This document shows positions 1 through 45,558 of a DNA stretch of 45,558 nt, one piece after another (the first letter of the stretch is position 1; every line of letters starts with the position of its first letter). Origin of the DNA: a virus. Under the pieces are notes generated by a model, which saw only the letters and a program-made list of their open reading frames with translations, made no database searches and was not told where the DNA came from. The DNA lies in IMG/VR virus record IMGVR_UViG_3300036900_000189, positions 1 to 45,558 of that record; one strand, 5' to 3'. The position numbers were made by a program, and so were the translations under genes.

Positions 1-135
1 GTAAGTGGCTATGCTTCCTACGGTATCTTTCGTGAAAACCTTCGACAGCGCGTCGACCAGCCGAGCCCACGGAGATTTATTTTCGAAATCCATTACGTCG
101 TTGTGCGCCGCAGCATTTGCGCAGGTTCCGCTCAT
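1..135 (-). CDS. 5' part of a replication-region gene that spans the window ends
   Basis: This is the N-terminal part (45 codons) of a gene whose remainder is at 45328-45558. Read on the minus strand from ATG at 135, the frame stays open to base 1 and continues in the same frame at 45558, giving a 121-residue protein. A GGAG lies 8 bases before the ATG, and the ATG overlaps the stop of the preceding gene (ATGA, 132-135). A second possible start is at 93. The protein has the look of a small conserved phage protein of unknown function; I recognise no catalytic motif. It lies third in the leftward early operon, after the Cro-like gene and before the DnaA-like gene, so a role in early replication or regulation is likely but inferred. 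Confidence 0.7.
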   Translation of the reverse strand, partial: MSGTCANAAAHNDVMDFENKSPWARLVDALSKVFTKDTVGSIATY

Positions 136-383
136 GGAACATACTCCGCGGGAATGGCGGAGGGGCGGTATGAGTCACGCGATTGCAACGCGGGGTGAAA
201 AGATAGGCTCGAATCCCCATAGGGGTATTGTGTTACTGTCGCAGTTCTGCCATGTTTGGTGCGCAGCCCAAAAAACGCAACCCAATGAAGGGCTTGTGCA
301 GCACCGGAAGTTGTGGGGGATGCCCCATGCGACTCTGCAGCATTACGCCCGATGGGGCGAATATCCGCTTGCGCGACTATCAT
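132..383 (-). CDS. Small hypothetical early protein (83 aa)
   Basis: An 83-residue frame is joined to both neighbours by 4-base ATGA overlaps: its start overlaps the stop of the Cro-like gene at 380-383 and its stop overlaps the start of the end-spanning gene at 132-135. That double coupling is the main evidence that it is translated. The sequence has no domain I know and is fairly low in hydrophobic residues, and frames on the other strand are also open here. It would be the second gene of the leftward early operon. Function unknown. Confidence 0.45.
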   Translation of the reverse strand: MIVAQADIRPIGRNAAESHGASPTTSGAAQALHWVAFFGLRTKHGRTATVTQYPYGDSSLSFHPALQSRDSYRPSAIPAEYVP

Positions 384-589
384 TGCGCCGTCTCTCGGAA
401 GCCAAAGACGGTCGGGCTTGCTTGCAGCGATCTTTTGCTGAGCTCGTCCGATATCAGCATGAAGTTGTCAGAAGGGATTCGTCCGCGCGCTTTCCAAGTT
501 GAAATTGCAGGACGACTCATCCCCAGCAGATCAGCCGCCGCAGCGGTCCCACCGAGCGCATCGATGACTTCTTCGACCGAAATAAGCAT
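380..589 (-). CDS. Cro/YdaS-like HTH regulator
   Basis: This 69-residue protein is built around one helix-turn-helix: residues 4-35 read like the HTH of Cro/YdaS proteins (GGTAAAADLLGMSRPAISTW). Proteins of this size and kind are phage Cro-type regulators that bind the same operators as the lysogenic repressor and favour lytic growth. The gene is divergent from the 125-residue repressor gene at 678. The promoter directly upstream has its spacer filled by a palindromic operator, and its predicted transcription start falls on or next to the ATG, so the mRNA may be leaderless. It is the first gene of the leftward early operon. The assignment as Cro rather than CI rests on position and size. Confidence 0.8.
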   Translation of the reverse strand: MLISVEEVIDALGGTAAAADLLGMSRPAISTWKARGRIPSDNFMLISDELSKRSLQASPTVFGFRETAQ

Positions 590-594
590 GTGCC

Positions 595-624
595 AAGATA
601 GTTCTCACGGCGAGAACTTGTCAA
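595..624 (-). promoter_or_regulatory. Leftward early promoter with operator O1 in the spacer
   Basis: On the minus strand there is a perfect -35 box TTGACA (619-624), an 18-base spacer and a -10-like TATCTT (595-600). The spacer holds the 17-base palindrome GTTCTC-ACGGC-GAGAAC (601-617). A dimeric repressor bound there would lie under RNA polymerase. The expected start of transcription is about 588-590, at the ATG of the Cro-like gene. The boxes and the palindrome are seen directly; repression is inferred. Confidence 0.75.
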
Positions 625-677
625 GGTTCTTATTTCAGGTAATCGACGAAATCAAAAAGACCAACAATAATAATAGG

Positions 678-1055
678 ATGGACACTGATGAACTCATTGG
701 TGAGCGGTTGCGTCTGTGGGCTCTGGCTGAAAAGCTCGAGCCGAAAGACATCTACCCTGCAATCGGATGCTCCAAGGGGAACTGGTCCGAATTCATAAGT
801 GGCAAAAAGCACGTCACGATAGACGTCGCTGATCGGCTCAAAGCAAAATTCGGCTTAACGCTCGACTTCATTTATTACGGCCAGGTCCATGCTTCCTTCC
901 CCGTAGAAATAACGGTGAGAATGGAGAAAATTAAAGCCGATGAAGCGAATGGCATTTTTATTGGTCGCCGTCGCCGTGACCGCATGCGCCAGTCCGCCGA
1001 TAAGCTGGACAAGGATGGACGGCAAGCCGCAAAGCCGAGAACAGCTCGCGGTTGA
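678..1055 (+). CDS. Putative lysogenic repressor (XRE-type HTH)
   Basis: A 125-residue protein. Residues 5-55 form an XRE/Cro-CI type helix-turn-helix (ERLRLWALAEKLEPKDIYPA, then a WSEFISGK recognition-helix region) followed by the usual DRLKAKFGLTLDFIYYG tail of this family. There is no peptidase domain, so induction by RecA-driven self-cleavage is not expected. It is divergent from the Cro-like gene and flanked by operators at 601 and 1223-1269, as expected for the main repressor. The start at 678 has only a weak AGG directly before it, so weak or leaderless translation is possible. The basic C-terminal 38 codons overlap the lipoprotein gene that starts at 940 in another frame. If that overlap is not real, the repressor may have been lengthened by a lost stop. 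Confidence 0.75.
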   Translation: MDTDELIGERLRLWALAEKLEPKDIYPAIGCSKGNWSEFISGKKHVTIDVADRLKAKFGLTLDFIYYGQVHASFPVEITVRMEKIKADEANGIFIGRRRRDRMRQSADKLDKDGRQAAKPRTARG

Positions 1056-1221
1056 CGAGACGATCTGCAAGGGCGAGGCACAGAAAGCCAAGCTCTCTTC
1101 GACCATGAAAGAGGGCGTTACGATCGGCGAGCAGGGCCTCTATAGCCCGCGCCAGCAGGCCATCAGCGATGTTTTCACTGGCTGCATGGCGCAACATGGA
1201 TGGGTAGCGCCCGTCCCCTAA
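940..1221 (+). CDS. Small lipoprotein (93 aa)
   Basis: The N-terminus MKRMAFLLVAVAVTACAS is a clear lipoprotein signal peptide with lipobox VTAC, so the mature protein would begin at Cys16 and be anchored in a membrane. The rest is a soluble domain of about 77 residues with two further Cys (one near the C-terminus, CMAQHGW). Proteins of this look occur in alphaproteobacterial genomes and prophages without known function. The gene overlaps the 3' end of the repressor gene by 116 bases and ends just before operator O2. If it is co-transcribed with the repressor it would be expressed in the lysogen, where a surface lipoprotein could act in superinfection exclusion; that role is speculation. Confidence 0.7.
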   Translation: MKRMAFLLVAVAVTACASPPISWTRMDGKPQSREQLAVDETICKGEAQKAKLSSTMKEGVTIGEQGLYSPRQQAISDVFTGCMAQHGWVAPVP

Positions 1222-1222
1222 A

Positions 1223-1275
1223 GTTCGCTCCCTGAGAACTTTTCTATTGACAGTTCTCATGGCGAGAACTAGCAT
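1223..1275 (+). promoter_or_regulatory. Rightward early promoter with operators O2 and O3
   Basis: Two further copies of the switch palindrome lie here: GTTCGC-TCCCT-GAGAAC (1223-1239, one half-site imperfect) and GTTCTC-ATGGC-GAGAAC (1253-1269). The second exactly fills the 17-base spacer between a perfect -35 TTGACA (1247-1252) and a -10-like TAGCAT (1270-1275). This promoter would drive the long rightward operon beginning at 1318 and be shut by the repressor in the lysogen. Boxes and palindromes are seen directly; the regulatory reading is inferred. Confidence 0.78.
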
Positions 1276-1317
1276 CCCTCCCAGACATCCGGCGCGGCCG
1301 GGACGAGGAGGGCCTTC

Positions 1318-2073
<756 letters not shown>

Positions 2074-2074
2074 T

Positions 2075-2179
2075 ATGCGCGAATTCGTCTCAGACACAAT
2101 CGAAGCGGTGAACCTCGCCACGTTGGCTGAGGCGATCGTCATTGCCGCGTTTCTGATAGCGCTCGGGGTGTGGCTGTGA
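2075..2179 (+). CDS. 34-aa single-pass membrane protein
   Basis: A short frame starts 2 bases after the preceding stop and ends in a TGATG overlap with the next start. Residues 16-34 form one hydrophobic segment after a short polar N-terminus, so a membrane miniprotein is predicted. Function unknown. The coupling to both neighbours supports translation. Confidence 0.5.
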   Translation: MREFVSDTIEAVNLATLAEAIVIAAFLIALGVWL

Positions 2180-2421
2180 TGGCGGAATTTCTCTTTGGCG
2201 CCATCGCTGGGTCGATCGCGACCTGGCTCGTCATGAAGTCAAGTTCGATCGTTGAAAGCGATGCCCAGTCCAAGACGCTAGTCGCCGCGCTGCGCAGCGT
2301 GCTTCCGCCCGAGGAGATGTGGAAAGAGGCCGGCCACAACTCGGTTCTGATCGAGATCGCCAAGGATGATCTCCGCAAGGCACGCGATGTATTGCGCGAT
2401 GCAGCGAGGCTTAACCCATGA
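2179..2421 (+). CDS. Small membrane-anchored protein (80 aa)
   Basis: The ATG at 2179 overlaps the preceding stop (TGATG). Residues 2-20 (MAEFLFGAIAGSIATWLVM) form an N-terminal membrane anchor, followed by a charged, probably helical cytoplasmic part. GTG codons at 2170 and 2176 are in frame, but the ATG fits the coupling better. Its stop overlaps the next gene (ATGA at 2418). Function unknown. Confidence 0.6.
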   Translation: MAEFLFGAIAGSIATWLVMKSSSIVESDAQSKTLVAALRSVLPPEEMWKEAGHNSVLIEIAKDDLRKARDVLRDAARLNP

Positions 2422-2594
2422 CTATCCACAACCCGGTCGACGAGACGAACCCGATGGCCCTGCTCGACGAGAACAGGCTGCTCCGCGCGGAGAATGCGCG
2501 GCTGCGTGCCGACAAGGAGCATCTGCTCCACGTGGTCGTCGAATGCCTGAACGCGCTAATCTTGGCCAAGCAGGAACGGGAGCGACGCCCATGA
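2418..2594 (+). CDS. Small coiled-coil protein (58 aa)
   Basis: A 58-residue frame joined to both neighbours by ATGA overlaps. Residues 13-45 (ALLDENRLLRAENARLRADK) show heptad-like Leu spacing with many Glu/Arg/Asn, typical of a short coiled coil. Function unknown; it could be an accessory subunit of a neighbouring small protein. Confidence 0.55.
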   Translation: MTIHNPVDETNPMALLDENRLLRAENARLRADKEHLLHVVVECLNALILAKQERERRP

Positions 2595-2992
2595 CAACCG
2601 CCCTCGACCGCGCCATCGCCGACATCACGCGACATTTCACGCCACCGATGAACCTCAAGCGCAGGGTGCGCGTGCTGATCCGCGGCGACCGTTACGTCAT
2701 CGAGTGCCGGTATCAGAACCTGATCGAGGGCGCTGTTGTCTGGCACAAGTATTCTGCATGCAGCCTTGATGAAGCAGTCATCCTGGTTCAGCGATACTTG
2801 GCTGCTGAACTCTACAAGAGGCAAGTCGCTTTCCGACTCTGGCGTCGCTACAGCGGCACGAACACCCGCCTGATCTACCTGCAGGACGCCATGCTGATCC
2901 TGCGCTGGCTGCGCCGCCACCGGCCGCTGATGTGGCCCCGGCTGCGGGACGATCTGCTGGAAGGCGAGACGATGCGGGAGGCGGCGGAGTGA
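2591..2992 (+). CDS. Hypothetical basic protein (133 aa)
   Basis: The start at 2591 overlaps the previous stop (ATGA). The protein is rich in Arg and Trp/Tyr (RLWRRYSGTNTRLIYLQ, LRWLRRHRPLMWPRL), which suggests nucleic-acid binding, but no known domain is visible. It is in the middle of the early rightward operon. Function unknown. Confidence 0.6.
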   Translation: MTTALDRAIADITRHFTPPMNLKRRVRVLIRGDRYVIECRYQNLIEGAVVWHKYSACSLDEAVILVQRYLAAELYKRQVAFRLWRRYSGTNTRLIYLQDAMLILRWLRRHRPLMWPRLRDDLLEGETMREAAE

Positions 2993-3093
2993 AAACGCTG
3001 TTGGAATTTGCGGGCGAACACCCGGTACTGATCGTCGTCGTGCTGATCGTCATCTTCGGCGGGATCGCTGAAATCGTGGCACAGCTACGATGA
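2989..3093 (+). CDS. 34-aa membrane miniprotein (GTG start)
   Basis: GTG at 2989 overlaps the previous stop (GTGA), and its own stop overlaps the start of the Gp157 gene (ATGA at 3090). Residues 12-28 (PVLIVVVLIVIFGGIAEIV) form a single transmembrane segment. Function unknown. Confidence 0.5.
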   Translation: MKTLLEFAGEHPVLIVVVLIVIFGGIAEIVAQLR

Positions 3094-3587
3094 AACCGAT
3101 CAACCCCGAAGTCGTCAAAGCCCAGATCGCCGGCCTGCTGGTCCGGCATCCCGAGCTGCAGGACGACGAGGAAGCGTTGCAGCTGTCCCTCGACAGCGAG
3201 ACTGATGCGACAGCCCTGCTCGGCCAGATTGTCGCCAAGCTGCAGGAGTCAAAAGCGCTATCCAACGGCACCGCGAATTGGATCTCCGATCTGCGTGCCC
3301 GGCAGGACCGTTACGACCGCCGGCAGGAAGCGCTGCGGGCGCTGGCGTTCCGCATCATGGAAATAGCGGGGCTGAAGAAGCTCGAGCTTCCGTTGGCGAC
3401 GCTTGCGATCGCGGCAGGCCGGCCGAAGGTGGTGATTACCGATGCTGCAGCGTTGCCGGCTGTGTATGTGAGGACTGTTCGTGAGCCCGCGAAAGTGCTC
3501 ATCGCCGACACCATTAAGTCTGGGCATGCGGTGCCTGGCGCCGAGTTGAGCAATGCGGAACCAGTTTTGAGCATACATGTGAAGTAG
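3090..3587 (+). CDS. Gp157-family phage protein
   Basis: A 165-residue protein resembling the siphovirus Gp157 family (PF05565): an N-terminal helical region, a central helix pair with many charged residues (IVAKLQESKALSNGTANWIS, ALAFRIMEIAGLKKLELP), then the family's typical short beta part (ATLAIAAGRPKVVITD..ALPAVYVRTVREPAK). Streptococcal members were linked to phage resistance; in most phages the gene sits next to SSB or recombination genes, as here. It probably belongs to the DNA replication/recombination set. ATGA overlap with the gene before; 10 bases to the SSB-like gene. Confidence 0.85.
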   Translation: MKPINPEVVKAQIAGLLVRHPELQDDEEALQLSLDSETDATALLGQIVAKLQESKALSNGTANWISDLRARQDRYDRRQEALRALAFRIMEIAGLKKLELPLATLAIAAGRPKVVITDAAALPAVYVRTVREPAKVLIADTIKSGHAVPGAELSNAEPVLSIHVK

Positions 3588-3597
3588 GAGAAAACGA

Positions 3598-3999
3598 ATG
3601 CGCAGGAACGACGTGTTTCCCTCGAAGTACCTGAAGGCCGAAGACATCAAGGGTCGCGAGGTCAAGGTCACAATCAACTACGTCGAAATGGAAGAGATGC
3701 CCGACGGGAAAAAGACAGAAAAGCCGGTGGTATACTTCAAGGGCAAAGAAAAGGGCGTCGTTCTCAATTCGGGCAATTGGGACATTCTCGAAGATGCGTT
3801 CGGCGATAGCGACGATTGGCCCGGCAAACAGATCACGCTCTATACCGAGCGCACCCGAAAGCCCGACGGGACTCCGACCGATGGCATTCGCGTGAGGGTG
3901 CCGCCCCAGGCACCGCCGCGCTCCGCCAGCGCTCCGCCTCCGCCAACACACGAAGATTATGTTCCTGATGGGGCTATGGACGATGAAATCCCCTTCTGA
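3598..3999 (+). CDS. SSB-like protein with acidic C-terminal tip
   Basis: A 133-residue protein. Residues 5-100 look like a small beta-rich domain (EDIKGREVKVTINYVEMEEM, then KQITLYTERTRKPDG), fitting an OB-like fold. A Pro-rich linker (PPQAPPRSASAPPPP) and the tail MDDEIPF follow. The last residues match the conserved SSB tip DDDIPF, which docks recombination and replication partners. This layout (folded domain, flexible linker, acidic tip) is that of a single-stranded DNA-binding protein, although the domain is not closely like E. coli SSB. A good GGAG site is 6 bases upstream. Next to the Gp157 gene, it fits a replication role. Confidence 0.65.
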   Translation: MRRNDVFPSKYLKAEDIKGREVKVTINYVEMEEMPDGKKTEKPVVYFKGKEKGVVLNSGNWDILEDAFGDSDDWPGKQITLYTERTRKPDGTPTDGIRVRVPPQAPPRSASAPPPPTHEDYVPDGAMDDEIPF

Positions 4000-4097
4000 C
4001 CCGAACAGCCCGCGCCCTCCCGCGGCTGGCCCCGCCGCGTCCGACTTACCCGGCAGAGTAACGGGTGCGGCGAGGTGCTACCGGTGAGGAGGTGGGG

Positions 4098-4532
4098 ATG
4101 ACTAAGCGACCAAGCGTGCCGAACGTGGACCATCTGCGTCGACGGGCGCACGAAAGCCGAGGTGATCGATATCACTCCGATCGTGAAGGCAATTGCGAAG
4201 AATGTTGGTTGGAGCCAGGGGTGAGCCCTCTTGAAGATATTCTCACGTCAGTCGGGCTCCGCGACTATGCGCGGGAGAGAGCGCAGAGGACTGGCGTCAG
4301 GTGGCGCAAGGAATTTGGGGCTCATCTTTGTTATGGCTGCAACCGCTGGAGAAAGCAGGAGGCGAGAGCCTCCGGCTTGCTTGGTCCAATCATCAGGAAT
4401 TCAGAGGTTATCTCTCGACAAATCAAAGCCCTTAAAGTCGAGCTAGAGGCGGCTCGCTTGCAGGAATCGATCTCAGGCCTAGAAAGGAAAATACGTCATG
4501 AAAGACACAGCAGAAGTCCGCTCGGAAATTGA
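4098..4532 (+). CDS. Hypothetical protein with Cys pairs (144 aa)
   Basis: ATG at 4098 is preceded by GAGGAGGTGGGG, a strong ribosome site; an in-frame upstream ATG at 4065 lacks one. The pairs CEEC (residues about 35-38) and CYGC (about 75-78) could bind one zinc ion, as in small zinc-finger or HNH-like proteins, but no catalytic HNH residues are clear. The C-terminal 45 residues form a charged helix, perhaps a coiled coil. It overlaps the next gene by 35 bases. Function unknown. Confidence 0.6.
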   Translation: MTKRPSVPNVDHLRRRAHESRGDRYHSDREGNCEECWLEPGVSPLEDILTSVGLRDYARERAQRTGVRWRKEFGAHLCYGCNRWRKQEARASGLLGPIIRNSEVISRQIKALKVELEAARLQESISGLERKIRHERHSRSPLGN

Positions 4533-4722
4533 CAGCCTGTGGGCCAAGTTCAAAAAGGGCGAGGTCACGGCTAATGAAGCGCGCGTGCACATAGGATTCG
4601 CGAGGACAATTCTCGACACACTAAAGGTCGAGATCGCTGCGGCTCACCTGAATGCAGCTCATGTGCCACCTGTGGCGCTCACAAAACCGCGCGTGATCAA
4701 CGGCAGAGCAGCTCGTCAATAA
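4498..4722 (+). CDS. Small helical hypothetical protein (74 aa)
   Basis: A 74-residue protein with an AAGGAAAA ribosome site within the end of the preceding gene. Residues 1-50 are predicted helical (IDSLWAKFKKGEVTANEARV). The motif resembles short phage proteins that precede excisionase genes; no function is known. Confidence 0.6.
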   Translation: MKDTAEVRSEIDSLWAKFKKGEVTANEARVHIGFARTILDTLKVEIAAAHLNAAHVPPVALTKPRVINGRAARQ

Positions 4723-4727
4723 GTGAC

Positions 4728-5105
4728 ATGATCACCCCCACCGCTTCGCTCCAGGAGGTCGCCGCCGCGCTGGGCGTCACGCCGCGGTGGCTTAATGAAT
4801 GGCTGCTGAAAGGCAACATGGACTGCTGCATGGTTGTGGCGCAGCGAAAAAAGCGCTTCGATGCCAGGCATTATGAGTTGATCAAAGATCGGATGACACA
4901 GCCATGCGCATCAGGATGGACCTCCGCCTCGTCAAACGCCCGCGTAGCCCGTTCTGGTACATCCGGGGGATATGGCGGGGGCGCCGAATATTTGAGAGCA
5001 CGGGCACTGCTGATGACGGGCTTGCCCAAAGGGTCCTCGAAAAGCGCGAGGAAGAGCTCTTCTCCGGGGGGGAGAAACGTGGTCATACCTTTGCCGGAGC
5101 GATAA
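4728..5105 (+). CDS. xis: Putative excisionase / HTH DNA-binding protein
   Basis: Residues 1-55 form a MerR/Xis-like winged HTH (SLQEVAAALGVTPRWLNEWL) with a basic wing. Directly upstream of the integrase, this is the usual place for a recombination directionality factor, which bends the attachment-site DNA and drives excision. The frame runs on for 202 bases inside the integrase gene in another frame. The C-terminal part is Ser/Gly/Lys-rich and ends SSSPGGRNVVIPLPER, similar to tails I recall on rhizobial phage relatives, so the overlap is probably real. The name is by position and fold. Confidence 0.65.
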   Translation: MITPTASLQEVAAALGVTPRWLNEWLLKGNMDCCMVVAQRKKRFDARHYELIKDRMTQPCASGWTSASSNARVARSGTSGGYGGGAEYLRARALLMTGLPKGSSKSARKSSSPGGRNVVIPLPER

Positions 5106-5950
5106 TCAGCTACCGGCAGGCCGGGGGTGATCGTCGGTTTCTGGCTCCCTTGCTGGAATACTTCAAGGATCGCCCCCTGAAGGAGATCGATCAGGCGGCG
5201 ATCGACGAGGCGGCCCATTACCTCTACCCAGAAGCCACCCCGGCGACCAGAAACCGCCAAGTCTACACCGTCATGTCCGCCATCCTCCGCCACGCCGGCA
5301 TCAAGCTCGACCTGCGGCGGCCAAAGGGAGCCCGCGGGAACGCTCGGACAGCCTGGCTGGCTCCGGAGGAGGCATTCGCCCTTCTGAGCGCTGCTGAGGC
5401 TCTACAGCCCCGTTTCGGGGCACTGTGCACGTTCCTGCTCTACACCGGCTGCCGGTTGAGCGAGGGGCTGCGGCTCAAGTGGGCCGACGTCGACCTGCAG
5501 GCCAGCCTCGCCCATGTCCGCATGACCAAGAACGGCGAGCCGCGGACGGTCTACCTGCCGGAGGTCGTGGTTGCGGCGCTGGCAAATATCAATCCGAAAG
5601 AGCCGTTAGAGGCCGCGACCAGAGGCGATGGCGGCAAGTTTGCGCCGGTGCGTGTCCGTAACGGACCCGGCAATGGCACCGTCTTTGGGTTCGTCAAGGA
5701 TCAGGCTCTCATGAAACGATTTCACTTTGCCTGCAGCGACGCCGGCCTGAACATTCCAGCAGGCACCGCCTTCCACATCCTGCGCCACACCTACGGTGCC
5801 TGGATGCGCCGCTATGCCGGCCTCGACACGGCCGGGCTGGTCGGGACCGGCGCATGGAAGTCACGTCAGGCCGCCGCGGTGTACGAGCACGTCGATGCGC
5901 AGGCCGAGGCGAAGAAGGTCGTGCTGCTGCCGGTGAGGAGGCGGGGATGA
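4904..5950 (+). CDS. int: Tyrosine-type integrase
   Basis: A 348-residue tyrosine recombinase that would integrate and excise the phage at the tRNA-Val site. Residues 1-60 are the arm-type binding part, 60-140 the core-binding SAM-like domain, and 150-348 the catalytic domain. All catalytic residues are visible: R184 in TGCRLSEGLRLKW, K209 in the beta-hairpin TKNGEPRTVYL, H291 and R294 in HILRHTYG, W318 at the usual second His/Trp position, and the nucleophile Y327 in AAAVYEHV. ATG at 4904 is used; ATG at 4916 is an alternative. Its stop overlaps the next start (ATGA), and the attachment site lies 207 bases downstream. Confidence 0.95.
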   Translation: MRIRMDLRLVKRPRSPFWYIRGIWRGRRIFESTGTADDGLAQRVLEKREEELFSGGEKRGHTFAGAIISYRQAGGDRRFLAPLLEYFKDRPLKEIDQAAIDEAAHYLYPEATPATRNRQVYTVMSAILRHAGIKLDLRRPKGARGNARTAWLAPEEAFALLSAAEALQPRFGALCTFLLYTGCRLSEGLRLKWADVDLQASLAHVRMTKNGEPRTVYLPEVVVAALANINPKEPLEAATRGDGGKFAPVRVRNGPGNGTVFGFVKDQALMKRFHFACSDAGLNIPAGTAFHILRHTYGAWMRRYAGLDTAGLVGTGAWKSRQAAAVYEHVDAQAEAKKVVLLPVRRRG

Positions 5951-6144
5951 CGCGGAGAATTTTGTACCACGTCGTGCTCGCCGGGCTGTTTGGCTTCCCG
6001 TTGATGGGGTCACTGTTTGGATTCGAGGCGGGATTTTTCACATTCATGGGCACCGCGGCGCTATCGTCATATCTTGCGATTACTGAGACAAACCGCATGC
6101 ACTCGGAAACGAAAAATGAAGAACCTCCTGCGGCACAGCGATAA
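5947..6144 (+). CDS. Small two-helix membrane protein (65 aa)
   Basis: The ATG at 5947 overlaps the integrase stop, with GAGGAGGCGGGG upstream. Residues 5-45 hold two hydrophobic segments (VVLAGLFGFPLMGSLFGF and FFTFMGTAALSSYLAI) followed by a polar tail, so an inner-membrane protein is predicted. It lies between integrase and attP, a place often used by lysogenic-conversion genes; function unknown. Confidence 0.6.
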   Translation: MTRRILYHVVLAGLFGFPLMGSLFGFEAGFFTFMGTAALSSYLAITETNRMHSETKNEEPPAAQR

Positions 6145-6157
6145 CTTGAATCGCAAT

Positions 6158-6208
6158 ACTCCCTTCACACGGGAGGGGTCACAGGTTCAATCCCTGTCGC
6201 GCCCACCA
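6158..6208 (+). other. attP: attP core: 3' half of tRNA-Val(CAC)
   Basis: These 51 bases match the 3' part of a tRNA: anticodon stem CTCCC/GGGAG (6159-6163, 6171-6175) with loop TTCACAC (anticodon CAC, Val), T-arm ACAGG-TTCAATC-CCTGT (6181-6197), acceptor strand CGCGCCC (6198-6204), discriminator A and encoded CCA (6206-6208). No D-arm or 5' acceptor strand (expected GGGCGCG) is upstream, so it is not a working tRNA gene. Phages that integrate in tRNA genes carry the 3' end to restore the gene after insertion. Its place just after the integrase supports attP. Only one copy is present, as expected for the free phage form. Confidence 0.9.
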
Positions 6209-6290
6209 TCTGGAAATCAGCCTAAGTCATTGATCTTGTTACGTCATCGGTCATCCGGTGGCGGAGTGGGAATCGGCTCACCCCAACGCA

Positions 6291-6370
6291 AAATCACGCA
6301 ACGAACCATGAACGCGACGCGCATTCGCGATCAAAACAGGTGCACTTTTGGGGTCGGAAATCACGGAACG
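6291..6370 (+). repeat. Candidate arm-type repeats beside attP
   Basis: Two near-identical 13-base words, AAATCACGCAACG (6291-6303) and AAATCACGGAACG (6358-6370), lie 83 and 150 bases after the attP core; a shorter relative, GGTCACGGAATA, is at about 6419-6430. Direct repeats at this distance are typical of arm sites for the integrase N-terminal domain. No gene is convincing in 6145-6434, so this stretch is probably the right arm of attP. Binding is inferred. Confidence 0.4.
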
Positions 6371-6440
6371 TTCTCATGAGGATAATCCTAGCCGCGATTG
6401 ACCTCCCGCACCGGCCTCGGTCACGGAATAGGAGATGGAG

Positions 6441-6713
6441 ATGACGAAGCGCTGGTCTGGAACCGTTAGCGATCTGAGTAAAACAAAACGCCAAGCGTCA
6501 AAGGAAAGGCGCTCGGTGGATCGCTCTATAATTGTTGGTTTTCTTAAACGCGAGGCTGACTTGTGCATCTCCGACATCGTGTCAGGAGATGAAATAGGCC
6601 GACGGGAAGCGAACGCCCGCGCGGGAGCCTTACTCACCGCAGCCGAGGATATTGCGCAGGGGAAACACGAGTCAGTGACCACCCCGACGGCGAGCACCAG
6701 GAGGAGACGATGA
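6441..6713 (+). CDS. Hypothetical protein (90 aa)
   Basis: ATG at 6441 follows GGAGATGGAG; ATG at 6435 is also in frame. The protein is basic at the N-terminus, with a helical middle (VDRSIIVGFLKREADLCISD). Its last residues (TTPTASTRRRR) are encoded by the first copy of a 40-base leader repeat, so the C-terminal end was probably set by the repeat. It overlaps the next start by 4 bases. Function unknown. Confidence 0.55.
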   Translation: MTKRWSGTVSDLSKTKRQASKERRSVDRSIIVGFLKREADLCISDIVSGDEIGRREANARAGALLTAAEDIAQGKHESVTTPTASTRRRR

Positions 6714-6715
6714 GC
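6676..6715 (+). repeat. Leader repeat copy 1
   Basis: First copy of a 40-base sequence that begins TGACCACCCCGACGGCGAGC and ends in the ribosome site AGGAGGAGACG plus the start codon of the next gene. It is identical to copy 3 (7501-7540). Confidence 0.9.
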
Positions 6716-6871
6716 GACCACAAAGGCGACCCAGCCAAGAAACCAACCGACTGCACGAGCCACACTAACTGCCCGCATATCAAGTGCACGTATGAGGGAA
6801 TGGACAGCGAGACTTGGAGTTGCCCGTTATGCGGGGAGCACTTCAAGCTTTACTACGACGAGATGGCGTGA
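6710..6871 (+). CDS. Small Cys-rich protein (53 aa), zinc-ribbon-like
   Basis: A 53-residue protein begun by the first leader repeat (AGGAGGAG, 4 bases, ATG). Cys residues fall at about 15, 21, 26, 38 and 41; CPLCGEHF near the end is a typical zinc-knuckle half. It may bind one zinc ion. Function unknown. A GTG at 6868 overlaps its stop. Confidence 0.6.
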   Translation: MSDHKGDPAKKPTDCTSHTNCPHIKCTYEGMDSETWSCPLCGEHFKLYYDEMA

Positions 6872-6927
6872 CCCCCCCCAACGCCGAGGACTACCAGTAT
6901 TGGATTGAGGTGAGGGAGACGAGATGA
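6868..6927 (+). CDS. Possible 19-aa miniprotein (GTG start)
   Basis: GTG overlaps the preceding stop, and the frame of 19 codons (VTPPNAEDYQYWIEVRETR) reads like a real peptide. Its stop overlaps a further 11-codon frame at 6924-6959. It may be the remnant of a longer gene. Weak evidence only. Confidence 0.25.
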   Translation: MTPPNAEDYQYWIEVRETR

Positions 6928-6939
6928 GCGCGCAAAGAG

Positions 6940-7137
6940 ATGACGTACGCTGGGTTTAAATCGCGAGTGTCACGCCTGGATTTGCCGAACGGGCCGGCGA
7001 AATGCAGCATTGCTGAGCCGTGCGTCTATCGCATCGGAAAGATTTGCGATCAACCACGCATCAACAAATACAATGGTGACGCAGCCTGCTCTCGGATGAC
7101 GAACAAAATACTACTGCTGCACTTGAGTAACCGCTGA
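6940..7137 (+). CDS. Small Cys-containing protein (65 aa)
   Basis: AAAGAG lies just before the ATG. Four Cys are spaced as CSIAEPC, IC, AAC, and the segment CDQPRINKYNGDAAC resembles a small phage/rhizobial family I recall, with the conserved core PRINKGNxDAxC. It probably binds a metal. Function unknown. Confidence 0.65.
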   Translation: MTYAGFKSRVSRLDLPNGPAKCSIAEPCVYRIGKICDQPRINKYNGDAACSRMTNKILLLHLSNR

Positions 7138-7174
7138 CCACCCCGACCGCGGAGACCAGGAGGAGACGATGAGC
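7135..7174 (+). repeat. Leader repeat copy 2
   Basis: Second copy of the leader repeat, with a few differences from copies 1 and 3 in the middle (CGACCGCGGAGACC instead of CGACGGCGAGCACC). It again ends in AGGAGGAGACG and the ATG of the next gene. Confidence 0.85.
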
Positions 7175-7382
7175 TATCAGCAACCCAGGACGACAGTCAC
7201 TATTCCCGATATCGAAAGGGCGATCAGCGTTCTTCGCGCTGATGGTTGCCCATCGTGCATTCTCGTCATTCACAGTTTGGAGATGGAGATTGCGCGTCGT
7301 CGAAAGCGGTCTCGGAGAACTGGTTGGCCGGTTGCTCGATCTAGAACATGCAAGGCCGGAAGTACCGGTTCCGGTGACATAA
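7169..7382 (+). pseudogene. Frameshifted small gene, probably about 70 aa originally
   Basis: Frame 1 reads MSYQQPRTTVTIPDIERAIS to about residue 40 (HSLEM), then turns Arg-rich and unlike a protein. From about 7286 the next frame reads RLRVVESGLGELVGRLLDLE, a normal amphipathic helix, and ends at TAA 7380-7382, which overlaps the next start (TAATG). One extra base in GATGGAGATTG (7283-7293) would explain this. It could be a real mutation, a sequencing error or a programmed shift; I see no classic slippery site. Confidence 0.45.
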
Positions 7383-7489
7383 TGGACTGCATCTATCCCG
7401 ATTGCGCCTGTATTGTTGAACCCACCATGATGCGACGGGCATGGGACAAAATTTTGCGGGAGTGGTCTTGCTTGACCGGAGCGATTTAG
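7382..7489 (+). CDS. 35-aa Cys-containing miniprotein
   Basis: ATG at 7382 overlaps a TAA stop in another frame (TAATG). The peptide carries Cys at 3, 8 and 10 (DCIYPDCAC). It would otherwise be the C-terminal part of a 106-residue frame from 7169. Function unknown. Confidence 0.4.
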   Translation: MDCIYPDCACIVEPTMMRRAWDKILREWSCLTGAI

Positions 7490-7500
7490 CAAACACCCGC

Positions 7501-7540
7501 TGACCACCCCGACGGCGAGCACCAGGAGGAGACGATGAGC
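7501..7540 (+). repeat. Leader repeat copy 3
   Basis: Third copy of the leader repeat, identical to copy 1 over 40 bases, giving the ribosome site and ATG of the DUF551-like gene. Confidence 0.9.
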
Positions 7541-7804
7541 GAGCGTGAGTGGCAGCCGATCGAAACAGCGCCAAAGGATGGAACTGTCGTTCTGCTTACG
7601 TGGATGGACGGTCTCACTCATCAACCGGCGGAGATTTGGCCCATGCAGTGGGGGCACATCCAACGCAATGGTCTTTTCCCGGAACGGACCGGGATGTGGG
7701 TATCACCTGACGGCTCCGTGACATGGAACGGAAGCGCCGATGACTTCGGTCCGACCCATTGGATGCCCGCCCCACCCCCAACAGTCGGCGGCCTGGAGGA
7801 GTGA
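7535..7804 (+). CDS. DUF551-like protein
   Basis: An 89-residue protein with the family signature WQPIETAPKDGT at residues 6-17 and the closing motif FGPTHWMPAP at 71-80. Such proteins are common in phages and prophages; their job is unknown. It is started by leader repeat 3 and followed 4 bases later by the coiled-coil gene. Confidence 0.8.
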   Translation: MSEREWQPIETAPKDGTVVLLTWMDGLTHQPAEIWPMQWGHIQRNGLFPERTGMWVSPDGSVTWNGSADDFGPTHWMPAPPPTVGGLEE

Positions 7805-7808
7805 CGAT

Positions 7809-8969
7809 ATGAGCGTAATCAAGGGCGATGGTGGTTCGCCAATCGATCCACAATTGGCGGAAATCGACCGCCTCCGCGCCGACAACGCCGCCAAGGATGC
7901 GCGCATTGCGGAGTTGGAGGCGGGGTGGGCACATCTGGCCAATAAGGACATAGCTCATGCCCGCGCCCGCGCCGAGAAAGCCGAAGCCGACAACGCCGCC
8001 AAGGATGCGCGCATTGCGGAGTTGGAGACCAGAGTCGTCGCGCAAGCCAACGAATGGCGCATTGCCTACAATGAACTGCACACCCGCGCCGAGAAAGCCG
8101 AAGCCGACTGCAAGCGCGCCGAGGCTCGCGTTGCGGAGTTGGAGACTTGGGGCGACGGTCTACGCGAAAGCCTTGGTACGACGATTTCCACCATGGAAGA
8201 AGAACGAGCCCGCGCTGAGGGCTCCGAGGCGGAGCGGGATGCGTTGCGGGAGGCGCTGGAGCAAATTGCAGAAGGGCGGGATGTCGGGCGCCATGATGGA
8301 TTGCCGGAAGACGGCCCGGCGCATGACGCTGACACAATGTTTGCTCTTGCCCGCGCCGCCCTTCAATCCTGCGCTTCAGCGAAGCAGGATGCGTTGAGGG
8401 AGGCGCTGGTGAAAATTGAACGGCGGACAAGGAACGCCATCAACGTCCAAGTCCCCAACAGCATGGACGATTTTATCAAATCTCTTGGTGCTGACGCCCG
8501 CGCCGCCCTTCAATCCTGCGCTTCAGCGAAGCAGGATGCGTTGAGGGAGGCGCTGGCTGCGGCCAGAAAGCAGCTAGTAATACTCGGGGGCGACAGTTCC
8601 TATTTGCCGCTGGAATCTGCGAAGGCGCTCGGGCTTGATCTCATTCAACGCGCAGTGATCTGTACAATAGATGCCGCCCTTCAATCCTGCGCTTCAGCGA
8701 AGCAGGATGTGTTGCTGGACGGCAGTCGCCCGTTGCCATTTGATCGGGATCATCTGGGCAGGCTTGTGCGCGAGGCTTGGGTTCGATGGGCCTACACGCA
8801 GCCCAATCCGAAGCCGTCATGGCTTGTGGATTACGACGAACTTTCCGAACCTGACAAAGAGGCCGACCGCCAGATCGGAGAGTGCATCGCGCGGTGGACG
8901 ATCATTGGGGATGCGGCCCGCGCTTCAGCGAAGCAGGACGATCCATCCCAGGCCGAATTGAAGGAGTAA
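7809..8969 (+). CDS. Long coiled-coil protein with internal repeats (386 aa)
   Basis: ATG at 7809 follows GGAGGAG. Residues 15-160 are heptad-rich with tandem-like blocks (DNAAKDARIAELE and ARAEKAEAD, each twice). Residues 180-270 contain ARAALQSCASAKQDALREAL twice, then shorter pieces of it near 290 and 375. The tail (about 305-370) looks like a folded domain (FDRDHLGRLVREAWVRWA). The blocks are also near-identical in DNA, so they arose by recent duplication. A fibrous or scaffold-like shape is expected. Function unknown. Confidence 0.75.
   Translation: MSVIKGDGGSPIDPQLAEIDRLRADNAAKDARIAELEAGWAHLANKDIAHARARAEKAEADNAAKDARIAELETRVVAQANEWRIAYNELHTRAEKAEADCKRAEARVAELETWGDGLRESLGTTISTMEEERARAEGSEAERDALREALEQIAEGRDVGRHDGLPEDGPAHDADTMFALARAALQSCASAKQDALREALVKIERRTRNAINVQVPNSMDDFIKSLGADARAALQSCASAKQDALREALAAARKQLVILGGDSSYLPLESAKALGLDLIQRAVICTIDAALQSCASAKQDVLLDGSRPLPFDRDHLGRLVREAWVRWAYTQPNPKPSWLVDYDELSEPDKEADRQIGECIARWTIIGDAARASAKQDDPSQAELKE
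8349..8409 (+). repeat. 61-base internal repeat, copy A1
   Basis: Identical to 8496-8556. Both begin GCCCGCGCCGCCCTTCAATC and encode ARAALQSCASAKQDALREAL. A 37-base part recurs at 8673-8709 and about 24 bases at 8915-8938. Confidence 0.9.
8496..8556 (+). repeat. 61-base internal repeat, copy A2
   Basis: Exact second copy of 8349-8409, 147 bases downstream and in the same reading frame (147 = 49 codons). Confidence 0.9.
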
Positions 8970-8974
8970 ACGAA

Positions 8975-9151
8975 ATGCCCGGACCAATAAGCGATAGCTA
9001 TAAAGGACCGAAATACGCCTGTGAGATATGTCAGGATTGGGGTTGGGTATTCTCCCCCATTGGTGACAAAACTGTTAGATGCCCGCATGGTTGTCGAGAC
9101 AACTGGCATCCACCCCGACCTAATCCATCCCAGGCCGGGCGGGAGGGGTAG
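8975..9151 (+). CDS. Small zinc-ribbon-like protein (58 aa)
   Basis: AAGGAG lies 8 bases before the ATG. CEIC (residues 16-19) and CPHGC (36-40) give a four-Cys ribbon like those of DnaJ-type or small phage zinc proteins. The last codons use the sequence ATCCATCCCAGGCCG, which also ends the preceding gene. Function unknown. Confidence 0.65.
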   Translation: MPGPISDSYKGPKYACEICQDWGWVFSPIGDKTVRCPHGCRDNWHPPRPNPSQAGREG

Positions 9152-9352
9152 ATGGCGCTTCACCCGCTCGATCGAAAGGCCGCCGAATTGCTCCTCGGTG
9201 ACCTTCAAGACCTTGAGAGCCGCGCCTATCGACTAGGAATGCCAACGATCGGCAAAGCGATCAATACCGCCAAGAATGATCTCGGCTGGGAATTGAGCAA
9301 AACCGCCGCCCGCGATCAGTCCCAAGGTGGGGAGGTCAAGGCCCCCGACTAA
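9152..9352 (+). CDS. Small helical protein (66 aa)
   Basis: It begins directly after the preceding stop. Helical throughout (LDRKAAELLLGDLQDLESRA). It is the last rightward gene; its end overlaps the end of the convergent late gene at 9336 by 17 bases, so the two operons meet here with no room for a terminator. Function unknown. Confidence 0.6.
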   Translation: MALHPLDRKAAELLLGDLQDLESRAYRLGMPTIGKAINTAKNDLGWELSKTAARDQSQGGEVKAPD

Positions 9353-9707
9353 GCAGCCGGTCGAGCTTCTCGTCGACGCTGTCCCGCAGCTGGTCGATCT
9401 TGCTGTCGATCGTCTTCACGTTCTGGTTTATCTGATCGACAGCCATGCGAAATTCATCCTTGCGCACAAAGTTGTCGCGGTTCCAGAACTGTGCCTCGGT
9501 AAGAGCCTGTCGCAAAGCCGCGCCCGTTTCCCCGAAATTGCGGACCTCGTTGTCGATGTGCTGGCGCATCTCAACCTTGGCCTCATTGACGCGCTCCCGG
9601 AGCAGGCGATCGAGCGCCCAATAGATGGCCCCGCTTACGAGGCTGAGCGCACCGAGAAACAGCCCGCCCACTTGCGTCCAGACCGACACCTCACCTTCCT
9701 GCGCCAT
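9336..9707 (-). CDS. Membrane protein with coiled coil, lysis-region candidate
   Basis: A 123-residue protein. ATG at 9707 (MAQEGEVSVW) is chosen because the upstream part of the frame is unlike protein. Residues 12-30 (GLFLGALSLVSGAIYWALD) form one membrane segment; the rest is a long charged helix with heptads (DQINQNVKTIDSKIDQLRDS). One anchor plus a long coiled coil fits an inner spanin or a holin-associated protein, and this is the last late gene, after the endolysin-like gene. The lysis role is inferred. Confidence 0.6.
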   Translation of the reverse strand: MAQEGEVSVWTQVGGLFLGALSLVSGAIYWALDRLLRERVNEAKVEMRQHIDNEVRNFGETGAALRQALTEAQFWNRDNFVRKDEFRMAVDQINQNVKTIDSKIDQLRDSVDEKLDRLLSRGP

Positions 9708-9717
9708 CGTGTCACGA

Positions 9718-9891
9718 TCATTTCTTCTTGCGGCGAACCGCCTTCTTGGGATGCTTGATTGCGGCCACATCAAAGGCATGATCGGCCCCGACTTCGACGG
9801 CATGAATAGCGGCAAGCTCTAGGGCCTCCTTCGCAGTCCGAAGCTGAGTAATCAGCTTGTCGTGCGCTGTCTTCTTCGGCTTACGAATCAT
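9718..9891 (-). CDS. Small Lys-rich protein (57 aa)
   Basis: ATG at 9891 follows GAGGAG at the proper spacing; an in-frame upstream start at 9951 has no site. The ends are basic (IRKPKKTAHDK and HPKKAVRRKKK), the middle helical. Function unknown; it could bind nucleic acid. Confidence 0.55.
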   Translation of the reverse strand: MIRKPKKTAHDKLITQLRTAKEALELAAIHAVEVGADHAFDVAAIKHPKKAVRRKKK

Positions 9892-9954
9892 GGGTGCTCT
9901 CCTCACTGGTCTCCAAGGGATGGTTCGATCGTCTTGGATTGGGTCATTCATCTT

Positions 9955-10818
9955 CTAGGTCTTATGCGAAAAGAGTTGATTGACGCCGGCAAAGATGACG
10001 CCGAGCGCCGTCATAGCTTCGGGAATGCTGATCATCCCGCTTTGATACATTGTGACCAAGGCGGCGATGGCGGTGCCGACGGCGGCAGCACCAACCGTTG
10101 TGGTGACTGGTCCAGGGGTGGTTGAGACAGGCGGCGCTGGAGCTGGAGCCGGAGGCGGAGGCGGCACAACTACATTAGGTGCCGGCAGCTGTGGCGCTGG
10201 CGGCAGATGCGTCTTGAGATACGTGACCATCGCGGCAGTCGTGAGAGGTCCCACGATGCCGTCGACTGCCAGCGGCGGAGTTGCACCTAGCGTGTTCAAT
10301 GTCGTCTGCAGCCACTTCTCGTCCACATTCGACTGCCCTGCAGCGCTCGTCTCGAAATCTTTGCGCCACGCCGCTGCGGCCTGATAACCACCGGGGCCGC
10401 CGTTCCAATCGTTAAACACGTTGTCGCCGAAAACCACGTGGGGCAAACGCGCACCATTGGGATCGGACGGTAGCCCCTGATCGGTGAAGCCCTTGATGTA
10501 ATCGGAACCGCCCATGACGGTTTCGATCGTCTCGTTCATGCTTTCGACGGTGGTTTGGCTCGCGCGAACCTGTCGGACAAAACTGGCGAGCTGGCCGCGA
10601 TTGATCGGACCATAGAAACCGCTGTGCAGCATTTGCTCAAGCGTCATGGTCTCGCCGTGAGATCGGCAATACATCACGCGATTGAACATGCTCTCCAGTG
10701 TCTGTTGCGGCGTGCCTTCGCTGAGCAGCATGGCCGCGATGTCGACCCACGTATTGTTATCGTTGAGCTCGCTGCGAAACGCCGCCTCGCGCTGCGCTGC
10801 AATCCAAGCGTTGCCCAT
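9955..10818 (-). CDS. Endolysin-like protein with peptidoglycan-binding repeat
   Basis: A 287-residue protein. ATG at 10818 follows GGGAGTG; a GTG at 10827 is also in frame. Residues 1-150 have an unfamiliar domain with [20 protein letters not shown] and [18 protein letters not shown], seen (from memory) in lytic proteins of rhizobial phages. Residues 160-205 resemble a PG-binding_1 repeat ([20 protein letters not shown]). A Pro-rich linker (205-235) and a hydrophobic C-terminal segment follow. It probably degrades or binds cell wall at lysis or entry; catalytic residues are not certain. Confidence 0.65.
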
Positions 10819-10846
10819 CAACCGCACTCCCTTGAGATGGGTGGGC

Positions 10847-10866
10847 CGGAAGCCCGTAGGCTTCCG
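10847..10866. other. Intercistronic hairpin
   Basis: Perfect 8-base stem CGGAAGCC / GGCTTCCG with loop CGTA in the gap between two late genes. No T-run follows on the minus strand, so it is more likely an mRNA-stabilising or processing hairpin than an intrinsic terminator. Confidence 0.5.
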
Positions 10867-10874
10867 AGGCCTGC

Positions 10875-11135
10875 TTAGCTGGAGGGCAAAGACTTCGTCA
10901 GCGCGTCGGTCTCGGCGGCCACTGTGGCAGCCTGCGTTCCGATCGCCGAGCTCAGTTGCGAGATTTTGTCGGCGGCAGCCTGGACCGCGGCGTCATTACC
11001 GCCGGTCACTGCGGCCTGGAGTGCAGCAACTTCAGCTTGAATCGCCTTGTCGTTGGCGACGACATTGTTGGCAAGCGTGGTGACCTTCGTGCCGAGGTCG
11101 TCAACAGCAGCGTTGAGATTGTCGATGGCAGCCAT
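10875..11135 (-). CDS. Coiled-coil protein (86 aa)
   Basis: ATG at 11135 follows AAGGAAACAGG. The whole protein is Ala-rich and helical with heptads ([20 protein letters not shown]); there is no membrane segment or Cys. It lies in the lysis region; a structural or tail-fibre assembly role is possible. Function unknown. Confidence 0.6.
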
Positions 11136-11195
11136 GATCCTGTTTCCTTGTTGGATGAGAGACGCGAAGAGGTAGTTGGTGATGGTGGAGAGCAT

Positions 11196-11360
11196 TCACT
11201 TGCTCGTGGTGGCGTCCTTGGCGGCGAAGAGACCGAGCGCGGTAAAGATCGACGCGAGAAAGGTCGGGTCGACGGGCAGATTGACACCCAGAGCATGAAG
11301 GATTCCGACGAGCGCAGTTGCGGCGCCCATGGCGGTCGTGAAGGGGTTGTTGAATAACAT
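11196..11360 (-). CDS. Small holin-like membrane protein (54 aa)
   Basis: ATG at 11360 follows GAGGAGACTGAG. Residues 7-26 and 30-48 are hydrophobic (TTAMGAATALVGILHALGVN, FLASIFTALGLFAAKD), ending in the charged tail KDATTSK. Such small proteins are frequent in phage lysis modules and are often called holin-like. It lies near the endolysin-like gene, but no experiment-based motif marks a holin, so the call is by size, topology and place. Confidence 0.5.
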   Translation of the reverse strand: MLFNNPFTTAMGAATALVGILHALGVNLPVDPTFLASIFTALGLFAAKDATTSK

Positions 11361-11377
11361 CTCAGTCTCCTCTGCTT

Positions 11378-11569
11378 TCATTCACTACCCATGGCATCGT
11401 CGATCTCGCGATCGTGCTCCGCCAATACCTTTGCGCCTCGCGCCGTGAGCTTCTTGCGCTCGTCGACAAATCCCCCGTGCTGCAGCCACACCAGATCGCT
11501 CTTGTTGACCGAGCCACCGTGCTCGATTGCGTACAAAGCGGCGAGGCGGGCCGGGGTGAGGTCGGTCAT
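11378..11569 (-). CDS. Small winged-helix-like protein (63 aa)
   Basis: ATG at 11569 overlaps the stop of the preceding miniprotein (ATGA). The sequence ARLAALYAIEHGGSVNKSDL and LTARGAKVLAEHDRE looks like a short winged-helix fold. It could be a regulator, but function is unknown. Confidence 0.55.
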   Translation of the reverse strand: MTDLTPARLAALYAIEHGGSVNKSDLVWLQHGGFVDERKKLTARGAKVLAEHDREIDDAMGSE

Positions 11570-11664
11570 TTCCTGAAACCCGCATTCCAGCCAGCGAAAT
11601 AGCCGGCGAGAAAACAAAGCCCCAAGCCGCATCCGATGAATATGATGCCAGCAGCGTCGGTCAT
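11566..11664 (-). CDS. 32-aa membrane miniprotein
   Basis: Linked to both neighbours by 4-base overlaps (ATGA at 11661-11664 and 11566-11569). It is a single hydrophobic segment (GIIFIGCGLGLCFLAGYFAG) with short polar ends. Possible lysis accessory; function unknown. Confidence 0.55.
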   Translation of the reverse strand: MTDAAGIIFIGCGLGLCFLAGYFAGWNAGFRK

Positions 11665-11888
11665 GCCGGATCCGCCTTGCTGACGTGCTTCTGGCAGGCG
11701 ACGCCGACCTCGTATTCTTCGCTGATCTCGGTGCCGTCGGACTTCGAAAGGTGACCGTTCTCGAGGTAATCCCAGCGCTCAGCAGCTGCGGCCTCACAGG
11801 CTTTCCGGCTGGGCATCTTCGTGTCCTCCATGGGGCGCCACGAGCCGCCGGCAATCGAGATCATGATGACGAGCCACCAGGTGATCAT
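11661..11888 (-). CDS. Small secreted or membrane-anchored protein (75 aa)
   Basis: The ATG overlaps the preceding stop (TGATG at 11886-11890). Residues 1-14 (ITWWLVIMISIAGG) are hydrophobic, like a short signal or anchor. The rest is a small domain with two Cys (KACEAAAAERW, VGVACQKHV), which could form a disulfide outside the cytoplasm. Function unknown. Confidence 0.6.
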   Translation of the reverse strand: MITWWLVIMISIAGGSWRPMEDTKMPSRKACEAAAAERWDYLENGHLSKSDGTEISEEYEVGVACQKHVSKADPA

Positions 11889-12325
11889 CAGTAGAGCCCC
11901 TTCGGGAAGTAGCAGTAGACGGTGCGCTGCTCCGGCGGTCGATCGTCCTTCGATAGGAAGATCACGGCGTGACCACCCGGAACCGGCGGATCGAACTTCA
12001 TCCTGTCGCGGGGGACGACGATGCGTGTCCCGTTTGGGATAGCTGGTTTGCCGTACGTGGGATTGGCCGCGCCGTCGGTAATGATCGCAATGATGTTGTC
12101 GCCATCGCCATCGATGCCATCGGCAAGATAGGCGTCCTTCTGATCGCAGCAGTGCTTGACGACCTGAGTAGCGAACCAGCTCGCCAAATCAGGATCGTCA
12201 GTATCCCACCCCTCCGCATGCGCCGGTGCCGGCATCAGCGTCGCCCACAGCCATGCCACCAGCGCGGCGACGGCAACGACCGCGATGAACAGGATCGGCC
12301 AACCATGGGATTGATCGCGGTTCAT
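11888..12325 (-). CDS. Secreted protein with signal peptide (145 aa)
   Basis: GGAG lies 6 bases before the second of two ATGs (12325; the other is 12328). Residues 10-33 form a signal segment ending APAHAEG, a good cleavage site. The mature domain carries HCCDQKDAY and RTVYCYFPKG, with Cys that could pair in the periplasm, resembling a conserved rhizobial protein of unknown function. One copy of the late motif lies 57 bases upstream. Confidence 0.65.
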   Translation of the reverse strand: MNRDQSHGWPILFIAVVAVAALVAWLWATLMPAPAHAEGWDTDDPDLASWFATQVVKHCCDQKDAYLADGIDGDGDNIIAIITDGAANPTYGKPAIPNGTRIVVPRDRMKFDPPVPGGHAVIFLSKDDRPPEQRTVYCYFPKGLY

Positions 12326-12382
12326 CATCGCTCCAGCACCGCCTCGCCAGTCGGCTACCGACCTACGAGCGCAACCCTGCGG

Positions 12383-12395
12383 CGGACAACGCACC
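12383..12395 (-). promoter_or_regulatory. Late motif copy 6
   Basis: GGTGCGTTGTCCG on the minus strand, in the gap between the fibre-like gene (ends 12400) and the secreted-protein gene (starts 12325). It lacks one G of the six-copy consensus GGGTGCGTTGTCC(G). Confidence 0.55.
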
Positions 12396-12399
12396 GCTG

Positions 12400-13770
12400 T
12401 CAGAACGTCGAGATTGCAACCCGCTTCACGGTGTTGGTTGCCGTGCAGACATAGATGAAGCTGGCGTCGACGCTGATTTGACCTGCCGAACAAGTCTGAT
12501 TGTCAGCCCATGTTGCTTGAGGAATTCCGAGAACCCCGGAGCCGGTTATATTGATGTTACTTCCGACAAAGAGGGCTTTCGCTATGCCAACGCCCCCGGC
12601 AACGATCAGAGCTCCGGTCACTGAGCTGGACGAGTTCGTTCCAACATTTACGTTGACCTGCCCCTGCTGAATGGTCGTGCTCGAGGCGTTGATCTGGAAT
12701 GGCTCATAAGCATTATTGGCGTCATTGACGACGGAAACGTACATCCCAGAGTTGGCGCCAAGCCCACCGACAACAATGTTGTCATTGGTGCCCTGCTTCA
12801 GTCGAACCAGCTCACCATCCAACAGGGTCGCGGCCCCGACTGCAAAACCAGGCACGGACACATTTGCCGCTGCCGTCCAGTATGACGCCGTGGTAAAGTT
12901 GTAGTCCCACCATACAGCGCCAAGGCCATCAGCAAGAATAATCGCCCCGGTCAAATTAGACGGAAGCGGAGATGCGGAATGACCCCCATTGGCCACTGTA
13001 AGGCCGACCTGGGCCCCGAGTATCGTATTGTTTGAGCCTGTTGTAATACCGCGAGCAGTCGCATGCCCGACCGCGGTATTCGCCTGCCCAGTGGTTATGT
13101 CCCGGCCAGTGACATATCCAATTGCGGTGTTGAAATTTCCCCCATTCTGGGTGAATAGCGCATGGTCGCCGATAGCGATACTGAAGCGACCGGATGTCTC
13201 GCTAAATAGCGGGGTGACGCCAATACCTATGTTGGCGTTCCCAGATGTTATGTTGAAAAGTGCCTGATACCCGATGGCTACTCCACTCTCGTCAACGGTG
13301 GAGTTGTAGAGGGCCTGGAAGCCAATCGCCACACCCTTGCCGGCTGTAGTTTGACTGCGGAGGGCGTCCTGACCAATGGCGATGTTGTCGCTGCCGGTGG
13401 TGTTGCTCAGCAACGCATTAAGGCCAACCGCGATATTGTCGGAGCCGCTTCTGACTGGCATGGCCCCGGTACCGATGGCGACGTTACCGGTGGCATCAAA
13501 GAGAAATTGCCATTGTGCGGCCGTGGGGCCGGTCGTTACCGGCACATATCCGGCAGAAGGAACGCCGGAGATCGTGACGCCGCCCACAGCACCAATGTAG
13601 GGCGAGAGAGCCGAGCCAAGCTGGTTGAATGAAATTCCCTGAGCATTACCAGGGACAGGCGATATATTGCCGACAACTTCCCTACCCGCCAAGGGGATCG
13701 GAAACTGCTGAGCCCCGGCCAGTACAGGCCAGAGCAGCAGACCAATCAGGGCGGCGGCAATGCGCTTCAT
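12400..13770 (-). CDS. Tail-fibre-like protein with signal peptide and YadA-like repeats
   Basis: A 456-residue protein. Residues 1-21 are a Sec signal peptide (MKRIAAALIGLLLWPVLAGA). Residues 95-245 hold about ten short repeats of the type NxAIGxxAL (SDNIAVGLNALLSNTTGSDN), like the YadA/Hia head and Hep/Hag repeats of trimeric adhesins. Residues 250-456 are beta-rich and end in a small domain with two Cys. A trimeric fibre that binds the host or a surface adhesin is likely. The start at 13770 overlaps the preceding stop (TGATG). Confidence 0.7.
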   Translation of the reverse strand: MKRIAAALIGLLLWPVLAGAQQFPIPLAGREVVGNISPVPGNAQGISFNQLGSALSPYIGAVGGVTISGVPSAGYVPVTTGPTAAQWQFLFDATGNVAIGTGAMPVRSGSDNIAVGLNALLSNTTGSDNIAIGQDALRSQTTAGKGVAIGFQALYNSTVDESGVAIGYQALFNITSGNANIGIGVTPLFSETSGRFSIAIGDHALFTQNGGNFNTAIGYVTGRDITTGQANTAVGHATARGITTGSNNTILGAQVGLTVANGGHSASPLPSNLTGAIILADGLGAVWWDYNFTTASYWTAAANVSVPGFAVGAATLLDGELVRLKQGTNDNIVVGGLGANSGMYVSVVNDANNAYEPFQINASSTTIQQGQVNVNVGTNSSSSVTGALIVAGGVGIAKALFVGSNINITGSGVLGIPQATWADNQTCSAGQISVDASFIYVCTATNTVKRVAISTF

Positions 13771-14150
13771 CACTTGCCCAGCATTTTGGCTGCGGGGGCG
13801 ACGACCGCCGGGAACGGAAAGTTCTCGGCCATCACCCGGAGGATCAAGTCACGCTGCTTGGGCAACAACGGCCAGTCTGTAGCGCGGCGAACGCCATTGG
13901 CGAGATCATCGCGTTCAATCAGCTCATCAAGCGGCACCTTCGCCGGCGCACGCAGAGAGCGGAATGCGAACTCCCCGAGCGTGATAGGGGTCTCGCAGGG
14001 GCGTTTTCCGTCCTTGTCGACTGGACATTTCATGTCGTCGATTACTGTCGCACCGTCGCTCATGATGGGCTGCGTGAAATCGACCTTTCGCGTTTCCTCA
14101 GCAAATGCCGAGGTCGCCGCGAGAAGGCCAAGGATGAGAAAGCGCTTCAT
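13770..14150 (-). CDS. Secreted protein with signal peptide (126 aa)
   Basis: ATG at 14150 (MKRFLILGLLAATSAFAEET) gives a clear signal peptide cut after AFA. The mature part has two Cys in KCPVDKDGKRPCE and a helical C-terminal half. It lies between a lipoprotein and the fibre-like gene; it may be a periplasmic or virion-associated partner. I recall similar proteins in rhizobial phages but no function. Confidence 0.65.
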   Translation of the reverse strand: MKRFLILGLLAATSAFAEETRKVDFTQPIMSDGATVIDDMKCPVDKDGKRPCETPITLGEFAFRSLRAPAKVPLDELIERDDLANGVRRATDWPLLPKQRDLILRVMAENFPFPAVVAPAAKMLGK

Positions 14151-14152
14151 GG

Positions 14153-14473
14153 TCACTGTCCCTTCAGCCTGTCCGCGAGCGCCTTGGTCGCATCCCTGGT
14201 CGCATCGCTCAGCGCCTCGGCCTCGCGCCGACGAAGCTCAGCCAGGATGTCTGTGCAGTGCTCCCAGCCTGGAGCGTAGGACGCAGTTGGTATCCCACCG
14301 GGGGCCATGCTTCCTTGAGGGCGCGAGGCAGCCTGAAGGTGCTGGCTGCAAGTCTGCATGGCGCCGCGAAGCACGTCCGTGGACGGCGGCGCGAAAACAT
14401 CGAACTCCTGAGCCTGTCTCGTCTGTGCTGCGCAGGCGGTCATGAGAATCATGAGTGCAAGAACGGTCCTCAT
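14153..14473 (-). CDS. Small lipoprotein (106 aa)
   Basis: The start overlaps the preceding stop (ATGA at 14470-14473). MRTVLALMILMTACAAQ is a lipoprotein signal with lipobox MTAC (Cys15). The mature part contains two Cys and ends in a charged helix (LRRREAEALSDATRDATKAL). An outer spanin or a surface exclusion factor would fit; the distance from the other lysis genes argues against certainty. Confidence 0.65.
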   Translation of the reverse strand: MRTVLALMILMTACAAQTRQAQEFDVFAPPSTDVLRGAMQTCSQHLQAASRPQGSMAPGGIPTASYAPGWEHCTDILAELRRREAEALSDATRDATKALADRLKGQ

Positions 14474-15744
14474 GTGCAATTTGCTCCCTTGGTGGTGAGA
14501 ACACCGTTGGTGAATGTCAGGCTATTGCCGGCAGTCACGGTGCAAACCGTCGACACGCCGTTGATCCACGTCATCGGGCTGGTGCTGCCGCCGCCGGACG
14601 CGAGCACATTGCCGGCAGAACCGGCCGTAGCGGGGAGGTTGAAATTGTAGGTCGACGTCGTGCTTGGATTCTTGATGACGGCAAACGCGCCGCTTCCCCC
14701 GCCATTAGCCAGAGCCAGGGATGCGCCGTTGGATCCATTGATGCCAAGAGTCGCCGACCCCCCATTGGAGACAAGCGAAGAACCGGTCACCGCTCCGGCC
14801 GGGCTGATGCTCCAGTTCTGCCCGATCATGTCACTGGTGGAGGCGGTCAGCCCGCGGATGTCGACGCCGTAGGCAACCGGCACCGTCATCAGGGACTCGA
14901 GATGCACCCCGATGAAAGTGCCGGTGGAGGCGATCGGCACATAACCGTTGTCAAATTCCGCTGCGCAGAATCCGCACTTCCAGCCGGGACCGGGAGCGGA
15001 AGCCGCGCCATATGGAGTGGAGGCCCCCATGTAGAAGGCAAAGGCGATGTCAGCCGTGGTGCCGTTGTTGACGAACAGGCCTTCGACCGTATGACCAAGC
15101 TGGTACAGCTGGGTCGCGGCCGATGTGCCCCAGACGTCCGTCTCCTGTCCGGTCAGCTGCCTGGCTCCAGCCGCCGAACTGCGGACCTGCGGATTGGCGC
15201 CGAAATAGGTATCAATCGACGTTGCTGCGCCAGCGTTGATGACGACGACCGGCGCGATACCGGTGTAGGCCGGTAACGGATTAAGGCTGCTCGCCGGAGC
15301 GGTTTGCGTCAGAATGATGAGAGCACCGGTGCGCGTACCGGTTAGAGACGTCCCTCCGAAACTGTGATTGATGACGATGTCGTTGACGCCGAGACCGGCA
15401 GCAATCGTGTCGGAATTGACGTTAATGCAGAGACCAACGCATGCTTCGCCGAACGCCGCCGACCCACTCAAATCATGAGTCGTTGTAATCGCCGGGACTT
15501 GATTGGTCGGTCCAATCGCAATGCCCGCATTGAAGCTCTGTAGGGCCTGCCAGCTGTTGGACGTGTTCGCCAGATTTTGAATCAGCAGGCTAAAAGGGAT
15601 GACCTGCGCCGGACCCGGCCCAATTCCAGTGCGGCCCACCACGGTGTTGGCAGGCAACGTCTGCGGCAAAGTCGGGATTTGCGCCAGGGCTGGCACAGCG
15701 AGCGCGAGCAAGGTCGCGGCGATACCGAGTAGGCGCCTGATCAT
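14470..15744 (-). CDS. Tail-fibre/structural protein with signal peptide
   Basis: A 424-residue protein. ATG at 15744 gives the signal peptide IRRLLGIAATLLALAVPALA and lies 28 bases after the late motif, the same distance as two other motif-led genes; ATG at 15765 is in frame too. The N-terminal PTLPQTLPANTVVGRTGIG is typical of the start of phage tail-fibre-like proteins. The body is Gly/Ser/Thr-rich and beta-rich, ending with a repeated GSA-rich region. It probably forms part of a tail appendage. Confidence 0.65.
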   Translation of the reverse strand: MIRRLLGIAATLLALAVPALAQIPTLPQTLPANTVVGRTGIGPGPAQVIPFSLLIQNLANTSNSWQALQSFNAGIAIGPTNQVPAITTTHDLSGSAAFGEACVGLCINVNSDTIAAGLGVNDIVINHSFGGTSLTGTRTGALIILTQTAPASSLNPLPAYTGIAPVVVINAGAATSIDTYFGANPQVRSSAAGARQLTGQETDVWGTSAATQLYQLGHTVEGLFVNNGTTADIAFAFYMGASTPYGAASAPGPGWKCGFCAAEFDNGYVPIASTGTFIGVHLESLMTVPVAYGVDIRGLTASTSDMIGQNWSISPAGAVTGSSLVSNGGSATLGINGSNGASLALANGGGSGAFAVIKNPSTTSTYNFNLPATAGSAGNVLASGGGSTSPMTWINGVSTVCTVTAGNSLTFTNGVLTTKGANCT

Positions 15745-15772
15745 GCTCCCGGTATGAAAGGCCATCCCGTCT

Positions 15773-15786
15773 CGGACAACGCACCC
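15773..15786 (-). promoter_or_regulatory. Late motif copy 5
   Basis: GGGTGCGTTGTCCG on the minus strand, directly after the stop of the 1672-residue ejection protein gene and 28 bases before ATG 15744. Confidence 0.6.
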
Positions 15787-15787
15787 G

Positions 15788-18700
15788 CTAGGGGGCCCCT
15801 GCGATGTCCGGAAGCTTGCCCGGCTTGGTGCCGTTGATCTTGCTGACCTGATCCTTCATGCCCTGAACGACGACCTGTGGGTACATGCCCTGCATCTGAG
15901 ACTTGGCAGCCTCGGTGGCGCTTTTGCGCGCTCCCTGGATCGCTTCCGCCCGCGCGAACGGAGGCACGTTCAGCCAGCCCGGAGAGTTCACCATCGGCTC
16001 AAGCAACGCCCGGGTGAAGGCCCCATGTACCTGCTGGTATTTGTCGTAAAGCGTATCCGGTAGCTTCACACCGCCGACATTGTTCGCCGGCTGCGTCGGG
16101 TAAATCTTGAGGCGGTCGAGCTCGGTCCTTACCGGGTCCTGACTGATCTGACTTGCACGAAACAATCCCAGCTTGGCGTTCCCTATATAGCCGGGATTGG
16201 GCAAGGGCTCCCCATACAGAGGATCGCGCTTGACCGGCAGAGACTCCCGAAGCCATGGCACCCTGTATTTCATGGCCGATATCAGGTCATCCGCCTTGCG
16301 CTGATAGGGGTCTTTGGAGCTGGCTGTCTGAGCGAGAAGCGACGGCACCACAGACGCGACCTGGGACGACAGGAATTTCTCCGTCTTCTTCTCGTCGCCG
16401 TTTATGGCATCAGTGGCATTGCGCAGCGACTGGAAGCCGGCCTCATTACCCAAAACGCCTGCCGTCGCCATTGTGGCAGCGATGAATGCGCTCCCCAAAG
16501 TCGCATCATCCTGCTCGTTGTAGTGTCGAACGATCGAACCAAGAGACGCCCCCAGATTGAAGACCAAGCCGATGGGGCCGAGACGCTCCATGGCAACCCA
16601 TTGGTTCCCCATCTTGACCGAGAAGGGCTGCTTGCCGGTCAGCTGCCACTGCATGCGCTCCTTGGGGTCTCTCGGATATTCGCCCGTAGCTTCGTCAGCC
16701 ATGACCTTGTGCAAGGCATAGCCAAGAACGGAGCTACCAACCGCCATCTTGGCAAGCGCCAGATTCTGAGCGGGGGCGCCCTTCTCCCCCTTTAGAGCCG
16801 ACGCGAATTGAGAGTCGAGGACCGCCAGCGGGCTATATTCGACACCCTTGCGAACGATGTTCATGGGGATGTGCCGAAACGGGAACAGCCACTTCCCCAC
16901 GATAGGAAAATTGTTCATTGCGCTGGATGTCTTAGCCCAATTACCCTCCAGTTTCTCCATGAATGCGCCGCTATAGGCGTCGTTTACCGCACTCCGAAGC
17001 GCGTCGTCGGTCGGGTTGTCGAGATGGTACTGACGTCGCTCCCAGAACTTGTCGCCGGTTACGCCCTCCTTGGCAGCAGTCTCGGCTGCAATCGTGCCTG
17101 CCGCAGCCCGCTCCGACAACACCTTGAAGAAGGTGTGGATCATATTGGCCGAGCGACCGGGGATGCCTAGAACCTTCGCCGCGCTGTCCAGCTGATCCTC
17201 ATTGAAAACGCGCTTCCAGACACCCCAATCCGGACCCTGCTTCTGGTCATAGGGATTAATCGCACCCTTGGCTTGTGGCGACTCTTCACCGCGCTCGAAC
17301 AGACGCAGCTCGCTCGCAAGCGGAACGCGCTGACCGGTCCCGAAAGCCTCGAGTGAGGCCGCGATCGCATCTGGCACCTGATGGATCATCGACATCTGGC
17401 CGTGGAACGGCGCCGACAATGAAACGTCCTGCCCGCGCAACTTTCCGATGCCGGCAGATAGCACCGGCGAGACAAGACGCTCCGTGACGACCTGCGCGGT
17501 ATTGACCAGAAGGTACTTCGAGTGAGTGACCAGACCTGAGATCAGCCCCTGCTGCCACAACCAATAATACCACTTGGGCTGCTCGGCGAGCTTCGATGTC
17601 CGGACCTTCTCCAGCACTTTCGCCAGCTGGTTCGGCGTGAGGCCGGCGACCGACCGCGCCAGCTGCTCCTGCTCGGCGACTGTCTTGCCGGTACGCGCCA
17701 GCAACAGCGCCGCCCGCTCCGGCCGGGCCGTCCCGCCGAAGCGATCGACCACGCGCTTGGTCTTGTCGACCAGAGCCTGTAGTTCCGGCGGCAGGGCCTC
17801 GACGGGGTCCTTGACCGCCTTCGACTTGGTCATATTGACGGCTTCGCGCTCAGCCTGATCGATCAGGCTGTCGAGCACGGATTTCTGCTTGGTGCCCAGT
17901 TCCTTTGTCGCCGCGCTCGCCTGATCGATCAAATCCTTGATGTCCGGCGGGAGGGTCGCCTTGTCCTTCGTCGTCGCCTCGGTCCCGGCCTTCGCCAGTT
18001 TGCGGGCGGCGGCCATCACCGTCTCGTGCTCCACCGGCGGCTTAGGCTGGCCGGGGGCAGCCTTGGCTTCCGCGTCAACCAGCCGCTGCGCCGCGGCCTG
18101 CGCGCCCTTCACGTCGCCCTCTCCGAGCGCCTGTCGGAAGGCGGCGAGATCGGCGTCCCCCGCCGTCTTGAGCCGGCCCACAGCCTGCCGCGCGGCCTCC
18201 ATCAGCTGTCGCGTCTTTGCCGGCATCGGCGTCTTGGCCTCCGGCGCCGCCTTGTCGGCCGCAGCCACCAGGCGCTTCGCTGCTGCTGTCAGTTGGGCGC
18301 GGTCCGTCGGCGGCTTGGGCTCCCCGACCTTCGGCGGCCTCTCGTTGGCCTTGATGAGTTCGCGCGCAGCGTTGACGGCGCTGTCGAGCTTGCCGTCGCC
18401 GGTCGACAGACGGTCGAGCTCGCCACGGAACGCGTCGAGGTCCGCATCCTTGTCGGCGCCGAACCGCTTCAGCACCTTCTTCGCGGCGTCGGTAAGCTCC
18501 TTGACCTCGGGGGAGATCGGCGCGCGTTCGCCGGCGCCTTCCTCTTTGGGCGCGAGCTCTCCCTCCGCCAGCTTCTTGGCCTGATCGATCAGCTTCTGGA
18601 TGCCGAGCTTGCCGGGCTTGGCCTCGCCCTTGGCGACTGCCTTGAGATTGTCCGTCACCTCCTTGACCGCATCGACAACGGACGCCGTGCCCTGCGGGGT

Positions 18701-20806
18701 GTCGCCCGCCACTTCCTTCTTCCTGATCTCGGCCGTTGCCTTGGTGTGCTCCTGTTCGCGCAGCAGGTCCTTCCATGCCGCCAGCGTGCGCCCGCTCTCT
18801 GCGCGCAGGCCCATGGTGTATTCGAGCACGTGCGCGTGGCGCAGCTCGGCTTCGGCGAGCGCGGCCGCATTCTCGACCGACGGCGCCTTGACGTTCAGCT
18901 CGGCGGCGTCGGCGACGTCTTTCGCGGTCTGACGAAGCGCCTGAATGACCGCCCGGACCTTCCCATCGCTATCGAAATGTTGGGCAAAATAATCACCGTC
19001 CATGCTGGCGGGATCGACTCCAGCCGCCTCTGCAACCGCCTTCCTGGCAGCAGGAGACGCAACGCCACCACGAGCTTCCGGAAACCAATCGTTCTCATTG
19101 GCTATCCCCTCGATGGCTGCGCGGACGTCGTCAGGTGCATCGATCTTGTCGACCCACTCCTTGCCACGGGCATCGTATTCACCAGGCTTGTGACCTCGTG
19201 CCGCCACCCGCTCTTCTACCGGCGTAGAGGCGGCTGACAGACTGGTCGGCCAGGCTTCCTCTGCCTGGACCGAGGGTGAGCCATCGAAAGTCGGCTCCGG
19301 TTTCGGCGGTCCAATGACGTCGAGATCACGGGCGGTATTGAGAACGTCTTGCACTGTCGCCGCCCGCCGATCGACGAACTTGCTCTGGAGAATTTCCCTG
19401 GCCTGCTGAGACTCTTCAGCCGTCGGCCTCTCAATCGGGCCAGGTCCGGCCTTGGCGGGGTCTTCGCCGGGATACATGCCGCGGAACATATCCGGCGGGA
19501 CATCACTGGTATCAGCCGCCGCGGCAATCCGATCGATGTGCGGACGCATCGCAGCATTGGCCTTCTCAGGATCAATACCGTGGGAGGTGTACCAGGCATC
19601 CTCAACCGGATTGCCGACGTCCCAAAACGCCGCCCTTTGTGCAGCCTCCGGCAACATGCCGCCATCAATCATGGCCGTATAGGCAGCCTCCTCTGCGTTC
19701 TCGCGAACGGCGGCGGGCTCGGCAGGATCATACTTGATGCTGGGTTCGTTATAGGTGGCAGCCTCCAGCCCAAACTCGGGCTGCTCCATCGAGTGAGTTG
19801 CGCGGGCTGGCTCGTTCTTCCTGGCAAACTCAAGAGCCTCTGCCCGTGTCAGGAATTCTCCGCCGGGAACAGCAAACCCCATCGCCTTCTCTATTTCAGG
19901 CGGCGTCGGTCCATCGGCGTTCAGCTCCTTGGAACTCATCAGGTCAGCATGAACCTCGCCCGGCTTGCCATATTTGACAGAGCCATCGGACATCTTGCGG
20001 GCGACCACCAAAGCTGGGGGCCCGGCCTCGACCGGAACGGTTATCGTTTTCGGGAAATTTCTGTCGACGTAAGTCGTCGGATTCTCGATCGGCTCCGATC
20101 CGCTCCAGCTGTTCGGGACCGTGTGGGACCGGTCGATGACGGGATTGTCGATGACCGACTTGACCGGCTCGGAATTCATGATGGCATCGACATGCGGAAT
20201 GCCGGTTTGCGCGATCTCGGTGCGGGGCTTGGCGAATGGAGACGGCGCATCACCAACCCTAATCGGCTCGATCGGCGTCGGCTTCACGTAGGGCTTGGGC
20301 ATCGCGGTCGGCGGATGCATCCCGTGCATGAAGGGCAGTATGTCCGGAATGACCACCACATCCTTTGGCAGTCCGATCTCGACGCCCGCCTCCTGGGCCC
20401 CTCTATAGGAGCCTTGGAATGCTCTCCACCCGGCATCTAGAACCGTTGCGGCCGCGCCGAACAAGGTGCCGAATGCGCTGAACGGATTGGTCTTCTCGTC
20501 CTCGAAATGAGTGAACACCTTATTCTTGTTGAGCCATTCCATAGATTTATCTGACAGGCCCAACCGCTCCGGACCCCAGCCTTCATAGAAGCCGCGGCCA
20601 AACGCCTTGCCGATCTGCTCCACGCCAGCACCGTATTTGGATACTTCAAACTCAACCGGCGACATCGCAAACTGATTGGCCTTGTCCATGACAGGCTGAG
20701 GGAACGGGGAGTCGGTGTTGGGCTTAGCTGCCTTGTCGAATTCGTCAAATGGATTTGGTCCCGCCGGGGATGTGGGCGCGTCGAATTCGTCAAATGCGTT
20801 ACTCAC
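15788..20806 (-). CDS. Large internal virion (DNA ejection) protein
   Basis: A 1672-residue protein, last of three internal virion proteins, in the place of T7 gp16. GTG start overlapping the previous stop (GTGA). Residues 1-30 repeat the acidic word FDEFD. Residues about 540-1000 are Ala/Lys/Glu-rich helices with repeated segments (ELTDAAKKVLKRFGADKDAD type). Residues 1090-1672 look like a conserved end domain (GLISGLVTHSKYLLVNTAQV) with hydrophobic helices suited to forming a channel. No lytic transglycosylase motif (ES..G) is seen. It would be ejected into the host envelope at infection. Confidence 0.75.
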   Translation of the reverse strand: MSNAFDEFDAPTSPAGPNPFDEFDKAAKPNTDSPFPQPVMDKANQFAMSPVEFEVSKYGAGVEQIGKAFGRGFYEGWGPERLGLSDKSMEWLNKNKVFTHFEDEKTNPFSAFGTLFGAAATVLDAGWRAFQGSYRGAQEAGVEIGLPKDVVVIPDILPFMHGMHPPTAMPKPYVKPTPIEPIRVGDAPSPFAKPRTEIAQTGIPHVDAIMNSEPVKSVIDNPVIDRSHTVPNSWSGSEPIENPTTYVDRNFPKTITVPVEAGPPALVVARKMSDGSVKYGKPGEVHADLMSSKELNADGPTPPEIEKAMGFAVPGGEFLTRAEALEFARKNEPARATHSMEQPEFGLEAATYNEPSIKYDPAEPAAVRENAEEAAYTAMIDGGMLPEAAQRAAFWDVGNPVEDAWYTSHGIDPEKANAAMRPHIDRIAAAADTSDVPPDMFRGMYPGEDPAKAGPGPIERPTAEESQQAREILQSKFVDRRAATVQDVLNTARDLDVIGPPKPEPTFDGSPSVQAEEAWPTSLSAASTPVEERVAARGHKPGEYDARGKEWVDKIDAPDDVRAAIEGIANENDWFPEARGGVASPAARKAVAEAAGVDPASMDGDYFAQHFDSDGKVRAVIQALRQTAKDVADAAELNVKAPSVENAAALAEAELRHAHVLEYTMGLRAESGRTLAAWKDLLREQEHTKATAEIRKKEVAGDTPQGTASVVDAVKEVTDNLKAVAKGEAKPGKLGIQKLIDQAKKLAEGELAPKEEGAGERAPISPEVKELTDAAKKVLKRFGADKDADLDAFRGELDRLSTGDGKLDSAVNAARELIKANERPPKVGEPKPPTDRAQLTAAAKRLVAAADKAAPEAKTPMPAKTRQLMEAARQAVGRLKTAGDADLAAFRQALGEGDVKGAQAAAQRLVDAEAKAAPGQPKPPVEHETVMAAARKLAKAGTEATTKDKATLPPDIKDLIDQASAATKELGTKQKSVLDSLIDQAEREAVNMTKSKAVKDPVEALPPELQALVDKTKRVVDRFGGTARPERAALLLARTGKTVAEQEQLARSVAGLTPNQLAKVLEKVRTSKLAEQPKWYYWLWQQGLISGLVTHSKYLLVNTAQVVTERLVSPVLSAGIGKLRGQDVSLSAPFHGQMSMIHQVPDAIAASLEAFGTGQRVPLASELRLFERGEESPQAKGAINPYDQKQGPDWGVWKRVFNEDQLDSAAKVLGIPGRSANMIHTFFKVLSERAAAGTIAAETAAKEGVTGDKFWERRQYHLDNPTDDALRSAVNDAYSGAFMEKLEGNWAKTSSAMNNFPIVGKWLFPFRHIPMNIVRKGVEYSPLAVLDSQFASALKGEKGAPAQNLALAKMAVGSSVLGYALHKVMADEATGEYPRDPKERMQWQLTGKQPFSVKMGNQWVAMERLGPIGLVFNLGASLGSIVRHYNEQDDATLGSAFIAATMATAGVLGNEAGFQSLRNATDAINGDEKKTEKFLSSQVASVVPSLLAQTASSKDPYQRKADDLISAMKYRVPWLRESLPVKRDPLYGEPLPNPGYIGNAKLGLFRASQISQDPVRTELDRLKIYPTQPANNVGGVKLPDTLYDKYQQVHGAFTRALLEPMVNSPGWLNVPPFARAEAIQGARKSATEAAKSQMQGMYPQVVVQGMKDQVSKINGTKPGKLPDIAGAP

Positions 20807-22470
20807 TTGGCAAGTACCTTGTCTGCCTCACCGGAACCATACTTGGCGTCGAACTGAGCTTTCAGATCGGGATTATCCCGCAGCTTCTGTTTCGCCGGCT
20901 CCGGAATGATGATTTGCCCGCCAGCCCTGATCGCCGTCGGCTTCACACCCCCGATCGTCTCCCCGGTCGCCAGCGCGCTTGCGGCCGTGCCTGGATCGAT
21001 CAACCCATATGCCTTCTTGTCGAGGATCATCTGAATAGCGCTACGCTTCAGCGGTGCCATCGTCTTCGACAGCAGCGAGTTCGGATCGTTGATGTCGAGC
21101 GCCTTGGCTTGCTGCTCTGGCGGCAGCGCGAGATAGGCCGGAACGAAGGTTTGGAAGAAGCTCGCAAACTTCTCGTGTCCAATCGGGTCGGTGCCGAGCG
21201 CTCCCTTCACACCGTCCATGGTCGCCTTGTAGATCGGGTCCTTGAGCGGCCGCTCCTCCAGCGACTTGCGCAGATTGTTGAGCACCGTCCCGTCCGGGTT
21301 CGACAGCTTCCCGCTGGCCTGCGCGCGCAGGATATCGACCTCACTCGGCGGATTGTTCGAGGTGAAGCGATCGAGCAGCGTCTGCTTCGTCACCGGGTCG
21401 GACACCGCGGCGATCTTCTTGTTCTGCTGCGCCTCGCCCCAGTTGAGCAGTGTGCGCGCGTGCTCGGCGGCCGTCGGGTTGCTGGCAGCGACCGACATCG
21501 CATCCCGGAAGAAGCCGGGCTTGATGACGGGATTCCCGGTGTTGTCGTAACTGACGTTATCGGTGAAGACCTTGCCGAGCCTGTCCTGACCGTCGCGGAC
21601 CTGCTGCGTGTGCTGGTAGTCCTCGCTCTGCTTCTGCGTCAGGAAGTCCGCCTTGGCCTGCGACTTCGCGGCCTTGCCGAGCGTGAGCGCTTCCTGCCCA
21701 TTGATGTACTGCGGGTAACGCTTCACCCATTCCGCGGCGGTCGCTTCCGGGTCGCCCGACTTCTGGATCGCACCGAATGCCCCGGCCTTGACGATCTGCT
21801 CGATCGCCCGCTCGCCAACGTCCGTCTTCACCTTGGCCGCATCGATGCCCTTCATGGGCGAGGAGTCGACGATGCCGCCGATGGAATGCTTGACCAGGTC
21901 GATCTGCGCATCGACGGAAGCCGGATCGCGCAGCGCGGTGTTCGTCGCCGAGTTGATGAGCCCCTTGACGTTGTTGTGGACGCCGATGCCGACCGCCGTC
22001 GACACGTCCGCGGTGCTCTGCCTGAACATGTGCTGGCGGGTCTGGTCGACGAAGTGCTCGGCCCACGCCTGGCTGCGCTCGGTGGTAAACCCCTCCTGAA
22101 ACTGCTGCAGCGACGGCTCCAGCGTCTGCTCGCGCCACTGCTTAACCGCCGCCTCGACTTTCGGCCCATAGGCCGGGTCGTTCGGATCGATGCCCTTGAT
22201 CGCCTCGTCCTTGCTCTGGATGAGGCTGTCGAACATTTCCGCACCATGCGCCGCACCGGTGCTGATCTGCTGGTGATCGACGACCTTGACCGCGACGTCG
22301 CCGGCGTCCCGCAGCGCCCCACCCAACCGCTGGCCGAGCGTTCCCTTGGCCTCGGCGGCCTGATTGTAGAAAGCCCCGATGCGGCGAGCGGCACCGGCGG
22401 TCGCTTCGACCCCGACCTCCGAAGGCCGTAGCGCAACATTGCCAGCATCGAATTCGGTGATCTTCGGCAT
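20803..22470 (-). CDS. Internal virion protein (T7 gp15-like position)
   Basis: A 555-residue, mostly helical protein that resembles the middle internal core protein of podoviruses by size and place, between the 163-residue and 1672-residue ejection proteins. It contains repeats of charged helices (KVEAAVKQWREQTLEPSLQQ) and no signal or membrane segment. It would be part of the core stack in the capsid and form the periplasmic tunnel at ejection. The end overlaps the next start by 4 bases. Confidence 0.7.
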   Translation of the reverse strand: MPKITEFDAGNVALRPSEVGVEATAGAARRIGAFYNQAAEAKGTLGQRLGGALRDAGDVAVKVVDHQQISTGAAHGAEMFDSLIQSKDEAIKGIDPNDPAYGPKVEAAVKQWREQTLEPSLQQFQEGFTTERSQAWAEHFVDQTRQHMFRQSTADVSTAVGIGVHNNVKGLINSATNTALRDPASVDAQIDLVKHSIGGIVDSSPMKGIDAAKVKTDVGERAIEQIVKAGAFGAIQKSGDPEATAAEWVKRYPQYINGQEALTLGKAAKSQAKADFLTQKQSEDYQHTQQVRDGQDRLGKVFTDNVSYDNTGNPVIKPGFFRDAMSVAASNPTAAEHARTLLNWGEAQQNKKIAAVSDPVTKQTLLDRFTSNNPPSEVDILRAQASGKLSNPDGTVLNNLRKSLEERPLKDPIYKATMDGVKGALGTDPIGHEKFASFFQTFVPAYLALPPEQQAKALDINDPNSLLSKTMAPLKRSAIQMILDKKAYGLIDPGTAASALATGETIGGVKPTAIRAGGQIIIPEPAKQKLRDNPDLKAQFDAKYGSGEADKVLAK

Positions 22471-22476
22471 GGTGCC

Positions 22477-22968
22477 CTACATGAATAGCGTTGCAACCGC
22501 AGCCGCGCCCTTGACGCCGCCACTGAAGAAATCTCCGATCCCGGCCTTCTTCTCGGCGCTGGCTGCCATGTCGGCCGCCGCCTCCATGTTGCGGTAGCTC
22601 TGTGCCTGCTCCTCGTAGCCTTCCTCGGTAATGAGGCCCTGACGCTGGATGACGGCCTGCTGCAGCGCGCCCTGTTGAGCGGACGACCGCAAGATGTCGA
22701 GTGACGATCCCGACGCCGCGAAGCCCGCGCCGGCCGTATCGGCCTTCGTCCCGCTCATCGACTGGTAAAGCTGCCGCTCGGACTGCATGACCTGGATGGC
22801 GGTCGACTCCTTGGTGTAGAAGGCTTCCTTGTCCGCCTCCCGCGCGGCGAGGTCATAGTTCTGGGCTTCCAGCAGGTCGCCCTTGGCCTTGTCGCCGGCG
22901 GCGAAGCCCGCGAAGATGTCGCTGACCGCGCCCCCGAGATCGGCGAATGTCGATTGGCCGAATGCCAT
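22477..22968 (-). CDS. Internal virion protein (T7 gp14-like position)
   Basis: A 163-residue protein. ATG at 22968 is preferred over an in-frame TTG at 22974. The N-terminal hydrophobic patch (DLGGAVSDIFAGFAAG), middle helical coiled part and C-terminal hydrophobic end (GGVKGAAAVATLFM) match the layout of the small core protein that inserts in the outer membrane. It lies right after the nozzle gene, as in T7-like phages. Confidence 0.7.
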   Translation of the reverse strand: MAFGQSTFADLGGAVSDIFAGFAAGDKAKGDLLEAQNYDLAAREADKEAFYTKESTAIQVMQSERQLYQSMSGTKADTAGAGFAASGSSLDILRSSAQQGALQQAVIQRQGLITEEGYEEQAQSYRNMEAAADMAASAEKKAGIGDFFSGGVKGAAAVATLFM

Positions 22969-22970
22969 CT

Positions 22971-25900
22971 TCAAATATCCTGCGTCGCGATCGGGGCGCC
23001 GATCGACACGATGTTGGCGGGATAACCGCGGTTCACCTGCCAGCAGATCATGCCGTCGAGGTCGTAGTCGTTCGGGAACTGGTCGCGGAAGATGCCGGTG
23101 AAAGTCTGTAACGCCGCGTAGGTCTTGCCGCCCGGCGACTTGAAGATCGCGGTCCTCATGTCGGCGAACGAGTAGCCGGAGAACTTGATGCCCGCCGTCC
23201 CTTCAAGCTGCGCGAACACCCACGGGCTGCGCTTGAGCTTGCCGAGCGCTGGGCCGTTGCGGGCTCCGCTCTCCGCGGGCGATGCCGGCCGGGTGGGCTG
23301 GCCTTGCGAGATGAAATCGAAACCGATGAGCATCTGCGTGAGGCTTATCGAGCCGGCGTAGGTCGCGGTGAACAGGCCCGACCCCGTGCCGGCCGAAATG
23401 CCGTCGCCATACGGGACAAAAATCGATCCGTTGGACACGACATAATCACCGCAATCCAGCCCACCGAGCCAGGCCGTCACGGTCTTGCCGTTGAGGTGCC
23501 ACAGCCCGTTGATGGTCAGGCCACCATAGGGCGCGGTGTTGGCAATCGGCACGTTGCTCGATGTCACCGACGACGGGTTGATGGCGTTGTCGAGATACGT
23601 CGCGTCTAAAAGGGTCGAACCCTCGTCCGGGACGTCGGTGAGGACTTCGACGCCGTAGTGGCCCGTGGCCGCATCCAGCGTGACCATCGTGAGGGCATCT
23701 CTAGTGCCGTCGATCGAAGGGCCGCCACAAATACTAACAACAGTGCGGCCACTTCCAAGAGCATGGCGATGGAACGCAGCATAGGTCGGCTCCTGTGTGG
23801 TGGTGAGCGCATCGCGCTTGTAGGTCACCCCGAACCATGATCCGTCGATATTGCGGCCCCAGACGATCGGCGTCACGGCATCGGTGTAGGCGAGCTCGGC
23901 GACCTGCGGCGCGGTGATGTGGCCGGCCCAGCGCGCGAGGTTCGGTGCTGAGAACTTGCCGCTGTACACATCGGCGAAGCCCTCCATCAGCTTGCGCTGA
24001 TAGCGGTGCACGAAGATCGTGGTGTGCTCGGTCCTCACCGGCTGGATGTTGGCGCAGCCAATCTTCGGGACCGGCCTGGCCGCTATATTGTTTGGCGCCA
24101 TCGCGCCCGCTTGCAAAGGCTCAATCAGCCACTCACCGGCGAGCGTTCCCATGATTACGCCCTGCAGGTCGGGGATCATCCATGAGATGGGGTTGACGCC
24201 GTCACTGTTCAGGACTTCGGAGATGCCGTTGGCCGAACCGACGGTGCCGTATTGATCAGTAGGGGCGAAGTTGATTGTGTTGCCGACGATACCGTTGCTG
24301 ACCGAGGCGTCGAAACGATTAGCGACTGCACCTCCAAGCCAGATGCGCCCCTCATGATAGCATCCGCAGGTCGGATAGCCGGTCGTGCCGCTATAGACGC
24401 CCAACCGCCAAGTAATGCAGGGATTGGTGTAGAGCAGCGCTGGGCCGAGAACTTCGAGAACAGCGACCGATCCGGTCCCCGTGCCGGGCGGATTGAAAAA
24501 CTGCAACTCGGCGCAAAGCGATCCGGTCTCCCCGGACACGGCGGTGATGACCACCCAGACATAGTTCCAGCTTGCGCTGCTCGTCGACTGGATTGTCACC
24601 GCCGTCAGACCGTCGGTGAAAATGCCCGTCGTCCCGATCAGCGTCCCATCTGTCGACGAGACCGGGGCGCTGTTGTTGGCGTAGAGGTCAATCCTGACCG
24701 TCCCCGGCGTGGTGCGAATTCCGGCGAAGCCCTCGTCATTCGACGGATAGACCGTCACCGACCCGATGGCCTCCGCGCCACCGCCGAAGTGACGCCCGAC
24801 ATACCCACCGGTGCCGAAGCCGGCAGCCGAAGCCGCCGCGGATTGACTGGTCACGCCATCAAAGGCCGCTGACAGCGTGCCGCCAGTCGTCATGTTGCCG
24901 ATATTGGCGGCGCCGGAAACACCCTGACTGATCTGGTTACCGAGACTGATGATCCGGCCCCAGCTCCAAACCGCCGCCTGGTTGGTCGGCAGTATGGACC
25001 AATGCGTCGTATCGGCACCTGGGGGATTCCCGGTGGTGCTGGTTTGCGCCTGCCAATATGTGGCCCCGCCAGGCAAGCCGCTCGGGTTGTAGGAGACAAC
25101 ATTGCCGGAGGAGTAGCCATGCGCTGGATCCCACAGCGCCGGCTCCGAGAAAAGCCGAACCAGCCGGCCGATGTCAGTACCGACCCAGCCCTGGCCGTTA
25201 TTGATCGCCGCACCGGCGGAGACCGCCACCCACTGCGTCGGGCTCGAGGCCGGAGTGTTGCCGACGTTCTGGTCAACCAGGCTCTCGTAGTTGACGCTCG
25301 ACGAGACAACAAAATCCCCGACCTTGTAGGCCTTGGTCGAGTCGTAAGCAGGGAAGCCAAGGGTCAGATTGATCTTGCCGGTCGTCCCGCTCGGCGTAAC
25401 CTGCGCACCATTCACTGGCGGGTCGAGATAGGGGCCGTCCAGAAACACCAGAGCCGCCAGCGAGAACAGCGCATCGGTCGCTGGACCCGGCAGCGTCGCC
25501 ACCGTCAATATCTGCGGCTGCAGGTTCGGCGCCAGCATGACGGCAGTGGTCTCTGCCTGGATGATCCGAACCTGCGCCCATGTGCCGGCATTGTAGGGAG
25601 TTTCGACTACATGCAGGCGCTCCACCGTCCCGCTCAGGAATGTCCCAAGTGTAGAGCCATCGATGTTCGCGCCCGTCGTGCCGTCCTGCAGAGAGAAATG
25701 AGTGCTGTCTATGGCAGTGATCTGAAAAACTCTGTTGTCGAGCGCCGGCATACCGTTGCCGGTCGAGAACATCACATCATTCCCGTTGACCCAGCCACTT
25801 GCCGCCGCCGTCCGCACCACGGCAGGATTGGCAGAAGAAATCGCCAGTACGGTCTGAGGAGCATTATCCGTCGTGAGACGCAGCCCCTGCCTGAACCGCA

Positions 25901-26159
25901 TCCAGTTGTCGGTCAGCTCAATCGTGTACGGGATAGCTGCCTCAAAATCCCACCGCAGAACGCGGCCGGGCGCCGCAAATCGTGTGGTGCCGGCGAACAT
26001 AGTCCCCGGACGGCGCACCCACGTCCCGGCCTCGACCGGGAAGCCGTTGAAGCAGACGTTCAGGCTGTGAACATACTGCTCGCGGTCGACGCGGCCCAGC
26101 GCCCACTGCGAAATCTCGCCGCCGAGGAACGAGAACTTCTGATAGGTGGCGTTCGCCAT
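22971..26159 (-). CDS. Tail tubular protein B / nozzle-like (T7 gp12 type)
   Basis: A 1062-residue protein. The N-terminus (KFSFLGGEISQWALGRVDRE, then CFNGFPVEAGTWVRRPGTMF) is the typical start of podovirus nozzle proteins, and the size is that of the larger family members. Residues 271-311 and 342-389 are two inserted carbohydrate-binding-like modules (YKVGDFVVSSSVNYESL and W at the end). The nozzle closes the tail tube and carries the fibres. It starts 3 bases after the adaptor gene. Confidence 0.8.
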   Translation of the reverse strand: MANATYQKFSFLGGEISQWALGRVDREQYVHSLNVCFNGFPVEAGTWVRRPGTMFAGTTRFAAPGRVLRWDFEAAIPYTIELTDNWMRFRQGLRLTTDNAPQTVLAISSANPAVVRTAAASGWVNGNDVMFSTGNGMPALDNRVFQITAIDSTHFSLQDGTTGANIDGSTLGTFLSGTVERLHVVETPYNAGTWAQVRIIQAETTAVMLAPNLQPQILTVATLPGPATDALFSLAALVFLDGPYLDPPVNGAQVTPSGTTGKINLTLGFPAYDSTKAYKVGDFVVSSSVNYESLVDQNVGNTPASSPTQWVAVSAGAAINNGQGWVGTDIGRLVRLFSEPALWDPAHGYSSGNVVSYNPSGLPGGATYWQAQTSTTGNPPGADTTHWSILPTNQAAVWSWGRIISLGNQISQGVSGAANIGNMTTGGTLSAAFDGVTSQSAAASAAGFGTGGYVGRHFGGGAEAIGSVTVYPSNDEGFAGIRTTPGTVRIDLYANNSAPVSSTDGTLIGTTGIFTDGLTAVTIQSTSSASWNYVWVVITAVSGETGSLCAELQFFNPPGTGTGSVAVLEVLGPALLYTNPCITWRLGVYSGTTGYPTCGCYHEGRIWLGGAVANRFDASVSNGIVGNTINFAPTDQYGTVGSANGISEVLNSDGVNPISWMIPDLQGVIMGTLAGEWLIEPLQAGAMAPNNIAARPVPKIGCANIQPVRTEHTTIFVHRYQRKLMEGFADVYSGKFSAPNLARWAGHITAPQVAELAYTDAVTPIVWGRNIDGSWFGVTYKRDALTTTQEPTYAAFHRHALGSGRTVVSICGGPSIDGTRDALTMVTLDAATGHYGVEVLTDVPDEGSTLLDATYLDNAINPSSVTSSNVPIANTAPYGGLTINGLWHLNGKTVTAWLGGLDCGDYVVSNGSIFVPYGDGISAGTGSGLFTATYAGSISLTQMLIGFDFISQGQPTRPASPAESGARNGPALGKLKRSPWVFAQLEGTAGIKFSGYSFADMRTAIFKSPGGKTYAALQTFTGIFRDQFPNDYDLDGMICWQVNRGYPANIVSIGAPIATQDI

Positions 26160-26162
26160 CGG

Positions 26163-27473
26163 TCAGTACCGACAGGCGACATAATCGTCGAGCGGCGGGT
26201 CTTCGTAGCCAACGAGGATCGCGTTGACCGTTCTGGCATCCCCCATGAACTTCTGGTACTGCTGCTCGATCTGCTGAATTTTCGCAGTCGATTGCGTCAG
26301 CGGCTCGCAGACCTCGACACCGATCCGGCAACCCAGCCCCTCGCAGAACATCGCGTGCATCTGGGTGACATCGACGATGTCGGCGACGAACCAGACGACG
26401 AGCGCCGTCGGCTCCATCGAGGTGATGAAGCGCCCGACGAACTGCCAATCCCGGTACTGGATACCAGTCGGCGCGCCGATGAACGACACCGGATTGACCT
26501 TGGGATCGCCGGACACCGCGCGCAGAAAGCCGGCGGGCTGCATGAACACGTTGCGGGTGCCGGACTGCGTCGACGGGCCCGAGCCGATCGGCCAGATGAT
26601 GTTGAGCTTGGTCAGCCCGACCCCGTAGGGGAATTCCGGCCCGCCCACTTCCAGCCAGTTGATCGATCCGGCCCCGCCGACGAAACCGGTCGCCCACGGC
26701 GCCAGCACGCCGGTATTCGTCCAGTGCACGCCGGCATCAGCCGTGGGGTCATGCCCAACGTTGCCATTCACCGAGCTTTGATAAGTGACCCCATCACTAC
26801 CGCGGACCTTGTTGCCGCTGGCGTAAGTGGTGCCGACCGCCCATGCCGCCGGCGACAGGTCGGGCTCCTGGTTGATGTTGAGATCGATCAAGCTCTGGTA
26901 GGCGATCGAATTGAACGTGGCGACCTGGTCCTTGAAATAGGTCGTGCTCGAGCTCCACGCCGTCGCTGTCGCCGGGTTGTCGGTGTTGTCGTTGACGAGC
27001 GACAGATACACCCGATAGGTGCCGTCGCCAGCCGCGGTGTAGACCAGCTCGCCCGCCACATAGCCGGTGGTGCCGCTGGTATCCCACAGCGATACCGACA
27101 TAGGCCCGAAATACGGCTCCCAGAACGTGGTGCCCAGCGGATCATTCCCGAGGTTGTCGGGGATGTTGGAGATCCACAGATTGTTGTTCTGATCGGCGAC
27201 GATCGAGCCGACGTAATAGGTCGTGTTGGCATTCCACAGCGTCGGCGCCAGCACCATGGTGTTGCCGTCGATCGCGCGCACTACGGCGTTCTTGATGGCA
27301 AAGGCCCAGACGTTGCGCTGCAGTTCGGCCTGGCGCAGCTTGCCGTAGGCGAATGCTACCTCGGTCGCCCGCTTCGAGTCCTCGTTGAATCCGAGGACCG
27401 GGTCCATGCGCGCCGAGCCGACGTGCTGCAGGCCGCGGTTGCCGATATCGATAGGCGACAGAAATTCCGACAT
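26163..27473 (-). CDS. Tail tubular protein A / head-tail adaptor (T7 gp11 type) with four CBM-like modules
   Basis: A 436-residue protein. The start SPIDIGNRGLQHVGSARM and end region (VCEPLTQSTAKIQQIEQQYQ, then the ..GYEDPP end) are those of the podovirus adaptor, usually about 200 residues. The extra length is a run of four modules (residues about 80-119, 130-172, 173-211, 211-251) of the form W..xTxYxxGxxV...YxS...N....P...W, like CBM5/12 chitin-binding repeats. They may decorate the tail and bind glycans. The late motif lies 28 bases before the ATG. Confidence 0.75.
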   Translation of the reverse strand: MSEFLSPIDIGNRGLQHVGSARMDPVLGFNEDSKRATEVAFAYGKLRQAELQRNVWAFAIKNAVVRAIDGNTMVLAPTLWNANTTYYVGSIVADQNNNLWISNIPDNLGNDPLGTTFWEPYFGPMSVSLWDTSGTTGYVAGELVYTAAGDGTYRVYLSLVNDNTDNPATATAWSSSTTYFKDQVATFNSIAYQSLIDLNINQEPDLSPAAWAVGTTYASGNKVRGSDGVTYQSSVNGNVGHDPTADAGVHWTNTGVLAPWATGFVGGAGSINWLEVGGPEFPYGVGLTKLNIIWPIGSGPSTQSGTRNVFMQPAGFLRAVSGDPKVNPVSFIGAPTGIQYRDWQFVGRFITSMEPTALVVWFVADIVDVTQMHAMFCEGLGCRIGVEVCEPLTQSTAKIQQIEQQYQKFMGDARTVNAILVGYEDPPLDDYVACRY

Positions 27474-27501
27474 GGTCGCACCCTGCCGTCACGGGACGGG
27501 G

Positions 27502-27515
27502 CGGACAACGCACCC
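27502..27515 (-). promoter_or_regulatory. Late motif copy 4
   Basis: GGGTGCGTTGTCCG on the minus strand in the gap between the small signal-peptide protein gene and the adaptor gene, 28 bases before the adaptor ATG. Confidence 0.6.
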
Positions 27516-27524
27516 CCTGGCGCG

Positions 27525-28031
27525 CTACTTGTAATAGCCCCACATCACCACGCCCTGGCTGCCACCGGAGCCAGGCGCGGAGGACGTCATCAGAATCTGG
27601 GTGTTGACGGCGGAGGCCGGCAAGCAGGGCGAAAACAGCTGGCTATAGTGGCCTGAAATCGATCCATCTACTTTGCCGATCTGCTGGATATAAGAAAAGG
27701 TGCCTCCCAGCAAACCTGCAATCGAGTTGCCGCCCGTAGTCGACGCAGTTGCGACTGCGTCATCAATAAACCCGCACAGATATGCGGTCTTGAGAGCCAC
27801 GGCAGGAATGGCGACGGCGATCGACCCCGTCGTCCCGGAGCCGGAAGCAATTATCGGGGTTGACCCGGCCGGATACTGATCAGGGGCTACCGGCAGCGGG
27901 TTTGTCGAATTGACGGGATCACACTCCGCCGCAACCTGACTCGCCTCGGTACAGGGGGCGACCAGCGGGGCGGCAGCAGCCGCGTTGACGAACCACAGCG
28001 CCGCAAGCGCGGCAATCAGTATCCTCACCAT
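27525..28031 (-). CDS. Structural-region protein with signal peptide (168 aa)
   Basis: ATG at 28031 follows GGGAGAAATCCC. MVRILIAALAALWFVNAAAA is a Sec signal peptide. The mature protein has paired Cys (APCTEASQVAAEC, then LCGF and SPCLP) and a beta-rich C-terminal half ending GVVMWGYYK, which looks like a phage fibre or decoration domain. Why a virion-region protein should be exported is unclear. Confidence 0.6.
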   Translation of the reverse strand: MVRILIAALAALWFVNAAAAAPLVAPCTEASQVAAECDPVNSTNPLPVAPDQYPAGSTPIIASGSGTTGSIAVAIPAVALKTAYLCGFIDDAVATASTTGGNSIAGLLGGTFSYIQQIGKVDGSISGHYSQLFSPCLPASAVNTQILMTSSAPGSGGSQGVVMWGYYK

Positions 28032-28312
28032 GGGATTTCTCCCTGACTGCGCAGTAGGTCCTTGGCGACGTTGATGGCAGCGATGCGGGTCATGTCGGCT
28101 AGGGCGCGGGAGTCGGCGAGCGCCGAGGCGGCCGACTTCACGGCGGCGACGTAGGTCGCATTGCCTGTGGGGTCGCCTGGCTTGTAGCCAGCTACGCTCG
28201 CCGCAGCTGCGATCGTGGTCAGATGCGTGGTCACGGCCGCATCCTTGGTCGCCTGCGAGGTCTTGCCCGCCGCGGCAATCGAGGTGACCATGGTCTGCTG
28301 GTTCGACGACAT
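28025..28312 (-). CDS. Ala-rich helical protein (95 aa)
   Basis: The start overlaps the stop of the glycosyltransferase gene (TGATG). The protein is Ala/Thr-rich and helical (KDAAVTTHLTTIAAAASVAG). It lies in the virion cluster, so a minor structural role is possible. Function unknown. Confidence 0.6.
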   Translation of the reverse strand: MSSNQQTMVTSIAAAGKTSQATKDAAVTTHLTTIAAAASVAGYKPGDPTGNATYVAAVKSAASALADSRALADMTRIAAINVAKDLLRSQGEIPW

Positions 28313-29661
28313 CAAGCGGCCTCCCTGCGCTCGACGAGGCGGTCGAAGTCTGCCATCAGCCGCCCCATCGGTTCCTTCCAGTCCCCAAAGATCGACTGCC
28401 GGTAGATCGTCATCGAGTCGTACCAGGAGCAGGCCCGGTCCTCGCGCATCCACGGCCACAGCCCAGCGAAGCGCACCAGATTCCAGACTGGCTTGCCCAG
28501 GGCTCCGGCGAGATGCGCGACCGAGGTGTCGGTGGTGATGACGAGGTCAAGCTGGTCGATGATCCAGGCCGTATCGGCAAAGTCGTTCACGCCGCCCATG
28601 GGATCGAGCACACCGAGCTCACGTAGCGCATCTCGATCCTGGTGGGATTGCTGCAGCGATACCAGCGTCACTCCTGCGCGCGCTAGTGGCGCAAATGCAC
28701 CAAACGGCAACGTCTTCTGCCGCGCCATCTGGTCGGTGCCGGGCTGCAGCTCACGCTTGCCGGAGGCCCAGCAGATGCCGACTTTGAGGCCGGGCGGGAG
28801 AGCGAGGCGGTCGTCGCGGTGGGGCGCCTCCAGATACCCGTGGGATGCGGGCGCCAATTCACCGAAGAAGGCCGGCACGTCGAGCAGGGCCGCGCAATAA
28901 TGCGGGCGTCGCGCCGGCGTGTCGTAGCGCATAATGACTTCGTCCGCCCAAGGCCGCATCGACTGCGCCAGGCGGTGCATCTGCGGCCGCACCGACAGGA
29001 TGACGTAGGCGCCCATGTCATGCAGCGTGCGGACATAGCGGATGCCGAGCAGCTCGTCGCCGAAGCCCTGCTCGCCATAGAGCAGGATCGTCTTGCCATC
29101 GATCGGCTCACCCCGCCAGAGCTCGACGTCCCCCCGCGGGCGCGGAGGGTAGGCCGATGAGCCGAAGCGGTGGCGGTGCTCTTGGAAGCCCTCGCGATGC
29201 CGGCCGAGGCCGAGCAGCACCAGGCCGAGGCTGGCGTGGGGCTGCGCCTCGTCGGGCTTCAACGCGATTGCGGCCCGGAACTCGGTCTCGGCATCCTCCA
29301 GCCGCATCATGTCGGCGTAGAGATGACCGAGATTGGTGTGGGCCTCGAAGTTGTCCTCGACCTCGAGCGACTTGCGCTGGAGCTTCTCGGCGAAGCCGGG
29401 CATGCCGTTCGCTGCCGCCACGGTGCCGTAGTTGCACCAGTACTCGTAGCGCTTCGGTGCGGCCTTCACCGCCATGTCGTAGTGCAGCGCGGCGTTGAAG
29501 CTGCGGCCGGCTTCATGCTCGATCTGGCCGCGGATCGCCCAGGCATCACCGTTCTGCGGATTGCGGCGAATGACCTCAGCCAGCGCGTCGGAAGCGTCGT
29601 TCTTCTTGCCGGCCGACAGCAGAGCCAGCGCGTGCTCGAACAGATATTCCGACGTGTTCAT
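28312..29661 (-). CDS. TPR protein with GT9-like glycosyltransferase domain
   Basis: A 449-residue protein. Residues 1-160 form about four TPR units (WAIRGQIEHEAGRSFNAALH, AHTNLGHLYADMMRLEDAET). Residues 185-440 resemble the GT9/heptosyltransferase fold: the loop YGEQGFGDELLGIRYV at 195-210 and the donor-site motif TTDTSVAHLAGALGKPVW near 378-395. Such proteins move a sugar to LPS or to protein. Here the gene is between capsid and tail genes, so it may glycosylate virion proteins or alter the host surface. Substrate unknown. Confidence 0.75.
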   Translation of the reverse strand: MNTSEYLFEHALALLSAGKKNDASDALAEVIRRNPQNGDAWAIRGQIEHEAGRSFNAALHYDMAVKAAPKRYEYWCNYGTVAAANGMPGFAEKLQRKSLEVEDNFEAHTNLGHLYADMMRLEDAETEFRAAIALKPDEAQPHASLGLVLLGLGRHREGFQEHRHRFGSSAYPPRPRGDVELWRGEPIDGKTILLYGEQGFGDELLGIRYVRTLHDMGAYVILSVRPQMHRLAQSMRPWADEVIMRYDTPARRPHYCAALLDVPAFFGELAPASHGYLEAPHRDDRLALPPGLKVGICWASGKRELQPGTDQMARQKTLPFGAFAPLARAGVTLVSLQQSHQDRDALRELGVLDPMGGVNDFADTAWIIDQLDLVITTDTSVAHLAGALGKPVWNLVRFAGLWPWMREDRACSWYDSMTIYRQSIFGDWKEPMGRLMADFDRLVERREAA

Positions 29662-29667
29662 TGGGCC

Positions 29668-29892
29668 TCACAACGGAGGGGCGGTCGTCAGGAGCTGGCC
29701 CTGTTCGAGCTGACGGATGGAGGCCTGGAGGAACAGGATGACGTCCTTGCGAGTGACGTTCTTCGACTGCGCGTCGGTCGTGTTGTAACGCAGCTCGAAG
29801 TCACCGGCCGACGGCGCGTTCGTTCCGGTCGTGAAATCGGAGAACTTGAAGCCCTCCGTTCCACGATTGAAGGTCCACGAGATTGCAGCCAT
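29668..29892 (-). CDS. Small structural-region protein (74 aa)
   Basis: A beta-rich 74-residue protein; FELRYNTTDAQSKNVTRKDV and a helical C-terminus. It lies just after the 213-residue protein gene in the capsid region. It may be a minor capsid or decoration protein; no known domain. Confidence 0.65.
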   Translation of the reverse strand: MAAISWTFNRGTEGFKFSDFTTGTNAPSAGDFELRYNTTDAQSKNVTRKDVILFLQASIRQLEQGQLLTTAPPL

Positions 29893-29901
29893 CGGCTATC
29901 C

Positions 29902-30543
29902 TCAGATCGCGTAGGTGACCTTGGCGTAGATGTTGCACGCCTGCGCGGTGCCGGCGGCGGTCGCGACGTACAGCAGCAGGTCGAAGTAGCCGTTCGGGTC
30001 GGCCGGATTGCCGCGGCCATCGACGAACCCGAAGGTCTGCCACAGCGGCTGCTGCGTGAGGCCGAGGAAGTTGTAGGTCGTCCCGATACCATTGAACACG
30101 AGATTGGTCGGGCCATAGGCCAGCGTGTTCGACGTCTCCAGGAACTGCCCATACATCTTATTCGGGCTGGAGTAGGTCGCGATCGTGGTGGTGGCGCCGG
30201 TGTTGCCGGTGGTCGGGATCAGACCCTGCAGGGAGGCCTGCGTGCCGTCGATCGTCGAGTCCGAGAAAATCCAGTTCAGGTCGAAGGCGATCAGCTTCGA
30301 GGCGCCGGAGTCCGGGGCCTTGTCGGTAGCGATCTCGACCGACTTGATGATCGCGCCGGTCGGGACGCGCACCAGCTTGTAGTAGCTGCCGGCGGTGCCG
30401 AGGCCCGCGGCGGTCGCGGCGACCCAATCGTCGACCTCGATCACGCGACCGGCGGCGCCCTGCCCGGCGCTGTTCGCGAGATAGGGCGGAGCCGTGTTGT
30501 CGAGGTTGGTGATCGACTGGGAGAGAACGGTATCCTTGGCCAT
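29902..30543 (-). CDS. Putative virion protein after the capsid gene (213 aa)
   Basis: A soluble beta-rich protein with the pattern typical of phage decoration or structural proteins (GSYYKLVRVPTGAIIKSVEI, FDLLLYVATAAGTAQA). It follows the major capsid gene by 12 bases. Its position favours a capsid decoration protein, but this is inferred. Confidence 0.65.
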   Translation of the reverse strand: MAKDTVLSQSITNLDNTAPPYLANSAGQGAAGRVIEVDDWVAATAAGLGTAGSYYKLVRVPTGAIIKSVEIATDKAPDSGASKLIAFDLNWIFSDSTIDGTQASLQGLIPTTGNTGATTTIATYSSPNKMYGQFLETSNTLAYGPTNLVFNGIGTTYNFLGLTQQPLWQTFGFVDGRGNPADPNGYFDLLLYVATAAGTAQACNIYAKVTYAI

Positions 30544-30555
30544 CGCGTCGGCTCC

Positions 30556-31491
30556 TTAAGGCGTAATGTCGGTGCCGCTCGTGTCCGAGCAGAGGATCGA
30601 CACCACCTTGCCGGCCTGCATGCGGACAGAGCCGACCATGGTCTGGATGAGAAGCTGGAGCGGCCGGCCCGACAGGTCGGGGCGGAACTCGGCGAAGGTC
30701 GTCATGTCCTTCCAGATGCCCATGTACATGCCGGACTTCACGAACACCGGCACGTTGCGGACGTTGGAAGTGACCGACAGGCGCTCGGACACGACGATGT
30801 CGATGCCGAGAATCTGGCGCACCCGGCCGCCCGAGACCTGCACACTCAGGCCGGACTGGAAGTCGGAGGAGACCACCTGGACCTGGTTGTAGAGATCGGA
30901 GTGCTGCTGCGATCCGATGATGGCGCAGGCCCGATCCATCTCGAGGTCGTTGTGGTAGTGCTCAAGGATGCGCTTCGCCTCGATCATCTTGGCGATCGTG
31001 AGGCCGGCCGCGGCGGAGGCACCGAACGTCGAGGCCACCTGGAAGTTGGTGGTCGAGAACGAGTCCGGCGTCAGGCTGCCGATGTCGGTACCGAGCTGGC
31101 GCGTCGCGAAGAACGCGGCGATCACGACGTCGTCGTAGTAGCGGTTGACCGCCGCCATGCCTGTCTGCACGTAGGGGCCCTGCGGATCGACGATGGTTTC
31201 GAGGCGATCGAACGAGTCGATCAGCATCGGAAGCTCGCCGGCCTGCGGGAACACCCACGGGCGCAAGGTATCGGGCTGGGTGTGGGTCATCGGCGCGAAG
31301 CGACCGGTCGGCTGCTTCATCACCACGGAACCGAACTGGTTCACGGGCGACGCCATCTTGCCGACGTGGCTGCCTTCGCGGACTTTGCCGCGGACCTTGG
31401 AATCGGTCTGCTGGAGGAGAAGCTCGACGTTCGCCGTGTATTCGGCGGTGAAGAGCGCGGTAAGGCCCTGGTTTTCGGTCAGGACGGCCAT
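30556..31491 (-). CDS. Major capsid protein
   Basis: A 311-residue protein directly after the scaffold gene. The N-terminus (TALFTAEYTANVELLLQQTD) and features such as VFVKSGMYMGIWKDMTTFAE and the VSERLSV...NVRNV region match podovirus HK97-fold major capsid proteins of similar length. It would form the icosahedral head. GAGG precedes the ATG; a 150-base leader with the late motif separates it from the scaffold gene, the longest gap in the structural cluster, as expected for a highly expressed gene. Confidence 0.85.
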   Translation of the reverse strand: MAVLTENQGLTALFTAEYTANVELLLQQTDSKVRGKVREGSHVGKMASPVNQFGSVVMKQPTGRFAPMTHTQPDTLRPWVFPQAGELPMLIDSFDRLETIVDPQGPYVQTGMAAVNRYYDDVVIAAFFATRQLGTDIGSLTPDSFSTTNFQVASTFGASAAAGLTIAKMIEAKRILEHYHNDLEMDRACAIIGSQQHSDLYNQVQVVSSDFQSGLSVQVSGGRVRQILGIDIVVSERLSVTSNVRNVPVFVKSGMYMGIWKDMTTFAEFRPDLSGRPLQLLIQTMVGSVRMQAGKVVSILCSDTSGTDITP

Positions 31492-31626
31492 ATGAACCTC
31501 GACAACGAGAGTTGCGGAAGCTCGCTACGGCTTGTCCGGCGCCAACCGGGGCCTCTTGCGATCAGTTCTGGCCTTGCCCAGCTACGGAGGCCCTATGCAC
31601 GCGAGAATGACGAAGCACCGGCCCGT

Positions 31627-31639
31627 CGACAACGCACCC
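31627..31639 (-). promoter_or_regulatory. Late motif copy 3
   Basis: GGGTGCGTTGTCG on the minus strand, 135 bases before the major capsid ATG, between scaffold and capsid genes. One change (final C missing) from the consensus. Confidence 0.6.
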
Positions 31640-31641
31640 GG

Positions 31642-32517
31642 TCAGGCCGCGTACTCGGATTGCCCGGTTGCCACCTGGATGAGCTTCTTCCACTCGGTTT
31701 GCTCGGCGACCCCGCCGGCCTTCCAGCGCTGACCCCAGGCGGTATCCTTCTTGAGCTCCTCCATGCGCGCCTTGGCGGCCTCGCGGCTCATCTGGTCCGG
31801 ATTGGCCGGCTGCTTCATGTCGACCCAGCGGTCCTCGCTCATGCGAGTGCCGAGCACGTCGAGCAGCTCCATGAAGCTCGCGGCACCGACGCCGCCGAGA
31901 TGGGAGATCGCGTCGATCGCCTCAGTAGCCTTGACCGCGTCCATGCCGGCAGCGGTCGCCCACTTGTTGAAGGTGCGCTTGGCTTCGGCGACCTTGGTGT
32001 CGTAATTCGGGCCCCAATTCTTCTTGAGCGCCGCGACCTGCTCGTTGGTGCGGGTGGTGGCAAGCGTCTTCCTCTCGGCCTCTATCCCGTCGAGGTACTT
32101 CTGCACCGCACCGGTGATAGAGGCGACGGCCTCCTTCGGCGCGCGCGACGAGATCGCGGCCGCGGCAATGGCCTCGGTCATCTTGACATCGAGCGCCTCG
32201 CCGGCGGCGGTCTTGATGCCGGAGAAGTCTAGATCCTTCGCCTCCTTCGGCGCACCTAGCCGCTGCCAGAATGCGTCGATCTCGGCGGGCTGGGCATTCG
32301 CTTGCGGCATACGTAGAAGCTGATCCTGCGGCACTCCCAGCTTGCCCTCTGCCTTGCGATAGTGGTCGGTAAGCTGTTGGGCAAACGCGCCGGGCTCCTT
32401 GAAGTCGTAGCCCTTGCTTTCCCACCACCCCTTCACATCGGGCGGAACGTTCTGATGCCAAACGGGCGCGGTCGCCGTGGTCGTATCCGCGACGGTCGTC
32501 GTCGTGGTGTCAGTCAT
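31642..32517 (-). CDS. Scaffolding protein
   Basis: A 291-residue, highly charged helical protein directly before the capsid gene. It begins with a Thr-rich tail (MTDTTTTTVADTTTATAP), then WWESKGYDFKEPGAFAQQLT, a segment typical of podovirus scaffold/capsid assembly proteins, and has heptad-like helices (KWATAAGMDAVKATEAIDAI). ATG at 32517 overlaps the preceding stop (ATGA). It would direct procapsid assembly and leave before DNA packaging. Confidence 0.8.
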   Translation of the reverse strand: MTDTTTTTVADTTTATAPVWHQNVPPDVKGWWESKGYDFKEPGAFAQQLTDHYRKAEGKLGVPQDQLLRMPQANAQPAEIDAFWQRLGAPKEAKDLDFSGIKTAAGEALDVKMTEAIAAAAISSRAPKEAVASITGAVQKYLDGIEAERKTLATTRTNEQVAALKKNWGPNYDTKVAEAKRTFNKWATAAGMDAVKATEAIDAISHLGGVGAASFMELLDVLGTRMSEDRWVDMKQPANPDQMSREAAKARMEELKKDTAWGQRWKAGGVAEQTEWKKLIQVATGQSEYAA

Positions 32518-32789
32518 TGATCGTCTCCTATGACGGCCGCCCCATAGAGAGCGGCCAGCTCGTGTTCGCTGAGATGCAGATGCGCGAAAATGCGCCAGAA
32601 GGCTTCCTTGCGGCCGGCCATCAACAGGGTGCGATCGTGGTCGCCGCACTCGACCTCGCCGCCGAAGGCCCGGCAGAACGTCGCCAAATCCTTGAGCACG
32701 ATGTCGCGCGCCGGCCCGGCCGGGAACACCGCCTGATAGGCGCGCTTGCGGATGGCAAGCTTCTGGATGGCGGCAGGAAGAAACCTCAT
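32514..32789 (-). CDS. Bbp19-like phage protein (91 aa)
   Basis: The segment YQAVFPAGPARDIVLKDLAT with CRAFGG and DRTLLMAGRKEAFWRIFAHL matches the Bbp19 family found between portal and scaffold genes in podoviruses. Exact function unknown; probably virion assembly. Confidence 0.75.
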   Translation of the reverse strand: MRFLPAAIQKLAIRKRAYQAVFPAGPARDIVLKDLATFCRAFGGEVECGDHDRTLLMAGRKEAFWRIFAHLHLSEHELAALYGAAVIGDDQ

Positions 32790-33229
32790 GCCGCCACCAC
32801 CTTCCTGCCGAGATGATCAACGCGAAGGTCGGCGACGACCCAGCGCTTGACGGCCCCGGTGAGCTCGACGCGTTCCTTGTCGTTGAGCTTGAGCTCGTCG
32901 GCGAGATCGCGGAACGCCTTGATCAGTTCGTGCTCGTGGTCGTAAACGATGACCCATTCAGGAACATCACTGCCCGACTTAATCAGCCGACAAGCTACCT
33001 TGCCGTTCTTGAGTACGTTCGCCCCACCGATGAAAAACGGCCGCGTGATGTCGGTGAAACCGGAATAGATGAGCTGCAGCAGCACCGGCATAGCACGGCC
33101 GTAGCTGTGCCACATGACGGCATGCACGACGTTCCAGAACTTGTCGTCCTTCGCCGCATGCAGGCAGCGCGCCTGCCACGACGAGCGGATGTCCTTCGAC
33201 AGCAGGAGCATCGAGAGGTCGTCGGTCAT
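32786..33229 (-). CDS. Hypothetical protein downstream of portal (147 aa)
   Basis: A 147-residue soluble protein with 4-base overlaps to portal and Bbp19-like genes. No known domain. Position suggests a head assembly role. Function unknown. Confidence 0.65.
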   Translation of the reverse strand: MTDDLSMLLLSKDIRSSWQARCLHAAKDDKFWNVVHAVMWHSYGRAMPVLLQLIYSGFTDITRPFFIGGANVLKNGKVACRLIKSGSDVPEWVIVYDHEHELIKAFRDLADELKLNDKERVELTGAVKRWVVADLRVDHLGRKVVAA

Positions 33230-34962
33230 TGCACGGCTCCGGGCTGACCGACGGCGGACTTCGCGGCGACAGCCTGCGCTTTCAGCATCGCGGCCTGCGC
33301 CGGCAGGGCCTGCAGCTGCTGCTCGCGGGCCTGCGCCTCACCGCGCGCCTTGCGCTTCGCCGCGATGGTGCGCTGGTCGGCGGTGTAGCGCACCGGCACG
33401 TTCATGCTGACCGCAACATCGGGCGCGGCCTCCTCCATGTTGACGTAGTCGAGCCAGCTCGGGTCCTGCGTGTCGGCGGCGAGCTGACGCAGCGAATCGG
33501 TCCAGCGCATGAAGCCGGCGACCTCGTTTGCGCGGGCAAGCTTCGCCAGCGGCGACTTGTCGACGACGCGGAAGCGAATGCCGGCCTCGCGCAGCACCGG
33601 CGGCGGCGGCGGGATGAGACCAAGATCGGCGGCGAGATCGAATTCCCGATGCACAAGCGACGTGACCTTCTCGTCGTGCTGGCGGCCGAGCGTCGGGGCG
33701 ATCAGCATCCCGCGCTCGTTCGCGAGCTCCAGGACCTGGGTCGCGGTCATGTTGGGGTTTTCAACCAGCGTCTTGTAGATCGACACGAACATGGTGTCAT
33801 CGACGATGCCGCGCTCCTCCTGCATCATCTCGATGGCGACCTGCATGTTGCCGGTGGGAAGCGTGTGCACCAGCGCCTTGCCGTCGGGCGACACGGCGCC
33901 CTTGTTCATCGCGCCCGGGCGGAGGTCCATGCCGACCATGCCGTCGTCCGCGGTGAGCAGCACCGGATCGGCGTTGCGGTGGGCCTGCTTGAGGTAGGTC
34001 ACCTTCTGCGCGTTGAGCGTCTTGAGCGCCGGCAGGACGAGCTGCACCGGCCCGCGGCCGTAGACCTCGCCCGGCGTCTGGTCGTATCGGCTCGGCGAGA
34101 ACGGGAAACGCCGATAGCCCGACTCGGGCGCCATGAGGCACTTACCCTGGATCGAGACGTAGTAGCTCTCGAACCGCTTGCCTCGCGCATCGAGCCGCTC
34201 GGGGTCATAGTCTTCACCACGCGGCTTCACGCAATGCAGGAAGTCGTAGGGCGTTTCCTGGTTCTGTTCGAGCGCGGTGCGGCATACCGCGGGCAGCGCG
34301 GCGATGCCCCACTTCTGAACCGCCTGGCGGGCCGTGCCGCGGAACCAGCGAACGATGGTGTCGATCTGGCCTTGATGGTTCTCGCCGAAGAAGGTTTCAC
34401 CGAGCGGCAGGGTGCGATAGCGCAACCCGCGCTGCCCATCGTTGAAGCGCGGATCGAGCGCGTCGACGAACATCGTCGAGTTGCCGAAGCACCCGATGGA
34501 CTGCCAGGAGTTATAGTTCTGGCCGGTGAAGCCTGAGTTCTGCGCGTAGCGGAGATCGAACAGGATGTCGTTGACCTGCTCGAACCACAGCGAGACCTGC
34601 CGGTTCTTGTTGAGGTCGCGATTCTCGTGCTCCAGCCCGTGCCACTTCTGAACCTTGGGCGTGACGAGAGAATCGACAATGGCGCAGAACCGGTGCAACG
34701 CCAGCATGCCGGAGGCGTCGACCTGCTCCTGCGTCTTCTTCTGGCCGGGGAAATTGTAGCTGCCGTAGTAGAACGTGTTCTTCGAGGTCGGCAGCACGAG
34801 GCGGGCGGCCTCCTCCCACTGCCCGGCGAACACGCTGCGGTAGACCTGCAGTTCGGAGAACAGCTGCATGGTCTCCTGGACCTGCTCCTGCTCCCACTGC
34901 GGGATTTCGCGCGGCTTGGTCGCGGCGTATCGTCCGTCAGCCGCCAAAGCCCGCGGCTCCAT
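33226..34962 (-). CDS. Portal (head-tail connector) protein
   Basis: A 578-residue protein of the podovirus head-to-tail connector family (PF12236). Typical features: early WEEAARLVLPTS, CAIVDSLVTPKVQKWHGLE, WFEQVNDILFDLRY, the mid SIGCFGNSTMFVD, and the GPVQLVLPALKTLN stretch near the middle. The last 40 residues are Ala/Gln-rich helix. It forms the dodecameric ring through which DNA is packed. The ATG lies 26 bases inside the preceding small gene. Confidence 0.92.
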   Translation of the reverse strand: MEPRALAADGRYAATKPREIPQWEQEQVQETMQLFSELQVYRSVFAGQWEEAARLVLPTSKNTFYYGSYNFPGQKKTQEQVDASGMLALHRFCAIVDSLVTPKVQKWHGLEHENRDLNKNRQVSLWFEQVNDILFDLRYAQNSGFTGQNYNSWQSIGCFGNSTMFVDALDPRFNDGQRGLRYRTLPLGETFFGENHQGQIDTIVRWFRGTARQAVQKWGIAALPAVCRTALEQNQETPYDFLHCVKPRGEDYDPERLDARGKRFESYYVSIQGKCLMAPESGYRRFPFSPSRYDQTPGEVYGRGPVQLVLPALKTLNAQKVTYLKQAHRNADPVLLTADDGMVGMDLRPGAMNKGAVSPDGKALVHTLPTGNMQVAIEMMQEERGIVDDTMFVSIYKTLVENPNMTATQVLELANERGMLIAPTLGRQHDEKVTSLVHREFDLAADLGLIPPPPPVLREAGIRFRVVDKSPLAKLARANEVAGFMRWTDSLRQLAADTQDPSWLDYVNMEEAAPDVAVSMNVPVRYTADQRTIAAKRKARGEAQAREQQLQALPAQAAMLKAQAVAAKSAVGQPGAVQ

Positions 34963-35137
34963 AGCCGGGGTTCAGAAACGTCGAGGCTCCGGGCATTCCC
35001 ATACCGGAGCGCTGGCCGAGCGACATCGCCTGCATCCGACGCTTGCGCTCCTCGTCGGTCTCCTGCTTGACCTGATCCGGCAGGCCGAGGAAGGACGAGG
35101 CGCCCGGCACCGGCATGTTGCCGAAGTCGAGGGGCAT
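34937..35137 (-). CDS. Small virion-region protein (66 aa)
   Basis: The start overlaps the stop of the 100-residue protein gene (TGATG). The words PVPGASSFLGLP and GMPGASTFLNPG are an internal repeat at both ends of a charged helix. It lies before portal, where T7-like phages keep small head proteins. Function unknown. Confidence 0.6.
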   Translation of the reverse strand: MPLDFGNMPVPGASSFLGLPDQVKQETDEERKRRMQAMSLGQRSGMGMPGASTFLNPGYGAAGFGG

Positions 35138-35439
35138 CAGGTTTCCTTCTTGCGGGCCTGGAATTCCTTCCAGAGGCGATCGTAGGTTCCTGGCTCCTCG
35201 AAGCCCTCCTTTTCGGCCTGCCGCAACGCCTTCCAGTGATTGGGCGTTTCGCGACCGCGCGTGCCGATGCCCTGCTCGATCGGGCGACCCTTGTTGTCTT
35301 TCTTGTGGTCGACGCCGAAAACGCTGTTTTCCAGCGTGGTCTTGTAACGATCGTAATCGGCCGGGCCCCATCCGACCCTCTCGCCCTCGGTGTAGTTCAA
35401 GGGGATTCCGGGGTTCGAGCCGCTGCTGACGAAATCCAT
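35137..35439 (-). CDS. Hypothetical protein (100 aa)
   Basis: A charged 100-residue protein ending in ARKKET. The N-terminus has FVSSGSNPGIPLNYTEGERV. It is the first gene after large terminase and follows a 123-base gap with the late motif and a hairpin. Function unknown. Confidence 0.6.
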   Translation of the reverse strand: MDFVSSGSNPGIPLNYTEGERVGWGPADYDRYKTTLENSVFGVDHKKDNKGRPIEQGIGTRGRETPNHWKALRQAEKEGFEEPGTYDRLWKEFQARKKET

Positions 35440-35457
35440 GTCTCACCCATGAGAAGG

Positions 35458-35488
35458 GGCCGGGATCGCCGCGAGGGCGGCCCCGGCC
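35458..35488. other. Strong hairpin in the gap before portal genes
   Basis: Stem GGCCGGG / CCCGGCC (35458-35464, 35482-35488), an internal AT/GC mismatch, then CGCC/GGCG, loop GCGAG. On the minus strand no T-run follows, so it may be an RNA processing or attenuation hairpin between large terminase and the structural genes. Confidence 0.5.
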
Positions 35489-35547
35489 AAGTTTGGGAGA
35501 ACACCCAGAGGCATCCACGATGGGGAGGATGACGGCGCGGAACGGGG

Positions 35548-35561
35548 CGGACAACGCACCC
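35548..35561 (-). promoter_or_regulatory. Late motif copy 2
   Basis: GGGTGCGTTGTCCG on the minus strand directly after the large terminase stop, 108 bases before the next ATG (35439). Confidence 0.6.
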
Positions 35562-35562
35562 G

Positions 35563-37080
35563 CTAGAACAACGGGAAGTCCACGTTGGCAGCCAGGCTGC
35601 CATTCGTGCCGGTGCGGCGCGCGGCGTAGCCGGTAAAATCCAGCTGCGCCTTGGCGTAGCGGATATCCATGCACAGCACGCGGACCGCGGAGAGCAGGTC
35701 GTCGTCGACCTTGTTCACCAGCCCGTTGACGCTGTGATAGCCCTGATATTCGTCGAACGCTTCGATCAGGTGGTCGGCGATGACGAGGCGCTTGGTGGCG
35801 AACCGGTTGCGCATCTCGTCGATGCCGGCCTGGAAATTGAACCCGCCGGTTGGGAACGTCGCATGCGTGCCGCGCAGGTTCAGGCCCAGCTTGCGGTAAG
35901 TCGCCGCCACAGTCTCACCGGTAAGGAGGCCGGCGCCGCGGCCTCCGTCGTGGGGCCAGGCGACGGGGGCTTCCCACATGGGATGCTGCTTAATGGCAGC
36001 CACGTGAAGGGGAGCCAGACCAAGCATGCGCACTGCATGCACAACGTAGATCGTGTCCGTGTCCATATCTCGGCATCCGAGCACGGCAGCAAAGGGGTGA
36101 CCTGTAGCCGCTGACCCGGAGTGTCGAAAATCCAGGGCCCACATCCATCGCCAATAGGGCGGGAAGGTCGAGGGGTCCTGTCGGAACTTGATTCTTTCGA
36201 CCGGCACATCGAACACGGCTCCTTCGCCCTGCATGTCGGCGCCGTTGAGGCGCGTCTCGCGTTCATTCTCGGGGTATTGCGCCATCAGTTCGTCGAGACG
36301 CTCGTCCGGGATATGGCCGCCGGCGCTGACGAGACAGTCGCGGATGCCCATCTGCACCTCGGCGGTGCCGGGGGTCTTCTCGCGGAAGCGGCGCCTGATC
36401 TCGCTGCCGCCGCCGAGAAGTGGGGTCATGCTGGCGATGATGATGCCGTTGGTGGCAGTGAGGCGAGCGAGCAGCTCGGAATAGATGCCGGCATTGCCGG
36501 GATCCTCGTCGACCCAGCCGACGTCGACAGGCTCGCCCTGCCAGCCCTCGCGGCCCATTTCATATGTCTTGAGCCGGATGATGGCGTTGCCGCCGGTCTC
36601 GCGGCGCAGCTTCACGGTGTCGACGTATTCGCCGATGCCGCGCGCCATGGTGGGCGTGCCGACGATGTTGTCGAGGGGGATGAGGCCGGTGCCGAGCCCG
36701 CCGGCATCCTTCACCGGGCCGAGCAGCTTCTGCTGAATGCCTTCGCGGGTCTTGAGCTGGGTGGTGCAGCCCGCCCAACCGATGAACTCGTAGGGCCGCT
36801 CGATCGCCGGCGGCTTGATGAAGCGGCGGCCGGTGTACCAGTCGGGATAGAGCGCGATCGCATCCATCGCCATCTGCGCGCCGGCGCCGTGCGTCTTGCC
36901 GACCTGGTTTCCGGCACGCAACATCTTTTCACGTGAAACGAGGTTGTGGAATTCGAGCTGCTTGCGGTTCGGCTTATAGAAATCGATGCGGCGATATTTC
37001 TGCCGGTACTGCAGCTCGTTGTACATGCGCTTCGCATGCCGGCGCACGTCGTTCGGGTCGGGGCCGGGGGTGTCGGTCAT
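35563..37080 (-). CDS. terL: Terminase large subunit
   Basis: A 505-residue DNA-packaging motor. Residues 33-50 (DFYKPNRKQLEFHNLVSR) hold the adenine-binding part, 57-63 the Walker A GNQVGKT, 187-194 the Walker B VGWVDEDP, and about 213-222 the coupling motif IIIASMTPLL. The C-terminal half is the RNase H-like nuclease, beginning at WALDFRHSGS. ATG at 37080 overlaps the previous stop (ATGA). It packs the genome through the portal and cuts it. Confidence 0.92.
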   Translation of the reverse strand: MTDTPGPDPNDVRRHAKRMYNELQYRQKYRRIDFYKPNRKQLEFHNLVSREKMLRAGNQVGKTHGAGAQMAMDAIALYPDWYTGRRFIKPPAIERPYEFIGWAGCTTQLKTREGIQQKLLGPVKDAGGLGTGLIPLDNIVGTPTMARGIGEYVDTVKLRRETGGNAIIRLKTYEMGREGWQGEPVDVGWVDEDPGNAGIYSELLARLTATNGIIIASMTPLLGGGSEIRRRFREKTPGTAEVQMGIRDCLVSAGGHIPDERLDELMAQYPENERETRLNGADMQGEGAVFDVPVERIKFRQDPSTFPPYWRWMWALDFRHSGSAATGHPFAAVLGCRDMDTDTIYVVHAVRMLGLAPLHVAAIKQHPMWEAPVAWPHDGGRGAGLLTGETVAATYRKLGLNLRGTHATFPTGGFNFQAGIDEMRNRFATKRLVIADHLIEAFDEYQGYHSVNGLVNKVDDDLLSAVRVLCMDIRYAKAQLDFTGYAARRTGTNGSLAANVDFPLF

Positions 37081-37442
37081 TTGTTTTTCCAATCGCCCCG
37101 ATAGTAATTTTCCGCCTCCTGCCATAGCGGATGTTCTTTATCGCGGCGAAGCGTCCTCGCTGTGCGATTAAGCGCGCCCCTAACTCTCATCCACGACACT
37201 CCAAGAAGCCTCGCCAATTCAGCGTGGGATGGCTTTCCTTCTGCTAACCACCGCTCAAAAATATCCAACCTAGCTCGTTCCTGCTCTTGCCGTATCTGCT
37301 CGATTGTCTTCTTGTTCGGATCAATGATTTTCGGCTTTTTAGGAGGAATGCGCGAACGCAGCGCCTCCTTGGCCACAGCCACCGGATCATCGGCCCCTGA
37401 CGCGATGGCCTCCAGGGCGGCCTTGTACCTGGCAAAAGTCAT
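37077..37442 (-). CDS. HTH protein upstream of large terminase (121 aa)
   Basis: ATG at 37442 overlaps the previous stop (ATGA). Residues 70-105 form an HTH (SHAELARLLGVSWMRVRGAL) with a basic C-terminus. Such a protein right before terL could be taken as small terminase, but the protein at 39217 fits that better. It might be a homing- or packaging-related DNA-binding protein. Function unknown. Confidence 0.6.
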   Translation of the reverse strand: MTFARYKAALEAIASGADDPVAVAKEALRSRIPPKKPKIIDPNKKTIEQIRQEQERARLDIFERWLAEGKPSHAELARLLGVSWMRVRGALNRTARTLRRDKEHPLWQEAENYYRGDWKNK

Positions 37443-38098
37443 GCGGCCTCCGGCAACATCCCGAGAATGGCGCGGCGCCGCTCCAACTCGTCGGGATCTA
37501 GGCAGTGCTGCCAATTGAAGACGCCGTGGAATCCGAAGTGGCGGCTGTTTTCTGCCGGCCTGGTCCGCTCGAGCGAGAATAGCATTGCCAGATCAAACGG
37601 CGCCCACTTGAAGCCGCACAGCTCGAGGCGTGGTCGGTAGAGGCGGCACAGAACATTATCACCGGGCTCCCGCACCGGCATCCAGTAGGCATTGCGCGCG
37701 ACATGCTGAATCAACTCACGAGAGCGCAGGGAAAATCCACCATTCCCCACATTCAGCACGGGATACCACCACCAGGGGGCGCCCACATAATCATATGCAA
37801 GGTAATCGGCCCGCCAATGAGAGGGACACCAAACCCCGGCGTCCCATTCCACGAAGAGCATGTGCGAAGTTCGGACATGCTTGGGCGTCTCGTACCAGAA
37901 CTGACGTTCCCAACCAATTTTGTCCGGCGCATCTTCAATGGCAACCCAGCGGGCTCCGGGTATGCGTAGATTGCGGTCGGACAGAACCACGACATCCCCA
38001 AACTCCACTTTCCGCAAAGCATCGAGCGCCACCAGCCGCGCTATCTCATGGCGCCGGGTCTCCACCATGACGAGGGTGACATCAGGGAGGCGGAGCAT
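37439..38098 (-). CDS. DUF5672-like putative glycosyltransferase
   Basis: A 219-residue protein. Signature segments: WDAGVWCPSHWRADYLAYDY, VGAPWWWYPVLNVGNGGFSL and HFGFHGVFNW, as in DUF5672 proteins, which have a glycosyltransferase-like fold (an aspartate in the WDAGVW motif, and NGGFSLR as acceptor motif). ATG at 38098 is used; GTG at 38110 is an alternative. It lies among accessory genes between terminase subunits. Sugar and acceptor unknown. Confidence 0.75.
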   Translation of the reverse strand: MLRLPDVTLVMVETRRHEIARLVALDALRKVEFGDVVVLSDRNLRIPGARWVAIEDAPDKIGWERQFWYETPKHVRTSHMLFVEWDAGVWCPSHWRADYLAYDYVGAPWWWYPVLNVGNGGFSLRSRELIQHVARNAYWMPVREPGDNVLCRLYRPRLELCGFKWAPFDLAMLFSLERTRPAENSRHFGFHGVFNWQHCLDPDELERRRAILGMLPEAA

Positions 38099-38264
38099 TT
38101 GAGACGGCACTCATCGAGTCGGCAATGCGCTCAACCGCCGTGACGAAACGATCAAGAAAGTCGAGCATCATCAACTGTTCGGTGCGCTGGCGAATTTGAT
38201 AATCCATATCCTTTAGCTTTTTGCGCTCGGCCTTCCTGGCCTCATACTGCTGCTTTGGCGTCAT
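38082..38264 (-). CDS. Small helical protein (60 aa)
   Basis: ATG at 38264 follows GGAGAGGGGC. Charged coiled-coil-like helix (YEARKAERKKLKDMDYQIRQ) followed by a second helix. It overlaps the formyltransferase end (23 bases) and the DUF5672 start. Function unknown. Confidence 0.6.
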   Translation of the reverse strand: MTPKQQYEARKAERKKLKDMDYQIRQRTEQLMMLDFLDRFVTAVERIADSMSAVSNAPPP

Positions 38265-38934
38265 GCCCCTCTCCACAGTAAGCAAACCGATGACCGTGCA
38301 CGTAGACGTACGGGCCGGGGAAGCGGGGGTGCTTGGCGGCGCGGACCTTGCGGTTGAGCTCGTCCTGATCGTTCAGGTCACGAACAATCAACCATTCTTC
38401 AAATCCACGCCGGGTCATGGGGGTGCCCCATTGCAGGCCCTGATGGGTTAACGGCCAGCCGATCTCACCAGTATTCGCAAAACGGCCAACAATTCGTTCC
38501 AGCATCATCAAGCAGAACTGCTCTGCCCTTTGATAGATATCGGCACAGGTATCTTCGTCATTGAGATGGAACGTGCACCTGTCGACGATTTCTCCGGCAT
38601 CCACCTTAGCGGCGATCAAATGGGCGGTAGCGCCGAAGGTTCCATCACCATTATACAACGCCCGCGATGCCCCTCCCCGGCCGGGGTAGCGGGGTGGTGC
38701 GGGGTGAAAGTTCACACCCCGAAATTTCAATAATGGACCGCGAAGAATAAAGTCCTGCAAGAAGCTGATCACGAGGTCGGGGTTGCGAGCGGCAAGCTCT
38801 TCCTCGTCAACTTCAAAAGAGGGCGACCGAACCCTGATAGCCAGTAAATCCAAGTGCTCTTCACAGATATCAACGGCACCCTTGTTGAGCTCCTGGCTGC
38901 TCCGCAGCAGCAGCACGCAGGTGCGCTTATTCAT
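38242..38934 (-). CDS. Formyltransferase-family protein
   Basis: A 230-residue protein with the formyl_trans_N fold. The catalytic triad Asn-His-Asp is present: N75 and H77 in VNFHPAPPRYPGRGGA and D112 in AKVDAGEIVD. Motif GTFGATAHLI is also as in the family. Members transfer a formyl group from 10-formyl-THF to methionyl-tRNA, glycinamide ribotide or amino sugars. The length (no full C-terminal domain) is closer to the sugar N-formyltransferases. Next to a DUF5672 gene, an amino-sugar acceptor is plausible. The C-terminal 60 residues are unlike those of Fmt. Confidence 0.75.
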   Translation of the reverse strand: MNKRTCVLLLRSSQELNKGAVDICEEHLDLLAIRVRSPSFEVDEEELAARNPDLVISFLQDFILRGPLLKFRGVNFHPAPPRYPGRGGASRALYNGDGTFGATAHLIAAKVDAGEIVDRCTFHLNDEDTCADIYQRAEQFCLMMLERIVGRFANTGEIGWPLTHQGLQWGTPMTRRGFEEWLIVRDLNDQDELNRKVRAAKHPRFPGPYVYVHGHRFAYCGEGHDAKAAV

Positions 38935-38952
38935 GACAGGGCCTCCCGTTAT

Positions 38953-39156
38953 TCATGAGAGCGCCTCCCGCACAAGCTCTCCCGGAAAAACCTCCGTCGA
39001 CAGCCACTTCCCGTTCGGCAGCATTGCGACAATGACGCAGGCCAGCGCAGGGTCCTTCGTCGGCTGGCGATCGATGTCGAACATGTTGGTTACCGGCAAC
39101 CGGCCGTAGGGCCCGACGAAGACAATTCCCTCAACGTCGAAGACGGGCGCAGTCAT
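38953..39156 (-). CDS. Hypothetical protein (67 aa)
   Basis: ATG at 39156 overlaps the stop of the 25-residue frame (ATGA). Beta-rich 67-residue protein with no known motif (DVEGIVFVGPYGRLPVTNMF). Function unknown. Confidence 0.6.
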   Translation of the reverse strand: MTAPVFDVEGIVFVGPYGRLPVTNMFDIDRQPTKDPALACVIVAMLPNGKWLSTEVFPGELVREALS

Positions 39157-39230
39157 CGCCATTTGACCAGATACGACCCAAAGAAAACGATGATCACGAT
39201 CGCCGCGATGACAACATCAGGATGATTCAT
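39153..39230 (-). CDS. 25-aa membrane miniprotein
   Basis: Single hydrophobic segment VVIAAIVIIVFFGSYLV with polar ends; start inside the end of the small terminase gene, stop in a 4-base overlap with the next start. Real by coupling and composition; function unknown. Confidence 0.45.
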   Translation of the reverse strand: MNHPDVVIAAIVIIVFFGSYLVKWR

Positions 39231-39798
39231 TCGCCGGCTCCGGGGTTGCATCGATCACCGGGCCGGTCCCGGCAATCAGCTTGGGTTGCTTCTCCGCCAG
39301 CATCTTGCGATATCGGCTGAGTCCGCTGTGGCCGAACACCTCCTCGAGCTTCGCCTCGGAAGCGCCCATCTCCATCAGGATCCGCAGATCGTTCAGCGCT
39401 GCATCAGTGTGGTTGACCGCCACCTCGCCGCTGACATTGACGTCGACGCCACTGCGCTCGCCGAGGCCAAGCCTTGACAGGACCGTGGCTGCCGTCTTGA
39501 GGTAATCGGGATGATCTGACTTGCCGAGAATGGTCCGGATAGCCACCACCGCCGGCAACAGAAGCCCACGGAATTCCTTGCGGCCAACCTCGTCGATCGC
39601 CTCCAGAACCCGCTCGCGATGCATCAGCGCATGAGCCTGCACCCTGATCGCAGAGCTATCGCCACCTGGATCAGAATACCCGGCCTGACGCGCCGCTTCC
39701 GATGCGCTCTCACCGCCGGCCACATACGCCAGAACGAACTTCCGCTCCCGCTCCGAGCAGGCCAGCATCTTCGGGCCGTACTCGATGTCGGAGGTCAA
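39217..39798 (-). CDS. terS: Terminase small subunit
   Basis: A 193-residue protein. Residues 15-65 (KFVLAYVAGGESASEAARQA, then SAIRVQAHALMHRERVLEAI) are the typical HTH of phage small terminases, which bind the packaging site and hand DNA to the large subunit. The C-terminal part is helical and acidic. It is separated from the large subunit by about 2.1 kb of accessory genes. Confidence 0.85.
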   Translation of the reverse strand: MTSDIEYGPKMLACSERERKFVLAYVAGGESASEAARQAGYSDPGGDSSAIRVQAHALMHRERVLEAIDEVGRKEFRGLLLPAVVAIRTILGKSDHPDYLKTAATVLSRLGLGERSGVDVNVSGEVAVNHTDAALNDLRILMEMGASEAKLEEVFGHSGLSRYRKMLAEKQPKLIAGTGPVIDATPEPANESS

Positions 39799-40130
39799 TA
39801 GAACCTCCGAACCGGAACACCAGCAGCGGCGGCCTTGGCGACCATGTCCTCCGTTCCCGAACCCCCAGGGAAGGCGGCGACCAAATCAGGTCTGCCCTCC
39901 GAAAGCATAAAAGAATTCCGAAGAGGACCGCCCTTACGACCAAGTCTCCAATTTGCCGGGAACGTGACTACGGGGATGCCGCGGGTCTCAGCCCACTTAA
40001 TCGCAAGCCGATCAGCACCAGAAGCGCCACCCTGCATCAGGACTCTGATTTCAGCCTTCAGCGGGTCAAGCGCAGCCGTCAGCGCGCTCCACTGCTCAAA
40101 ATTTCGACCACCGCAAACGAGAAGCCTCAT
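39795..40130 (-). CDS. YspA/DUF2493-like SLOG protein
   Basis: A 111-residue protein. Motifs CGGRNF (residues 6-11), GGASGADRLAIKWA (34-47), FPANWRLGRKGGPLRNSFML and FPGGSGTEDMV are those of DUF2493/YspA, a SLOG-fold group thought to bind nucleotide-derived ligands. Common in phages; role unknown. It is the first gene of the late operon, 28 bases after the first late motif. Confidence 0.85.
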   Translation of the reverse strand: MRLLVCGGRNFEQWSALTAALDPLKAEIRVLMQGGASGADRLAIKWAETRGIPVVTFPANWRLGRKGGPLRNSFMLSEGRPDLVAAFPGGSGTEDMVAKAAAAGVPVRRFY

Positions 40131-40158
40131 ACCGCTATCTGGACTAACGCGTTATGGT

Positions 40159-40172
40159 CGGACAACGCACCC
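40159..40172 (-). promoter_or_regulatory. Late motif copy 1
   Basis: GGGTGCGTTGTCCG on the minus strand, 28 bases before the ATG of the first late gene (40130). Being at the head of the whole late operon, this copy is the best place to expect promoter activity. Confidence 0.65.
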
Positions 40173-40342
40173 AGAGCAAAGTGATAATTAAGCAACACAT
40201 TTTCTGGGGAGGCCGCGAAATCTGTGGGAGATGTCGACAATCACCGGTCCCGCAAATTTCCTCCCCACCCCTACCCCACCCCGGTCTTTTCAATGGCTTA
40301 GCTGACAGGTTTCGCTCGATCTCACGTTTCGCCTGACATTGA

Positions 40343-40417
40343 ACGTGTGCAATACACGTGCAGTAATGCTAATTCATCAATGATATCAATGCTTGTCACT
40401 CCCTACGGAAGGGAGTG
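40343..40417. promoter_or_regulatory. AT-rich regulatory region with palindrome and hairpin
   Basis: The stretch 40173-40453 has no convincing gene. It holds the perfect palindrome ACGTGT-GCAAT-ACACGT (40343-40359), two direct ATCAATG words near 40376-40390, and a hairpin CACTCCC-TACGGAA-GGGAGTG (40397-40417). The 6-5-6 palindrome has the same geometry as the switch operators but another sequence. It divides the leftward late genes from the rightward gene block and could be an operator area or the replication origin. Confidence 0.5.
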
Positions 40418-40424
40418 TACAGCC

Positions 40425-40443
40425 ATGATCACGGATTGTTACA
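40425..40443 (+). repeat. 19-base inverted repeat, left copy
   Basis: ATGATCACGGATTGTTACA; pairs in inverted orientation with 40756-40774 (18 of 19 bases). A second GATTGTT follows directly, then TTACGTGAT, which mirrors ATCACG. Confidence 0.75.
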
Positions 40444-40453
40444 GATTGTTTCG

Positions 40454-40660
40454 TTACGTGATTGAATGAGCTGAGGAGATACCCACGTCAGCCCTGTCAT
40501 CTGCAGGGGCAGCGCTCGCCTTGTGCTGTGCAGTGGCTTGCCTGGCGAGCTCGAACAGCTCAGCCCGTGACGGCAGCATGCCTTTGCGTTTGAGCCTGCG
40601 AAGCTTGCGATGTCGGGCTGTGTTGCGGCTGAATAGGTATGATTGTCTTGTGTATCTCAT
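40454..40660 (-). CDS. Possible small basic protein (68 aa)
   Basis: Reading from ATG at 40660 gives a basic helical peptide (RKLRRLKRKGMLPSRAELFE). An earlier ATG at 40717 is in frame. No good ribosome site is visible, and it lies inside a regulatory-looking region between inverted repeats. Evidence is weak. Confidence 0.3.
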   Translation of the reverse strand: MRYTRQSYLFSRNTARHRKLRRLKRKGMLPSRAELFELARQATAQHKASAAPADDRADVGISSAHSIT

Positions 40661-40755
40661 ACCATGCTTAGGCTGCGCGCGAAGGCGTAGCACTAGCAAC
40701 GAAACACTGATTTGCATAGCTGTTGACGCTAATCCGTGATCGATTGTTTCAGAGT

Positions 40756-40774
40756 TGTAACAATTCGTGATCAT
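40756..40774 (-). repeat. 19-base inverted repeat, right copy
   Basis: On the minus strand ATGATCACGAATTGTTACA; the partner of 40425-40443. The two enclose 350 bases including the weak frame 40454-40660. Confidence 0.75.
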
Positions 40775-40870
40775 GCGCCCTATTGCATGCCATGGTGGCA
40801 CGTGCCATAGTGACACTACAGCATGACGCTGTGACACCTGTTGACGCAGGTGAAACTGAGGAGATTGAAC

Positions 40871-40969
40871 ATGACGATTTACTGGTCAGGAATAGCCATC
40901 GATATGGCATTCGGCTTTCGCTATGCCGCCAACATAGCCTACCGCAATCAAGACTTGGTATGGTGCTGA
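40871..40969 (+). CDS. 32-aa miniprotein
   Basis: GAGGAG lies 7 bases before the ATG, the best ribosome site in this block, with TTGACG upstream at 40842. The peptide is mildly hydrophobic (YWSGIAIDMAFGFRYAANIA). It begins the short rightward block. Function unknown. Confidence 0.5.
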   Translation: MTIYWSGIAIDMAFGFRYAANIAYRNQDLVWC

Positions 40970-40970
40970 C

Positions 40971-41186
40971 ATGACTAAGGTGCACGAAGAAGCAATGTTC
41001 CGCGCTATCGAGTTATTGGCCGAAGCCAATACGCGAGCCGAATTGGCTGAGTCCGCAATCACAGAGATAAACCGCGACGTGTACATGGACGGCTACCTTG
41101 CCGCAAAATCCGGACGACCACGCCAATCCTCACTACTCGAGTGGCTTCGTGGATATGACGAATTTCATGAAGTCAGCAGCCAATGA
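40971..41186 (+). CDS. Small helical protein (71 aa)
   Basis: Begins 1 base after the preceding stop. Helical N-terminus (EEAMFRAIELLAEANTRAEL), then YMDGYLAAKSGR. Its end overlaps the next start. Function unknown. Confidence 0.6.
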   Translation: MTKVHEEAMFRAIELLAEANTRAELAESAITEINRDVYMDGYLAAKSGRPRQSSLLEWLRGYDEFHEVSSQ

Positions 41187-41287
41187 CCAACTACCTCACC
41201 GGCCTAACCGCCATCGCACTCGCCGGCCTGGCTGGCGTGCTGCCTTTCATCCTGCCAGTGCTGATTGATATTTGGGGACCACTATGA
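41183..41287 (+). CDS. 34-aa membrane miniprotein
   Basis: ATGA overlaps at both ends (41183-41186 and 41284-41287). One hydrophobic segment (TAIALAGLAGVLPFILPVLI). Function unknown. Confidence 0.55.
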   Translation: MTNYLTGLTAIALAGLAGVLPFILPVLIDIWGPL

Positions 41288-41487
41288 GTGACGCAATCAT
41301 CCTTTGGGAGGGCCCATGCGCCTATGTCCGCCGTGTCCGTGAATGCTACGAAATCATCGTCTATTCGACGAACAGCGTAGTTCACAAACCGGCTGGCATG
41401 ACCGACGACGGCGCTCGAGCCGAAAGCGTGTGCCGTCGTTTAAACGCCTATCCTCGCCAGACAAGGGCTGCACATGGCCTGCTTTGA
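41284..41487 (+). CDS. Hypothetical protein (67 aa)
   Basis: ATG at 41284 overlaps the previous stop. Residues 1-40 are beta-rich (ILWEGPCAYVRRVRECYEII), the rest helical and basic. Function unknown. Confidence 0.55.
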   Translation: MSDAIILWEGPCAYVRRVRECYEIIVYSTNSVVHKPAGMTDDGARAESVCRRLNAYPRQTRAAHGLL

Positions 41488-41602
41488 TCGCACGCCCATA
41501 GGCGTGCGGACTGTTTGGCGACACCGCAAATCAACTCGATCTTATCGACGCAATCAGGAGGCGCTGAAAATGTCGCGACGCATAATCACTGAGAAATCAT
41601 AG
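41474..41602 (+). CDS. Small basic protein (42 aa)
   Basis: ATG inside the end of the preceding gene; a basic peptide (VWRHRKSTRSYRRNQEALKM). An ATG at 41570 after AGGAGGCG is in the same frame and would make only 10 residues. Weak support; function unknown. Confidence 0.35.
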   Translation: MACFDRTPIGVRTVWRHRKSTRSYRRNQEALKMSRRIITEKS

Positions 41603-41640
41603 AAGGGAACGGGCAGTTCAAAGCCGGGCGAGGCGCCATC

Positions 41641-41724
41641 GTGACGGAATGGTGCGACACAAAGGGCGAGGCAATCCGAGCCTATTGGGACACTGCGCTA
41701 CGGAGCCGACGCCCTACCAAATGA
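41641..41724 (+). CDS. Possible 27-aa peptide or gene remnant
   Basis: GTG start, reading TEWCDTKGEAIRAYWDTALR. The same frame is protein-like upstream (EIIEGNGQFKAGRGAIV) as far as a TGA at about 41590, without a start codon. It may be the 3' part of a gene cut by a nonsense mutation. Low certainty. Confidence 0.25.
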   Translation: MTEWCDTKGEAIRAYWDTALRSRRPTK

Positions 41725-41791
41725 CAATTCCACCGGTGGCGCTGCTGTTGACGCGGCGCGCCACCGGCTTCCACAAACCGAGGAGCCTGCA

Positions 41792-42289
41792 ATGTACGAT
41801 TTTCAATCCCGCATGGCGGAAGGTCGCGACGCGGCCAAACGGTTGCGCGATCGCAGCTCGAGCTCGCCCTTTGAGGCATTCGCCACCGAGCGCCAACGCT
41901 TCGCCAGCATGTCAGACGATGACTGGCACGCACGCTGCGCCGACGAGGAAGATTACGCTCGAGAAATCGAGGAGGGCCCGGCAGTTGACGCCACCGGGCC
42001 CAGCGACCACCACGTGAAACCGAGGAGGCAACACGCAATGCCCGCAAAACAGCCTAAGCCAACTCTGGGATCCCGGCAACTTTCCCCTCTATTGGGGGGC
42101 GCTTCGATGACCGGAGCAATGTACCGCAAGCTTCTGGCCAAACTCGACCTTTCGCCGGAGCACGCGGGGCCGAAACTTGGCATTTCGCGGCGAACATCTT
42201 ACCGGTATGCGCAGGACGAGCTGCCTATTCCGGTGACCGTGGCGAAGCTTTTGCGGGCGATGGTGAAGCTGGGGACGACCGAGATTTAG
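41792..42289 (+). CDS. HTH protein (165 aa)
   Basis: GAGGAG lies 7 bases before the ATG. The N-terminal 80 residues are charged and unlike a known domain. Residues 105-165 (YRKLLAKLDLSPEHAGPKLG, then ISRRTSYRYAQDELPIPV) form an XRE-type HTH as in small rhizobial regulators. A second start (42039, after GGAGGCAACACGC) would give only the HTH part. It ends convergently, overlapping the early operon end by 65 bases. It may regulate late or early genes. Confidence 0.65.
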   Translation: MYDFQSRMAEGRDAAKRLRDRSSSSPFEAFATERQRFASMSDDDWHARCADEEDYAREIEEGPAVDATGPSDHHVKPRRQHAMPAKQPKPTLGSRQLSPLLGGASMTGAMYRKLLAKLDLSPEHAGPKLGISRRTSYRYAQDELPIPVTVAKLLRAMVKLGTTEI

Positions 42290-42809
42290 CGCCGGCCTCC
42301 ATCATCCTGTCGCGCCTGCGCTGCCTGCGAGCCGCCAGCCTGCGCTCGCGCTCTCGGTGTTTCTGCCATCTCGCGCACGCCGCAATCCGGGCCGTCATGG
42401 ACCGTTGAGAGGCTGCGCTGAAAAATAGATATTTCGCCCGTCCTTTGCGGCCATTTCGCTTGGCTGCCGGCTCAGCATTCGGCTCAGCATCGGGATCAAT
42501 CTTCGACCCGCCTGGCTGCCGTTTCTTGAGCCGCTTGATCGCCTCCTTGTCGACGAATGCCACGTAAAGCCTCAATCCCGTTGCACCCAGGAACGGCCCC
42601 AGGCTGATCGGCCCGAATTTCTTGATCGCCGGCTTCGCCATGAGCTTGCTGGTGTAGCGATCAGGCAGGCCTGCAACAGCATCGATCGATTGCTCGATTC
42701 CCCACATCGCGACACCCTGCTCCGCGATGTGTCGCCGCATGATCTCGATCAGCCCGTCATAGCCATTCGCCGCATCGACCACGCCGAGGATGTGCGGGTC
42801 GTCGGTCAT
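42225..42809 (-). CDS. Hypothetical protein, last early gene (194 aa)
   Basis: ATG at 42809 overlaps the preceding stop (ATGA). Residues 1-110 look like a conserved soluble domain (HILGVVDAANGYDGLIEIMR, GPISLGPFLGATGLRLYVAF); the C-terminal 80 residues are very basic (RERERRLAARRQRRRDRM). I recall relatives in Bradyrhizobium phages, without a function. It could bind nucleic acid. Confidence 0.65.
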   Translation of the reverse strand: MTDDPHILGVVDAANGYDGLIEIMRRHIAEQGVAMWGIEQSIDAVAGLPDRYTSKLMAKPAIKKFGPISLGPFLGATGLRLYVAFVDKEAIKRLKKRQPGGSKIDPDAEPNAEPAAKRNGRKGRAKYLFFSAASQRSMTARIAACARWQKHRERERRLAARRQRRRDRMMEAGAKSRSSPASPSPAKASPRSPE

Positions 42810-42997
42810 TCGGCCCTCGAATAGAACTTGATCAGCCGATCCATGATCTTGTCGATCTGCTGCTCCGGCGTCGGCCCCTCCGAATGCAGATTCGACAAAT
42901 CGGTGACGATCTTTTCGATGTCGAAGATGCAATCCGCGGCACGATCGCGCTCTGTGCGGTAGTAATCCGCCATCGCCTTCAAAAACGCATCAGTCAT
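42806..42997 (-). CDS. Small helical protein (63 aa)
   Basis: Coupled to both neighbours by ATGA. Helical with one Cys (YYRTERDRAADCIFDIEKIV). Function unknown; early operon. Confidence 0.6.
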   Translation of the reverse strand: MTDAFLKAMADYYRTERDRAADCIFDIEKIVTDLSNLHSEGPTPEQQIDKIMDRLIKFYSRAE

Positions 42998-43674
42998 TCC
43001 GCCGCCTCCTCGCGCTGCGGGTTGAGCATCGCGGCCTGCTTCGCACGCCGGAATTGCTCCGGGATATCCCGCCCGTCGGCATTACCGGTCGGAGCACTGG
43101 CTTTCTTCGCGATCAGTTCGTCCATCTCTGCCCTCGTCATCTCGTGAGGCCGCTTGGCCGTCACCGCCTCGCTGGCCGCTTGCGACGGCGCGACAACCTC
43201 AGTCTTTTCGACCCCATCTTCTTCCTTATCTACTGTGGTTGTGGTTGCTTGCCTTTTGCTTGGCAATTGCTTCGTTTCAGCAAGCAAATGCTCAGCACTT
43301 GCTTCGTTTTTGACGTGCTTTTGGGCGAGCGAAAACTTGGCGACCGTTCGGATCGCCCCGCTTCTGATGCCACCACGTTGGCCGGCTATCGCTCGTTTGA
43401 GCCGGATCGTCTCGTATTTCTCCAGTTCTTCATCGATGCGCTTGTGCCGCCAGCCCGGCCTGAACAGAGGCTCGAGATCGGGCTTGACGAGATCGACCCA
43501 TGACTTGAACGACAGCTTGCAGATGCGTGCCAAGTGGGCATCGTCCGGCGGCAGTCCGCCGGTCCGCCAGTAGTGCAAGATCAGCAGCAGGTAGGCGCCG
43601 TGTTGCGTTGTCGACAGATGCCCCGTGTCGCCGAGATAGTCGCCGACGTGAAAAGGCATCCAGGGGCGATCCAT
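42994..43674 (-). CDS. DUF1376 phage replication protein
   Basis: A 226-residue protein. Residues 1-90 are DUF1376 (PWMPFHVGDYLGDTGHLSTT, HGAYLLLILHYWRTGGLPPD), a winged-helix-like domain found in phage replication proteins such as YdaU of the Rac prophage. The rest is charged and disordered, ending in a short helical tail. It probably helps start replication together with the DnaA-like protein. Confidence 0.85.
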   Translation of the reverse strand: MDRPWMPFHVGDYLGDTGHLSTTQHGAYLLLILHYWRTGGLPPDDAHLARICKLSFKSWVDLVKPDLEPLFRPGWRHKRIDEELEKYETIRLKRAIAGQRGGIRSGAIRTVAKFSLAQKHVKNEASAEHLLAETKQLPSKRQATTTTVDKEEDGVEKTEVVAPSQAASEAVTAKRPHEMTRAEMDELIAKKASAPTGNADGRDIPEQFRRAKQAAMLNPQREEAAE

Positions 43675-43680
43675 CGCGCA

Positions 43681-44049
43681 TCAGGCCTGCATCCAGGGAC
43701 GAATTTTGACCAGCACGCGCCCCTTCATCACGGCATCGCTCCACCCGGAGCCACGCCATTCACATAGACGATCGTTTTCGATGAATTCCCTGCTCTGAAG
43801 CCAGTCGAACAGGGCCTTCTCTCTATTGTGGTAATCCGAGCGGTCACGGCCGAATAGGAACTCAGCCTCGAACTTGCCGTGGATCTTGCAACGGGTTCGT
43901 TGGGCCACGAATGCGATATCAGCCTGCATTGCCCAGGCGCGCACTTTGGGTGACTGATTTCCAAGCTTTGCCATGAACCGATTGACGCTCGGCGGCACTG
44001 GAATTTCAAACTCCAGCCAAGGCAGCTCATGTGCGGTGGCGCCAGTCAT
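43681..44049 (-). CDS. rusA: RusA-like Holliday-junction resolvase
   Basis: A 122-residue protein of the RusA family (PF05866). The start IPVPPSVNRF is typical, and the active-site stretch RSDYHNREKALFDWLQSREF followed by IENDRLCEW gives acidic residues at the places of the RusA metal-binding aspartates (D-x-x-N..K..D and xDD in E. coli), with a somewhat changed first motif. It would cut branched DNA before packaging. ATGA overlap with the preceding gene. Confidence 0.82.
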   Translation of the reverse strand: MTGATAHELPWLEFEIPVPPSVNRFMAKLGNQSPKVRAWAMQADIAFVAQRTRCKIHGKFEAEFLFGRDRSDYHNREKALFDWLQSREFIENDRLCEWRGSGWSDAVMKGRVLVKIRPWMQA

Positions 44050-44213
44050 CGCTCAAGCTCGTCTGCGACGTGGCGGGCCAGTTCTGTGATGGATAGCTCC
44101 ACCTCGTCATCGTCGAGGTATTGCGTTGCGACGAGATCCCGATCGACTTCCCAGCCCTGCCGAAGAAACCAATCGACCAGCGCAGCCTCGATCTTTCGTT
44201 CCCGTGGGCTCAC
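44046..44213 (-). CDS. Small acidic/helical protein (55 aa, GTG start)
   Basis: GTG overlaps the previous stop (GTGA at 44210-44213), and its own stop overlaps the RusA start. The peptide (IEAALVDWFLRQGWEVDRDL, then a second helix) looks like a small folded protein. Function unknown. Confidence 0.6.
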   Translation of the reverse strand: MSPRERKIEAALVDWFLRQGWEVDRDLVATQYLDDDEVELSITELARHVADELER

Positions 44214-44479
44214 ACAAACCTCCACGTCTGATCACACCCCGAAAACAGCCCATCAGCACAGCCATACACATCAGGCCGCGCCTTCAGTTCCTCGGCGATA
44301 TCCGCGGGCACCTGTCCGCCCGGCACGATGAACCAGCGCTTGGTTTCCGTGCTGCATTCGGTGGGGCTGCTGGTGTGCATCAGCAGCAGCCGCGCTCCTG
44401 GACGGCGCAGCATCGCGGTGAAGCGCTCAAGATCGCGCTGCCGTCGAGTCTTACGGATACCTTTGACCGCGGTATTCAT
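44210..44479 (-). CDS. Hypothetical protein (89 aa)
   Basis: ATG at 44479 overlaps the stop of the DnaA-like gene. Basic N-terminus (KGIRKTRRQRDLERF), then a beta-rich part with WFIVPGGQVPADIAEELKAR; Cys at three places. No known domain. Confidence 0.6.
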   Translation of the reverse strand: MNTAVKGIRKTRRQRDLERFTAMLRRPGARLLLMHTSSPTECSTETKRWFIVPGGQVPADIAEELKARPDVYGCADGLFSGCDQTWRFV

Positions 44480-45144
44480 CCCAGCCTCGCCTTCATGGCC
44501 TGATAGCGGAGGCGGTCGCGCGCCCTCGCGCATTCCCTGCAGCGGCGCCGTCCGTACTTTTCATCGTTGTAAGGGTGCCCCTTCGGGCAATGGGTGGCTC
44601 TGCCGCTGGGATATCTGGCCTTTCTGGCTCTGACACTTTCGGGAGCCCGCAGCCTCTCCTTGAGAGCGATAACCCACTCCATGATGGAGCCCGGCTGCTT
44701 GTGTGCCTTGATCGCATCGATGTGCGGCTGCATTACTCTCGACGCATGAAGAACGGTGGTATGGTCCCGGTTGAAGATGAGGCCAATTTTCAGCCAGCTC
44801 GCCGTGGTGTGCCTTCTGCATAAGGCCATTGCGACCTGCCTGGCCTGGCTCACCTCTGTCCGCCGTAATTGCGACATCAGGACGTCGCGGTGAACGTCGA
44901 AGACGCGGCAGACTGCCTTGATTATGCTCTCATAGGACGGTGGAGCGATCTTTGCGGGAACGGCGGATGGAGAGGCCGCAAGCGGGGAAACCTTCTGTAC
45001 GGGCTCCGCATGGACGTGGAGGACTATTCTGCGCTCGCCGGTCCTAATAGACACGCCGTAGACCTGCCCAAGGTCGGGCTTGGCATTCGGTGGGCACCAC
45101 AGCCGCGCCCGCACAGCGGCAGCCTTCGCAATAGCCGGACTCAT
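44476..45144 (-). CDS. DnaA domain IV-like protein with zinc motif
   Basis: A 222-residue protein. Residues 70-142 match the C-terminal DNA-binding domain of DnaA: RRTEVSQARQVAMALCRRHT, then LKIGLIFNRDHTTVLHASRV, including the signature that reads DnaA boxes. No AAA+ domain is present. Residues 186-205 add CPKGH...CREC, a zinc-binding motif often next to HNH-like phage proteins. It probably binds the phage origin or host DnaA boxes. The N-terminal 60 residues are linker-like. ATGA overlap with both neighbours. Confidence 0.8.
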   Translation of the reverse strand: MSPAIAKAAAVRARLWCPPNAKPDLGQVYGVSIRTGERRIVLHVHAEPVQKVSPLAASPSAVPAKIAPPSYESIIKAVCRVFDVHRDVLMSQLRRTEVSQARQVAMALCRRHTTASWLKIGLIFNRDHTTVLHASRVMQPHIDAIKAHKQPGSIMEWVIALKERLRAPESVRARKARYPSGRATHCPKGHPYNDEKYGRRRCRECARARDRLRYQAMKARLG

Positions 45145-45290
45145 TTACCGTTCTCCTTACGCAACCGCCTCTGTGCCGCGCGCTCCTCTGCGGAGATCAT
45201 GCGGTCGAAAAGCCATTTGCAGAATTGTGCAATGGATAGCCTGATGACCTTTGCCGCAGGCCTGCGTGGGCCGCGTGCTATCCGTTTCAT
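45141..45290 (-). CDS. Small basic protein (49 aa)
   Basis: GGAGAGGACA lies directly before the ATG; the stop overlaps the DnaA-like start (ATGA). Very basic (KRIARGPRRPAAKVIR, then a charged helix). Function unknown; DNA binding possible. Confidence 0.6.
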   Translation of the reverse strand: MKRIARGPRRPAAKVIRLSIAQFCKWLFDRMISAEERAAQRRLRKENGK

Positions 45291-45327
45291 TGTCCTCTCC
45301 CCGCGGGCCTGGTAGGGCGCCGCGTCC

Positions 45328-45558
45328 TCAGTCGTCCAAAGCCTTCATGCGCTTTTCCAGCTCGGCCATTTCAGCCTGTAGCTGCTTGCGCCGGTACATT
45401 TTGCGAAACTCTTTGACCATCTCGTCGTCTGACTCAGCGGTCAGCGCGATAACGGTTTCGGCAAATGCGGGGCTATTCAGTAAGCCGACGATCGCATTAC
45501 CGTTTAGCGTTGATTTTCGTTCGACGAAGAACTCGCAGGACCGGATTTGCAAACCGGT
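45328..45558 (-). CDS. 3' part of the end-spanning early gene
   Basis: This holds the last 76 codons plus stop of the gene begun at 135..1. Visible segments: CEFFVERKSTLNGNAIVGLL, then a helical charged end (FRKMYRRKQLQAEMAELEKR). The frame shows no start near 45558 except TTG at 45552, while across the junction the frame continues to a well-placed ATG. See the entry at 1-135. Confidence 0.75.
   Translation of the reverse strand, partial: TGLQIRSCEFFVERKSTLNGNAIVGLLNSPAFAETVIALTAESDDEMVKEFRKMYRRKQLQAEMAELEKRMKALDD

Follow-up and report, generated by a model that had tools for sequence, protein, structure and literature searches.

Conserved motif in the gaps of the late operon

The window (the whole 45,558-nt stretch of DNA analysed here, from a temperate podovirus) contains six copies of the 11-mer GGTGCGTTGTC, all in the same orientation and all within gaps of the late operon, with none elsewhere. 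About 0.03 copies would be expected by chance (about 0.014 plus 0.017 under a first-order model). The copies lie on the minus, or late, strand with their 5' bases at 40171, 35560, 31638, 27514, 15785, and 12395, and the plus strand carries none. Five of the six lie 1–9 nt past the stop codon of the upstream gene. This recount on both strands agrees with the initial annotation, which described six intergenic copies on the late strand and early regions free of the motif, except that its motif coordinates were off by one for five copies. The 13-base form of the motif holds at full length for four sites (40160–40172, 35549–35561, 27503–27515, and 15774–15786), where the 13-mer GGGTGCGTTGTCC is exact; the copies at 31627–31639 (final base G) and 12384–12396 (first base C) each deviate by one base and belong to the set through the 11-mer. 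An Rfam search returned no match, and megablast against INPHARED revealed no near-identical phages.

Each copy can be read as the extended −35 half of a putative late promoter on the minus strand. The first, GGGTGCGTTG(TCC) at 40163–40172, precedes the first late gene and TerS block, as it does in relatives. Its −10-like sequence, CCAGAT (40137–40142), follows a 17-nt spacer and is separated by 6 nt from the ATG at 40130–40128, a predicted leaderless start. A palindrome inside this promoter, TAACGCGTTA (40145–40154, minus strand), is seen mainly at first-late promoters and is a probable operator. The second promoter (35552–35561; −10-like CATCCT, 35526–35531) lies after TerL and before the portal block, with a predicted leader of ~80 nt to the ATG at 35439; its counterpart in contig L005, GGTGCATTG, is immediately 3' of the TerL stop. 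The third (31630–31639; CATTCT, 31604–31609) precedes the major capsid gene, with a leader of ~105 nt to the capsid ATG at 31491. The fourth (27506–27515; CAGGGT, 27480–27485) stands 6 nt before the ATG at 27473 of the tail gene 26163–27473 and is again predicted to be leaderless. The fifth (15777–15786; CATACC, 15751–15756) precedes a secreted or tail gene and also leaves 6 nt to an ATG, at 15744, where a signal peptide begins and the 14470 gene probably has its true start. The sixth, GGTGCGTTG(TCC) at 12387–12395 with GTAGGTC at 12360–12366, precedes 11888–12325 with a leader of ~29 nt to the ATG at 12325. The −10-like sequences of the first and sixth promoters are weak.

A second box and predicted leaderless starts

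Among 125 non-redundant GTGCGTTG sites from 42 related contigs, the core is followed by a −10-like hexamer, (c/t)AnnnT, placed 16–18 nt past TTGnnn. The pattern NANNNT occurs after a spacer of 17 nt in 56 sites, 16 nt in 25, and 18 nt in 14, with 0–9 sites at other offsets. At 93 of the 125 sites, a second box with A as its second base and T as its sixth follows after 16–18 nt, which is the two-box spacing of sigma70-type promoters, and the same spacing pattern was repeated in held-out contigs (18/26 sites). Across the whole collection the two-box pattern was recovered in 17 stretches at the correct spacing versus none with a spacer 5 nt shorter; the exact pattern of the window variant (TCCG) was found nowhere else in the collection. 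Both the spacer and the sequence upstream of the motif are unconserved, and spacer length is variable. Flanking sequences are alike within a genome and different between genomes (0/600 permutations). The core is present in two variants, GTGCGTTG and GTACGTTG.

Within the window, five of the six copies carry a hexamer at 17-nt spacing with A at position 2 and/or T at position 6, which refutes the view that the motif has no clear −10; the copy at 12384 has T at the sixth hexamer position only. The −35 element is TTG(C/T)(T/C)G within GTGCGTTG and the −10 is mostly CANNNT, so these are not TTGACA/TATAAT promoters, and a sigma70-consensus promoter scan of positions 27400–40300 recovered none of the motif sites.

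The distance to the start codon is also constrained. An ATG lies 31–34 nt past the core at 52 of the 125 sites, with peaks at 31 nt (15 sites), 32 nt (28), and 33 nt (7), and the genes behind these sites lack a Shine-Dalgarno sequence. In the window, the motif ends 28 bases 5' of the ATG, as initially annotated, at 40160, 27503, and 15774, which places the ATG 32 nt after GTGCGTTG. Mean Shine-Dalgarno energy was −1.4 kcal in the 31–34-nt genes versus −5.6 in other late genes, a contrast that is somewhat inflated because the control starts come from a gene caller favouring Shine-Dalgarno starts. Genes with the ATG farther from the motif do have a Shine-Dalgarno sequence (mean −5.8 kcal). The predicted ATG is the point at which tail-gene N-termini align, and motif-less relatives have a Shine-Dalgarno sequence there. 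At sites of the 31–33-nt class, the start codon coincides with the predicted transcription start and no Shine-Dalgarno sequence precedes it; these are in all likelihood leaderless starts.

The fixed −10-like hexamer, together with the pattern of ATG distances and Shine-Dalgarno sequences, argues that the motif is very probably the extended −35 half of late promoters. Such promoters would have the layout GGTGCGTTG(C/T)(T/C)G-N(about 17)-(c/t)AnnnT-N6-start. At about four in ten, transcription is predicted to begin on the A of the ATG and to yield leaderless mRNAs; the remainder would produce leaders carrying a normal Shine-Dalgarno sequence.

Distribution among related phages

In 94 relatives, 116 occurrences of GTGCGTTG fell on the late strand, compared with 12 on the opposite strand. 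A motif search in related phages found copies recurring before the same genes; in whole relatives, sites precede TerS, the portal block, and the capsid and tail genes. The motif recurs in dozens of soil phages, related and unrelated, including phages with different virion genes. The nearest named relatives, BcepC6B, BUCT708, and MW202898, either lacked it or had it no more often than chance, so it is not a general feature of this virion lineage. Motif discovery yielded no convincing motif in the motif-less genomes G003, G008, and G010–G012, or in L043 and L058. Two scans of genome contigs for prophages that might reveal the host found no relatives. TerL (36%) is the only pointer to Sinorhizobium and Pseudochrobactrum; a Pseudochrobactrum prophage has early genes in common with the window phage.

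Candidate late regulator

The last gene of the early operon (42225–42809, minus strand) is on the late strand, immediately ahead of the first late promoters. Its product, E, is a candidate late activator of 194 aa, a putative XRE-like HTH protein whose C-terminal helix is basic. Its family is present in all eight motif-bearing whole relatives and in none of the five motif-less ones, and is the sole non-structural family with this distribution. E is also encoded by all four complete contigs picked by the DNA motif alone, three of which carry a different virion module. Conversely, searching with the protein led to the motif-bearing contig L185 and to phage Mwe-JY08, which was reached by protein search alone and has the motif too. 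The incomplete contig G037 has the motif, and E was not detected in it. E proteins are only ~20–35% identical although the core DNA is nearly invariant, which counts against E as the reader; in the HTH, however, Lys55 is 96% conserved. Examined for an XRE/HipB-like HTH fold, an AlphaFold model (pLDDT 81.5) gave Foldseek matches with weak E-values (best 0.1), probabilities of 0.98–0.99, and target TM scores of 0.58–0.72 among the top hits. E has no Pfam domain, and a single-protein scan for further relatives returned only its own query; A3 was too divergent to be scanned. An E-like HTH protein on a Xanthobacter plasmid was set aside because of its other gene context.

The HTH gene at 41792, proposed in the initial annotation as the reader of the motif, has no family in common with the motif-bearing relatives, and E fits much better. 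The annotation had seen no phage RNA polymerase gene, and we likewise found none: there was no PF00940 match (control genomes gave no signal either), and the two ORFs >600 aa in good coding context are both virion genes. The sites also differ from T7-type promoters, which have a polymerase gene and a contiguous ~20-bp sequence, in that their two boxes are separated by a variable spacer of unconserved sequence. Searches for phage sigma factors left region 2/4 domains below the cut-off, with one sub-threshold hit in the motif-less G003 only.

The box spacing is that of a sigma70-family holoenzyme, and because both boxes match TTGACA and TATAAT poorly, we infer that a phage protein reading GTGCGTTG over the −35 box brings host RNA polymerase to these sites in late infection. 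E, the product of the last early-operon gene, would be the best candidate for this reader; Q holds the corresponding place in lambda. Co-occurrence and gene position make E the probable, though not assured, reader. Taken as a whole, we place the probability of late promoters, many of them leaderless, served by E-directed host polymerase at roughly 75%.

The same bipartite promoters might be served by another reader, such as an unrecognised phage protein, a host alternative sigma factor, or a host activator. This is possible but doubtful. It would accommodate the divergence of E, the indirect nature of the link between E and the DNA, and the presence in L043 and L058 of E homologs without a recognisable motif. 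However, E alone among non-structural proteins tracks the motif through the whole genomes, E and the motif occur together outside this virion lineage, and no sigma-factor domain reached the cut-off. The genome-specific flanks also point to a reader that differs from phage to phage.

Stoperator-like sites, at which a prophage repressor halts elongation in the style of cluster A mycobacteriophages, are an improbable alternative. The size, asymmetry, orientation, and gap location of the 13-mers agree with the published description (PMC9283540), and E likewise combines an N-terminal HTH with a second part. Yet stoperators require neither a fixed −10 spacing nor a fixed ATG distance, both of which are strong here, and they leave unexplained why Shine-Dalgarno sequences are missing only where the ATG falls at the predicted start. 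The set is not one of immunity-repressor sites that include early promoters: no copy is found in the early region, although a repressor would have to act there, and E is encoded by the last gene of the lytic early operon, outside the immunity region.

The missing Shine-Dalgarno sequences at about four in ten sites and the fixed ATG distance could instead reflect an element acting at the RNA level, either a processing site or a translation signal that replaces the Shine-Dalgarno sequence. The start-associated sequences of cluster K mycobacteriophages are similarly asymmetric, 13 bp long, and for the most part oriented the same way (PMC3203893), but they lie 3–7 nt from the ATG and not 32, and the second box here keeps its spacing even where the ATG is 60–190 nt away and has a Shine-Dalgarno sequence, which makes this reading very unlikely. 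Short common sequences retained for recombination between phages are scarcely credible: the sites do stand at module borders and recur in phages with different virion modules, but this reading would leave the −10-like box, ATG spacing, and missing Shine-Dalgarno sequences unexplained, and the flanking DNA is not common to the phages; module exchange at these sites may be a side effect. Thus, of the three readings offered by the initial annotation, the RNA-processing site and the exchange point gained no support, and the late promoter is sustained by copies kept before the same genes, a fixed −10-like hexamer, and a fixed distance to the start codon.

Implications and comparison with known systems

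The late-promoter reading has a broader form, for which we consider the chances even: an undescribed late regulon common to unrelated temperate phages, probably of Alphaproteobacteria, in which a single small XRE-like protein would read the asymmetric GTGCGTTG in place of a −35 and activate 6–10 late promoters, many of them leaderless for virion genes, with promoters and regulator moving together between different virions. For many uncultured soil phages, the sequence rule allows late transcription starts, start codons, and a probable master regulator to be predicted from DNA alone. Entire blocks of virion genes may also be translated from leaderless mRNAs, and late expression could therefore be coupled to a ribosome mode independent of Shine-Dalgarno pairing. 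Phages with different capsids carry both the promoter set and the regulator, so the two together could form a transferable late switch. Mwe-JY08, a named and deposited phage that carries the system, makes direct tests possible.

Among the papers searched, we found no described equivalent of this promoter and regulator system; several known systems resemble it in part. The Mu late promoters Plys, PI, PP, and Pmom have non-consensus −10 and −35 elements and use host RNA polymerase with the HTH activator C (PMC4461284). The window phage would similarly combine several late promoters with a single phage-encoded HTH activator that binds on or beside the −35, with E as the candidate. In contrast to Mu, with four late promoters and C sites described upstream of the −35, the motif here is non-palindromic and covers the −35 box. 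Mu is not known to have a leaderless late class. At the Caulobacter GTA promoter, GafY/GafZ provide a phage-type protein that contacts host RpoD (PMC11150451). That system also activates a phage-derived late cluster in an alphaproteobacterium through a phage-type protein, but it does so from one promoter with a distant upstream site, IHF, antitermination, and a transcription start ~250 nt ahead of the start codon. In the present system, 6–10 short promoters carry the element on the −35. Cluster A stoperators are likewise asymmetric sites of ~13 bp, oriented and spread over many gaps (PMC9283540), but are genome-wide repressor sites, unlike the late-only motif that forms part of a bipartite promoter. 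Cluster K start-associated sequences share the 13-bp asymmetric form and a position before selected starts (PMC3203893), in contrast to the motif with its −10-like partner. Finally, 171 transcription starts have been mapped on AUG in Sinorhizobium meliloti (PMC3616915). Transcription starts on AUG thus exist in an alphaproteobacterium, as predicted here from sequence, but there they belong to scattered host genes with host promoters, whereas those of the window phage would constitute a dedicated late regulon.

A two-box element in the late operon

The 45.6-kb virus record combines an integrase gene with virion genes of podovirus type, encoding portal, capsid, internal virion and tail proteins. 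The gaps of its late operon hold all six copies of GGTGCGTTGTC, every one on the minus strand and none on the plus strand, against ~0.03 copies expected in the window by chance. The six-copy, one-strand motif reported in the initial annotation is real, with two corrections: the exact 13-mer is present at only four of the sites, the other two having a single-base deviation, and the coordinates first assigned were mostly off by one.

Portal searches supplied 94 related viral contigs (1.06 Mb in all), where the portal strand has 116 occurrences of the core 8-mer GTGCGTTG and the opposite strand 12 (binomial p 1.6e-22). In an ungapped alignment of non-redundant sites, conservation runs from position -1 to about +10 (G GTGCGTTG (C/T)TG), is lost in the spacer and returns in a second box, cAnnnT. 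Among 125 sites, NANNNT lies at a spacer of 17 nt in 56, 16 nt in 25 and 18 nt in 14, with 0–9 occurrences at other spacings; this layout is that of a sigma70-family promoter. The corresponding hexamers at the window copies are CATCCT, CATTCT, CAGGGT, CATACC, CCAGAT and GTAGGT, so the earlier impression that the motif has no clear -10 must be abandoned. Transcription would start from these points, late in infection, and host RNA polymerase would do the work. Bases flanking the core are uniform within one genome and different from genome to genome, which fits a phage-specific reader. The core itself varies, with GGTGCATTG directly after the TerL (terminase) stop in contig L005 (69% portal identity) and GTACGTTG used by relatives G005 and L048.

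Searching whole relatives, as the initial annotation had proposed, revealed sites recurring at set late-gene positions: ahead of TerS or the first late gene, in the gap from TerL to the portal block, and upstream of the capsid, tail gene, and fibre or later genes. An upstream stop codon usually lies 0–10 nt 5' of the motif (stop found at 75/125 sites). Across 2.9 million viral contigs, the full pattern matched 17 stretches with the predicted spacing and none with a 5-nt-shorter spacer. The late strand of six contigs retrieved in this way has 40 copies, against 6 on the opposite strand; with query sites left out, 18 of their 26 intergenic sites have the second box and 12 have an ATG at 28–36 nt.

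Alongside the tyrosine integrase, the window encodes a Mu Gam-like end-protection protein (3090–3587, plus strand). On its minus strand lie genes for a DnaA C-terminal-domain protein (44476–45144) and a DUF1376 protein (42994–43674); a Pseudochrobactrum prophage whose TerL is related has this pair too, which hints at a Hyphomicrobiales host.

Predicted leaderless starts and a palindrome

Start codons peak sharply 31–33 nt downstream of the core, 6 nt after the -10-like box, and it is at this peak position that transcription should begin. Shine-Dalgarno energy in the 52 genes of this class is -1.4 kcal, weaker pairing than the -2.8 of random sequence and far short of the -5.6 of other late genes, a contrast to be read knowing that the gene caller favours Shine-Dalgarno starts; pairing is normal (-5.8) in genes 60–260 nt behind the motif. 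Because of the caller's preference, the tail gene was checked directly. In motif-bearing phages, the N-terminal sequences of its product (DI.NRALQH) line up at the predicted ATG, and the motif-less G008, G010 and G011 have Shine-Dalgarno-like sequence before this ATG. In the window, gene 14470–15765 (minus strand) probably begins at 15744, not 15765, at a leaderless ATG that opens a signal peptide. Alphaproteobacteria are known to have leaderless mRNAs, including 171 in S. meliloti (PMC3616915).

The first late promoter of the window contains the palindrome TAACGCGTTA (40145–40154, minus strand). Eleven first-late promoters, those of the window and ten other phages, have TAAC(N0-3)GTTA between motif and start codon, a sequence rare elsewhere in these genomes. 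Its probable function is that of an operator or of a terminase site.

A candidate reader of the motif

No match to a single-subunit RNA polymerase was found, in a search without a working control, and no sigma domain reached the cut-off. When all ORFs of 13 whole genomes were clustered, with a profile check, only one non-structural family was present in 8/8 motif-bearing and 0/5 motif-less genomes (Fisher p 0.0008, uncorrected for ancestry). This family, E, is represented in the window by a 194-aa protein (42225–42809, minus strand), predicted to have an XRE/HipB-like HTH and, after it, a long basic helix; Lys55 in the HTH is 96% conserved. Its gene closes the early operon encoded on the late strand and directly precedes the first late promoter.

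All four complete contigs retrieved by the DNA motif encode E. Conversely, searching by E alone recovered contig L185/G041, where one strand has ten sites and the other a single site, and Microcystis phage Mwe-JY08, in which the late strand has seven copies versus one on the other and two of the seven form perfect predicted leaderless promoters (25515 and 36826). Counting against E as the reader, it is divergent in sequence among phages, and contigs L043 and L058 encode it with no visible motif. On balance, we consider it somewhat probable (roughly 0.6) that E reads the motif.

Mwe-JY08 (L186/L187, PP395640.1) has Microcystis as its listed host, a label to be read with caution: its GC content (65.7%) and its DUF1376, DUF2312, LexA-like and E-homolog genes resemble those of alphaproteobacterial phages.

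Three of the six contigs retrieved by the collection-wide pattern, the 45–50 kb phages G033, G034 and G035 (L165–L173), share these promoters and encode an E homolog, yet show no match to the window phage's portal, capsid or terminase; the promoters are thus not simply inherited along with virion genes. Three relatives without motif and E, G008, G011 and G012 (L129–L131, L126–L128 and L132–L134), share their own set of non-structural genes, so late control appears to have been exchanged as one unit.

Comparison with known systems

The literature searched gave no description of an equivalent system. In size and asymmetry the motif resembles stoperators (PMC9283540) and start-associated sequences (PMC3203893), but these do not have its bipartite promoter geometry. 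The window-type promoters would work in like manner to the Mu late promoters and their activator C (PMC4461284), with the differences that here the element covers the -35 box, the sites are more numerous, and many leaderless mRNAs are predicted.
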